The notes under the pieces: generated by a model | What the model was told of the DNA's origin: nothing | What the model saw: the letters and a program-made list of their open reading frames with translations, nothing else | Databases searched by the model: none | In this document: piece after piece, positions 1 to 64,000 of the stretch | How positions within the stretch are numbered: the first letter of the stretch is position 1 | Layout of the letters: every line of letters begins with the position of its first letter | Position numbers and translations under genes: made by a program | Source of the DNA: Fasciola hepatica | Taxonomy: Eukaryota > Platyhelminthes > Trematoda > Plagiorchiida > Fasciolidae | Assembly: GCA_948099385.1 (NCBI GenBank) | Contig: CANUEZ040000204.1 | Location: forward strand, 2,418,001-2,482,000 | Direction: 5' to 3' | Length of the DNA stretch: 64,000 bases

Positions 1-1724
1 CCCCTACAGAGAAGTCATCCATCATAGGAGTCGATCGGTGTGCGCGAAGCTGGTTCTTACCATTCAAATTTGAAGCGAGTTTGGGAAGGGTGCTATATCA
101 TGTAGTGTAGATGTTGAACAAAGCGTTGAGAGCCATCCCGGATAGCCTTGTGTTGTTAAGTTGTTCGATTCACAATGGTTCACCGGTTGTTGGAGTGCCC
201 GTGGTTGCTCGGTCGATGTGCACTGCTGATGAGTCGAGTCCCTTAAAGGATGAAACAGCTGTACAGTGCTTCCATCCATTTCAATGCTCAGTTGAGCGTT
301 CAAGCTGCATGTTCAATCATATTATACAAATCTAATCTAATCTAATCTAATCTCGTACTACTAATCAATTGCATGCATAGTAAGGAAGCTGTGTAGGTTG
401 TTCATTTGGGAATGCGTTGGTTGTACTTAGGCCCCTACAGAGAAGTCATCCATCATAGGAGTCGATCGGTGTGCGCGAAGCTGGTTCTTACCATTCAAAT
501 TTAAAGCGAGTTTGGGAACGGTGCCATATAATGTAGTGTAGATGTTGAACAAAACGTTGATAGCCATCCCGGATAGCCTTGTGTTGTTAAGTTGTTCGAT
601 TCACAATGGTTCACCGGTTGTTGGAGTGCCCGTGGTGGCTCGGTCGATGTGCACTGCTGATGAGTCGAGTCCCTTAGAGGATGAAACAGCTGTACAGTGC
701 TTCCGTGGATTTCAATGCTCAGTTGAGCGTTCAAGTTGCACGATCAATCATATTATACAAATCTAATCTAATCTAATCTAATCTCGTACTACTAATCAAT
801 TGCATGCATAGTAAGAAAGCTGTGTAGGTTGTTCATTTGGGAATGCGTTGGTTTTACTTAGGCCCCTACAGAGAAGTCATCCATCATACGAGTCGATCGG
901 TGTGCGCGAAGATGGTTCTTACCATTCAAATTTGAAGCGAGTTTGGGAAGGGTGCTATATCATGTAGTGTAGATGTTGAACAAAGCGTTTAGAGCCATCC
1001 CGGATAGCCTTGTGTTGTTAAGTTGTTCGATTCACAATGGTTCACCGGTTGTTGGAGTGCCCGTGGGGGCTCGGTCGATGTGCACTGCTGATGAGTCGAG
1101 TCCCTTAAAGGATGAAACAGCTGTACAGTGCTTCCATGGATTTCAATGCTCAGTTGAGCGTTCAAGCTGCATGATCAATCATATTATACAAATCTAATCT
1201 AATCTGATCTAATCTCGTACTACTAATCAATTGCATGCATAGTAAGGAAGCTGTGTAGGTTGTTCATTTGGGAATGCGTTGGTTGTACTTAGGCCCCTAC
1301 AGAGAAGTCATCCATCATAGGAGTCGATCGGTGTGCGCGAAGCTGGTTCTTACCATTCAAATTTAAAGCGAGTTTGGGAACGGTGCCATATAATGTAGTG
1401 TAGATGTTGAACAAAACGTTGATAGCCATCCCGGATAGTCTTGTATTGTTAAGTTGTTCGATTCACAATGGTTCACCGGTTGTTGGAGTGCCCGTGGTTG
1501 CTCGGTCGATGTGCACTGCTGATGAGTCGAGTCCCTTAGAGGATGAAACAGCTGTACAGTGCTTCCATGGATTTCAATGCTCAGTTGAGCGTTTAAGTTG
1601 CATGATCAATCATATTATACAAATCTAATCTAATCTAATCTAATCTCGTACTACTAATCAATTGCATGCATAGTAAGGAAGCTGTGAAGGTTGTTCATTT
1701 GGGAATGAGTTGGTTGTACTTAGG
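1..1724 (+). repeat. Dimer duplication (862 bp x 2), monomers 1-2 and 3-4
   Basis: 1-862 and 863-1724 have equal length. Monomers 1 and 3 share GAGTCCCTTAAAGG and a GAGCC before the first ATCCCGG; monomers 2 and 4 share GTGCCATATAATG and AAAACGTTG. Monomer 6 shares the CCATATAATG marker, so the family of this dimer extends further right. Confidence 0.7.
220..269 (+). ncRNA. Hammerhead ribozyme, first copy (loop II CUUAAA)
   Basis: Stem I GCACUG/CAGUGC, CUGAUGA at 226-232, GAAA at 252-255 and the GUA triplet ending at 263 are all intact. Loop II has A for G (CUUAAA), a change confined to the hexaloop of the GUCC/GGAU model. The flanking CCATCC shifts the mismatch in the proposed outer stem I. 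Confidence 0.9.
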
Positions 1725-2379
1725 CCCCTACAGAGAAGTCATCCATCATAGGAGTGGATCGGTGTGCGCGAAGCTGGTTCTGACCATTCAAATTTGAAGC
1801 GAGTTTGGGAACGGTGCTATATCATGTAGTGTAGATGTTGAACAAAGCGTTGATAGCCATCCCGGATAGCCTTGTGTTATTAAGTTGTTCGATTCACAAT
1901 GGTTCACCGGTTGTTGGAGTGCCCGTGGGGGCTCGGTCGATGTGCACTGCTGATGAGTCGAGTCCCTTCAAGGATGAAACAGCTGTACAGTGCTTCCATG
2001 GATTTCAATGCTCAGTTGAGCGTTCAAGCTGCATGATCAATCATATTATACAAATCTAATCTAATCTAATCTAATCTAATATCGTACTACTAATCAATTG
2101 CATGCATAGTAAGGAAGCTGTGTAGGTTGTTCATTTGGGAATGCGTTGGTTGTACTTAGGCCCCTACAGAGAAGTCATCCATCATAGGAGTCGATCGGTG
2201 TGCGCAAAGCTGGTTCTTACCATTCAAATTTAAAGCGAGTTTGGGAACGGTTCCATATAATGTAGTGTAGATGTTGAACAAAACGTTGATAGCCATCCCG
2301 GATAGCCTTGTGTTGTTAAGTTGTTCAATTCACAATGGTTCACCGGTTGTTGGAGTGCCCGTGGTGGCTCGGTCGATGT

Positions 2380-2429
2380 GCACTGCTGATGAGTCGAGTC
2401 CCTTAGAGGATGAAACAGCTGTTCAGTGC
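2380..2429 (+). ncRNA. Hammerhead variant with GUU cleavage triplet
   Basis: The base at the cleavage position (2423) is U, so the triplet is GUU rather than GUA. GUU still fits the NUH rule for hammerhead cleavage, usually with lower rate. Same change in the copies starting at 3672, 4108, 17469, 21778, 23071 and 23933. Monomer 6 also has GTTCAATTC in its B box. Confidence 0.85.
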
Positions 2430-3162
2430 TTCCATGGATTTCAATGCTCAGTTGAGCGTTCAAGTTGCATGATCAATCATATTATACAAATCTAATCTAA
2501 TCTAATCTAATCTCGTACTACTAATCAATTGCATGCATAGTAAGAAGCTGTGTAGGTTGTTCATTTGGGAATGCGTTGGTTGTACTTAGGCCCCTACAGA
2601 GAAGTCATCCATCATAGGAGTCGATCGGTGTGCGCGAAGATGGTTCTTACCATTCAAATTTGAAGCGAGTTTGGGAAGGGTGCTATATCATGTAGTGTAG
2701 ATGTTGAACAAAGCGTTGATAGCCATCCCGGATAGCCTTGTGTTGTTAAGTTGTTCGATTCACAATGGTTCACCGGTTGTTGGAGGGTTCGTGGTGGCTC
2801 GGTCGATGTGCACTGCTGATGAGTCGAGTCCCTTAGAGGATGAAACAGCTGTACAGTGCTTCCATGGATTTCAATGCTCAGTTGAGCGTTCAAGCTGCAT
2901 GATCAATCATATTATACAAATCTTATCTAATCTAATCTAATCTCGTACTACTAATCAATTGCATGCATAGTAAGGAAGCTGTGTAGGTTGTTCATTTGGG
3001 AATGCGTTGGTTGTACTTAGGCCCCTACAGAGAAGTCATCCATCATAGGAGTCGATCGGTGTGCGCGAAGCTGGTTCTTACCATTCAAATTTGAAGCGAG
3101 TTTGGGAAGGGTGCTATATCATGTAGTGTAGATGTTGAACAAAGCGTTGATAGCCATCCCGG

Positions 3163-3192
3163 ATCGCGTTGTGTTGGTAATTTGATCGATTC
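3163..3192 (+). promoter_or_regulatory. Altered B-box subfamily (first copy, monomer 8)
   Basis: The interval before the B box reads ATCGCGTTGTGTTGG and then TAATTTGATCGATTC, so the B-box core is GATCGATTC (3185 is A, not T). Other full copies lie upstream of the ribozymes at 3672 (further changed to GATAGATTC), 4544, 5406, 15745, 17469, 21778, 22209 and 23071. Partial forms precede 17038, 28684 and 56330. If the B box drives transcription, these units should be weaker promoters. They can still be transcribed by read-through from a neighbour. Confidence 0.6.
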
Positions 3193-4324
3193 ACAATGGT
3201 TCACCGGTTGTTGGAGTGCCCGTGGGGGCTCGGTCGATGTGCACTGCTGATGAGTCGAGTCCCTTAGAGGATGAAACAGCTGTACAGTGCTTCCATGGAT
3301 TTCAATGCTCAGTTGAGCGTTCAAGTTGCATGATCAATCATATTATACAAATCTAATCTAATCTGATCTAATCTCGTACTACTAATCAATTGCATGCATA
3401 GTAAGGAAGCTGTGTAGGTTGTGCATTTGGGAATGAGTTGGTTGTACTTAGGCCCCTACAGAGAAGTCATCCATCATAGGAGTCGATCGGTGTGCGCGAA
3501 GCTGGTTCTTACCATTCAAATTTAAAGCGAGTTTGGGAAGGGTGCTATATCATGTAGTGTAGATGTTGAACAAAGCGTTGATAGCCATCCCGGATCGCGT
3601 TGTGTTGGTAATTTGATAGATTCACAATGGTTCACCGGTTGTTGGAGTGCCCGTGGGGGCTCGGTCGATGTGCACTGCTGATGAGTCGAGTCCCTTAGAG
3701 GATGAAACAGCTGTTCAGTGCTTCCATGGATTTCAATGCTCAGTTGAGCGTTCAAGTTGCATGATCAATCATATTATACAAATCTAATCTAAGCTAATCT
3801 AATATAATCTCGTACTACTAATCAATTGCATGCATAGTAAGGAAGCTGTGTAGGTTGTTCATTTGGGAATGAGTTGGTTGTACTTAGGCCCCTACAGAGA
3901 AGTCATCCATCATAGGAGTCGATCGGTGTGCGCGAAGCTGGTTCTTACCATTCAAATTTAAAGCGAGTTTGGGAAGGGTGCTATATCATGTAGTGTAGAT
4001 GTTGAACAAAGCGTTGATAGCCATCCCGGATAGCCTTGTGTTGTTAAGTTGTTCGATTCACAATGGTTCACCGGTTGTTGGAGTGCCCGTGGTTGCTCGG
4101 TCGATGTGCACTGCTGATGAGTCGAGTCCCTTAGAGGATGAAACAGCTGTTCAGTGCTTCCATGGATTTCAATGCTCAGTTGAGCGTTCAAGCTGCATGA
4201 TCAATCATATTATACAAATCTAATCTAATCTAATCTTATCTAATCTCGTACTACTAATCAATTGCATGCATAGTAAGGAAGCTGTGTAGGTTGTTCATTT
4301 GGGAATGCGTTGGTTGTACTTAGG

Positions 4325-6048
4325 CCCCTACAGAGAAGTCATCCATCATAGGAGTCGATCGGTGTGCGCGAAGCTGGTTCTTACCATTCAAATTTGAAGC
4401 GAGTTTGGGAAGGGTGCTATATCATGTAGTGTATATGTTGAACAAAGCGTTGATAGCCATCCCGGATCGCGTTGTGTTGGTAATTTGATCGATTCACAAT
4501 GGTTCACCGGTTGTTGGAGTGCCCGTGGTTGCTCGGTCGATGTGCACTGCTGATGAGTCGAGTCCCTTAGAGGATGAAACAGCTGTACAGTGCTTCCATG
4601 GATTTCAATGCTCAGTTGAGCGTTCAAGTTGCATGATCAATCATATTATACAAATCTAATCTAATCTGATCTAATCTCGTACTACTAATCAATTGCATGC
4701 ATAGTAAGGAAGCTGTGTAGGTTGTGCATTTGGGAATGAGTTGGTTGTACTTAGGCCCCTACAGAGAAGTCATCCATCATAGGAGTCGATCGGTGTGCTC
4801 GAAGATGGTTCTTACCATTCAAATTTAAAGCGAGTTTGGGAAGGGTGCTATATCATGTAGTGTAGATGTTGAACAAAGCGTTGATAGCCATCCCGGATAG
4901 CCTTGTGTTGTTAAGTTGTTCGATTCACAATGGTTCACCGGTTGTTGGAGTGCCCGTGGGGGCTCGGTCGATGTGCACTGCTGATGAGTCGAGTCCCTTA
5001 GAGGATGAAACAGCTGTACAGTTCTTCCGTGGATTTCAATGCTCAGTTGAGCGTTCAAGCTGCATGATCAATCATATTATACAAATCTAATCTAATCTAA
5101 TCTAATCTCGTACTACTAATCAATTGCATGCATAGTAAGGAAGCTGTGTAGGTTGTTCATTTGGGAATGCGTTGGTTGTACTTAGGCCCCTACAGAGAAG
5201 TCATCCATCATAGGAGTCGATCGGTGTGCGCGAAGCTGGTTCTTACCATTCAAATTTGAAGCGAGTTTGGGAAGGGTGCTATATCATGTAGTGTAGATGT
5301 TGAACAAAGCGTTGATAGCCATCCCGGATCGCGTTGTGTTGGTAATTTGATCGATTCACAATGGTTCACCGGTTGTTGGAGTGCCCGTGGGGGCTCGGTC
5401 GATGTGCACTGCTGATGAGTCGAGTCCCTTAGAGGATGAAACAGCTGTACAGTGCTTCCATGGATTTCAATGCTCAGTTGAGCGTTCAAGTTGCATGATC
5501 AATCATATTATACAAATCTAATCTAATCTGATCTAATCTCGTACTACTAATCAATTGCATGCATAGTAAGGAAGCTGTGTAGGTTGTTCATTTGGGAATG
5601 AGTTGGTTGTACTTAGGCCCCTACAGAGAAGTCATCCATCATAGGAGTCGATCGGTGTGCGCGAAGATGGTTCTTACCATTCAAATTTAAAGCGAGTTTG
5701 GGAAGGGTGCTATATCATGTAGTGTAGATGTTGAACAAAGCGTTGATAGCCATCCCGGATAGCCTTGTGTTGTTAAGTTGTTCGATTCACAATGGTTCAC
5801 CGGTTGTTGGAGTGCCCGTGGGGGCTCGGTCGATGTGCACTGCTGATGAGTCGAGTCCCTTAGAGGATGAAACAGCTGTACAGTACTTCCGTGGATTTCA
5901 ATGCTCAGTTGAGCGTTCAAGCTGCATGATCAATCATATTATACAAATCTAATCTAATCTAATCTAATCTCGTACTACTAATCAATTGCATGCATAGTAA
6001 GGAAGCTGTGTAGGTTGTTCATTTGGGAATGCGTTGGTTGTACTTAGG
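4325..6048 (+). repeat. Dimer duplication (862 bp x 2), monomers 11-12 and 13-14
   Basis: 4325-5186 and 5187-6048 are the same length. Monomers 11 and 13 both carry GGATCGCGTTG with the altered B box; monomers 12 and 14 share CGAAGATGG, CTTCCGTGG and a damaged last stem I base (GTTC, GTAC). Confidence 0.75.
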
Positions 6049-9000
6049 CCCCTACAGAGAAGTCATCCATCATAGGAGTCGATCGGTGTGCGCGAAGCTG
6101 GTTCTTACCATTCAAATTTGAAGCGAGTTTGGGAAGGGTGCTATATCATGTAGTGTAGATGTTGAACAAAGCGTTGAGAGCCATCCCGGATAGCCTTGTG
6201 TTGTTAAGTTGTTCGATTCACAATGGTTCACCGGTTGTTGGAGTGCCCGTGGTTGCTCGGTCGATGTGCACTGCTGATGAGTCGAGTCCCTTAGAGGATG
6301 AAACAGCTGTACAGTGCTTCCATGGATTTCAATGCTCAGTTGAGCGTTCAAGCTGCATGATCAATCATATTATACAAATCTAATCTAATCTAATCTAATC
6401 TCGTACTACTAATCAATTGCATGCATAGTAAGGAAGCTGTGTAGGTTGTTCATTTGGGAATGAGTTGGTTGTACTTAGGCCCCTACAGAGAAGTCATCCA
6501 TCATAGGAGTCGATCGGTGTGCGCGAAGATGGTTCTTACCATTCAAATTTGAAGCGAGTTTGGGAAGGGTACTATATCATGTAGTGTAGATGTTGAACAA
6601 AGCGTTGATAGCCATCCCGGATAGCCTTGTGTTGTTAAGTTGTTCGATTCACAATGGTTCACCGGTTGTTGGAGTGCCCGTGGTTGCTCGGTCGATGTGC
6701 ACTGCTGATGAGTCGAGTCCCTTAGAGGATGAAACAGCTGTACAGTGCTTCCATGGATTTCAATGCTCAGTTGAGTGTTCAAGTTGCATGATCAATCATA
6801 TTATACAAATCTAATCTAATCTGATCTAATCTCGTACTACTAATCAATTGCATGCATAGTAAGGAAGCTGTGTAGGTTGTTCATTTGGGAATGCGTTGGT
6901 TGTACTTAGGCCCCTACAGAGAAGTCATCCATCATAGGAGTGGTTCGGTGTGCGCGAAGCTGGTTCTTACCATTCAAATTTAAAGCGAGTTTGGGAACGG
7001 TGCTATATCATGTAGTGTAGATGTTGAACAAAGCGTTGAGGGCCATCCCGGATAGCCTTGTGTTGTTAAGTTGTTCGATTCACAATGGTTCACCGGTTGT
7101 TGGAGTGCCCGTGGGGGCTCGGTCGATGTGCACTGCTGATGAGTCGAGTCCCTTAGAGGATGAAACAGCTGTACAGTGCTTCCATGCATTTCAATGCTCA
7201 GTTGAGCGTTCAAGTTGCATGATCAATCATATTATACAAATCTAATCTAATCTGATCTAATCTCGTACTACTAATCAATTGCATGCATAGTAAGGAAGCT
7301 GTGTAGGTTGTTCATTTGGGAATGCGTTGGTTGTACTTAGGCCCCTACAGAGAAGTCATCCATCGTAGGAGTCGATCGGTGTGCGCGAAGCTGGTTCTTA
7401 CCATTCAAATTTGAAGCGAGTTTGGGAAGGGTGCTATATCATGTAGTGTAGATGTTGAACAAAGCGTTGATAGCTATCCCGGATAGCCTTGTGTTGTTAA
7501 GTTGTTCGATTCACAATGGTTCACCGGTTGTTCGAGTGCCCGTGGGGGCTCGGTCGATGTGCACTGCTGATGAGTCGAGTCCCTTAGAGGATGAAACAGC
7601 TGTACAGTGCTTCCATGGATTTCCATGCTCAGTTGAGCGTTCAAGCTGCATGATCAATCATATTATACAAATCTAATCTAATCTGATCTAATCTCGTACT
7701 ACTAATCAATTGCATGCATAGTAAGGAAGCTGTGTAGGTTGTTCATTTGGGAATGAGTTGGTTGTACTTAGGCCCCTACAGAGAAATCATCCATCATAGG
7801 AGTCGATCGGTGTGCGCGAAGCTAGTTCTTACCATTCAAATTTAAAGCGAGTTTGGGAACGGTGCTATATCATGTAGTGTAGATGTTGAACAAAGCGTTT
7901 AGAGCCATCCCGGATAGCCTTGTGTTGTTAAGTTGTTCGATTCACAATGGTTCACCGGTTGTTGGAGTGCCCGTGGGGGCTCGGTCGATGTGCACTGCTG
8001 ATGAGTCGAAACCCTTAGAGGATGAAACAGCTGTACAGTGCTTCCATCCATTTCAATGCTCAGTTGAGCGTTCAAGCTGCATGATCAATCATATTATACA
8101 AATCTAATCTAATCTGATCTAATCTCGTACTACTAATCAATTGCATGCATAGTAAGGAAGCTGTGTAGATTGTTCATTTGTGAATGCGTTGGTTGTACTT
8201 AGGCCCCTACAGAGAAGTCATCCATCATAGGAGTCGATCGGTGTGCGCGAAGCTGGTTCTTACCATTCAAATTAGAAGCCAGTTTGGGAAGGGTGCTATA
8301 TCATGTAGTGTAGATGTTGAACAAAGCGTTGATAGCCATCCCGGATAGCCTTGTGTTGTTAAGTTGTTCGATTCACAATGGTTCACCGGTTGTTGGAGTG
8401 CCCGTGGTGGCTCGGTCGATGTGCACTGCTGATGAGTCGAGTCCCTTAGAGGATGAAACAGCTGTACAGTGCTTCCATGGATTTCAATGCTCAGTTGAGC
8501 GTTCAAGTTGCATGATCAATCATATTATACAAATCTAATCTAATCTAATCTAATCTCGTACTACTAATCAATTGCATGCATAGTAAGGAAGCTGTGTAGG
8601 TTGTTCATTTGGGAATGAGTTGGTTGTACTTAGGCCCCTACAGAGAAGTCATCCATCATAGGAGTCGATCGGTGTGCGCGAAGATGGTTCTTACCATTCA
8701 AATTTGAAGCGAGTTTGGGAAGGGTGCTATATCATGTAGTGTAGATGTTGAACAAAGCGTTGATAGCCATCCCGGATAGCCTTGTGTTGTTAAGTTGTTC
8801 GATTCACAATGGTTCACCGGTTGTTGGAGTGCCCGTGGTTGCTCGGTCGATGTGCACTGCTGATGAGTCGAGTCCCTTAGAGGATGAAACAGCTGTACAG
8901 TGCTTCCATGGATTTCAATGCTCAGTTGAGCGTTCAAGCTGCATGATCAATCATATTATACAAATCTAATCTAATCTAATCTAATCTCGTACTACTAATC

Positions 9001-10577
9001 AATTGCATGCATAGTAAGGAAGCTGTGTAGGTTGTTCATTTGGGAATGCGTTGGTTGTACTTAGGCCCCTACAGAGAAATCATCCATCATAGGAGTCGAT
9101 CGGTGTGCGCGAAGCTGGTTCTTACCATTCAAATTTAAAGCGAGTTTGGGAACGGTGCTATATCATGTAGTGTAGATGTTGAACAATGCGTTGATAGCCA
9201 TCCCGGATAGCCTTGTGTTGTTAAGTTGTTCGATTCACAATGGTTCACCAGTTGTTGGAGTGCCCGTGGGGGCTCGGTCGATGTGCACTGCTGATGAGTC
9301 GAGTCCCTTAGAGGATGAAACAGCTGTACAGTGCTTCCATGGATTTCAATGCTCAGTTGAGCGTTCAAGCTGCATGACCAATCATATTATACAAATCTAA
9401 TCTAATCTAATCTAATCTCGTACTACTAATCAATTGCATGCATAGTAAGGAAGCTGTGTAGGTTGTTCATTTGGGAATGCGTTGGTTGTACTCTGGCCCC
9501 TACAGAGGAGTCATCCATCATACGAGTCGATCGGTGTGCGCGAAGCTGGTTCTTACCATTCAAATTTGAAGCCAGTTTGGGAAGGGTGCTATATCATGTA
9601 GTGTAGATGTTGAACAAAGCGTTGATAGCCATCCCGGATAGCCTTGTGTTTTTGATTTGTTCGAGTCACAATGGTTCATCGGTTGTTGGAGTGCCCGTGG
9701 GGGCTCGGTCGATGTGCACTGCTGATGAGTCGAGTCTTTTAGAGGATGAAACAGCTGTACAGTGCTTCCATGGATTTCAATGCTCAGTTGACCGTTCAAG
9801 CTGCATGATCAATCATATTATACAAATCTAATCTGATCTAATCTAATCTCGTACTACTAATCAATTGCATGCATAGTAAGGAAGCTGTGTAGGTTGTTCA
9901 TTTGGGAATGCGTTGGTTGTACTTAGGCCCCTACAGAGAAGTCATCCATCATAGGAGTGGTTCGGTGTGCGCGAAGCTGGTTCTTACCATTCAAATTTGA
10001 AGCGAGTTTGGGAAGGGTGCTATATCATGTAGTGTAGATGTTGAACAAAGCGTTGATAGCTATCCCGGATAGCCTTGTGTTGTTAAGTTGTTCGATTCAC
10101 AATGGTTCACCGGTTGTTCGAGTGCCCGTGGGGGCTCGGTCGATGTGCACTGCTGATGAGTCGAGTCCCTTAGAGGATGAAACAGCTGTACAGTGCTTCC
10201 ATGGATTTCAATGCTCAGTTGAGCGTTCAAGCTGCATGATCAATCATATTATACAAATCTAATCTAATCTAATCTAATCTCGTACTACTAATCAATTGCA
10301 TGCATAGTAAGGAAGCTGTGTAGGTTGTTCATTTGGGAATGCGTTGGTTGTACTTAGGCCCCTACAGAGAAATCATCCATCATAGGAGTCGATCGGTGTG
10401 CGCGAAGCTGGTTCTTACCATTCAAATTTAAAGCGTGTTTGGGAAGGGTGCTATATCATGTAGTGTAGATGTTGAACAAAGCGTTGATAGCCATCCCGGA
10501 TAGCCTTGTGTTGTTAAGTTGTTCGATTCACAATGGTTCACCGGTTGTTGGAGTGCCCGTGGGGGCTCGGTCGATGT

Positions 10578-10627
10578 GCACTGATGATGAGTCGAAACCC
10601 TTAGAGGATGAAACAGCTGTACAGTGC
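10578..10627 (+). ncRNA. Hammerhead with C3 core mutation, probably inactive
   Basis: The first core strand reads AUGAUGA because C3 (10584) is A. C3 is an invariant catalytic-core base. A CUGAUGA can be read three bases earlier, but then stem I no longer matches CAGUGC. Stem II also has TCGAAACCC. The same allele is present at 12301 and 13592, spread by the higher-order repeat. Confidence 0.85.
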
Positions 10628-12300
10628 TTCCATCCATTTCAATGCTCAGTTGAGCGTTCAAGCTGCATGATCAATCATATTATACAAATCTAATCTAATC
10701 TAATCTAATCTCGTACTACTAATCAATTGCATGCATAGTAAGGAAGCTGTGTAGGTTGTTCATTTGGGAATGAGTTGGTTGTACTTAGGCCCCTACAGAG
10801 AAATCATCCATCATAGGAGTGGATCGGTGTGCGCGAAGCTGGTTCTTACCATTCAAATTTAAAGCGAGTTTGGGAAGGGTGTTATATCATGTAGTGTAGA
10901 TGTTGAACAAAACGTTGAGAGCCATCCCGGATAGCCTTGTTTTGTTAAGTTGTTCGATTCACAATGGTTCACCTGTTGTTGGAGTGCCCGTGGTTGCTCG
11001 GTCGATGTGCACTGCTGATGAGTCGAGTCCCTGGAGAATGAAACAGCTGTACAGTGCTTCCATGGATTTCAATGCTCAGTTGAGCGTTCAAGTTGCATGA
11101 TCAATCATATTATACAAATCTAATCTAATCTAATCTAATCTCGTACTACTAATCAATTGCATGCATAGTAAGGAAGCTGTGTAGGTTGTTCATTTCGGAA
11201 TGAGTTGGTTGTACTTAGGCCCCTACAGAGAAGTCATCCATCATAGGAGTCGATCGGTGTGCGCGAAGATGGTTCTTACCATTCAAATTTGAAGCGAGTT
11301 TGGGAAGAGTGCTATATCATGTAGTGTAGATGTTGAACAAAGCGTTGATAGCCATCCCGGATAGCCTTGTTTTGTTAAGTTGTTCGATTCACAATGGTTC
11401 ACCGGTTGTTGGAGTGCCCGTGGGGGCTCGGTCGATGTGCACTGCTGATGAGTCGAGTCTTTTAGAGGATGAAACAGCTGTACAGTGCTTCCATGGATTT
11501 CAATGCTCAGTTGACCGTTCAAGCTGCATGATCAATCATATTATACAAATCTAATCTAATCTAATCTAATCTCGTACTACTAATCAATTGCATGCATAGT
11601 AAGGAAGCTGTGTAGGTTGTTCATTTGGGAATGCGTTGGTTGTACTTAGGCCCCTACAGAGAAGTCATCCATCATAGGAGTGGTTCGGTGTGCGCGAAGC
11701 TGGTTCTTACCATTCAAATTTGAAGCGAGTTTGGGAAGGGTGCTATATCATGTAGTGTAGATGTTGAACAAAGCGTTGATAGCTATCCCGGATAGCCTTG
11801 TGTTGTTAAGTTGTTCGATTCACAATGGTTCACCGGTTGTTCGAGTGCCCGTGGGGGCTCGGTCGATGTGCACTGCTGATGAGTCGAGTCCCTTAGAGGA
11901 TGAAACAGCTGTACAGTGCTTCCATCCATTTCAATGCTCAGTTGACCGTTCAAGCTGCATGATCAATCATATTATACAAATCTAATCTAATCTAATCTAA
12001 TCTCGTACTACTAATCAATTGCATGCATAGTAAGGAAGCTGTGTAGGTTGTTCATTTGGGAATGCGTTGGTTGTACTTAGGCCCCTACAGAGAAATCATC
12101 CATCATAGGAGTCGATCGGTGTGCGCGAAGCTGGTTCTTACCATTCAAATTTAAAGCGTGTTTGGGAAAGGTGCTATATCATGTAGTGTAGATGTTGAAC
12201 AAAGCGTTGATAGCCATCCCGGATAGCCTTGTGTTGTTAAGTTGTTCGATTCACAATGGTTCACCGGTTGTTGGAGTGCCCGTGGGGGCTCGGTCGATGT

Positions 12301-12350
12301 GCACTGATGATGAGTCGAAACCCTTAGAGGATGAAACAGCTGTACAGTGC
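12301..12350 (+). ncRNA. Hammerhead with C3 core mutation, second copy of the allele
   Basis: C3 at 12307 is A, with the same TCGAAACCC change, 1723 bp after its sister. Probably inactive. Confidence 0.85.
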
Positions 12351-13591
12351 TTCCATCCATTTCAATGCTCAGTTGAGCGTTCAAGCTGCATGATCAATCA
12401 TATTATACAAATCTAATCTAATCTAATCTAATCTCGTACTACTAATCAATTGCATGCATAGTAAGGAAGCTGTGTAGGTTGTTCATTTGGGAATGAGTTG
12501 GTTGTACTTAGGCCCCTACAGAGAAATCATCCATCATAGGAGTGGATCGGTGTGCGCGAAGCTGGTTCTTACCATTCAAATTTAAAGCGAGTTTGGGAAG
12601 GGTGTTATATCATGTAGTGTAGATGTTGAACAAAGCGTTGAGAGCCATCCCGGATAGCCTTGTGTTGTTAAGTTGTTCGATTCACAATGGTTCACCGGTT
12701 GTTGGAGTGCCCGTGGTTGCTCGGTCGATGTGCACTGCTGATGAGTCGAGTCCCTGGAGAATGAAACAGCTGTACAGTGCTTCCATGGATTTCAATGCTC
12801 AGTTGAGCGTTCAAGTTGCATGATCAATCATATTATACAAATCTAATCTAATCTGATCTAATCTCGTACTACTAATCAATTGCATGCATAGTAAGGAAGC
12901 TGTGTAGGTTGTTCATTTGGGAATGCGTTGGTTGTACTTAGGCCCCTACAGAGAAGTCATCCATCATAGGAGTCGATCGGTGTGCGCGAAGCTGGTTCTT
13001 ACCATTCAAATTAGAAGCCAGTTTGGGAAGGGTGCTATATCATGTAGTGTAGATGTTGAACAAAGCGTTGATAGCCATCCCGGATAGCCTTGTTTTGTTA
13101 AGTTGTTCGATTCACAATGGTTCACCGGTTGTTGGAGTGCCCGTGGGGGCTCGGTCGATGTGCACTGCTGATGAGTCGAGTCCTTAGAGGATGAAACAGC
13201 TGTACAGTGCTTCCATGGATTTCAATGCTCAGTTGAGCGTTCAAGTTGCATGATCAATCATATTATACAAATCTAATCTAATCTAATCTAATCTCGTACT
13301 ACTGATCAATTGCATGCATAGTAAGGAAGCTGTGTAGGTTGTTCATTTGGGAATGAGTTGGTTGTACTTAGGCCCCTACAGAGAAATCATCCATCATAGG
13401 AGTGGATCGGTGTGCGCGAAGCTAGTTCTTACCATTCAAATTTAAATCGTGTTTGGGAAAGGTGCTATATCATGTAGTGTAGATGTTGAACAAAGCGTTT
13501 AGAGCCATCCCGGATAGCCTTGTGTTGTTAAGTTGTTCGATTCACAATGGTTCACCGGTTGTTGGAGTGCCCGTGGGGGCTCGGTCGATGT

Positions 13592-13641
13592 GCACTGATG
13601 ATGAGTCGAAACCCTTAGAGGATGAAACAGCTGTACAGTGC
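13592..13641 (+). ncRNA. Hammerhead with C3 core mutation, third copy of the allele
   Basis: C3 at 13598 is A, with TCGAAACCC, in the partial third higher-order block. The spacing from the previous copy is three monomers instead of four, so one monomer type was lost. Probably inactive. Confidence 0.85.
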
Positions 13642-16006
13642 TTCCATCCATTTCAATGCTCAGTTGAGCGTTCAAGCTGCATGATCAATCATATTATACA
13701 AATCTAATCTAATCTAATCTAATCTCGTACTACTAATCAATTGCATGCATAGTAAGGAAGCTGTGTAGGTTGTTCATTTGGGAATGAGTTGGTTGTACTT
13801 AGGCCCCTACAGAGAAATCATCCATCATAGGAGTGGATCGGTGTGCGCGAAGCTGGTTCTTACCATTCAAATTTAAAGCGAGTTTGGGAAGGGTGTTATA
13901 TCATGTAGTGTAGATGTTGAACAAAGCGTTGAGAGCCATCCCGGATAGCCTTGTTTTGTTAAGTTGTTCGATTCACAATGGTTCACCTGTTGTTGGAGTG
14001 CCCGTGGTTGCTCGGTCGATGTGCACTGCTGATGAGTCGAGTCCCTGGAGAATGAAACAGCTGTACAGTGCTTCCATGGATTTCAATGCTCAGTTGAGCG
14101 TTCAAGTTGCATGATCAATCATATTATACAAATCTAATCTAATCTGATCTAATCTCGTACTACTAATCAATTGCATGCATTGTAAGGAAGCTGTGTAGGT
14201 TGTTCATTTGGGAATGCGTTGGTTGTACTTAGGCCCCTACAGAGAAGTCATCCATCATAGGAGTCGATCGGTGTGCGCGAAGATGGTTCTTACCATTCAA
14301 ATTTAAAGCGAGTTTGGGAAGAGTGCTATATCATGTAGTGTAGATGTTGAACAAAGCGTTGATAGCCATCCCGGATAGCCTTGTGTTGTTAAGTTGTTCG
14401 ATTCACAATGGTTCACCGGTTGTTGGAGTGCCCGTGGGGGCTCGGTCGATGTGCACTGCTGATGAGTCGAGTCCTTAGAGGATGAAACAGCTGTACAGTG
14501 CTTCCATGGATTTCAATGCTCAGTTGAGCGTTCAAGTTGCATGATCAATCATATTATACAAATCTAATCTAATCTGATCTAATCTCGTACTACTAATCAA
14601 TTGCATGCATAGTAAGGAAGCTGTGTAGGTTGTTCATTTCGGAATGAGTTGGTTGTACTTAGGCCCCTACAGAGAAGTCATCCATCATAGGAGTGGTTCG
14701 GTGTGCGCAAAGCTGGTTCTTACCATTCAAATTTGAAACGAGTTTGGGAAGGGTGTTATATCATGTAGTGTAGATGTTGAACAAAGCGTTGATAGCCATC
14801 CCGGATAGCCTTGTTTTGTTAAGTTGTTCGATTCACAATGGTTCACCGGTTGTTGGAGTGCCCGTGGTTGCTCGGTCGATGTGCACTGCTGATGAGTCGA
14901 GTCCCTTAGAGGATGAAACAGCTGTACAGTGCTTCCATGGATTTCAATGCTCAGTTGAGCGTTCAAGTTGCATGATCAATCATATCATACAAATCTAATC
15001 TGAACTGATCTCGTACTACTAATCAATTGCATGCATAGTAAGGAAGCTGTTTAGGTTGTTCATTTGGGAATGCGTTGGTTGTACTTAGGCCCCTACAGAG
15101 AAGTCATCCATCATGGAAGTCGATCAGTGTGCGCGAAGCTGGTTCTTACCATTCAAATTTGAAGCGAGTTTGGGAAGGGTGCTATATCATGTAGTGTAGA
15201 TGTTGAACAAAGCGTTGATAGCCATCCCGGATAGCCTTGTGTTGTTAAGTTGTTCGATTCACAATGGTTCACCGGTTGTTGGAGTGCCCGTGGGGGCTCG
15301 GTCGATGTACACTGCTGATGAGTCGAGTCCCTTAGAGGATGAAACAGCTGTACAGTGCTTCCATGGATTTCAATGCTCAGTTGAGCGTTCAAGCTGCATG
15401 ATAAATCATATTATAAAAATCTAATCTAATCTAATCTAATCTAATCTCGTACTACTAATCAATTGCATGCATAGTAAGGAAGCTGTGTAGGTTGTTCATT
15501 TGGGAATGCGTTGGTTGTACTTAGGCCCCTACAGAGAAGTCATCCATCATAGGAGTCGATCGGTGTGCGCGAAGATGGTTCTTACCATTCAAATTTGAAG
15601 CGAGTTTGGGAAGGGTGCTATATCATGTAGTGTAGATGTTGAACAAAGCGTTGATAGCCATCCCGGATCGCGTTGTGTTGGTAATTTGATCGATTCACAA
15701 TGGTTCACCGGTTGTTGGAGTGCCCGTGGGGGCTCGGTCGATGTGCACTGCTGATGAGTCGAGTCCCTTAGAGGATGAAACAGCTGTACAGTGCTTCCAT
15801 GGATTTCAATGCTCAGTTGAGCGTTCAAGCTGCATGATCAATCATATTATACAAATCTAATCTAATCTAATCTAATCTCGTACTACTAATCAATTGCATG
15901 CATAGTAAGGAAGCTGTGTAGGTTGTTCATTTGGGAATGCGTTGGTTGTACTTAGGCCCCTACAGAGAAGTCATCCATCATACGAGTCGATCGGTGTGCG
16001 CGAAGC

Positions 16007-16018
16007 TGGTTCTTACCA
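16007..16018 (+). other. Small inverted repeat TGGT-TCTT-ACCA
   Basis: TGGT and ACCA are exact complements around a four-base TCTT loop, giving a potential 4-bp hairpin in the RNA. Most units keep it; a few carry TGTT, CCTA or GTTA changes in the loop. It resembles nothing catalytic and may only be part of a general RNA fold. Confidence 0.5.
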
Positions 16019-16049
16019 TTCAAATTTGAAGCGAGTTTGGGAAGGGTGC

Positions 16050-16069
16050 TATATCATGTAGTGTAGATG
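16050..16069 (+). promoter_or_regulatory. TATAT element followed by Pol III A-box-like motif
   Basis: TAGTGTAGATG at 16059-16069 fits the degenerate A-box consensus TRGYNNANNNG at every fixed position; a TATAT lies immediately upstream at 16050-16054. The A box starts 60 bp before the B-box core (16119), close to the spacing in tRNA genes and tRNA-derived SINEs. The consensus is loose, so the A box alone would be weak evidence; the paired B box makes it plausible. Most monomers keep the motif. Copies with TAGTTTAGATT (for example near 49291 and 50580) or TATTGTAGTTG (near 58808 and 59676) lose it, while TAGCGTAAATG near 63138 is diverged but still fits. Pol III use is inference. Confidence 0.45.
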
Positions 16070-16117
16070 TTGAACAAAGCGTTGATAGCCATCCCGGATA
16101 GCCTTGTGTTGTTAAGT

Positions 16118-16128
16118 TGTTCGATTCA
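16118..16128 (+). promoter_or_regulatory. Pol III B-box-like motif (GTTCGATTC core)
   Basis: TGTTCGATTCA matches the B-box consensus GGTTCGANTCC at 9 of 11 positions, with the inner GTTCGANTC exact; only the outermost G and C differ. It lies 48 bp before the ribozyme. The core is kept in most monomers, including the diverged right end. Three copies vary exactly at the position that is free (N) in the consensus: GTTCGAGTC near 9659 and 63637, and GTTCGAATC near 18702. A recurrent subfamily (monomers 8, 9, 11, 13, 37, 41, 51, 52, 54 and partly 40, 67, 131) has GATCGATTC or a further change instead. The Schistosoma Smalpha hammerhead satellite is also reported with internal Pol III boxes. The motif is seen; promoter function is inferred. 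Confidence 0.55.
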
Positions 16129-16146
16129 CAATGGTTCACCGGTTGT
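16128..16146 (+). other. Hairpin directly after the B box
   Basis: ACAA...TTGT encloses GGT-TC-ACC, so the RNA can form a two-part hairpin (outer 4 bp, inner 3 bp with a two-base loop) right downstream of the B box. Most units keep it. Changes such as CACCTG (monomers 26, 33, 101, 104, 105, 108, 117) or CAACGG (115, 118) alter one or two bases, mainly in unpaired or inner positions. No known function. Confidence 0.4.
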
Positions 16147-16166
16147 TGGAGTGCCCGTGGGGGCTC

Positions 16167-16236
16167 GGTCGATGTGCACTGCTGATGAGTCGAGTCCCTT
16201 AGAGGATGAAACAGCTGTACAGTGCTTCCATGGATT
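16167..16236 (+). other. Possible outer stem I and internal loop of the hammerhead
   Basis: Beyond the 6-bp inner stem I, GGUCGAU (16167-16173) can face AUGGAUU (16230-16236) with six pairs, two of them G.U, and one G.G mismatch. This would leave an internal loop GU / UUCC (16174-16175, 16226-16229). Natural type I hammerheads have such an internal loop in stem I, which contacts loop II and speeds cleavage. In monomers with CCATCCATT (for example 1, 19, 25, 29, 32, 40, 42, 48) the mismatch moves by one pair but the pair count stays the same. The pairing is hand-derived and moderate in strength. Confidence 0.45.
16176..16225 (+). ncRNA. Type I hammerhead ribozyme (representative copy)
   Basis: Self-cleaving RNA. 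Stem I is GCACUG (16176-16181) with CAGUGC (16220-16225), a perfect 6-bp complement. The first core strand CUGAUGA is 16182-16188, the stem-loop II region 16189-16207, and the second core strand GAAA 16208-16211. A15.1 (16211) pairs with U16.1 (16218), C15.2 with G16.2; the whole strand ACAGCUGU (16211-16218) is self-complementary, leaving no room for a normal loop III. Cleavage is expected after A17 (16219) in the triplet GUA. All invariant core bases (C3, U4, G5, A6, G8, A9, G12, A13, A14) are present. Stem II is unusual: either GUC/GAU closes a 13-nt loop straight after the core, or GUCC (16194-16197) pairs with GGAU (16204-16207) around the loop CUUAGA, leaving five extra bases GUCGA at the core. 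Open stem I and minimal stem III place it in the metazoan satellite/retrozyme class, which often acts as a dimer. Confidence 0.93.
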
Positions 16237-16264
16237 TCAATGCTCAGTTGAGCGTTCAAGCTGC

Positions 16265-16276
16265 ATGATCAATCAT
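16265..16276 (+). other. Inverted repeat ATGAT-CA-ATCAT
   Basis: A perfect 5-bp inverted repeat with a two-base centre lies 40 bp after the ribozyme. Some copies carry ATCGATCAT (26630, 27051, 49500) or AACCAT (45187, 46912, 56427, 56862). It may be an RNA hairpin or just local palindromic DNA; no function is assigned. Confidence 0.4.
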
Positions 16277-16284
16277 ATTATACA

Positions 16285-16309
16285 AATCTAATCTAATCTA
16301 ATCTAATCT
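16285..16309 (+). repeat. (AATCT)5 pentamer microsatellite within the monomer
   Basis: Five perfect AATCT copies run up to TCGTACTAC. In other monomers the tract has four to six copies, often with one AATCT changed to GATCT or with inserts such as AAGCT or TATAAT. Its copy-number steps account for most departures from 431 bp (for example 436 bp between the ribozymes of monomers 5 and 6). A shortened form, TCTAATCTGAACTGATCTCG, occurs near 14994, 18441, 44348, 44776 and 46500. It is not a known telomere repeat. Confidence 0.9.
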
Positions 16310-16321
16310 CGTACTACTAAT

Positions 16322-16334
16322 CAATTGCATGCAT
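16322..16334 (+). other. Palindrome-rich CAATTGCATGCAT segment
   Basis: CAATTG overlaps the 8-bp palindrome TGCATGCA. It is present in almost every monomer, with rare single-base changes (for example TCGCATG near 16755, GCTTGC near 46971, GCACGC near 49558). It offers periodic six-base cutter sites (CAATTG, GCATGC, ATGCAT) that would give a monomer ladder. No protein-binding role is evident. Confidence 0.45.
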
Positions 16335-16606
16335 AGTAAGGAAGCTGTGTAGGTTGTTCATTTGGGAATGCGTTGGTTGTACTTAGGCCCCTACAGAGAA
16401 GTCATCCATCGTAGGAGTCGATCGGTGTGCGCGAAGCTGGTTCTTACCATTCAAATTTGAAGCGAGTTTGGGAACGGTGCTATATGATGTAGTGTAGATG
16501 TTGAACAAAGCGTTGATAGCCATCCCGGATAGCCTTGTGTTGTTAAGTTGTTCGATTCACAATGGTTCACCGGTTGTTGGAGTGCCCGTGGTGGCTCGGT
16601 CGATGT

Positions 16607-16656
16607 GCACTGCTGATGAGTCGAGTCCGAACAAGGATGAAACAGCTGTACAGTGC
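16607..16656 (+). ncRNA. Hammerhead with swapped loop II (GAACAA)
   Basis: Between GUCC and GGAU the hexaloop is GAACAA instead of CUUAGA: five of six bases differ while the flanking four-base strands are unchanged. Stem I, core and GUA are intact. This is the clearest evidence in favour of GUCC/GGAU as stem II. Confidence 0.87.
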
Positions 16657-17468
16657 TTCCATGGATTTCAATGCTCAGTTGAGCGTTCAAGCTGCATGAT
16701 CAATCATATTATACAAATCTAATCTAATCTGATCTAATCTCGTACTACTAATCAATCGCATGCATAGTAAGGAAGCTGTGTAGGTTGTTCATTTGGGAAT
16801 GCGTTGGTTGTACTTAGGCCCCTACAGAGAAGTCATCCATCATAGGAGTCGATCGGTGTGCGCGAAGCTGGTTCTTACCATTCAAATTTGAAGCGAGTTT
16901 GGGAAGGGTGCTATATCATGTAGTGTAGATGTTGAACAAAGCGTTGAGAGCCATCGCGGATAGCCTTGTTTTGGTAATTTGATCGATTCACAATGGTTCA
17001 CCGGTTGTTGGAGTGCCCGTGGTTGCTCGGTCGATGTGCACTGCTGATGAGTCGAGTCCCTTAGAGGATGAAACAGCTGTACAGTGCTTCCATCCATTTC
17101 AATGCTCAGTTGAGCGTTCAAGCTGCATGATCAATCATATTATACAAATCTGATCTAATCTGATCTAATCTCGTACTACTAATCAATTGCATGCATAGTA
17201 AGGAAGCTGTGTAGGTTGTTCATTTGGGAATGCGTTGGTTGTACTTAGGCCCCTACAGAGAAGTCATCCATCATAGGAGTCGATCGGTGTGCGCAAAGCT
17301 GGTTCTTACCATTCAAATTTAAAGCGAGTTTGGGAAGGGTGCTATATCATGTAGTGTAGATGTTGAACAAAGCGTTGATAGCCATCCCGGATCGCGTTGT
17401 GTTGGTAATTTGATCGATTCACAATGGTTCACCGGTTGTTGGAGTGCCCGTGGGGGCTCGGTCGATGT

Positions 17469-17518
17469 GCACTGCTGATGTGTCGAGTCCCTTAGAGGAT
17501 GAAACAGCTGTTCAGTGC
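17469..17518 (+). ncRNA. Hammerhead with A9 core mutation and GUU triplet, probably inactive
   Basis: A9 (17481) is U, giving CUGAUGU. A9 makes a conserved sheared pair with G12, so loss should abolish or strongly reduce activity. The copy also has the GUU triplet and the altered B box upstream. Confidence 0.85.
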
Positions 17519-18330
17519 TTCCATGGATTTCAATGCTCAGTTGAGCGTTCAAGTTGCATGATCAATCATATTATACAAATCTAATCTAATCTAATCTAAT
17601 CTCGTACTACTAATCAATTGCATGCATAGTAAGGAAGCTGTGTAGGTTGTGCATTTGGGAATGAGTTGGTTGTACTTAGGCCCCTACAGAGAAGTCATCC
17701 ATCATAGGAGTCGATCGGTGTGCGCGAAGCTGGTTGTTACCATTCAAATTTGAAGCGAGTTTGGGAAGGGTGCTATATCATGTAGTGTAGATGTTGAACA
17801 AAGCGTTGTGAGCCATCCCGGATAGCCTTGTGTTGTTAAGTTGTTCGATTCACAATGGTTCACCGGTTGTTGGAGTGCCCGTGGGGGCTCGGTCGATGTG
17901 CACTGCTGATGAGTCGAGTCCCTTAGAGGATGAAACAGCTGTACAGTGCTTCCATCCATTTCAATGCTCAGTTGAGCGTTCAAGCTGCATGATCAATCAT
18001 ATTATACAAATCCAATATAATCTGATCTAATCTCGTACTACTAATCAATTGCATGCATAGTAAGGAAGCTGTGTAGGTTGTTCATTTGGGAATGCGTTGG
18101 TTGTACTTAGGCCCCTACAGAGAAGTCATCCATCATAGGAGTCGATCGGTGTGCGCGAAGCTGGTTCTTACCATTCAAATTTGAAGCGAGTTTGGGAAGG
18201 GTGCTATATCATGTAGTGTAGATGTTGAACAAAGCGTTGATAGCCATCCCGGATAGCCTTGTGTTGTTAAGTTGTTCGATTCACAATGGTTCACCGGTTG
18301 TTGGAGTGCCCGTGGTGGCTCGGTCGATGT

Positions 18331-18380
18331 GCACTGCTGATGAGTCGAGTCCGAACAAGGATGAAACAGCTGTACAGTGC
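18331..18380 (+). ncRNA. Hammerhead with swapped loop II (GAACAA), second copy
   Basis: Same loop as the copy at 16607, four monomers away, in an otherwise intact ribozyme. The monomer ends with the shortened pentamer form. Confidence 0.87.
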
Positions 18381-18756
18381 TTCCATGGATTTCAATGCTC
18401 AGTTGAGCGTTCAAGTTGCATGATCAATCATATCATACAAATCTAATCTGAACTGATCTCGTACTACTAATCAATTGCATGCATAGTAAGGAAGCTGTGT
18501 AGGTTGTTCATTTGGGAATGCGTTGGTTGTACTTAGGCCCATACAGAGAAGTCATCCATCATAGGAGTCGATCGGTGTGCGCGAAGCTGGTTCTTACCAT
18601 TCAAATTTAAAGCGAGTTTGGGAACGGTGCTATATCATGTAGTGTATATGTTGAACAAAGCGTTGATAGCCATCCCGGATAGCCTTGTGTTGTTAAGTTG
18701 TTCGAATCACAATGGTTCACCGGTTGTTGGAGTGCCCGTGGGGGCTCGGTCGATGT

Positions 18757-18806
18757 TCACTGCTGATGATTCGAGTCCCTTAGAGGATGATACAGCTGTA
18801 CAGTGC
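18757..18806 (+). ncRNA. Hammerhead with A14 core mutation, probably inactive
   Basis: The second core strand reads GAUA (18789-18792), so A14 is U. Stem I also begins UCACUG and G10.1 is U (CTGATGATTC). Downstream, TTCGGCG replaces TTGAGCG. This monomer has collected more changes than its neighbours; its B box reads GTTCGAATC. Confidence 0.85.
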
Positions 18807-21800
18807 TTCCATGGATTTCAATGCTCAGTTCGGCGTTCAAGTTGCATGATCAATCATATTATACAAATCTAATCTAATCTAATCTAATCTAATCTCGTAC
18901 TACTAATCAATTGCATGCATAGTAAGGAAGCTGTGTAGGTTGTTCATTTGGGAATGAGTTGGTTGTACTTAGGCCCCTACAGAGAAGTCATCCATCATAG
19001 GAGTCGATCGGTGTGCGCGAAGCTGGTTCTTACCATTCAAATTTAAAGCGAGTTTGGGAACGGTGCTATATCATGTAGTGTAGATGTTGAACAAAGCGTT
19101 GATAGCCATCCCGGATAGCCTTGTGTTGTTAAGTTGTTCGATTCACAATGGTTCACCGGTTGTTGGAGTGCCCGTGGTTGCTCGGTCGATGTGCACTGCT
19201 GATGAGTCGAGTCCCTTAGAGGATGAAACAGCTGTACAGTGCTTCCATGGATTTCAATGCTCAGTTGAGCGTTCAAGCTGCATGATCAATCATATTATAC
19301 AAATCTAATCTAATCTAATCTAATCTCGTACTACTAATCAATTGCATGCATAGTAAGGAAGCTGTGTAGGTTGTTCATTTGGGAATGAGTTGGTTGTACT
19401 TAGGCCCCTACAGAGAAATCATCCAACATAGGAGTCGATCGGTGTGCGCGAAGCTGGTTCTTACCATTCAATTTAAAGCGAGTTTGGGAACGGTGCTATA
19501 TCATGTAGTGTAGATGTTGAACAAAGCGTTGATAGCCATCCCGGATAGCCTTGTGTTGTTAAGTTGTTCGATTCACAATGGTTCACCGGTTGTTGGAGTG
19601 CCCGTGGTTGCTCGGTCGATGTGCACTGCTGATGAGTCGAGTCTCTTAGAGGATGAAACAGCTGTACAGTGCTTCCATGGATTTCAATGCTCAGTTGAGC
19701 GTTCAAGCTGCATGATCAATCATATTATACAAATCTAATCTAATCTAATCTAATCTCGTACTACTAATCAATTGCATGCATAGTAGGGAAGCTGTGTAGG
19801 TTGTTCATTTGGGAATGAGTTGGTTGTACTTAGGCCCCTACAGAGAAGTCATCCATCATAGGAGTCGATCGGTGTGCGCGAAGCTGGTTCTTACCATTCA
19901 AATTTAAAGCGAGTTTGGGAACGGTGCTATATCATGTAGTGTATATGTTGAACAAAGCGTTGTGAGCCATCCCGGATAGCCTTGTGTTGTTAAGTTGTTC
20001 GATTCACAATGGTTCACCGGTTGTTGGAGTGCCCGTGGGGGCTCGGTCGATGTGCACTGCTGATGAGTCGAGTCCCTTAGAGGATGAAACAGCTGTACAG
20101 TGCTTCCATGGATTTCAATGCTCAGTTGAGCGTTCAAGCTGCATGATCAATCATATTATACAAATCTAATCTAATCTAATCTAATCTCGTACTACTAATC
20201 AATTGCATGCATAGTAAGGAAGCTGTGTAGGTTGTTCATTTCGGAATGCGTTGGTTGTACTTAGGTCCCTACAGAGAAGTCATCCATCATAGGAGTCGAT
20301 CGGTGTGCGCGAAGCTGGTTCTTACCATTCAAATTTGAAGCGAGTTTGGGAAGGGTGCTATATCATGTAGTGTAGATGTTGAACAAAGCGTTGAGAGCCA
20401 TCCCGGATAGCCTTGTGTTGTTAAGTTGTTCGATTCACAATGGTTCACCGGTTGTTGGAGTGCCCGTGGGGGCTCGGTCGATGTGCACTGCTGATGAGTC
20501 GAGTCCCTTAGAGGATGAAACAGCTGTACTGTGCTTCCATCCATTTCAATGCTCAGTTGAGCGTTCAAGCTGCATGATCAATCATATTATACAAATCTAA
20601 TCTAATCTAATCTAATCTCGTACTACTAATCAATTGCATGCATAGTAAGGAAGCTGTGTAGGTTGTTCATTTGCGATTGCGTTGGTTGTACTTAGGCCCC
20701 TACAGAGAAGTCATCTATCACAGGAGTCGATCGGTGTGCGCGAAGCTGGTTCTTACCATTCAAATTTGAAGCGAGTTTGGGAAGGGTGCTATATCATGTA
20801 GTGTAGATGTTGAACAAAGCGTTGATAGCCATCCCGGATAGCCTTGTGTTGTTAAGTTGTTCGATTCACAAGGGTTCACCGGTTGTTGGAGTGCCCGTGG
20901 GGGCTCGGTCGATGTGCACTGCTGATGAGTCGAGTCCCTTAGAGGATGAAACAGCTGTACAGTGCTTCCATGGATTTCAATGCTCAGTTGAGCGTTCAAG
21001 TTGCATGATCAATCATATTATACAAATCTAATCTAATCTAATCTAATCTCGTACTACTAATCAATTGCATGCATAGTAAGGAAGCTGTGTAGGTTGTTCA
21101 TTTGGGAATGCGTTGGTTGTACTTAGGCCCCTACAGAGAAGTCATCCATCATAGGAGTCGATCGGTGTGCGCGAAGCTGGTTCTTACCATTCAAATTTGA
21201 AGCGAGTTTGGGAAGGGTGCTATATCATGTAGTGTAGATGTTGAACAAAGCGTTGATAGCCATCCCGGATAGCCTTGTGTTGTTAAGTTGTTCGATTCAC
21301 AATGGTTCACCGGTTGTTGGAGGGTTCGTGGGGGCTCGGTCGATGTGCACTGCTGATGAGTCGAGTCCCTTAGAGGATGAAACAGCTGTACAGTGCTTCC
21401 ATGGATTTCAATGCTCAGTTGAGCGTTCAAGTTGCATGATCAATCATATTTTACAAATCTAATCTAATCTAATCTAATCTCGTACTACTAATCAATTGCA
21501 TGCATAGTAAGGAAGCTGTGTAGGTTGTTCATTTGGGAATGCGTTGGTTGTACTTAGGCCCCTACAGAGAAGTCATCCATCATAGGAGTGGATCGGTGTG
21601 CGCAAAGCTGGTTCTTACGATTCAAATTTGAAGCGAGTTTGGGAAGGGTGCTATATCATGTAGTGTAGATGTTGAACAAAGCGTTGATAGCCATCCCGGA
21701 TCGCGTTGTGTTGGTAATTTGATCGATTCACAATGGTTCACCGGTTGTTGGAGTGCCCGTGGGGGCTCGGTCGATGTGCACTGCTGATGAGTCGAGTCCC

Positions 21801-24800
21801 TTAGAGGATGAAACAGCTGTTCAGTGCTTCCATGGATTTCAATGCTCAGTTGAGCGTTCAAGCTGCATGATCAATCATATTATACAAATCTGATCTAATC
21901 TGATCTAATCTCGTACTACTAATCAATTGCATGCATAGTAAGGAAGCTGTGTAGGTTGTTCATTTGGGAATGCGTTGGTTGTACTTAGGCCCATACAGAG
22001 AAGTCATCCATCATAGGAGTCGATCGGTGTGCGCGAAGCTGGTTCTTACCATTCAAATTTGAAGCGAGTTTGGGAAGGGTGCTATATCATGTAGTGTAGA
22101 TGTTGAACAAAGCGTTGATAGCCATCCCGGATCGCGTTGTGTTGGTAATTTGATCGATTCACAATGGTTCACCGGTTGTTGGAGTGCCCGTGGGGGCTCG
22201 GTCGATGTGCACTGCTGATGAGTCGAGTCCCTTAGAGGATGAAACAGCTGTATAGTGCTTCCATGGATTTCAATGCTCAGTTGAGCGTTCAAGTTGCATG
22301 ATCAATCATATTATACAAATCTAATCTAATCTAATCTAATCTCGTACTACTAATCAATTGCATGCATAGTAGGGAAGCTGTGTAGGTTGTTCATTTGGGA
22401 ATGCGTTGGTTGTACTTAGGCCCCTACAGAGAAGTCATCCATCATAGGAGTCGATCGGTGTGCGCGAAGCTGGTTCTTACCATTCAAATTTGAAGCGAGT
22501 TTGGGAAGGGTGCTATATCATGTAGTGTATATGTTGAACAAAGCGTTGAGAGCCATCGCGGATAGCCTTGTGTTGTTAAGTTGTTCGATTCACAATGGTT
22601 CACCGGTTGTTGGAGTGCCCGTGGTTGCTCGGTCGATGTGCACTGCTGATGAGTCGAGTCCCTTAGAGGATGAAACAGCTGTACAGTGCTTCCATGGATT
22701 TCAATGCTCAGTTGAGCGTTCAAGCTGCATGATCAATCATATTATACAAATCTGATCTAATCTGATCTTATCTCGTACTACTAATCAATTGCATGCATAG
22801 TAAGGAAGCTGTGTAGGTTGTTCATTTGGGAATGCGTTGGTTGTACTTAGGCCCATACAGAGAAGTCATCCATCATAGGAGTCGATCGGTGTGCGCGAAG
22901 CTGGTTCTTACCATTCAAATTTGAAGCGAGTTTGGGAAGGGTGCTATATCATGTAGTGTAGATGTTGAACAAAGCGTTGATAGCCATCCCGGATCGCGTT
23001 GTGTTGGTAATTTGATCGATTCACAATGGTTCACCGGTTGTTGGAGTGCCCGTGGGGGCTCGGTCGATGTGCACTGCTGATGAGTCGAGTCCCTTAGAGG
23101 ATGAAACAGCTGTTCAGTGCTTCCATGGATTTCAATGCTCAGTTGAGCGTTCAAGTTGCATGATCAATCATATTATACAAATCTAATCTAATCTGATCTA
23201 ATCTCGTACTACTAATCAATTGCATGCATAGTAAGGAAGCTGTGTAGGTTGTTCATTTGGGAATGCGTTGGTTGTACTTAGGCCCCTACAGAGAAGTCAT
23301 CCATCATAGGAGTCGATCGGTGTGCGCGAAGCTGGTTCTTACCATTCAAATTTGAAGCGAGTTTGGGAAGGGTGCTATATCATGTAGTGTAGATGTTGAA
23401 CAAAGCGTTGAGAGCCATCCCGGATAGCCTTGTGTTGTTAAGTTGTTCGATTCACAATGGTTCACCGGTTGTTGGAGTGCCCGTGGTTGCTCGGTCGATG
23501 TGCACTGCTGATGAGTCGAGTCCCTTAGAGGATGAAACAGCTGTATAGTGCTTCCATGGATTTCAATGCTCAGTTGAGCGTTCAAGTTGCATGATCAATC
23601 ATATTATACAAATCTAATCTAATCTAATCTAATCTCGTACTACTAATCAATTGCATGCATAGTAAGGAAGCTGTGTAGGTTGTTCATTTGGGAATGCGTT
23701 GGTTGTACTCAGGCCCCTACAGAGAAATCATCCATCATAGGAGTGGATCGGTGTGCGCGAAGCTGGTTCTTACCATTCAAATTTGAAGCGAGTTTGGGAA
23801 CGGTGCTATATCATGTAGTGTAGATGTTGAACAAAGCGTTGATAGCCATCCCGGATAGCCTTGTGTTGTTAAGTTGTTCGATTCACAATGGTTCACCGGT
23901 TGTTGGAGTGCCCGTGGGGGCTCGGTCGATGTGCACTGCTGATGAGTCGAGTCCCTTAGAGGATGAAACAGCTGTTCAGTGCTTCCATGGATTTCAATGC
24001 TCAGTTGAGCGTTCAAGTTGCATGATCAATCATATTATACAAATCTAATCTAATCTAATCTAATCTAATCTCGTACTACTAATCAATTGCATGCATAGTA
24101 AGGAAGCTGTGTAGGTTGTGCATTTGGGAATGAGTTGGTTGTACTTAGGCCCCTACAGAGAAGTCATCCATCATAGGAGTCGATCGGTGTGCGCGAAGCT
24201 GGTTGTTACCATTCAAATTTGAAGCGAGTTTGGGAAGGGTGCTATATCATGTAGTGTAGATGTTGAACAAAGCGTTGTGAGCCATCCCGGATAGCCTTGT
24301 GTTGTTAAGTTGTTCGATTCACAATGGTTCACCGGTTGTTCGAGTGCCCGTGGGGGCTCGGTCGATGTGCACTGCTGATGAGTCGAGTCCCTTAGAGGAT
24401 GAAACAGCTGTACAGTGCTTCCATGGATTTCAATGCTCAGTTGAGCGTTCAAGCTGCATGATCAATCATATTATACAAATCTAATCTAATCTAATCTAAT
24501 CTCGTACTACTAATCAATTGCATGCATAGTAAGGAAGCTGTGTAGGTTGTTCATTTGGGAATGAGTTGGTTGTACTTAGGCCCCTACAGAGAAGTCATCC
24601 ATCATAGGAGTCGATCGGTGTGCGCGAAGCTGGTTCTTACCATTCAAATTTGAAGCGAGTTTGGGAAGGGTGCTATATCATGTAGTGTATATGTTGAACA
24701 AAGCGTTGATAGCCATCCCGGATAGCCTTGTTTTGTTAAGTTGTTCGATTCACAATGGTTCACCGGTTGTTGGAGTGCCCGTGGTTGCTCGGTCGATGTG

Positions 24801-27800
24801 CACTGCTGATGAGTCGAGTCCCTTAGAGGATGAAACAGCTGTACAGTGCTTCCATGGATTTCAATGCTCAGTTGAGCGTTCAAGTTGCATGATCAATCAT
24901 ATTATACAAATCTAATCTAATCTGATCTAATCTCGTACTACTAATCAATTGCATGCATAGTAAGGAAGCTGTGTAGGTTGTTCATTTGGGAATGCGTTGG
25001 TTGTACTTAGGCCCCTACAGAGAAGTCATCCATCATAGGAGTCGATCGGTGTGCGCGAAGCTGGTTCTTACCATTCAAATTTAAAGCGAGTTTGGGAACG
25101 GTGCTATATCATGTATTGTAGATGTTGAACAAAGCGTTGATAGCCATCCCGGATAGCCTTGTGTTGTTAAGTTGTTCGATTCACAATGGTTCACCGGTTG
25201 TTGGAGTGCCCGTGGTTGCTCGGTCGATGTGCACTGCTGATGAGTCGAGTCCCTTAGAGGATGAAACAGCTGTACAGTGCTTCCATGGATTTCAATGCTC
25301 AGTTCAGCGTTCAAGCTGCATGATCAATCATATTATACAAATCTAATCTAATCTAATCTAATCTCGTACTACTAATCAATTGCATGCATAGTAGGGAAGC
25401 TGTGTAGGTTGTTCATTTGGGAATGCGTTGGTTGTACTTAGGCCCCTACAGAGAATTCATCCATCATAGGAGTCGATCGGTGTGCGCGAAGCTGGTTCTT
25501 ACCATTCAAATTTAAAGCGAGTTTGGGAACGGTGCTATATCATGTAGTGTAGATGTTGAACAAAGCGTTGATAGCCATCCCGGATAGCCTTGTGTTGTTA
25601 AGTTGTTCGATTCACAATGGTTCACCGGTTGTTGGAGTGCCCGTGGGGGCTCGGTCGATGTGTACTGCTGATGAGTCGAGTCCCTTAGAGGATGAAACAG
25701 CTGTACAGTGCTTCCATGGATTTCAATGCTCAGTTGAGCGTTCAAGTTGCATGATCAATCATATTATACAAATCTAATCTAATCTGATCTAATCTCGTAC
25801 TACTAATCAATTGCATGCATAGTAAGGAAGCTGTGTAGGTTGTTCATTTGGGAATGCGTTGGTTGTACTTAGGCCCCTACAGAGAAGTCATCCATCATAA
25901 TAGTGGTTCGGTGTGCGCAAAGCTGGTTCTTACCATTCAAATTTGAAGCGAGTTTGGGAAGGGTGCTATATCATGTAGTGTAGATGTTGAACAAAGCGTT
26001 GAGAGCCATCCCGGATAGCCTTGTGTTGTTAAATTGTTCGATTCACAATGGTTCACCGGTTGTTGGAGTGCCCGTGGGGGCTCGGTCGATGTGCACTGCT
26101 GATGAGTCGAGTCCCTTAGAGGATGAAACAGCTGTACAGTGCTTCCATGGATTTCAATGCTCAGTTGAGCGTTCAAGCTGCATGATCAATCATATTATAC
26201 AAATCTAATCTAATCTAATCTAATCTAATCTCGTACTACTAATCAATTGCATGCATAGTAAGGAAGCTGTGTAGGTTGTTCATTTGGGAATGAGTTGGTT
26301 GTACTTAGGCCCCTACAGAGAAGTCATCCATCATAGGAGTCGATCGGTGTGCGCGAAGCTGGTTGTTACCATTCAAATTTGAAGCGAGTTTGGGAAGGGT
26401 GCTATATCATGTAGTGTAGATGTTGAACAAAGCGTTGATAGCCATCCCGGATAGCCTTGTGTTGTTAAGTTGTTCGATTCACAATGGTTCACCGGTTGTT
26501 GGAGTGCCCGTGGTTGCTCGGTCGATGTGCACTGCTGATGAGTCGAGTCCCTTAGAGGATGAAACAGCTGTACAGTGCTTCCATGGATTTCAATGCTCAG
26601 TTGAGCGTTCAAGCTGCATGATCGATCATATTATACAAATCTAATCTAATCTGATCTAATCTCGTACTACTAATCAATTGCATGCATAGTAAGGAAGCTG
26701 TGTAGGTTGTTCATTTGGGAATGCGTTGGTTGTACTTAGGCCCCTACAGAGAAGTCATCCATCATAGGAGTCGATCGGTGTGCGCGAAGCTGGTTCTTAC
26801 CATTCAAATTTAAAGCGAGTTTGGGAACGGTGCTATATCATGTAGTGTAGATGTTGAACAAAGCATTGATAGCCATCCCGGATAGCCTTGTGTTGTTAAG
26901 TTGTTCGATTCACAATGGTTCACCGGTTGTTGGAGTGCCCGTGGGGGCTCGGTCGATGTGCACTGCTGATGAGTCGAGTCCCTTAGAGGATGAAACAGCT
27001 GTACAGTGCTTCCATGGATTTCAATGCTCAGTTGAGCGTTCAAGCTGCATGATCGATCATATTATACAAATCTAATCTAATCTGATCTAATCTTGTACTA
27101 CTAATCAATTGCATGCATAGTAAGGAAGCTGTGTAGGTTGTTCATTTGGGAATGCGTTGGTTGTACTTAGGCCCCTACAGAGAAGTCATCCATCATAGGA
27201 GTGGTTCGGTGTGCGCAAAGCTGGTTCTTACCATTCAAATTTAAAGCGAGTTTGGGAACGGTGCTATATCATGTAGTGTAGATGTTGAACAAAGCGTTGA
27301 TAGCCATCCCGGATAGCCTTGTGTTGTTAAGTTGTTCGATTCACAATGGTTCACCGGTTGTTGGAGTGCCCGTGGTTGCTCGGTCGATGTGCACTGCTGA
27401 TGAGTCGAGTCCCTTAGAGGATGAAACAGCTGTACAGTGCTTCCATGGATTTCAATGCTCAGTTCAGCGTTCAAGTTGCATGATCAATCATATTATACAA
27501 ATCTAATCTAATCTAATCTAATCTCGTACTACTAATCAATTGCATGCATAGTAAGGAAGCTGTGTAGGTTGTTCATTTGGGAATGCGTTGGTTGTACTTA
27601 GGCCCCTACAGAGAAGTCATCCATCATAGGAGTCGATCGGTGTGCGCGAAGCTGGTTCTTACCATTCAAATTTAAAGCGAGTTTGGGAACGGTGCTATAT
27701 CATGTATTGTAGATGTTGAACAAAGCGTTGATAGCCATCCCGGATAGCCTTGTGTTGTTAAGTTGTTCGATTCACAATGGTTCACCGGTTGTTGGAGTGC

Positions 27801-29114
27801 CCGTGGTTGCTCGGTCGATGTGCACTGCTGATGAGTCGAGTCCCTTAGAGGATGAAACAGCTGTACAGTGCTTCCATGGATTTCAATGCTCAGTTGAGCG
27901 TTCAAGTTGCATGATCAATCATATTATACAAATCTAATCTAATCTGATCTAATCTCGTACTACTAATCAATTGCATGCATAGTAAGGAAGCTGTGTAGGT
28001 TGTTCATTTGTGAATGCGTTGGTTGTACTTAGGCCCCTACAGAGAAGTCATCCATCATAGGAGTCGATCGGTGTGCGCGAAGCTGGTTCTTACCATTCAA
28101 ATTTGAAGCGAGTTTGGGAAGGGTGCTATATCATGTATTGTAGATGTTGAACAAAGCGTTGAGAGCCATCCCGGATAGCCTTGTGTTGTTAAGTTGTTCG
28201 ATTCACAATGGTTCACCGGTTGTTGGAGTGCCCGTGGTTGCTCGGTCGATGTGCACTGCTGATGAGTCGAGTCCCTTAGAGGATGAAACAGCTGTACAGT
28301 GCTTCCATGGATTTCAATGCTCAGTTGAGCGTTCAAGCTGCATGATCAATCATATTATACAAATCTGATCTAATCTGATCTAATCTCGTACTACTAATCA
28401 ATTGCATGCATAGTAGGGAAGCTGTGTAGGTTGTTCATTTGGGAATGCGTTGGTTGTACTTAGGCCCCTACAGAGAAGTCATCCATCATAGGAGTGGATC
28501 TGTGTGCGCGAAGCTGGTTCTTACCATTCAAATTTAAAGCGAGTTTGGGAACGGTGCTATATCATGTAGTGTAGATGTTGAACAAAGCGTTGATAGCCAT
28601 CCCGGATAGCCTTGTTTTGGTAATTTGATCGATTCACAATGGTTCACCGGTTGTTGGAGTGCCCGTGGGGGCTCGGTCGATGTGCACTGCTGATGAGTCG
28701 AGTCCCTTAGAGGATGAAACAGCTGTACAGTGCTTCCATGGATTTCAATGCTCAGTTGAGCGTTCAAGTTGCATGATCAATCATATTATACAAATCTAAT
28801 CTAATCTGATCTAATCTCGTACTACTAATCAATTGCAGGCATAGTAAGGAAGCTGTGTAGGTTGTTCATTTGGGAATGAGTTGGTTGTACTTAGGCCCCT
28901 ACAGAGAAATCATCCATCATAGGAGTGGATCGGTGTGCGCGAAGCTGGTTCTTACCATTCAAATTTGAAGCGAGTCTGGGAAGGGTGCTATATCATGTAG
29001 TGTAGATGTTGAACAAAGCGTTGATAGCCATCCCGGATAGCCTTGTGTTGTTAAGTTGTTCGATTCACAATGGTTCACCGGTTGTTGGAGTGCCCGTGGG
29101 GGCTCGGTCGATGT

Positions 29115-29164
29115 GCACTGCTGATGAGTCGAGTTTCTTTGAGGATGAAACAGCTGTACAGTGC
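29115..29164 (+). ncRNA. Hammerhead with wobble-rich stem II (GUUU/GGAU)
   Basis: The 5' strand of the proposed stem II is GUUU, so all pairs with GGAU remain possible as G.U, U-A, U.G, U.G; the loop becomes CUUUGA. Several substitutions occur together without breaking the pairing. Core and GUA are intact. Confidence 0.78.
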
Positions 29165-32100
29165 TTCCATGGATTTCAATGCTCAGTTGAGCGTTCAAGC
29201 TGCATGATCAATCATATTATACAAATCTAATCTAATCTAATCTAATCTAATCTCGTACTACTAATCAATTGCATGCATAGTAAGGAAGCTGTGTAGGTTG
29301 TTCATTTGGGAATGAGTTGGTTGTACTTAGGCCCCTACAGAGAAGTCATCCATCATAGGAGTGGATCTGTGTGCGCGAAGCTGGTTCTTACCATTCAAAT
29401 TTAAAGCGAGTTTGGGAAGGGTGCTATATCATGTAGTGTAGATGTTGAACAAAGCGTTGAGAGCCATCCCGGATAGCCTTGTGTTGTTAAGTTGTTCGAT
29501 TCACAATGGTTCACCGGTTGTTGGAGTGCCCGTGGGGGCTCGGTCGATGTTCATTGCTGATGAGTCGAGTCCCTTAGAGGATGAAACAGCTGTACAGTGC
29601 TTCCATGGATTTCAATGCTCAGTTGAGCGTTCAAGCTGCATGATCAATCATATTATACAAATCTAATCTAATCTAATCTAATCTCGTACTACTAATCAAT
29701 TGCATGCATAGTAAGGAAGCTGTGTAGGTTGTTCATTTGGGAATGAGTTGGTTGTACTTAGGCCCCTACAGAGAAATCATCCATCATAGGAGTCGATCGG
29801 TGTGCGCGAAGCTGGTTCTTACCATTCAAATTTGAAGCGAGTTTGGGAACGGTGCTATATCATGTAGTGTAGATGTTGAACAAAGCGTTGAGAGCCATCG
29901 CGGATAGCCTTGTGTTGTTAAGTTGTTCGATTCACAATGGTTCACCGGTTGTTGGAGTGCCCGTGGTTGCTCGGTCGATGTGCACTGCTGATGAGTCGAG
30001 TCCCTTAGAGGATGAAACAGCTGTACAGTGCTTCCATGGATTTCAATGCTCAGTTGAGCGTTCAAGCTGCATGATCAATCATATTATACAAATCTAATCT
30101 AATCTAATCTAATCTAATCTCGTACTACTAATCAATTGCATGCATAGTAAGGAAGCTGTGTAGGTTGTTCATTTGGGAATGCGTTGGTTGTACTTAGGCC
30201 CCTACAGAGAATTCATCCATCATAGGAGTCGATCGGTGTGCGCGAAGCTGGTTCTTACCATTCAAATTTAAAGCGAGTTTGGGAAGGGTGCTATATCATG
30301 TAGTGTAGATGTTGAACAAAGCGTTGATAGCCATCCCGGATAGCCTTGTGTTGTTAAGTTGTTCGATTCACAATGGTTCACCGGTTGTTGGAGTGCCCGT
30401 GGGGGCTCGGTCGATGTGCACTGCTGATGAGTCGAGTCCCTTAGAGGATGAAACAGCTGTACAGTGCTTCCATGGATTTCAATGCTCAGTTGAGCGTTCA
30501 AGCTGCATGATCAATCATATTATACAAATCTAATCTAATCTAATCTAATCTCGTACTACTAATCAATTGCATGCATAGTAAGGAAGCTGTGTAGGTTGTT
30601 CATTTGGGAATGAGTTGGTTGTACTTAGGCCCCTACAGAGAAATCATCCATCATAGGAGTGGATCGGTGTGCGCGAAGCTGGTTCTTACCATTCAAATTT
30701 GAAGCGAGTTTGGGAACGGTGCTATATCATGTAGTGTAGATGTTGAACAAAGCGTTGAGAGCCATCCCGGATAGCCTTGTGTTGTTAAGTTGTTCGATTC
30801 ACAATGGTTCACCGGTTGTTGGAGTGCCCGTGGTTGCTCGGTCGATGTGCACTGCTGATGAGTCGAGTCCCTTAGAGGATGAAACAGCTGTACAGTGCTT
30901 CCATGGATTTCAATGCTCAGTTGAGCGTTCAAGTTGCATGATCAATCATATTATACAAATCTAATCTAATCTGATCTAATCTCGTACTACTAATCAATTG
31001 CATGCATAGTAGGGAAGCTGTGTAGGTTGTTCATTTGGGAATGCGTTGGTTGTACTTAGGCCCCTACAGAGAAGTCATCCATCATAGGAGTGGTTCGGTG
31101 TGCGCGAAGCTGGTTCTTACCATTCAAATTTAAAGCGAGTTTGGGAACGGTGCTATATCATGTAGTGTAGATGTTGAACAAAGCGTTGATAGCTATCCCG
31201 GATAGCCTTGTGTTGTTAAGTTGTTCGATTCACAATGGTTCACCGGTTGTTGGAGTGCCCGTGGTTGCTCGGTCGATGTGCACTGCTGATGAGTCGAGTC
31301 CCTTAGAGGATGAAACAGCTGTACAGTGCTTCCATGGATTTCAATGCTCAGTTGAGCGTTCAAGCTGCATGATCAATCATATTATACAAATCTAATCTAA
31401 TCTAATCTAATCTCGTACTACTAATCAATTGCATGCATAGTAAGGAAGCTGTGTAGGTTGTTCATTTGGGAATGAGTTGGTTGTACTTAGGCCCCTACAG
31501 AGAAATCATCCATCATAGGAGTGGATCGGTGTGCGCGAAGCTGGTTCTTACCATTCAAATTTGAAGCGAGTTTGGGAACGGTGCTATATCATGTAGTGTA
31601 GATGTTGAACAAAGCGTTGATAGCCATCCCGGATAGCCTTGTGTTGTTAAATTGTTCGATTCACAATGGTTCACCGGTTGTTGGAGTGCCCGTGGTTGCT
31701 CGGTCGATGTGCACTGCTGATGAGTCGAGTCCCTCAGAGGATGAAACAGCTGTACAGTGCTTCCATGGATTTCAATGCTCAGTTGAGCGTTCAAGCTGCA
31801 TGATCAATCATATTATACAAATCTAATCTAATCTAATATAATCTCGTACTACTAATCAATTGCATGCATAGTAAGGAAGCTGTGTAGGTTGTTCATTTGG
31901 GAATGAGTTGGTTGTACTTAGGCCCCTACAGAGAAGTCATCCATCATAGGAGTCGATCGGTGTGCGCGAAGCTGGTTCTTACCATTCAAATTTGAAGCGA
32001 GTTTGGGAACGGTGCTATATCATGTAGTGTATATGTTGAACAAAGCGTTGATAGCCATCCCGGATAGCCTTGTGTTGTTAAGTTGTTCGATTCACAATGG

Positions 32101-32577
32101 TTCACCGGTTGTTGGAGTGCCCGTGGGGGCTCGGTCGATGTGCACTGCTGATGAGTCGAGTCCCTTAGAGGATGAAACAGCTGTACAGTGCTTCCATGGA
32201 TTTCAATGCTCAGTTGAGCGTTCAAGTTGCATGATCAATCATATTATACAAATCTAATCTAAACTAATCTAATCTTATCTCGTACTACTAATCAATTGCA
32301 TGCATAGTAAGGAAGCTGTGTAGGTTGTTCATTTGGGAATGCGTTGGTTGTACTTAGGCCCATACAGAGAAGTCATCCATCATAGGAGTGGATCGGTGTG
32401 CGCGAAGCTGGTTCTTACCATTCAAATTTGAAGCGAGTTTGGGAAGGGTGCTATATCATGTAGTGTAGATGTTGAACAAAGCGTTGATAGCCATCCCGGA
32501 TAGCCTTGTGTTGTTAAGTTGTTCGATTCACAATGGTTCACCGGTTGTTGGAGTGCCCGTGGTGGCTCGGTCGATGT

Positions 32578-32627
32578 GCAGTGCTGATGAGTCGAGTCCG
32601 AACAAGGATGAAACAGCTGTACAGTGC
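32578..32627 (+). ncRNA. Hammerhead with GAACAA loop and stem I mismatch
   Basis: Stem I is GCAGUG, creating a G.G mismatch in the middle of the 6-bp helix. Core and GUA are intact. The same pair of changes recurs at 56330. Confidence 0.82.
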
Positions 32628-35600
32628 TTCCATGGATTTCAATGCTCAGTTGAGCGTTCAAGCTGCATGATCAATCATATTATACAAATCTAATCTAATC
32701 TAATCTAATCTCGTACTACTAATCAATTGCATGCATAGTAAGGAAGCTGTGTAGGTTGTTCATTTGGGAATGAGTTGGTTGTACTTAGGCCCCTACAGAG
32801 AAGTCATCCATCATAGGAGTCGATCGGTGTGCGCGAAGCTGGTTCTTACCATTCAAATTTGAAGCGAGTTTGGGAAGGGTGCTATATCATGTAGTGTATA
32901 TGTTGAACAAAGCGTTGAGAGCCATCCCGGATAGCCTTGTGTTGTTAAGTTGTTCGATTCACAATGGTTCACCGGTTGTTGGAGTGCCCGTGGGAGCTCG
33001 GTCGATGTGCACTGCTGATGAGTCGAGTCCCTTAGAGAATGAAACAGCTGTACAGTGCTTCCATGGATTTCAATGCTCAGTTCAGCGTTCAAGTTGCATG
33101 ATCAATCATATTATACAAATCTAATCTAATCTGATCTAATCTCGTACTACTAATCAATTGCATGCATAGTAAGGAAGCTGTGTAGGTTGTTCATTTGGGA
33201 ATGCGTTGGTTGTACTTAGGCCCCTACAGAGAAGTCATCCATCATAGGAGTCGATCGGTTTGCGCAAAGCTGGTTCTTACCATTCAAATTTAAAGCGAGT
33301 TTGGGAACGGTGCTATATCATGTAGTGTAGATGTTGAACAAAGCGTTGATAGCCATCCCGGATAGCCTTGTGTTGTTAAGTTGTTCGATTCACAATGGTT
33401 CACCGGTTGTTGGAGTGCCCGTGGTTGCTCGGTCGATGTGCACTGCTGATGAGTCGAGTCCCTTAGAGGATGAAACAGCTGTACAGTGCTTCCATGGATT
33501 TCAATGCTCAGTTGAGCGTTCAAGCTGCATGATCAATCATATTATACAAATCTAATCTAATCTAATCTAATCTCGTACTACTAATCAATTGCATGCATAG
33601 TAAGGAAGCTGTGTAGGTTGTTCATTTGGGAATGAGTTGGTTGTACTTAGGCCCCTACAGAGAAATCATCCATCATAGGAGTGGATCGGTGTGCGCGAAG
33701 CTGGTTCTTACCATTCAAATTTAAAGCGAGTTTGGGAAGAGGTGCTATATCATGTAGTGTAGATGTTGAACAAAGCGTTGAGAGCCATCCCGGATAGCCT
33801 TGTGTTGTTAAGTTGTTCGATTCACAATGGTTCACCGGTTGTTGGAGTGCCCGTGGTTGCTCGGTCGATGTGCACTGCTGATGAGTCGAGTCCCTTAGAG
33901 GATGAAACAGCTGTACAGTGCTTCCATGGATTTCAATGCTCAGTTGAGCGTTCAAGCTGCATGATCAATCATATTATACAAATCTAATCTAATCTAATCT
34001 AATCTCGTACTACTAATCAATTGCATGCATACTAAGGAAGCTGTGTAGGTTGTTCATTTGGGAATGCGTTGGTTGTACTTAGGCCCCTACAGAGAAATCA
34101 TCCATCATAGGAGTGGTTCGGTGTGCGCAAAGCTGGTTCTTACCATTCAAATTTGAAGCGAGTTTGGGAAGGGTGCTATATCATGTAGTGTAGATGTTGA
34201 ACAAAGCGTTGATAGCCATCCCGGATAGCCTTGTGTTGTTAAGTTGTTCGATTCACAATGGTTCACCGGTTGTTGGAGTGCCCGTGGGGGCTCGGTCGAT
34301 GTGCACTGCTGATGAGTCGAGTCCCTTAGAGGATGAAACAGCTGTACAGTGCTTCCATGGATTTCAATGCTCAGTTGAGCGTTCAAGCTGCATGATCAAT
34401 CATATTATACAAATCTAATCTAATCTAATCTAATCTCGTACTACTAATCAATTGCATGCATAGTAAGGAAGCTGTGTAGGTTGTTCATTTGGGAATGCGT
34501 TGGTTGTACTTAGGCCCCTACAGAGAAGTCATCCATCATAGGAGTGGTTCGGTGTGCGCAAAGCTGGTTCTTACCATTCAAATTTGAAGCGAGTTTGGGA
34601 ACGGTGCTATATCATGTAGTGTAGATGTTGAACAAAGCGTTGATAGCCATCCCGGATAGCCTTGTGTTGTTAAGTTGTTCGATTCACAATGGTTCACCGG
34701 TTGTTGGAGTGCCCGTGGGGGCTCGGTCGATGTGCACTGCTGATGAGTCGAGTCCCTTAGAGGATGAAACAGCTGTACAGTGCTTCCATGGATTTCAATG
34801 CTCAGTTGAGCGTTCAAGTTGCATGATCAATCATATTATACAAATCTAATCTAATCTGATCTAATCTCGTACTACTAATCAATTGCATGCATAGTAAGGA
34901 AGCTGTGTAGGTTGTTCATTTGGGAATGCGTTGGTTGTACTTAGGCCCCTACAGAGAAATCATCCATCATAGGAGTGGATCGGTGTGCGCAAAGCTGGTT
35001 CTTACCATTCAAATTTAAAGCGAGTTTGGGAACGGTGCTATATCATGTAGTGTAGATGTTGAACAAAGCGTTGATAGCCATCCCGGATAGCCTTGTGTTG
35101 TTAAGTTGTTCGATTCACAATGGTTCACCGGTTGTTCGAGTGCCCGTGGGGGCTCGGTCGATGTGCACTGCTGATGAGTCGAGTCCCTTAGAGGTTGAAA
35201 CAGCTGTACAGTGCTTCCATGGATTTCAATGCTCAGTTGAGCGTTCAAGCTGCATGATCAATCATATTATACAAATCTAATCTAATCTAATCTAATCTCG
35301 TACTACTAATCAATTGCATGCATAGTAAGGAAGCTGTGTAGGTTGTTCATTTGGGAATGAGTTGGTTGTACTTAGGCCCCTACAGAGAAATCATCCATCA
35401 TAGGAGTCGATCGGTGTGCGCGAAGCTGGTTCTTACCATTCAAATTTGAAGCGAGTTTGGGAACGGTGCTATATCATGTAGTGTAGATGTTGAACAAAGC
35501 GTTGAGAGCCATCCCGGATAGCCTTGTGTTGTTAAGTTGTTCGATTCACAATGGTTCACCGGTTGTTGGAGTGCCCGTGGTTGCTCGGTCGATGTGCACT

Positions 35601-38600
35601 GCTGATGAGTCGAGTCCCTTAGAGGATGAAACAGCTGTACAGTGCTTCCATGGATTTCAATGCTCAGTTGAGCGTTCAAGTTGCATGATCAATCATATTA
35701 TACAAATCTAATCTAATCTGATCTAATCTCGTACTACTAATCAATTGCATGCATAGTAAGGAAGCTGTGTATGTTGTTCATTTGGGAATGCGTTGGTTGT
35801 ACTCAGGCCCCTACAGAGAAGTCATCCATCATAGGAGTCGATCGGTGTGCGCGAAGATGGTTCTTACCATTCAAATTTGAAGCGAGTTTGGGAAGGGTGC
35901 TATATCATGTAGTGTAGATGTTGAACAAAGCGTTGATAGCCATCCCGGATAGCCTTGTGTTGTTAAGTTGTTCGATTCACAATGGTTCACCGGTTGTTGG
36001 AGTGCCCGTGGGGGCTCGGTCGATGTGCACTGCTGATGAGTCGAGTCCCTTAGAGGATGAAACAGCTGTACAGTGCTTCCATGGATTTCAATGCTCAGTT
36101 GAGCGTTCAAGCTGCATGATCAATCATATTATACAAATCTTATCTAATCTGATCTAATCTCGTACTACTAATCAATTGCATGCATAGTAAGGAAGCTGTG
36201 TAGGTTGTTCATTTGGGAATGAGTCGGTTGTACTTAGGCCCCTACAGAGAAATCATCCATCATAGGAGTGGATCGGTGTGCGCGAAGCTGGTTCTTACCA
36301 TTCAAATTTAAAGCGAGTTTGGGAACGGTGCTATATCATGTAGTGTATATGTTGAACAAAGCGTTGATAGCCATCCCGGATAGCCTTGTGTTGTTAAGTT
36401 GTTCAATTCACAATGGTTCACCGGTTGTTGGAGTGCCCGTGGGGGCTCGGTCGATGTGCACTGCTGATGAGTCGAGTCCCTTAGAGGATGAAACAGCTGT
36501 ACAGTGCTTCCATGGATTTCAATGCTCAGTTGAGCGTTCAAGTTGCATGATCAATCATATTATACAAATCTAATCTAATCTGATCTAATCTCGTACTACT
36601 AATCAATTGCATGCATAGTAAGGAAGCTGTGTAGGTTGTTCATTTGGGAATGCGTTGGTTGTACTTAGGCCCCTACAGAGAAGTCATCCATCATAGGAGT
36701 CGATCGGTGTGCGCGAAGCTGGTTCTTACCATTCAAATTTGAAGCGAGTTTGGGAAGGGTGCTATATCATGTAGTGTACATGTTGAACAAAGCGTTGTGA
36801 GCCATCCCGGATAGCCTTGTGTTGTTAAGTTGTTCGATTCACAATGGTTCACCGGTTGTTGGAGTGCCCGTGGGGGCTCGGTCGATGTGCACTGCTGATG
36901 AGTCGAGTCCCTTAGAGGATGAAACAGCTGTACAGTGCTTCCATGGATTTCAATGCTCAGTTGAGCGTTCAAGCTGCATGATCAATCATATTATACAAAT
37001 CTAATCTAATCTAATCTAATCTCGTACTACTAATCAATTGCATGCATAGTAAGGAAGCTGTGTAGGTTGTTCATTTGGGAATGCGTTGGTTGTACTTAGG
37101 CCCCTACAGAGAAGTCATCCATCATAGGAGTGGTTCGGTGTGCGCCAGCTGGTTCTTACCATTCAAATTTGAAGCGAGTTTGGGAAGGGTGCTATATCAT
37201 GTAGTGTAGATGTTGAACAAAGCGTTGATAGCCATCCCGGATAGCCTTGTGTTGTTAAGTTGTTCGATTCACAATGGTTCACCGGTTGTTGGAGTGCCCG
37301 TGGGGGCTCGGTCGATGTGCACTGCTGATGAGTCGAGTCCCTTAGAGGATGAAACAGCTGTACAGTGCTTCCATGGATTTCAATGCTCAGTTGAGCGTTC
37401 AAGCTGCATGATCAATCATATTATACAAATCTAATCTAAGCTAATCTAATCTCGTACTACTAATCAATTGCATGCATAGTAAGGAAGCTGTGTAGGTTGT
37501 TCATTTGGGAATGAGTTCGTTGTACTTAGGCCCCTACAGAGAAATCATCCATCATAGGAGTCGATCGGTGTGCGCGAAGCTGGTTCTTACCATTCAATTT
37601 AAAGCGAGTTTGGGAACGATGCTATATCATGTAGTGTAGATGTTGAACAAAGCGTTGATAGCCATCCCGGATAGCCTTGTGTTGTTAAGTTGTTCGATTC
37701 ACAATGGTTCACCGGTTGTTGGAGTGCCCGTGGGGGCTCGGTCGATGTGCACTGCTGATGAGTCGAGTCCCTTAGAGGATGAAACAGCTGTACAGTGCTT
37801 CCATGGATTTCAATGCTCAGTTGAGCGTTCAAGCTGCATGATCAATCATATTATACAAATCTAATCTAATCTAATCTAATCTAATCTCGTACTACTAATC
37901 AATTGCATGCATAGTAGGGAAGCTGTGTAGGTTGTTCATTTGGGAATGAGTTGGTTGTACTTAGGCCCCTACAGAGAAGTCATCCATCATAGGAGTGGAT
38001 CGGTGTGCGCGAAGCTGGTTCTTACCATTCAAATTTGAAGCGAGTTTGGGAACGGTGCTATATCATGTAGTGTATATGTTGAACAAAGCGTTGTGAGCCA
38101 TCCCGGATAGCCTTGTGTTGTTAAGTTGTTCGATTCACAATGGTTCACCGGTTGTTGGAGTGCCCGTGGGGGCTCGGTCGATGTGCACTGCTGATGAGTC
38201 GAAACCCTTAGAGGATGAAACAGCTGTACAGTGCTTCCATGGATTTCAATGCTCAGTTGAGCGTTCAAGTTGCATGATCAATCATATTATACAAATCTAA
38301 TCTAATCTGATCTAATCTCGTACTACTAATCAATTGCATGCATAGTGAGGAAGCTGTGTAGGTTGTTCATTTGGGAATGCGTTGGTTGTACTTAGGCCCC
38401 TACAGAGAAGTCATCCATCATAGGAGTGGTTCGGTGTGCGCCAGCTGGTTCTTACCATTCAAATTTGAAGCGAGTTTGGGAACGGTGCTATATCATGTAG
38501 TGTAGATGTTGAACAAAGCGTTGATAGCCATCCCGGATAGCCTTGTGTTGTTAAGTTGTTCGATTCACAATGGTTCACCGGTTGTTGGAGTGCCCGTGGT

Positions 38601-39918
38601 TGCTCGGTCGATGTGCACTGCTGATGAGTCGAGTCCCTTAGAGGATGAAACAGCTGTACAGTGCTTCCATGGATTTCAATGCTCAGTTGAGCGTTCAAGC
38701 TGCATGATCAATCATATTATACAAATCTAATCTAATCTTATCTAATCTAATCTCGTACTACTAATCAATTGCATGCATAGTAAGGAAGCTGTGTAGGTTG
38801 TTCATTTGGGAATGCGTTGGTTGTACTTAGGCCCCTTCAGAGAAAGCATCCATCATAGGAGTGGATCGGTGTGCGCGAAGCTGGTTCTTACCATTCAAAT
38901 TTAAAGCGAGTTTGGGAAGGGTGCTATATCATGTAGTGTAGATGTTGAACAAAGCGTTGAGAGCCATCCCGGATAGCCTTGTGTCGTTCAGTTGTTCGAT
39001 TCACAATGGTTCACCGGTTGTTGGAGTGGCCGTGTGTTTGTCGGTCGATGTGCACTGCTGATGAGTCGAGTCCCTTAGAGGATGAAACAGCTGTACAGTG
39101 ACTCCATGGATTTCAATGCTCAGTTGAGCGCTCAAGTTGCATGATCAATCATATTATACAAATCTAATCTAATCTGATCTAATCTCGTACTACTAATCAA
39201 TTGCATGCATAGTAAGGAAGCTGTGTAGGTTGTTCATTTGGGAATGCGTTGGTTGTACTTAGGCCCCTACAGAGAAATCATCCATCATAGGAGTGGATCG
39301 GTGTGCGCGAAGCTGGTTCTTACCATTCAAATTTAAAGCGAGTTTGGGAACGGTGCTATATCATGTAGTGTATATGTTGAACAAAGCGTTGAGAGCCATC
39401 CCGGATAGCCTTGTGTTGTTAAGTTGTTCGATTCACAATGGTTCACCGGTTGTTGGAGTGCCCGTGGGGGCTCGGTCGATGTGCACTGCTGATGAGTCGA
39501 GTCCCTTAGAGGATGAAACAGCTGTACAGTGCTTCCATGGATTTCAATGCTCAGTTCAGCGTTCAAGCTGCATGATCAATCATATTATACAAATCTAATC
39601 TAAGCTAATCTAATCTAATCTCGTACTACTAATCAATTGCATGCATAGTAAGGAAGCTGTGTAGGTTGTTCATTTGGGAATGAGTTGGTTGTACTTAGGC
39701 CCCTACAGAGAAATCATCCATCATAGGAGTCGATCGGTGTGCGCGAAGCTGGTTCTTACCATTCAAATTTAAAGCGAGTTTGGGAACGGTGCTATATCAT
39801 GTAGTGTAGATGTTGAACAAAGCGTTGATAGCCATCCGGGATAGCCTTGTGTTGTTAAGTTGTTCGATTCACAATGGTTCACCGGTTGTTGGAGTGCCCG
39901 TGGTTGCTCGGTCGATGT

Positions 39919-39968
39919 GCACTGCTGATGAGTCGAGTCCGAACAAGGATGAAAGAGCTGTACAGTGC
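39919..39968 (+). ncRNA. Hammerhead with GAACAA loop and broken stem III
   Basis: C15.2 (39955) is G, giving GAAAGAGCUGUA, which removes one of the two essential stem III pairs and the self-complementarity of ACAGCUGU. Loop II is the GAACAA type. Activity is doubtful, although the core bases are intact. Confidence 0.8.
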
Positions 39969-41647
39969 TTTCATGGATTTCAATGCTCAGTTGAGCGTTC
40001 AAGCTGCATGATCAATCATATTATACAAATCTAATCTAATCTAATCTAATCTCGTACTACTAATCAATTGCATGCATAGTAAGGAAGCTGCGTAGGTTGT
40101 TCATTTGGGAATGAGTTGGTTGTACTTAGGCCCCTACAGAGAAGTCATCCATCATAGGAGTCGATCGGTGTGCGCGAAGCTGGTTCTTACCATTCAAATT
40201 TAAAGCGAGTTTGGGAACGGTTCTATATCATGTAGTGTATATGTTGTACAAAGCGTTGATAGCCATCCCGGATAGCCTTGTGTTGTTAAGTTGTTCGATT
40301 CACAATGGTTCACCGGTTGTTGGAGTGCCCGTGGGGGCTCGGTCGATGTGCACTGCTGATGATTCGAGTCCCTTAGAGGATGAAACAGCTGTAAAGTGCT
40401 TCCATGGATTTCAATGCTCAGTTGAGCGTTCAAGCTGCATGATCAATCATAGTATACAAATCTAATCTAATCTGATCTAATCTCGTACTACTAATCAATT
40501 GCATGCCTAGCAAGGAAGCTGTGTAGGTTGTTCATTTGGGAATGCGTTGGTTGTACTTAGGCCCCTACAGAGAAGTCATCCATCATAGGAGTCGATCGGT
40601 GTACGCGAAGCTGGTTCTTACCATTCAAATTTGAAGCGAGTATGGGAATGGTGCTATATCATGTAGTGTAGATGTTGAACAAAGCGTTGATAGCCATCCC
40701 GGATAGCCTTGTGTTGTTAAGTTGTTCGATTCACAATGGTTCACCGGTTGTTGGAGTGCCCGTGGTTGCTCGGTCGATGTGCACTGCTGATGAGTCGAGT
40801 CCCTTAGAGGATGAAACAGCTGTACAGTGCTTCCATGGATTTCAATGCTCAGTTGAGCGTTCAAGCTGCATGATCAATCATATTATACAAATCTAATCTA
40901 ATCTAATCTAATCTATTCTCGTACTACTAATCAATTGCATGCATAGTAAGGAAGCTGTGTAGGTTGTTCATTTGGGAATGCGTTGGTTGTACTTAGGCCC
41001 CTACAGAGAAATCATCCATCATAGGAGTGGATCGGTGTGCGCGAAGCTGGTTCTTACCATTCAAATTTGAAGCGAGTTTGGGAAGGGTGCTATATCATGT
41101 AGTGTAGATGTTGAACAAAGCGTTGAGAGCCATCCCGGATAGCCTTGTGTTGTTAAGTTGTTCGATTCACAATGGTTCACCGGTTGTTGGAGTGCCCGTG
41201 GGGGCTCGGTCGATGTGCACTGCTGATGAGTCGAGTCCCTTAGAGGATGAAACAGCTGTACAGTGCTTCCATGGATTTCAATGCTCAGTTGAGCGTTCAA
41301 GTTGCATGATCAATCATATTATACAAATCTAATCTAATCTGATCTAATCTCGTACTACTAATCAATTGCATGCATAGTAAGGAAGCTGTGTAGGTTGTTC
41401 ATTTGGGAATGCGTTGGTTGTACTTAGGCCCCTACAGAGAAGTCATCCATCATAGGAGTCGATCGGTGTGCGCGAAGCTGGTTCTTACCATTCAAATTTG
41501 AAGCGAGTTTGGGAAGGGTGCTATATCATGTAGTGTAGATGTTGAACAAAGCGTTGAGAGCCATCCCGGATAGCCTTGTGTTGTTAAGTTGTTCGATTCA
41601 CAATGGTTCACCGGTTGTTGGAGTGCCCGTGGTTGCTCGGTCGATGT

Positions 41648-41697
41648 GCACTGCTGATGAGTCGAGTCCCTTAGAGGATGAAACAGCTGAAAAGTGC
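41648..41697 (+). ncRNA. Hammerhead lacking U16.1, probably inactive
   Basis: The strand after stem III reads CUGAAAAGUGC: U16.1 (41690) is A and C1.1 (41692) is A. This removes the NUH triplet, the A15.1-U16.1 pair and the first stem I pair, so no cleavage is expected. Confidence 0.87.
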
Positions 41698-44445
41698 TTC
41701 CATGGATTTCAATGCTCAGTTCAGCGTTCAAGTTGCATGATCAATCATATTATACAAATCTAATCTAATCTGATCTAATCTCGTACTACTAATCAATTGC
41801 ATGCATAGTAAGGAAGCTGTGTAGGTTGTTCATTTGGGAATGCGTTGGTTGTACTTAGGCCCCTACAGAGAAGTCATCCATCATAGGAGTCGATCGGTGT
41901 GCGCGAAGCTGGTTCTTACCATTCAAATTTGAAGCGAGTTTGGGAAGGGTGCTATATCATGTAGTGTAGATGTTGAACAAAGCGTTGATAGCCATCCCGG
42001 ATAGCCTTGTGTTGTTAAGTTGTTCGATTCACAATGGTTCACCGGTTATTGGAGTGCCCGTGGGGGCTCGGTCGATGTGCACTGCTGATGAGTCGAGTCC
42101 CTTAGAGGATGAAACAGCTGTACAGTGCTTCCATGGATTTCAATGCTCAGTTGAGCGTTCAAGCTGCATGATCAATCATATTATACAAATCTAATCTAAT
42201 CTAATCTAATATAATCTCGTACTACTAATCAATTGCATGCATAGTAAGGAAGCTGTGTAGGTTGTTCATTTGGGAATGAGTTGGTTGTACTTAGGCCCCT
42301 ACAGAGAAGTCATCCATCATAGGAGTCGATCGGTGTTCGCGAAGCTGGTTCTTACCATTCAAATTTAAAGCGAGTTTGGGAACGGTGCTATATCATGTAG
42401 TGTAGATGTTGAACAAAGCGTTGTGAGCCATCCCGGATAGCCTTGTGTTGTTACGTTGTTCGATTCACAATGGTTCACCGGTTGTTGGAGTGCCCGTGGT
42501 TGCTCGGTCGATGTGCACTGCTGATGAGTCGAGTCCCTTAGAGGATGAAACAGCTGTACAGTGCTTCCATGGATTTCAATGCTCAGTTGAGCGTTCAAGT
42601 TGCATGATCAATCATATTATACAAATCTAATCTAATCTGATCTAATCTCGTACTACTAATCAATTGCATGCATAGTAAGGAAGCTGTGTAGGTTGTTCAT
42701 TTGGGAATGAGTTGGTTGTACTTAGGCCCCTACAGAGAAGTCATCCATCATAGGAGTCGATCGGTGTGCGCGAAGCTGGTTCTTACCATTCAAATTTGAA
42801 GCGAGTTTGGGAAGGGTGCTATATCATGTAGTGTAGATGTTGAACAAAGCGTTGATAGCCATCCCGGATAGCCTTGTGTTGTTAAGTTGTTCGATTCACA
42901 ATGGTTCACCGGTTGTTGGAGTGCCCGTGGGGGCTCGGTCGATGTTCACTGCTGATGAGTCGAGTCCCTGAGAGGATGAAACAGCTGTACAGTGCTTCCA
43001 TGGATTTCAATGCTCAGTTGAGCGTTCAAGCTGCATGATCAATCATATTATACAAATCCAATATAATATAATCTAATCTCGTACTACTAATCAATTGCAT
43101 GCATAGTAAGGAAGCTGTGTAGGTTGTTCATTTGGGAATGCGTTGGTTGTACTTAGGCCCCTACAGAGAAATCATCCATCATAGGAGTCGATCGGTGTGC
43201 GCGAAGCTGGTTCTTACCATTCAAATTTAAAGCGAGTTTGGGAACGGTGCTATATCATGTAGTGTAGATGTTGAACAAAGCGTTGAGAGCCATCCCGGAT
43301 AGCCTTGTGTTGTTAAGTTGTTCGATTCACAATGGTTCACCTGTTGTTGGAGTGCCCGTGGTTGCTCGGTCGATGTGCACTGCTGATGAGTCGAGTCCCT
43401 TAGAGGATGAAACAGCTGTACAGTGCTTCCATGGATTTCAATGCTCAGTTGAGCGTTCAAGCTGCATGATCAATCATATTATACAAATCTAATCTAATCT
43501 GATCTAATCTCGTACTACTAATCGATTGCATGCATAGTAAGGAAGCTGTGTAGGTTGTTCATTTGGGAATGCGTTGGTTGTACTTAGGCCCCTACAGAGA
43601 AGTCATCCATCATAGGAGTCGATCGGTGTGCGCGAAGCTGGTTCTTACCATTCAAATTTGAAGCGAGTTTGGGAAGGGTGCTATATCATGTAGTGTAGAT
43701 GTTGAACAAAGCGTTGTGAGCCATCCCGGATAGCCTTGTGTTGTTCAGTTGTTCGATTCACAATGGTTCACCGGTTGTTGGAGTGCCCGTGGGGGCTCAG
43801 TCGATGTGCACTGCTGATGAGTCGAGTCCCTTAGAGGATGAAACAGCTGTACAGTGCTTCCATGGATTTCAATGCTCAGTTGAGCGTTCAAGCTGCATGA
43901 TCAATCATATTATACAAATCTAATCTAATCTAATATAATCTCGTACTACTAATCAATTGCATGCATATTAAGGAAGCTGTGTAGGTTGTTCATTTGGGAA
44001 TGAGTTGGTTGTACTTAGGCCCCTACAGAGAAGTCATCCATCATAGGAGTCGATCGGTGTGCGCGAAGCTGGTTCTTACCATTCAAATTTAAAGCGAGTT
44101 TGGGAACGGTGCTATATCATGTAGTGTATATGTTGAACAAAGCGTTGATAGCCATCCCGGATAGCCTTGTGTTGTTAAGTTGTTCGATTCACAATGGTTC
44201 ACCGGTTGTTGGAGTGTCCGTGGGGGCTCGGTCGATGTGCACTGCTGATGAGTCGAGTCCCTTAGAGGATGAAACAGCTGTACAGTGCTTCCATGGATTT
44301 CAATGCTCAGTTGAGCGTTCAAGTTGCATGATCAATCATATCATACAAATCTAATCTGAACTGATCTCGTACTACTAATCAATTGCATGCATAGTAAGGA
44401 AGCTGTGTAGGTTGTTCATTTGGGAATGCGTTGGTTGTACTTAGG

Positions 44446-47400
44446 CCCCTACAGAGAAGTCATCCATCATAGGAGTCGATCGGTGTGCGCGAAGCTGGTT
44501 CTTACCATTCAAATTTAAAGCGAGTTTGGGAACGGTGCTATATCATGTAGTGTAGATGTTGAACAAAGCGTTGAGAGCCATCCCGGATAGCCTTGTGTTG
44601 TTAAGTTGTTCGATTCACAATGGTTCACCTGTTGTTGGAGTGCCCGTGGTTGCTCGGTCGATGTGCACTGCTGATGAGTCGAGTCCCTTAGAGGATGAAA
44701 CAGCTGTACAGTGCTTCCATGGATTTCAATGCTCAGTTGAGCGTTCAAGTTGCATGATCAATCATATCATACAAATCTAATCTGAACTGATCTCGTACTA
44801 CTAATCAATTGCATGCATAGTAAGGAAGCTGTGTAGGTTGTTCATTTGGGAATGCGTTGGTTGTACTTAGGCCCCTACAGAGAAGTCATCCATCATAGGA
44901 GTCGATCGGTGTGCGCGAAGCTGGTTCTTACCATTCAAATTTAAAGCGAGTTTGGGAACGGTGCTATATCATGTAGTGTAGATGTTGAACAAAGCGTTGA
45001 GAGCCATCCCGGATAGCCTTGTGTTGTTAAGTTGTTCGATTCACAATGGTTCACCTGTTGTTGGAGTGCCCGTGGTTGCTCGGTCGATGTGCACTGCTGA
45101 TGAGTCGAGTCCCTTAGAGGATGAAACAGCTGTACAGTGCTTCCATGGATTTCAATGCTCAGTTGAGCGTTCAAGCTGCATGATCAACCATATTATACAA
45201 TTCTAATCTAAGCTAATCTAATCTAATCTCGTACTACTAATCAATTGCATGCATAGTAAGGAAGCTGTGTAGGTTGTTCATTTGGGAATGCGTTGGTTGT
45301 ACTTAGGCCCCTACAGAGAAGTCATCCATCATAGGAGTCGATCGGTGTGCGCGAAGCTGGTTTTTACCATTCAAATTTGAAGCGAGTTTGGGAACGGTGC
45401 TATATCATGTAGTGTAGATGTTGAACAAAGCGTTGAGAGCCATCCCGGATAGCCTTGTGTTGTTAAGTTGTTCGATTCACAATGGTTCACCGGTTGTTGG
45501 AGTGCCCGTGGGGGCTCGGTCGATGTGCACTGCTGATGAGTCGAGTCCCTTAGAGGATGAAACAGCTGTACAGTGCTTCCATGGATTTCAATGCTCAGTT
45601 GAGCGTTCAAGCTGCATGATCAATCATAATATACAAATCTAATCTAATCTAATCTAATCTCGTACTACTAATCAATTGCATGCATAGTAAGGAAGCTGTG
45701 TAGGTTGTTCATTTGGAAATGCGTTGGTTGTACTTGGGCCCCTACAGAGAAGTCATCCATCATAGGAGTCGATCGGTGTGCGCGACGCTGGTTCTTACCA
45801 TTCAAATTTAAAGCGAGTTTGGGAACGGTGCTATATCATGTAGTGTATATGTTGAACAAAGCGTTGAGAGCCATCCCGGATAGCCTTGTGTTGTTAAGTT
45901 GTTCGATTCACAATGGTTCACCGGTTGTTGGAGTGCCCGTGGGGGCTCGGTCGATGTGCACTGCTGATGAGTCGAGTCCCTTAGAGGATGAAACAGCTGT
46001 ACAGTGCTTCCATGGATTTCAATGCTCAGTTGAGCGTTCAAGCTGCATGATCAATCATATTATACAAATCTGATCTAATCTGATCTAATCTCGTACTACT
46101 AATCAATTGCATGCATAGTAAGGAAGCTGTGTAGGTTGTTCATTTGGGAATGCGTTGGTTGTACTTAGGCCCCTACAGAGAAGTCATCCATCATAGGAGT
46201 CGATCGGTGTTCGCGAAGCTGGTTCTTACCATTCAAATTTAAAGCGAGTTTGGGAACGGTGCTATATCATGTAGTGTAGATGTTGAACAAAGCGTTGAGA
46301 GCCATCCCGGATAGCCTTGTGTTGTTAAGTTGTTCGATTCACAATGGTTCACCTGTTGTTGGAGTGCCCGTGGTTGCTCGGTCGATGTGCACTGCTGATG
46401 AGTCGAGTCCCTTAGAGGATGAAACAGCTGTACAGTGCTTCCATGGATTTCAATGCTCAGTTGAGCGTTCAAGTTGCATGATCAATCATATCATACAAAT
46501 CTAATCTGAACTGATCTCGTACTACTAATCAATTGCATGCATAGTAAGGAAGCTGTGTAGGTTGTTCATTTGGGAATGCGTTGGTTGTACTTAGGCCCCT
46601 ACAGAGAAGTCATCCATCATAGGAGTGGATCGGTGTGCGCGAAGCTGGTTCTTACCATTCAAATTTAAAGCGAGTTTGGGAACGGTGCTATATCATGTAG
46701 TGTAGATGTTGAACAAAGCGTTGATAGCCATCCCGGATAGCCTTGTGTTGTTAAGTTGTTCGATTCACAATGGTTCACCGGTTGTTGGAGTGCCCGTGGG
46801 GGCTCGGTCGATGTGCACTGCTGATGAGTCGAGTCCCTTAGAGGATGAAACAGCTGTACAGTGCTTCCATGGATTTCAATGCTCAGTTGAGCGTTCAAGC
46901 TGCATGATCAACCATATTATACAATTCTAATCTAAGCTAATCTAATCTAATCTCGTACTACTAATCAATTGCTTGCATAGTAAGGAAGCTGTGTAGGTTG
47001 TTCATTTGGGAATGCGTTGGTTGTACTTAGGCCCCTACAGAGAAGTCATCCATCATAGGAGTCGATCGGTGTGCGCGACGCTGGTTCTTACCATTCAAAT
47101 TTAAAGCGAGTTTGGGAACGGTGCTATATCATGTAGTGTATATGTTGAACAAAGCGTTGAGAGCCATCCCGGATAGCCTTGTGTTGTTAAGTTGTTCGAT
47201 TCACAATGGTTCACCGGTTGTTGGAGTGCCCGTGGGGGCTCGGTCGATGTGCACTGCTGATGAGTCGAGTCCCTTAGAGGATGAAACAGCTGTACAGTGC
47301 TTCCATGGATTTCAATGCTCAGTTGAGCGTTCAAGTTGCATGATCAATCATAATATACAAATCTAATCTAATCTAATCTAATCTCGTACTACTAATCAAT

Positions 47401-47893
47401 TGCATGCATAGTAAGGAAGCTGTGTAGGTTGTTCATTTGGAAATGCGTTGGTTGTACTTGGGCCCCTACAGAGAAGTCATCCATCATAGGAGTCGATCGG
47501 TGTGCGCGACGCTGGTTCTTACCATTCAAATTTAAAGCGAGTTTGGGAACGGTGCTATATCATGTAGTGTATATGTTGAACAAAGCGTTGAGAGCCATCC
47601 CGGATAGCCTTGTGTTGTTAAGTTGTTCGATTCACAATGGTTCACCGGTTGTTGGAGTGCCCGTGGGGGCTCGGTCGATGTGCACTGCTGATGAGTCGAG
47701 TCCCTTAGAGGATGAAACAGCTGTACAGTGCTTCCATGGATTTCAATGCTCAGTTGAGCGTTCAAGCTGCATGATCAATCCTATTATACAAATCTGATCT
47801 AATCTGATCTAATCTCGTACTACTAATCAATTGCATGCATAGTAAGGAAGCTGTGTAGGTTGTTCATTTGGGAATGCGTTGGTTGTACTTAGG
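44446..47893 (+). repeat. Monomers 104-111: second four-monomer higher-order repeat (1724 bp x 2)
   Basis: 44446-46169 and 46170-47893 are both 1724 bp. Private markers recur four monomers apart: 104/108 have CACCTGTTG and the shortened pentamer form with CATATCATAC; 105/109 share AACCATATTATACAATTC and AAGCT in the pentamer tract; 106/110 share CATAATATAC; 107/111 share TTTGGAAATGCG, ACTTGGGCCCC, GCGACGCTGG and two GATCT units. Monomer 105 keeps CACCTG and GTGGTTGC where 109 has CACCGG and GTGGGGGC, so gene conversion has since altered one of them. Ribozymes, all with an intact core, start at 44665, 45091, 45527, 45958, 46389, 46815, 47251 and 47682. Confidence 0.85.
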
Positions 47894-49260
47894 CCCCTAC
47901 AGAGAAGTCATCCATCATAGGAGTCGATCGGTGTGCGCGAAGCTGGTTCTTACCATTCAAATTTAAAGCGAGTTTGGGAACGGTGCTATATCATGTAGTG
48001 TAGATGTTGAACAAAGCGTTGATAGCCATCCCGGATAGCCTTGTGTTGTTAAGTTGTTCGATTCACAATGGTTCACCGGTTGTTGGAGTGCCCATGGTTG
48101 CTCGGTCGATGTGCACTGCTGATGAGTCGAGTCCCTTAGAGGATGAAACAGCTGTACAGTGCTTCCATGGATTTCAATGCTCAGTTGAGTGTTCGAGTTG
48201 CATGATCAATCATATTATACAAATCGAATCTGATCTATTCTAATCTCGTACTACTAATCAATTGCATGCATAGTAAGGAAGCTGTGTAGGTTGTTCATTT
48301 GGGAATGCGTTGGTTGCACTTAGGCCCCTACAGAGAAGTCATCCATCATAGGAGTCGATCGGTGTGCGCGAAGCTGGTTCTTACCATTCAAATTTGAAGC
48401 GAGTTTGGGAAGGGTGCTATATCATGTAGTGTAGATGTTGAACAAAGCGTTGATAGCCATCCCGGATAGCCTTGTGTTGTTAAGTTGTTCGATTCACAAT
48501 GGTTCACCGGTTGTTGGAGTGCCCGTGGTTGCTCGGTCGATGTGCACTGCTGATGAGTCGAGTTCCCTTAGAGGATGAAACAGCTGTACAGTGCTTCCAT
48601 GGATTTCAATGCTCAGTTGAGCGTTCAAGCTGCATGATCAATCATAGTATACAAATCTAATGTAATCTGATCTAATCTCGTACTACTAATCAATTGCATG
48701 CATAGTAAGGAAGCTGTGTAGGTTGTTCATTTGGGAATGCGTTGGTTGTACTTAGGCCCCTACAGAGAAGTCATCCATCATAGGAGTCGATCGGTGTGCG
48801 CGAAGCTGGTTCTTACCATTCAAATTTAAAGCGAGTTTGGGAAGGGTGCTATATCATGTAGTGTAGATGTTGAACAAAGCGTTTAGAGCCATCCCGGATA
48901 GCCTTGTGTTGTTAAGTTGTTCGATTCACAATGGTTCACCGGTTGTTGGAGTGCCCGTGGGGGCTCGGTCGATGTGCACTGCTGATGAGTCGAGTCCCTT
49001 AGAGGATGAAACAGCTGTACAGTGCTTCCATGGATTTCAATGCTCAGTTGAGCGTTCAAGCTGCATGATCAATCATATTATACAAATCTAATCTAATCTA
49101 ATCTAATCTCGTACTACTAATCAATTGCATGCATAGTAAGGAAGCTGTGTAGGTTGTTCATTTGGGAATGCGTTGGTTGTACTTAGGCCCCTACAGAGAA
49201 GTCATCCATCATAGGAGTCGATCGGTGTGCGCGAAGCTGGTTCTTACCATTCAAATTTAA

Positions 49261-49345
49261 AGCAAGTTTGGGAGGGCTTCTATGTCATGTAGTTTAGATT
49301 TGGAAGAAATCGTTGATAGCAATCACGGAGAGTCAGGTTTTGTTA
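49261..49345 (+). other. Right-side diverged segment (first copy, monomer 115)
   Basis: Between the start of the unit and the B box, this copy has GGAGGGCTTC, TAGTTTAGATTTGGAAG and AATCACGGAGAGTC in place of the usual sequence, while the B box and ribozyme are normal. Related forms (TGGAAGAAATCG, AATCACGG) precede the ribozymes at 50695, 53301, 54599, 55463, 58063, 61516, 61952, 62383, 63255, with more distant forms before 61085, 62819 and 63681. None was seen left of 49 kb. Confidence 0.75.
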
Positions 49346-52300
49346 AGTTGTTCGATTCACAATGGTTCAACGGTTGTTGGAGTGCCCGTGGGGGCTCGGT
49401 CGATGTGCACTGCTGATGAGTCGAATCCCTTAGAGGATGAAACAGCTGTACAGTGCTTCCATGGATTTCAATGCTCAGTTGAGCGTTCAAGCTGCATGAT
49501 CGATCATATTATACAAATCTAATCTAATCTGATCTAATCTCGTACTACTAATCAATTGCACGCATAGTAAGGAAGCTGTGTAGGTTGTTCATTTGTGAAT
49601 GCGTTTGTTGTACTTACGCCCCTACAGAGAAGTCATCCATCGTAGGAGTGGATCGGTGTGCGCGAAGCTGTTTCTTACTATTCAAATTTAAAGCGAGTTT
49701 GGGAACGGTGCTATATCATGTAGTGTAGATGTTGAACAAAGCGTTGATAGCCATCCCGGATAGCCTTGTGTTGTTAAGTTGTTCGATTCACAATGGTTCA
49801 CCGGTTATTGGAGTGCCCGTGGGGGCTCGGTCGATGTGCACTGCTGATGAGTCGAGTCCCTTAGAGGATGAAACAGCTGTACAGTGCTTCCATGGATTTC
49901 AATGCTCAGTTGAGCGTTCAAGCTGCATGATCAATCATATTATACAAATCTGATCTAATCTAATCTAATCTCGTACTACTAATCAATTGCATGCATAGTA
50001 AGGAAGCTGTGCAGGTTGTTCATTTGGGAATGCGTTGGTTGTACTTAGGCCCCTACAGAGAAGTCATCCATCATAGGAGTCGATCGGTGTGCGCGAAGCT
50101 GGTTCTTACCATTCAAATTTAATACGAGTTTGGGAACGGTGCTATATCATGTAGTGTAGATGTTGAACAAAGCGTTGATAGCCATCCCGGATAGCCTTGT
50201 GTTGTTAAGTTGTTCGATTCACAATGGTTCACCTGTTGTTGGAGTGCCCGTGGTTGCTCGGTCGATGTGCACTGCTGATGAGTCGAGTCCCTTAGAGGAT
50301 GAAACAGCTGTACAGTGCTTCCATGGATTTCAATGCTCAGTTGAGCGTTCAAGTTGCTTGACGAAGTATATTCTACAAATCTAATCTGATCTAATCTCGT
50401 ACTACTAATCAATTGCATGCATAGTAAGGAAGCTGTGTAGGTTGTTCATTTGGGAATGCGTTGGTTGTACTTAGGCCCCTACAGAGAAGTCATCCATCAT
50501 AGGAGTCGATCGGTGTGCGCGAAGCTGGTTCTTACCATTCAAATTTAAAGCGAGTTTGGGAGGGCTTCTATGTCATGTAGTTTAGATTTGGAAGAAATCG
50601 TTGATAGCAATCACGGAGAATCTTGTTTTGTAAAGTTGTTCGATTCACAATGGTTCAACGGTTGTTGGAGTGCCCGTGGGGGCTCGGTCGATGTGCACTG
50701 CTGATGAGTCGAGTCCCTTAGAGGATGAAACAGCTGTACAGTGCTTCCATGGATTTCAATGCTCAGTTGACTGTTCGAGCTGCATGATCAATCATATTAT
50801 ACAAATCTAATCTAAGCTAATCTAATCTAATCTCGTACTACTAATCAATTGCATGCATAGTAAGGAAGCTGTGTAGGTTGTTCATTTGGGAATGCGTTGG
50901 TTGTACTTAGGCCCCTACAGAGAAGTCATCCATCATAGGAGTCGATCGGTGTGCGCGAAGCTGGTTCTTACTATTCAAATTTAAAGCGAGTTTGGGAACG
51001 GTGCTATATCATGTAGTGTAGATGTTGAACAAAGCGTTGATAGCCATCCCGGATAGCCTTGTGTTGTTAAGTTGTTCGATTCACAATGGTTCACCGGTTG
51101 TTGGAGTGCCCGTGGGGGCTCGGTCGATGTGCACTGCTGATGAGTCGAATCCCTTAGAGGATGAAACAGCTGTACAGTGCTTCCATGGATTTCAATGCTC
51201 AGTTGAGCGTTCAAGCTGCATGATCAATCATATTATACAAATCTGATCTAATCTGATATAATCTCGTACTACTAATCAATTGCATGCATAGTAAGGAAGC
51301 TGTGTAGGTTGTTCATTTGGGAATGCGTTGGTTGTACTTAGGCCCCTACAGAGAAGTCATCCATCATAGGAGTCGATCGGTGTGCGCGAAGCTGGTTCTT
51401 ACCATTCAAATTTGAAGCGAGTTTGGGAACGGTGCTATATCATTTAGTGTATATTTTGAACAAAGCGTTGATAGCCATCCCGGATAGCCTTGTGTTGTTA
51501 AGTTGTTCGATTCACAATGGTTCACCGGTTGTTGGAGTGCCCGTGGGGGCTCGGTCGATGTTCACTGCTGATGAGTCGAGTCCCTTAGAGGATGAAACAG
51601 CTGTACAGTGCTTCCATGGATTTCAATGCTCAGTTGAGCGTTCAAGCTGCATGCACAATCATTTTATACAATTCTAATCTAATCTAATCTAATCTAATCT
51701 CGTACTACTAATCATTTGCATGCATAGTAAGGAAGCTGTGTAGGTTGTTCATTTGGGAATGCGTTGGTTGTACTTAGGCCCCTACAGAGAAGTCATCCAT
51801 CATAGGAGTCGATCGGTGTGCGCGAAGCTGGTTCTTACCATTCAAATTTAAAGCGAGTTTGGGAACGGTGCTATATCATGTAGTGTAGATGTTGAACAAA
51901 GCGTTGAGAGCCATCCCGGATAGCCTTGTGTTGTTAAGTTGTTCGATTCACAATGGTTCACCGGTTGTTGGAGTGCCCGTGGGGGCTCGGTCGATGTGCA
52001 CTGCTGATGAGTCGAGTCCCTTAGAGGATGAAACAGCTGTACAGTGCTTCCATGGATTTCAATGCTCAGTTGAGCGTTCAAGCTGCATGATCAATCATAT
52101 TATACAAATCTAATCTTATCTAATCTAATCTAATCTCGTACTAATAATCAATTGCATGCATAGTAAGGAAGCTGTGTAGGTTGTTCATTTGGGAATGCGT
52201 TGGTTGTACTTAGGCCCCTACAGAGAAGTCATCCATCATAGGAGTCGATCGGTGTTCGCGAAGCTGGTTCTTACCATTCAAATTTAAAGCGAGTTTGGGA

Positions 52301-53300
52301 ACGGTGCTATATCATTTAGTGTAGATTTTGAACAAAGCGTTGATAGCCATCCCGGATAGCCTTGTGTTGTTAAGTTGTTCGATTCACAATGGTTCACCGG
52401 TTGTTGGAGTGCCCGTGGGGGCTCGGTCGATGTGCACTGCTGATGAGTCGAGTCCCTTAGAGGATGAAACAGCTGTACAGTGCTTCCATGGATTTCAATG
52501 CTCAGTTGAGCGTTCAAGTTGCATGATCAATCATATTATACAAATCTAATCTAAGCTAATCTAATCTAATCTCGTACTACTAATCAATTGCATGCATAGT
52601 AAGGAAGCTGTGTAGGTTGTTCCTTTGGAAATGCGTTGGTTGTACTTGGGCCCCTACAGAGAAGTCATCCATCATAGGAGTCGATCGGTGTGCGCGAAGC
52701 TGGTTCTTACCATTCAAATTTGAAGCGAGTTTGGGAAGGGTGCTATATCATGTAGTGTAGATGTTGAACAAAGCGTTGATAGCCATCTCGGATAGCCTTG
52801 TGTTGTTAAGTTGTTCGATTCACAATGGTTCACCAGTTGTTGGAGTGCCCGTGGGGCCTCGGTCGATGTGCACTGCTGATGAGTCGAGTCCCTTAGAGGA
52901 TGAAACAGCTGTACAGTGCTTCCATGGATTTCAATGCTCAGTTGAGCGTTCAAGCTGCATGATCAATCATATTATACAAATCTAATCTAATCTAATCTAA
53001 TCTCGTACTACTAATCAATTGCATGCATAGTAAGGAAGCTGTGTAGGTTGTTCATTTGGGAATGCGTTGGTTGTACTTAGGCCCCTACAGAGCAGTCATC
53101 CATCATAGGAGTCGATCGGTGTGCGCGAAGCTGGTTCTTACCATTCAAATTTGAAGCGAGTTTGGGAAGTGTGCTCTATCATGTAGTGTAGATGTGGAAG
53201 AAATCGTTGATAGCAATCACGGATAGCTTTGTGTTGTTAAGTTGTTCGATTCACAATGGTTCACCGGTTGTTGGAGTGCCCATGGAGGCTCGGTCGATGT

Positions 53301-53350
53301 GCACTGCTGATGAGTCGAGTCCGAACAAGGATGAAACAGCTGTACAGTGC
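53301..53350 (+). ncRNA. Hammerhead with GAACAA loop in a TGGAAGAAATCG monomer
   Basis: Stem I, core and GUA are intact. The loop type is combined here with the right-side variant upstream segment, showing that the two blocks assort independently. Confidence 0.85.
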
Positions 53351-54598
53351 TTCCATGGATTTCAATGCTCAGTTGAGCGTTCAAGCTGCATGATCAATCA
53401 TATTATACAAATCTGATCTAATCTAATCTAATCTCGTACTACTAATCAATTGCATGCATAGTAAGGAAGCTGTGTAGGTTGTTCATTTGGGAATGCGTTG
53501 GTTGTACTTAGGCCCCTACAGAGAAGTCATCCATCATAGGAGTCGATCGGTGTGCGCGACGCTGGTTCTTACCATTCAAATTTGAAGCGAGTTTGGGAAG
53601 GGTGCTATATCATGTAGTGTAGATGTTGAGCAAAGCGTTGAGAGCCATCCCGGATAGCCTTGTGTTGTTAAGTTGTTCGATTCACAATGGTTCACCGGTT
53701 GTTGGAGTGCCCGTGGGGGCTCGGTCGATGTGCACTGCTGATGAGTCGAGTCCCTTAGAGGATGAAACAGCTGTAAAGTGCTTCCATGGATTTCAATGCT
53801 CAGTTGAGCGTGCAAGCTGCATGATCAATCATATTATACAAATCTAATCTAAGCTAATCTAATCTAATCTCGTACTACTAATCAATTGCATGCATAGTAA
53901 GGAAGCTGTGTAGGTTGTTCATTTGGGAATGCGTTGGTTGTACTTAGGCCCCTACAGAGAAGTCATCCATCATAGGAGTCGATCGGTGTGCGCGAAGCTG
54001 GTTCTTACCATTCAAATTTAAAGCGAGTTTGGGAAGGGTGCTATATCATGTAGTGTAGATGTTGAACAAAGCGTTTAGAGCCATCCCGGATAGCCTTGTG
54101 TTGTTAAGTTGTTCGATTCACAATGGTTCACCGGTTGTTGGAGTGCCCGTGGGGGCTCGGTCGATGTGCACTGCTGATGAGTCGAGTCCCTTAGAGGATG
54201 AAACAGCTGTACAGTGCTTCCATGGATTTCAATGCTCAGTTGAGCGTTCAAGCTGCATGATCAATCATATTATACAAATCTAATCTAATCTGATCTAATC
54301 TCGTACTACTAATCAATTGCATGCATAGTAAGGAAGCTGTGTAGGTTGTTCATTTGGGAATGCGTTGGTTGTACATAGGCCCCTACAGAGAAGTCATCCA
54401 TCATAGGAGTCGATCGGTGTGCGCGAAGCTGGTTCTTACCATTCAAATTTGAAGCGAGTTTGGGAAGGGTGCTATATCATGTAGTTTAGATGTGGAAGAA
54501 ATCGTTGATAGCAATCACGGATAGCCTTGTGTTGTTAAGTTGTTCGATTCACAATGGTTCACCGGTTGTTGGAGTGCCCGTGGGGGCTCGGTCGATGT

Positions 54599-54648
54599 GC
54601 ACTGCTGACGAGTCGAGTCCCTTAGAGGATGAAACAGCTGTACAGTGC
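54599..54648 (+). ncRNA. Hammerhead with CUGACGA core (position 7 change)
   Basis: U7 is C. Position 7 is the one base in the first core strand that tolerates any nucleotide in known hammerheads, so this copy should still be active. Everything else in the motif is standard. Confidence 0.83.
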
Positions 54649-56329
54649 TTCCATGGATTTCAATGCTCAGTTGAGCGTTCAAGCTGCATGATCAATCATA
54701 TTATACAAATCTAATCTAAGCTAATCTAATCTCGTACTACTAATCAATTGCATGCATAGTAAGGAAGCTGTGTAGGTTGTTCATTTGTGAATGCGTTGGT
54801 TGTACTTAGGCCCCTACAGAGAAGTCATCCATCATAGGAGTCGATCGGTGTGCGCGAAGCTGGTTCTTACCATTCAAATTTAAAGCGAGTTTGGGAACGG
54901 TGCTATATCATGTAGTGTAGATGTTGAACAAAGCGTTGATAGAAATCACGGATAGCCTTGTGTTGTTAAGTTGTTCGATTCACAATGGTTCACCGGTTGT
55001 TGGAGTGCCCGTTGGTTTGTCGGTCGATTTGCACTGCTGATGAGTCGAGTCCCTTAGAGGATGAAACAGCTGTACAGTGCTTCCACGGATTTCAATGCTC
55101 AGTTGAGCGTTCAAGCTGCATGATCAATCATATTATACAAATCTAATCTAATCTGATCTAATCTCGTACTATTAAACAATTGCATGCATAGTAAGGAAGC
55201 TGTGTAGGTTGTTCATTTGGGAATGCGTTGGTTGTACTTAGGCCCTTACAGAGAATTCATCCATCACAGGAGTCGATCGGTGTGAGCGAAGCAGGTTCTT
55301 ACCATTCAAATTTAAAGCGAGTTTGGGAACGGTGCTATATCATGTAGTTTAGATGTGGAAGAAATCGTTGATAGCAATCACGGATAGCCTTGTGTTGTTA
55401 AGTTGTTCGATTCACAATGGTTCACCGGTTGTTGGAGTGCCCGTGTGTTTGTCGGTCGATGTGCACTGCTGATGAGTCGAGTCCCTTAGAGGATGAAACA
55501 GCTGTACAGTGCTTCCATGGATTTCAATGCTCAGTTGAGCGTTCAAGCTGCATGATCAATCATATTATACAAATCTAATCTAATCTAATCTAATCTCGTA
55601 CTACTAATCAATTGCATGCATAGTAAGGAAGCTGTGTAGGTTGTTCATTTGGGAATGCGTTGGTTGTACTTAGGCCCCTACAGAGAAGTCATCCATCATA
55701 GGAGTCGATCGGTGTGCGCGAAGCTGGTTCTTACCATTCAAATTTAAAGCGAGTTTGGGAACGGTGCTATATCATGTAGTTTATATGTTGAACAAAGCGT
55801 TGATAGCCATCCCGGATAGCCTTGTGTTGTTAAGTTGTTCGATTCACAATGGTTCACCGGTTGTTGGAGTGCCCGTGGGGGCTCGGTCGATGTGCACTGC
55901 TGATGAGTCGAGTCCCTTAGAGGATGAAACAGCTGTACAGTGCTTCCATGGATTTCAATGCTCATTTGAGCGTTCAAGCTGCATGATCAATCATGTTATA
56001 CAAATCTAATCTAATCTTATCTAATCTAATCTCGTACTACTAATCAATTGCATGCATAGTAAGGAAGCTGTGTAGGTTGTTCATTTGGGAATGCGTTGGT
56101 TGTACTTAGGCCCCTACAGAGAAGTCATCCATCATAGGAGTCGATCGGTGTGCGCGAAGCTGGTTCTTACCATTCACATTTGAAGCGAGTTTGGGAAGGG
56201 TGCTATATCATGTAGTGTAGATGTTGAACAAAGCGTTGAGAGCCATCCCGGATAGCCTTGTGTTGTTAATTTGATCGATTCACAATGGTTCACCGGTTGT
56301 TGGAGTGCCCGTGGGGGCTCGGTCGATGT

Positions 56330-56379
56330 GCAGTGCTGATGAGTCGAGTCCGAACAAGGATGAAACAGCTGTACAGTGC
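56330..56379 (+). ncRNA. Hammerhead with GAACAA loop and GCAGUG stem I
   Basis: Identical ribozyme haplotype to that at 32578, 23.8 kb away. The upstream region has TTAATTTGATCG, a half-way form of the altered B-box subfamily. Confidence 0.82.
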
Positions 56380-58705
56380 TTCCATGGATTTCAATGCTCA
56401 GTTGAGCGTTCAAGCTGCATGATCAACCATATTATACAATTCTAATCTAAGCTAATCTAATCTAATCTCGTACTACTAATCAATTGCATGCATAGTAAGG
56501 AAGCTGTGTAGGTTGTTCATTTGGGAATGCGTTGGTTGTACTTAGGCCCCTACAGAGAAGTCATCCATCATAGGAGTCGATCGGTGTGCGCGAAGCTGGT
56601 TCTTACCATTCAAATTTGAAGCGAGTTTGGGAACGGTGCTATATCATGTAGTGTAGATGTTGAACAAAGAGTTGATAGCCATCCCGGATAGCATTGTGTT
56701 GTTAAGTTGTTCGATTCGCAATGGTTCACCGGTTGTTGGAGTGCCCGTGGTTGCTCGGTTGATGTGCACTGCTGATGAGTCGAGTCCCTTAGAGGATGAA
56801 ACAGCTGTACAGTGCTTCCATGGATTTCAATGCTCAGTTGAGCGTTCAAGCTGCATGATCAACCATATTATACAATTCTAATCTAAGCTAATCTAATCTA
56901 ATCTCGTACTACTAATCAATTGCATGCATAGTAAGGAAGCTGTGTAGGTTGTTCATTTGGGAATGCGTTGGTTGTACTTAGGCCCCTACAGAGAAGTCAT
57001 CCATCATAGGAGTCGATCGGTGTGCGCGAAGCTGGTTCTTACCATTCAAATTTAAAGCGAGTTTGGGAACGGTGCTATATCCTGTAGTTTAGATGTTGAA
57101 CAAAGAGTTGAGAGCCATCCCGGATAGCCTTGTGTTGTTAAATTGTTCGATTCACAATGGTTCACCGGTTGTTGGAGTGCCCGTGGGGGCTCGGTCGATG
57201 TGCACTGCTGATGAGTCGAATCCCTTAGAGAATGAAACAGCTGTACAGTGCTTCCATGGATTTCAATGCTCAGTTGAGCGTTCAAGCTGCATGATCAATC
57301 ATGTTATACAAATCTAATCTAATCTAATCTAATCTCGTACTACTTATCAATTGCATGCATAGTAAGGAAGCTGTGTAGGTTGTTCATTTTGAATGCGTTG
57401 GTTGTACTGAGGCCCCTACAGAGAAGTCATCCATCATAGGAGTCGATCGGTGTGCGCGAAGCTGGTTCTTACCATTCAAATTTAAAGCGAGTTTGGGAAC
57501 GGTGCTATATCATGGTGTGTAGATATTGAACAAAGCGTTGATAGCCATCCCGGATAGCCTTGTGTTGTTAAGTTGTTCGATTCACAATGGTTCACCGGTT
57601 GTTGGAGTGCCCGTGGTTGCTCGGTCGATGTGCACTGCTGATGAGTCGAGTCCCTTAGAGGATGAAACAGCTGTACAGTGCTTCCATGGATTTCAATGCT
57701 CAGTTGAGCGTTCAAGCTGCATGATCAATCATATTATACAAATCTAATCTAATCTAATCTAATCTCGTACTACTAATCAATTGCATGCATAGTAAGGAAG
57801 CTGTGTAGGTTGTTCATTTGGGAATGCGTTGGTTGTACTTAGGCCCCTACAGAGAAGTCATCCATCATAGGAGTCGATCGGTGTGCGCGACGCTGGTTCT
57901 TACCATTCAAATTAAAAGCGAGTTTGGGAACGGTGCTATATCATGTAGTGTAGATGTGGAAGAAATCGTTGATAGCAATCACGGATAGCCTTGTGTTGTT
58001 AAGTTGTTCGATTCACAATGGTTCACCGGTTGTTGGAGTGCCCATGGGGGCTCGGTCGATGTGCACTGCTGATGAGTCGAGTCCCTTAGAGGATGAAACA
58101 GCTGTACAGTGCTTCCATGGATTTCAATGCTCAGTTGAGCGTTCAAGCTGCATGATCAATCATATTATACAAATCTAATCTAATCTGATCTAATCTCGTA
58201 CTACTAATCAATTGCATGCATAGTAAGGAAGCTGTGTAGGTTGTTCATTTGGGAATGCGTTGGTTGTACTTAGGCCCCTACAGAGAAGTCATCCATCATA
58301 AGAGTCGATCGGTGTTCGCGAAGCTGGTTCTTACCATTCAAATTTAAAGCGAGTTTGGGAAGGGTGCTATATCATGTAGTGTAGATTTTGAACAAAGCGT
58401 TGAGAGCCATCCCGGATAGCCTTGTGTTGTTAAGTTGTTCGATTCACAATGGTTCACCGATTGTTGGAGTGCCCGTGGGGGCTCGGTCGATGTGCACTGC
58501 TGATGAGTCGAGACCCTTAGAGGATGAAACAGCTGTACAGTGCTTCCATGGATTTCAATGCTCAGTTGAGCGTTCAAGCTGCATGATCAATCATGTTATA
58601 CAAATCTAATCTAATCTGATCTAATCTCGTACTACTAATCAATTGCATGCATAGTAAGGAAGCTGTGTAGGTTGTTCATTTGGGAATGCGTTGGTTGTAC
58701 TTAGG

Positions 58706-60434
58706 CCCCTACAGAGAAGTCATCCATCATAGGAGTCGATCGGTGTGCGCGAAGCTGGTTCTTACCATTCAAATTTAAAGCGAGTTTGGGAACGGTGCTA
58801 TATCATGTATTGTAGTTGTTGAACAAAGCGTTGATAGCCATCCCGGATAGCCTTGTGTTGTTAAGTTGTTCGATTCACAATGGTTCACCGGTTGTTGGAG
58901 TGCCCGTGGTTGCTCGGTCGATGTGCACTGCTGATGAGTCGAATCCCTTAGAGGATGAAACAGCTGTACAGTGCTCCCATGTATTTCAATGCTCAGTTGA
59001 GCGTTCAAGCTGCATGATCAATCATATTATACAAATCTAATCTAATCTAATCTAATCTAATCTCGTACTACTAATCAATTGCATGCATAGTATAGAAGCT
59101 GTGTAGGTTGTGCATTTGGGAATGCGTTGGTTGTACTTAGGCCCCTACAGAGAAGTCATCCATCATAGGAGTCGATCGGTGTGCGCGAAGCTGGTTCCTA
59201 CCATTCAAATTTAAAGCGAGTTTGGGAACGGTGCTATATCATGTAGTGTAGATGTTGAACAAAGCGTTGATAGCCATCCCGGATAGCCTTGTGTTGTTAA
59301 GTTGTTCGATTCACAATGGTTCACCGGTTGTTGGAGTGCCCGTGGTTGCTCGGTCGATGTGCACTGCTGATGAGTCGAGTCCCTTAGATGATGAAACAGC
59401 TGTATAGTGCTTCCATGGATTTCAATGCTCAGTTGAGCGTTCGAGCTGCATGATCAATCATATTATGCAAATCTAATCTAATCTAATCTAATCTCGTACT
59501 ACTAATCAATTGCATGCATAGTAAGGAAGCTGTGTAGGTTGTTCATTTGGGAATGCGTTGGTTGTACTTAGGCCCCTACAGAGAAGTCATCCATCATAGG
59601 AGTCGATCGGTGTGCGCGAAGCTGGTTCTTACCATTCAAATTTAAAGCGAGTTTGGGAACGGTGCTATATCATGTATTGTAGTTGTTGAACAAAGCGTTG
59701 ATAGCCATCCCGGATAGCCTTGTGTTGTTAAGTTGTTCGATTCACAATGGTTCACCGGTTGTTGGAGTGCCCGTGGTTGCTCGGTCGATGTGCACTGCTG
59801 ATGAGTCGAATCCCTTAGAGGATGAAACAGCTGTACAGTGCTCCCATGGATTTCAATGCTCAGTTGAGCGTTCAAGCTGCATGATCAATCATATTATACA
59901 AATCTAATCTAATCTAATCTAATCTCGTACTACTAATCAATTGCATGCATTGTAAGGAAGCTGTGTAGGTTGTGCATTTGGGAATGCGTTGGTTGTACTT
60001 AGGCCCCTACAGAGAAGTCATCCATCATAGGAGTCGATCGGTGTGCGCGAAGCTGGTTCCTACCATTCAAATTTAAAGCGAGTTTGGGAACGGTGCTATA
60101 TCATGTAGTGTAGATGTTGAACAAAGCGTTGATAGCCATCCCGGATAGCCTTGTGTTGTTAAGTTGTTCGATTCACAATGGTTCACCGGTTGTTGGAGTG
60201 CCCGTGGTTGCTCGGTCGATGTGCACTGCTGATGAGTCGAGTCCCTTAGATGATGAAACAGCTGTATAGTGCTTCCATGGATTTCAATGCTCAGTTGAGC
60301 GTTCGAGCTGCATGATCAATCATATTATGCAAATCTAATCTAATCTAATCTAATCTCGTACTACTAATCAATTGCATGCATAGTAAGGAAGCTGTGTAGG
60401 TTGTTCATTTGGGAATGCGTTGGTTGTACTTAGG
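58706..60434 (+). repeat. Dimer duplication (867 + 862 bp), monomers 137-138 and 139-140
   Basis: Monomers 137 and 139 share GTATTGTAGTTGTTG and GTGCTCCCATG; monomers 138 and 140 share GGTTCCTACC, TTAGATGATG, CTGTATAGTG and ATTATGCAAATC. The 5-bp difference is one pentamer. All these markers are rare elsewhere, so this is a recent duplication. Confidence 0.88.
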
Positions 60435-61515
60435 CCCCTACAGAGAAGTCATCCATCATAGGAGTCGATCGGTGTGCGCGAAGCTGGTTCTTACCATTCA
60501 AATTTAAAGCGAGTTTGGGAAGGGTGCTATATCATGTAGTGTAGATGTTGAACAAAGCGTTGATAGCCATCCCGGATAGCCTTGTGTTGTTAAATTGTTC
60601 GATTCACAATGGTTCACCGGTTGTTGGAGTGCCCATGGTTGCTCGGTCGATGTGCACTGCTGATGAGTCGAGTCCCTTAGAGGATGAAACAGCTGTACAG
60701 TGCTTCCATGGATTTCAATGCTCAGTTGAGCGTTCAAGCTGCATGATCAATCATATTATACAAATCTAATCTAATCTGATCTAATCTCGTACTACTAATC
60801 AATTGCATGCATAGTAAGGAAGCTGTGTAGGTTGTTCATTTGGGAATGCGTTGGTTGTACTTAGGCCCCTACAGAGAAGTCATCCATCATAGGAGTCGAT
60901 CGGTGTGCGCGAAGCTGGTTCTTACCATTCAAATTTAAAGCGAGTTTGGGAACGGTGCTATATCATGTAGTGCAGATGTATAAGAAATCGTTGACAGCTA
61001 TCGCGGATAGCCTTGTGTTGTTAAGTTGTTCGATTCACAATGGTTCACCGGTTGTTGGAGTGCCCGTGGGGGCTCGGTCGATGTGCACTGCTGATGAGTC
61101 GAATCCCTTAGATGATGAAACAGCTGTACAGTGCTCCCATGGATTTCAATGCTCAGTTGAGCGTTCAAGCTGCATGATCAATCATATTATACAAATCTAA
61201 TCTAATCTAATCTAATCTCGTACTACTAATCAATTGCATGCATAGTAAGGAAGCTGTGTAGTTTGTTCATTTGGGAATGCGTTGGTTGTACTTAGGCCCC
61301 TACAGAGAAGTCATCCATCATAGGAGTCGATCGGTGTGCGCGAAGCTGGTTCTTACCATTCAAATTTGAAGCGAGTTTGGGAACGGTGCTATATCATGTA
61401 TTGTAGATGTGGAAGAAATCGTTGATAGCCATCCCGGATAGCCTTGTGTTGTTAAGTTGTTCGATTCACAATGGTTCACCGGTTGTTGGAGTGCCCGTGG
61501 TTGCTCGGTCGATGT

Positions 61516-61565
61516 GCACTGCTGCTGAGTCGAATCCCTTAGATGATGAAACAGCTGTGCAGTGC
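61516..61565 (+). ncRNA. Hammerhead with A6 and A17 mutations, inactive
   Basis: The first core strand is CUGCUGA (A6 at 61525 is C) and the cleavage triplet is GUG (61559 is G), which breaks the NUH rule. Both changes are individually damaging. Stem I and GAAA remain. Confidence 0.88.
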
Positions 61566-62163
61566 TTCCATGGATTTCAATGCTCAGTTGAGCGTTCAAG
61601 CTGCATGATCAATCATATTATACAAATCTAATCTAAGCTAATCTAATCTAATCTCGTACTACTAATCAATTGCATGCATAGTAAGGAAGCTGTGTAGGTT
61701 GTTCATTTGTGAATGCGTTGGTTGTACTTAGGCCCCTACAGAGAAGTCATCCATCATAGGAGTCGATCGGTGTGCGCGAAGCTGGTTCTTACCATTCAAA
61801 TTTAAAGCGAGTTTGGGAACGGTGCTATATCGTGTAGTGTAGAACTGGAAGAAATCGTTGATAGCAATCACGGATAGCCTTGTGTTGTTAAATTGTTCGA
61901 TTCACAATGGTTCACCGGTTGTTGGAGTGCCCGTGGGGGCTCGGTCGATGTGCACTGCTGATGAGTCGAATCCCTTAGATGATGAAACAGCTGTACAGTT
62001 CTTCCATGGATTTCAATGCTCAGTTGAGCGTTCAAGCTGCATGATCAATCATACTATACAAATCTAATCTAATCTAATCTAATCTCGTACTACTTATCAA
62101 TTGCATGCGTAGTAAGGAAGCTGTGTAGGTTGTTCATTTGGGAATGCGTTTGTTGTACTTAGG

Positions 62164-63902
62164 CCCCTACAGAGAAGTCATCCATCATAGGAGTCGATCG
62201 GTGTGCGCGAAGCTGGTTCTTACCATTCAAATTTGAAGCGAGTTTGGGAACGGTTCTATATCATTTAGCGTAAATAAGGAAGAAATCGTTGAGAGCCATC
62301 CCGGATAGCCTTGTGTTGTTAAGTTGTTCGATTCACAATGGTTCACCGGTTGTTGGAGTGCCCGTGGTTGCTCGGTCGATGTGCACTGCTGATGAGTCGA
62401 GTCCCTTAGAGGATGAAACAGCTGTACAGTGCTTCCATGGATTTCAATGCTCAGTTGACTGTTCGAGCTGCATGATCAATCATATTATACAAATCTAATC
62501 TAAGCTAATCTAATCTAATCTCGTACTACTATACAATTGCATGCATAGTAAGGAAGCTGTGTAGGTTGTTCATTTGGGAATGCGTTGGTTGTACTTAGGC
62601 CCCTACAGAGAAGGCATCCATCATAGGAGTCGATCGGTGTGCGCGAAGCTGGTTCTTACCATTCAAATTTAAAGCGAGTTTGGGAACGGTGCTATATCAT
62701 GTAGCTTATATTCTGAAGAAAGCGATGTTAGCAATCACGGATAGCATTGTGTTGTTAAGTTGTTCGATTCACAATGGTTCACCGGTTGTTGGAGTGCCCG
62801 TGGTTGCTCGGTCGATGTGCACTGCTGATGAGTCGAATCCCTTAGAGGATGAAACAGCTGTACAGTGCTTCCATGGATTTCAATGCTCAGTTGAGCGTTC
62901 AAGCTGCATGATCAATCATATTATACAAATCTAATCTAATCTAATCTAATCTAATCTCGTACTACTAATCAATTGCATGCATAGTAAGGAAGCTGTGTAG
63001 GTTGTTCATTTGGGAATGCGTTGGTTGTACTTAGGCCCCTACAGAGAAGTCATCCATCATAGGAGTCGATCGGTGTGCGCGAAGCTGGTTCTTACCATTC
63101 AAATTTGAAGCGAGTTTGGGAACGGTTCTATATCATTTAGCGTAAATGTGGAAGAAATCGTTGATAGCAATCACTGATAGCCTTGTGTTGTTAAGTTGTT
63201 CGATTCACAATGGTTCACCGGTTGTTGGAGTGCCCGTGGTTGCTCGGTCGATGTGCACTGCTGATGAGTCGAATCCCTTAGAGGATGAAACAGCTGTACA
63301 GTGCTTCCATGGATTTCAATGCTCAGTTGAGCGTTCAAGCTGCATGATCAATCATATTATACAAATCTAATCTAATCTAATCTAATCTAATCTCGTACTA
63401 CTAATCAATTGCATGCATAGTAAGGAAGCTGTGTAGGTTGTTCAATTGGGAATGCGTTGGTTGTACTTAGGCCCCTACAGAGAAGTCATCCATCATAGGA
63501 GTCGATCGGTGTGCGCGAAGCTGGTTCTTACCATTCAAATTTAAAGCGAGTTTGGGAAGGGTGCTACATCATGTAGCTTATATTCTGAAGAAAGCGATGT
63601 TAGAAATCACGGATAGCCTTGTGTTGTTAAGTTGTTCGAGTCACAATGGTTCACCGATTGTTGGAGTGCCCGTGGTTGCTCGGTCGATGTGCACTGCTGA
63701 TGAGTCGAATCCCTTAGAGGATGAAACAGCTGTACAGTGCTTCCATGGATTTCAATGCTCAGTTGAGCGTTCAAGCTGCATGATCAATCATGTTATACAA
63801 ATCTAATCTAATCTAATCTAATCTCGTACTGCTAAGCAATTGCATGCATAGTAAGGAAGCTGCGTAGGTTGTTCATTTGTGAATGCGTTGGTTGTACTTA
63901 GG
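62164..63902 (+). repeat. Dimer duplication (872 + 867 bp), monomers 145-146 and 147-148
   Basis: Monomers 145 and 147 share GGTTCTATATCATTTAGCGTAAAT; to keep within short motifs, the key part is TTTAGCGTAAAT. Monomers 146 and 148 share TAGCTTATATTCTGAAG and AAAGCGATGTTAG. These are the most diverged A-to-B intervals in the window, copied as a pair. Confidence 0.85.
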
Positions 63903-64000
63903 CCCCTACAGAGAAGTCATCCATCATAGGAGTCGATCGGTGTGCGCGAAGCTGGTTCTTACCATTCAAATTTAAGGCGAGTTTGGGAACGGTGCTATAT
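63903..64000 (+). repeat. Truncated last monomer (unit 149)
   Basis: Begins with CCCCTACAGAG and matches the first 98 bases of other units, with AAGGCGAG where others have AAAGCGAG. The window ends in GCTATAT, just before the expected A box, so it contains no ribozyme. Confidence 0.95.

What the first reader, a model, noticed from the sequence alone, without database searches (positions are those of the whole stretch)
1..64000. 148 tandem type I hammerhead ribozymes in one satellite array
Every monomer contains stem I GCACUG/CAGUGC (exact complements 38 nt apart), CUGAUGA, GAAA and a GUA (rarely GUU) cleavage triplet at the correct relative positions. The chance of all these elements lining up by accident is negligible, and the motif is better conserved than the surrounding sequence. 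This makes the array a potential factory of self-cut 431-nt RNAs. Known parallels are Schistosoma Smalpha, newt Satellite 2, Dolichopoda pDo500 and metazoan retrozymes; the 431-bp sequence itself is not one I recognise.
Basis: partly seen in the sequence, partly recalled or inferred. Interest (0 to 1): 0.95.

Follow-up and report, generated by a model that had tools for sequence, protein, structure and literature searches.

The report
Fluke satellite derived from ribozyme retroelement
The window is one stretch of a very large satellite DNA, most likely from a liver fluke, whose units carry a hammerhead ribozyme inherited from a tRNA-like mobile element; the mobile element itself inserts in a way that looks like an RNA circle being copied round and round from both sides of a chromosome break.

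Summary
Rfam RF00163 aligns but scores at most 27.0 bits, cut-off 34. All 148 carry a 5-nt insertion in stem II; conservation is not significantly above the rest of the unit.

The host assembly (1.5 Gb) explains the array: 25,353 matches to the same ribozyme without the insertion; those fetched belong to a dispersed ~400-bp element whose full units carry a tRNA-Val-like Pol III promoter. The 431-bp satellite has lost that promoter; an interleaved 423-bp sister satellite has a dead ribozyme. So the array is probably DNA-amplified, its ribozyme weak or dispensable.

Most interesting: 35 of 60 scored insertions are head-to-head, some multi-unit; 30/35 pair one short with one long outer end, and 11/35 show target duplications of 10 bp or more (null 0.05%). 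This fits two-ended reverse transcription of a ribozyme-made RNA circle; circles and enzyme were not shown.

Small RNAs across the cut were published as Fasciola "miRNAs".

The parts
1..64000 (+). Uninterrupted head-to-tail 431-bp satellite array (148.2 copies; = G000:C204:2418001-2482000)
   Evidence: TRF; genome placement; monomer lengths 431 x94, 436 x29, 430 x11, 426 x6, 432 x4, 437 x1 of 145 whole monomers
15789..16219 (+). Representative monomer, cut site to cut site (the predicted self-cleaved 431-nt RNA)
16176..16225 (+). Type I hammerhead motif of the representative copy (RF00163 24.5 bits, model 1-45/45, cut-off 34)
16182..16188 (+). CUGAUGA core; exact in 142 of 148 copies
16189..16193 (+). 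GUCGA: the 5-nt insertion in the 5' strand of stem II (148 of 148; two read UUCGA), absent from the dispersed copies shown and from the 423-bp satellite; makes the stem II register ambiguous (GUC..GAU or GUCC..GGAU, both with G.U at 10.1-11.1)
16208..16211 (+). GAAA core; 147 of 148 copies
16211..16218 (+). Stem III ACAGCUGU, self-complementary (146 of 148): 2-3 pairs as a monomer, 8 pairs if two ribozymes pair
16219..16220 (+). Predicted cleavage between A16219 and C16220
   Evidence: motif position; inference, not assayed
16098..16116 (+). Damaged A box of the ancestral tRNA-like promoter (2-nt insertion relative to TAGCCTTGTGGTTAAG)
   Evidence: alignment
16141..16155 (+). Damaged B box (GGTTGTTGGAGTGCC where the dispersed element has GGTTCGAGTCCCC); 0 exact GGTTCGANTCC in the window
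16285..16309 (+). (AATCT)n run of variable length, which fits the 426/436 monomer-length variants; lies in the 3'-end zone of the dispersed element

Best explanation
The array is satellite DNA that grew from units of a dispersed, non-coding retroelement: a ~400-bp SINE-like retrozyme made of a tRNA-Val(CAC)-like Pol III promoter followed directly by a type I hammerhead ribozyme. The living element makes tandem transcripts that its ribozyme cuts to unit length (weakly as monomers, better as pairs, because stem III is an 8-nt palindrome); the units are closed into circles by a host ligase, and a reverse transcriptase copies the circle repeatedly into chromosome breaks, often from both ends of a staggered break of about 12 nt. 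Satellite copies then expanded at the DNA level to very large blocks. In the 431-bp satellite of the window the promoter is broken and stem II has a 5-nt insertion; in an interleaved 423-bp satellite the ribozyme is dead. In the window the ribozyme is therefore an inherited, possibly slow, probably dispensable passenger. Shown: homology, copy numbers, promoter damage, dead sister satellite, insertion anatomy in the sampled loci. Inferred: transcription, cleavage, circles, the enzyme used, the direction dispersed to satellite.
For: RF00163 in the genome: 38 matches listed, 37 over the cut-off, on many contigs (74 of 288,504 candidates scored). 25,353 genome-wide matches to the 45-nt ribozyme at <=3 mismatches, 0 in the reversed control; only about the first 100 places are listed, and these are singles, inverted pairs and short arrays. 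The 400-nt unit is 87.5% identical to the satellite over 400 aligned positions. ARAGORN calls tRNA-Val(CAC) in units of L046 (18), L047 (11) and L048 (5), none in L010, L012, L016, whose copies are truncated or degraded, none in the window; Rfam tRNA 33.1 bits, cut-off 29, in 5 of 5 full L048 units; one L024 copy 23.8, below. 37 exact B boxes for 39 ribozymes in L046-L048; 0 in the window. Of 38 450-bp probes on C196, C203, C204 and C206, 17 are the 431-bp and 17 the 423-bp satellite, 4 neither; a motif pattern allowing G or C at two core sites matches 13 of the 17 431-bp probes, all with intact core plus the insertion, and 15 of the 17 423-bp probes, all CTCATGA and CAAAC. Insertions: see full report. 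S. mansoni has the same combination of hammerhead satellites and full-length dispersed copies.
Against: No RNA was tested; cleavage is not shown either way. 141 of 148 satellite copies keep the core, and the 431-bp satellite kept it in the 13 probes where the pattern matched: homogenisation or weak selection could both explain this. The 5-nt insertion might be tolerated. Published Fasciola small RNAs cover the motif on both strands, so some copies are transcribed. The direction dispersed to satellite rests on the intact promoter and canonical ribozyme in dispersed copies, not on a dated tree. Only C196, C203, C204 and C206 were probed.
Confidence: 0.8

Rival explanations
1. One reading: the satellite is an active factory whose transcripts self-cleave into 431-nt monomers in vivo.
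For: Core intact in 141 of 148 copies and stem III palindrome in 146; stem II of two pairs and U.U at 10.1-11.1 are tolerated in natural hammerheads (PMC3088659 passages); axolotl ribozymes with weak helices cleave 6-22% in an hour as monomers and better as dimers (PMC7229834); two dimer strands cofold 9.1 kcal/mol better than two monomers; Fasciola small RNAs over the cut.
Against: Sub-threshold Rfam score, 5-nt insertion in 148 of 148, no significantly better conservation than the rest, Pol III boxes lost, sister satellite with dead ribozyme; in the dimer cofold stem II is replaced by another hairpin. With 60 nt or more of natural upstream sequence stem I is predicted in under 2% of the ensemble, but shuffled flanks mostly do the same, so this last point is neutral.
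Confidence: 0.15
2. Tandem and head-to-head dispersed arrays arose by reverse transcription of long linear multimeric transcripts, or by DNA amplification after insertion, not from RNA circles.
For: A linear multimer also gives tandem units. L021 and L022 share one centre junction, 99.5% identical over 648 bp with no homology reported in the flanks and different target duplications, so a composite can be copied as a unit. In L047 the two arms differ by 2.5 positions, hardly less than from L046 (2.6-3.2), and units within an arm by about 3.
Against: In L046 units are nearly identical within and between arms (0.2-1.1 and 0.64 differences, 2.6-6.3 to the other arrays); consensus private alleles are shared by both arms (position 12 C in L046 only, 186 C in L047 only, among five arrays); one target duplication brackets all 19 ribozymes of L046; 34 of 35 centre junctions differ.
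Confidence: 0.35
3. Chance: a hammerhead-like word in an ordinary satellite.
For: Below the Rfam cut-off in the window.
Against: 3 of 60,000 shuffles; homologous copies over the cut-off.
Confidence: 0.01

Closest known systems
Schistosoma mansoni W-elements W25.2 / W26.2 / W27.2 / W36.2 (Smalpha)
   Same: Trematode satellite arrays of 332-428-bp monomers, 41-161 kb, each family with a type I hammerhead; very short stem III; dispersed partial and full-length copies on autosomes; three tested copies (variants of W25.2 and W36.2) cleave in vitro, two mutated ones do not (PMC8490949 sections 6 and 11 and passages). That hammerhead repeats can resemble tRNA is from a passage of PMC5993326.
   Different: Here a 5-nt stem II insertion, an interleaved sister satellite with a dead ribozyme, and an insertion anatomy. 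No S. mansoni sequence was held, so homology was not tested.
Metazoan non-LTR retrozymes (coral, mussel, axolotl)
   Same: Type I hammerhead in 150-450-bp tandem repeats, G+C below 50%, target duplications, when present, longer than 4 bp, no LTR (PMC7229834: results parts 1-2 of 3 and discussion read).
   Different: A review says metazoan retrozymes seem to have no promoter and no motif that reveals their partner retrotransposon (PMC7761336 section 9); here the dispersed element has Pol III boxes and a characteristic two-ended insertion.
Newt/axolotl Satellite 2 hammerheads
   Same: Weak stem III with palindromic tetraloop, better as dimers; axolotl HHR_Amex2 also has a mispair at the base of stem II.
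   Different: Unit 330-350 bp; no homology tested.
Dolichopoda pDo500 satellite
   Same: Hammerhead in every ~500-bp satellite unit; cleavage shown in vitro (PMC2837043 abstract and passages).
   Different: There the hammerhead region is reported as significantly more conserved, with compensatory changes (passages of PMC2808323 disagree on conservation); here neither is seen.
Penelope-like elements
   Same: Minimal type I hammerheads that may self-cleave as dimers (PMC7761336 passages); inverted terminal copies with a one-sided ~34-bp extension (recalled, from no call).
   Different: No reverse transcriptase was found here; the search for it did not complete.

Membership tests
Type I hammerhead (Rfam RF00163) | Score at or above the gathering cut-off, window copies | tested here: not met
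   0 hits; best 27.0 of 34 bits
Type I hammerhead (Rfam RF00163) | Score at or above the cut-off, relatives elsewhere in the genome | tested here: met
   37 of 38 listed matches; 11 of the 12 fetched are homologous to the satellite. The UUCC variant in L048 scores 28.8, below the cut-off
Type I hammerhead (Rfam RF00163) | CUGANGA, GAAA, NUH, three stems, stem I open | tested here: met
   133 of 148 with all elements; stem II register ambiguous
Type I hammerhead (Rfam RF00163) | Self-cleavage | not testable with these tools
   needs RNA
Satellite DNA | Long homogeneous head-to-tail arrays | tested here: met
Metazoan non-LTR retrozyme (dispersed element) | Type I hammerhead in 150-450-bp tandem units, G+C under 50% | tested here: met
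   400-nt unit, arrays of up to 19 ribozymes; G+C 48.0% over unit plus 50 nt
Metazoan non-LTR retrozyme (dispersed element) | No LTR, primer-binding site or polypurine tract | not tested
   no search was run for these
Metazoan non-LTR retrozyme (dispersed element) | Target-site duplication | tested here: met
   >=10 bp in 13 of 60 chains, null 0.05%; not seen in most of the others
Metazoan non-LTR retrozyme (dispersed element) | Expressed as circular RNA | not testable with these tools
   no RNA reads held
tRNA-derived SINE | tRNA-like head with A and B boxes | tested here: met
   full dispersed units; not met in the window
Mobilised by a Penelope-like element | PLE reverse transcriptase / GIY-YIG in the genome; shared 3' end | not tested
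   PF01541 search sent ten times, never answered

The most novel reading that the evidence does not exclude
Retrozymes of this fluke integrate by two-ended, rolling-circle, target-primed reverse transcription: the self-cleaving ribozyme makes a circle, one circle sequence is copied round and round from both sides of a staggered break of about 12 nt, and the two cDNAs are joined at their 5' ends, leaving divergent tandem arrays with one short and one ~30-nt longer outer end. The short/long asymmetry would be the fingerprint of the partner enzyme, most likely a Penelope-like element. The large satellites are then the DNA-level afterlife of such arrays.
Probability: 0.4. Interest if true: 0.85.

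Novelty: new variant of a known kind. Interest (0 to 1): 0.66.

Why it matters
How hammerhead-bearing repeats spread in animals is open: the model calls for an RNA circle copied into tandem cDNA, but the review section read here says no motif points to the partner retrotransposon and no promoter is apparent. This genome supplies thousands of copies, and the 60 scored here show a sharp, countable anatomy (bracketing target duplications, divergent arms, a two-valued 3' end) and, in full units, Pol III boxes, so the model becomes testable by counting. It also offers a natural series in one genome, canonical ribozyme, ribozyme with an insertion, dead ribozyme, that separates what the mobile element needs from what a satellite needs. 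Last, it suggests that three published Fasciola "miRNAs" are ribozyme fragments.

Tried and rejected
Chance motif: rejected. Special masking of the ribozyme by a complementary G-rich stretch upstream: predicted, but random flanks mask it as much (stem I probability in the circle 0.006, median of 120 shuffles 0.000; local 0.016, median of 400 shuffles 0.005), so rejected as evidence. Higher-order repeats: neighbour identity is nearly flat with distance (0.963 at lag 1, 0.961 overall), one identical pair, one short block at lag 4; weak local clustering of variants exists (11 of 40 sites with z>2 at lag 1). Cytosine-methylation decay as origin of the G.U pair: no excess C>T at CpG, slight excess G>A. 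Covariation in stem I: none. Homologues in phage, plasmid, viral and prokaryote collections: none for the queries sent; three viral-contig hits to a 16-mer were taken as chance and not followed. Box A/B in the satellite: an apparent GTTCGATTC at unit position 331 is not the real B box, which lies further on and is broken. Organism by COX1: not completed. Whole-genome count of the insertion-bearing ribozyme: not completed (11 calls), so the satellite's copy number is unknown beyond the 685 candidates (40 scored). Penelope reverse transcriptase: not completed (10 calls).

Rows dropped: for the insertion counts 38 of the 58 loci L008-L065 were used (L009 carries another hammerhead; 19 were overlaps of, or judged by eye to be duplicates of, a kept locus), plus all 20 of L106-L125. 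They gave 41 + 20 chains (L008 gave two, L050 three). L049 was removed afterwards because its flanks are one inverted repeat, leaving 60 chains. Odd chains (L008, L050, L057, L109) were kept; L021 and L022 are not independent. The places come from the lists, i.e. best-scoring or first-listed copies near the canonical ribozyme; they are not random, and copies without a ribozyme are missed. The second sample is 20 of the 21 single places left in the list, chosen before they were read but after the short/long pattern was seen in the first sample. Target-duplication search let the boundary slide by up to 8 nt on either side, so lengths are upper bounds; the null used the same rule.


Full report
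WHAT IS IN THE WINDOW. The 64 kb are one head-to-tail array with period 431 (148.2 copies, 96% matches). All 148 motif copies lie on the + strand. Whole monomers (145) average 97.9% identity to their consensus (93.0-99.8%); the commonest other lengths, 436 and 430, then 426, partly fit gain or loss of one AATCT unit. Pairwise identity is nearly flat with distance along the array, with one identical pair and no higher-order repeat beyond one short block; linkage between variable sites falls from r2 0.37 within 5 nt to 0.03 at 20-50 nt, though some sites still cluster between neighbours.

THE RIBOZYME MOTIF. In the representative copy: GCACUG | CUGAUGA | GUCGA GUCC CUUAGA GGAU | GAAA | CAGCUGUA | CAGUGC, cut after 16219. 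It is more than chance: full descriptor 126 sites on +, 0 on -, and 3 of 60,000 shuffled monomers. It is not perfect: exact reader pattern in 122 of 148, all elements in 133, core or triplet broken in 7. Rfam places type I hammerhead over the full model in 93 listed copies, at 19.3-27.0 bits, cut-off 34 (none at the cut-off). The visible departure is stem II: eleven instead of six nucleotides in the loop and a non-standard fourth pair. Stem III is the palindrome ACAGCUGU in 146 of 148, of the kind that makes axolotl ribozymes work better as pairs (PMC7229834 results); two 68-nt strands cofold 9.1 kcal/mol better than two monomers, but the predicted dimer does not form the proper stem II.

CONSTRAINT. 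Functional sites are 99.2% conserved, the rest 97.8%; 53 of 431 circular shifts of the same site pattern do as well, and twelve core sites are matched by 20% of random sets. No compensatory change in stem I. Within this array there is thus no significant evidence for selection on the ribozyme; the array's homogeneity makes the test weak.

THE GENOME. After ten unanswered calls, one search placed the window at G000:C204:2418001-2482000 in an assembly of 1.4998 Gb and 656 contigs, with further copies on C194, C196, C197, C203, C205, C206 and C229 (685 candidates, 40 scored). A family search listed 38 RF00163 matches, 37 over the cut-off, up to 40 bits, on many contigs (74 of 288,504 candidates scored; none in 14 control genomes). 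A 45-nt canonical version of the motif has 25,353 matches with up to 3 mismatches; the reversed control has none; about the first 100 places are listed. Of the 12 loci fetched, 11 are homologous to the satellite unit; these share stem III (11 of 11), mostly stem I (9 of 11) and lack the 5-nt insertion.

THE DISPERSED ELEMENT. Ten adjacent units in L046 give a 400-nt consensus, 87.5% identical to the satellite over 400 aligned positions. Positions 280-352 fold as tRNA-Val(CAC) by ARAGORN and end nine nucleotides before the ribozyme's stem I; Rfam tRNA scores 33.1 (cut-off 29) in 5 of 5 full units of L048, and 23.8 in one L024 copy. The A box TAGCCTTGTGG and B box GGTTCGAGTCC are present: 37 exact B boxes for 39 ribozymes in L046-L048. 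In the satellite the A box has 2 extra nucleotides and the B box is rewritten; no exact B box in the window (2 with one mismatch), no tRNA call. The units of L046 and L048 carry UUCC..GGAU, i.e. U.U at the base of stem II, like axolotl HHR_Amex2 and other natural hammerheads; in L048 this variant scores 28.8 bits, also below the Rfam cut-off.

TWO INTERLEAVED SATELLITES. I probed C196, C203, C204 and C206 with 38 stretches of 450 bp (20, 18). Seventeen are the 431-bp satellite, seventeen a second satellite of period 423, about 75% identical to the dispersed unit, four neither. A motif pattern allowing G or C at two core sites matched 15 of the 17 423-bp probes, all CTCATGA and CAAAC: two catalytic guanosines (G5, G12; numbering recalled) are C. 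It matched 13 of the 17 431-bp probes, all with the intact core and the stem II insertion (once with point changes); the six unmatched probes were not resolved. Both orientations and both satellites alternate on C203 and C204. A satellite of this family therefore does not need a working ribozyme.

HOW THE DISPERSED ELEMENT INSERTS. I scored 60 chains automatically (40 from the first set after dropping L049, 20 from the second). Thirty-five are head-to-head: a minus arm on the left, a plus arm on the right, 5' ends meeting in the middle. Outer 3' ends fall in two clusters, positions 41-73 and 84-106 of the unit, apart from five odd ends (148, 398, 400 three times); with the border at 80, 30 of 35 pairs have one of each, 17.4 expected (binomial P 9e-6), left and right symmetric 15 to 15; 4 are long-long, 1 short-short. 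In the second sample alone it is 9 of 11. Target duplications of 10 bp or more bracket 13 of 60 chains (11 of 35 head-to-head) against 0.05% when flanks of different loci are paired; 8 of the 13 are 12 bp, lengths being upper bounds (letters of eight loci shown). In 42 of 60 none of 6 bp or more was found. Where bracketed, a head-to-head composite is one integration event.

ARRAYS. L046 holds 19 ribozymes (17 full units) in two diverging arms, bracketed by one duplication. Its units differ by 0.2-1.1 positions within and 0.64 between arms, against 2.6-6.3 to the other arrays; five units of L048 are identical (the 400-nt consensus was built from L046). L047 is less clear: about 3 differences within an arm, 2.5 between its arms, 2.6-3.2 to L046. 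Consensus private alleles are shared by both arms: position 12 C only in L046, 186 C only in L047, among five arrays. One template sequence thus probably filled both arms. A circle copied repeatedly from both ends explains this simply; a linear multimer, or later DNA amplification, is not excluded. The 35 centre junctions are 34 different ones, 23 with 1-5 nt of overlap (no null was run); the exception, L021/L022, is one composite at two places with different duplications, which the simple model does not explain.

WHICH ENZYME. The genome search for GIY-YIG did not complete. So the partner is a lead, not a result.

ORGANISM AND TRANSCRIPTS. Of 25 mature sequences in Table 1 of a Fasciola hepatica / F. 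gigantica small-RNA paper (PMC3534066, main text read in three parts), exactly three match the window at up to 3 mismatches, and all three lie across the predicted cut: "miR-novel-share-02" (sense, -14 to +6, exact in 125 copies), "Fhe-miRNA-novel-01" (sense, -11 to +9 plus one unmatched T) and "miR-novel-share-03c" (antisense, -11 to +11 plus one unmatched T). That, a genome size near Fasciola's 1.3 Gb (PMC4404566 abstract passage) and the schistosome parallels make a fasciolid fluke likely (about 0.8, my estimate). Caveats: the paper mapped reads to the S. japonicum genome; by inspection the sequences fit the dispersed unit too; reads across the cut show uncut or re-ligated RNA, not cleavage. 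Sixteen hammerhead-like small-RNA elements are reported from S. haematobium (PMC5993326 passages).

KNOWN OR NEW. Hammerhead satellites in flukes are known: S. mansoni W25.2, W26.2, W27.2, W36.2, arrays of 41-161 kb, monomers 332-428 bp, with functional copies. Of the held papers, none listed for "431 bp" with satellite terms holds that phrase (10 listed, 30 of 229); sequence words gave none, four papers with one 13-15-letter word, of which only PMC3534066 was opened, and that paper alone for longer words; a Fasciola plus hammerhead search listed 20 of 38. The satellite is a new member with a twist (stem II insertion, dead sister). The insertion anatomy and Pol III promoter of its parent element are not described for retrozymes in the sections I read; no search was run on that point, all ten searches being used.

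Noticed in passing
16206-16230 and homologous copies; PMC3534066 Table 1: Three published Fasciola 'novel miRNAs' are pieces of this hammerhead across its cut site, on both strands; two end in one unmatched T.
   Followed up: partly
L075-L078, L083, L084, L088, L089 and others on C196, C203, C204, C206: A 423-bp sister satellite with two catalytic guanosines replaced (CTCATGA, CAAAC), interleaved with the 431-bp satellite in both orientations.
   Followed up: partly
L017:1073-1144 and 1373-1445 (+); L009 near 1506: Other hammerhead types in the same genome: two sub-threshold HH9-like matches next to a dispersed copy and a different type I sequence.
   Followed up: no
L049 (G000:C10:3085000-3088800): The 40-bp flanks of this head-to-head array are perfect reverse complements of each other: a real palindrome or an assembly fold-back.
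   Followed up: no
L021 and L022 (C53, 7 kb apart): Same composite with the same centre junction, 99.5% identical over 648 bp, in different flanks with different target duplications.
   Followed up: partly
L057 left arm; L109: Arms that end at unit position 398-400, i.e. at the ribozyme cut, as if a cut linear RNA had been copied from its very end; could be an alignment effect.
   Followed up: no
window, all monomers: Linkage between variable sites decays within about 20-50 nt, which seems short for gene conversion; assembly polishing could contribute.
   Followed up: no
1-64000: Constant strand asymmetry, GC skew about +0.16 and AT skew about -0.10 on +.
   Followed up: no
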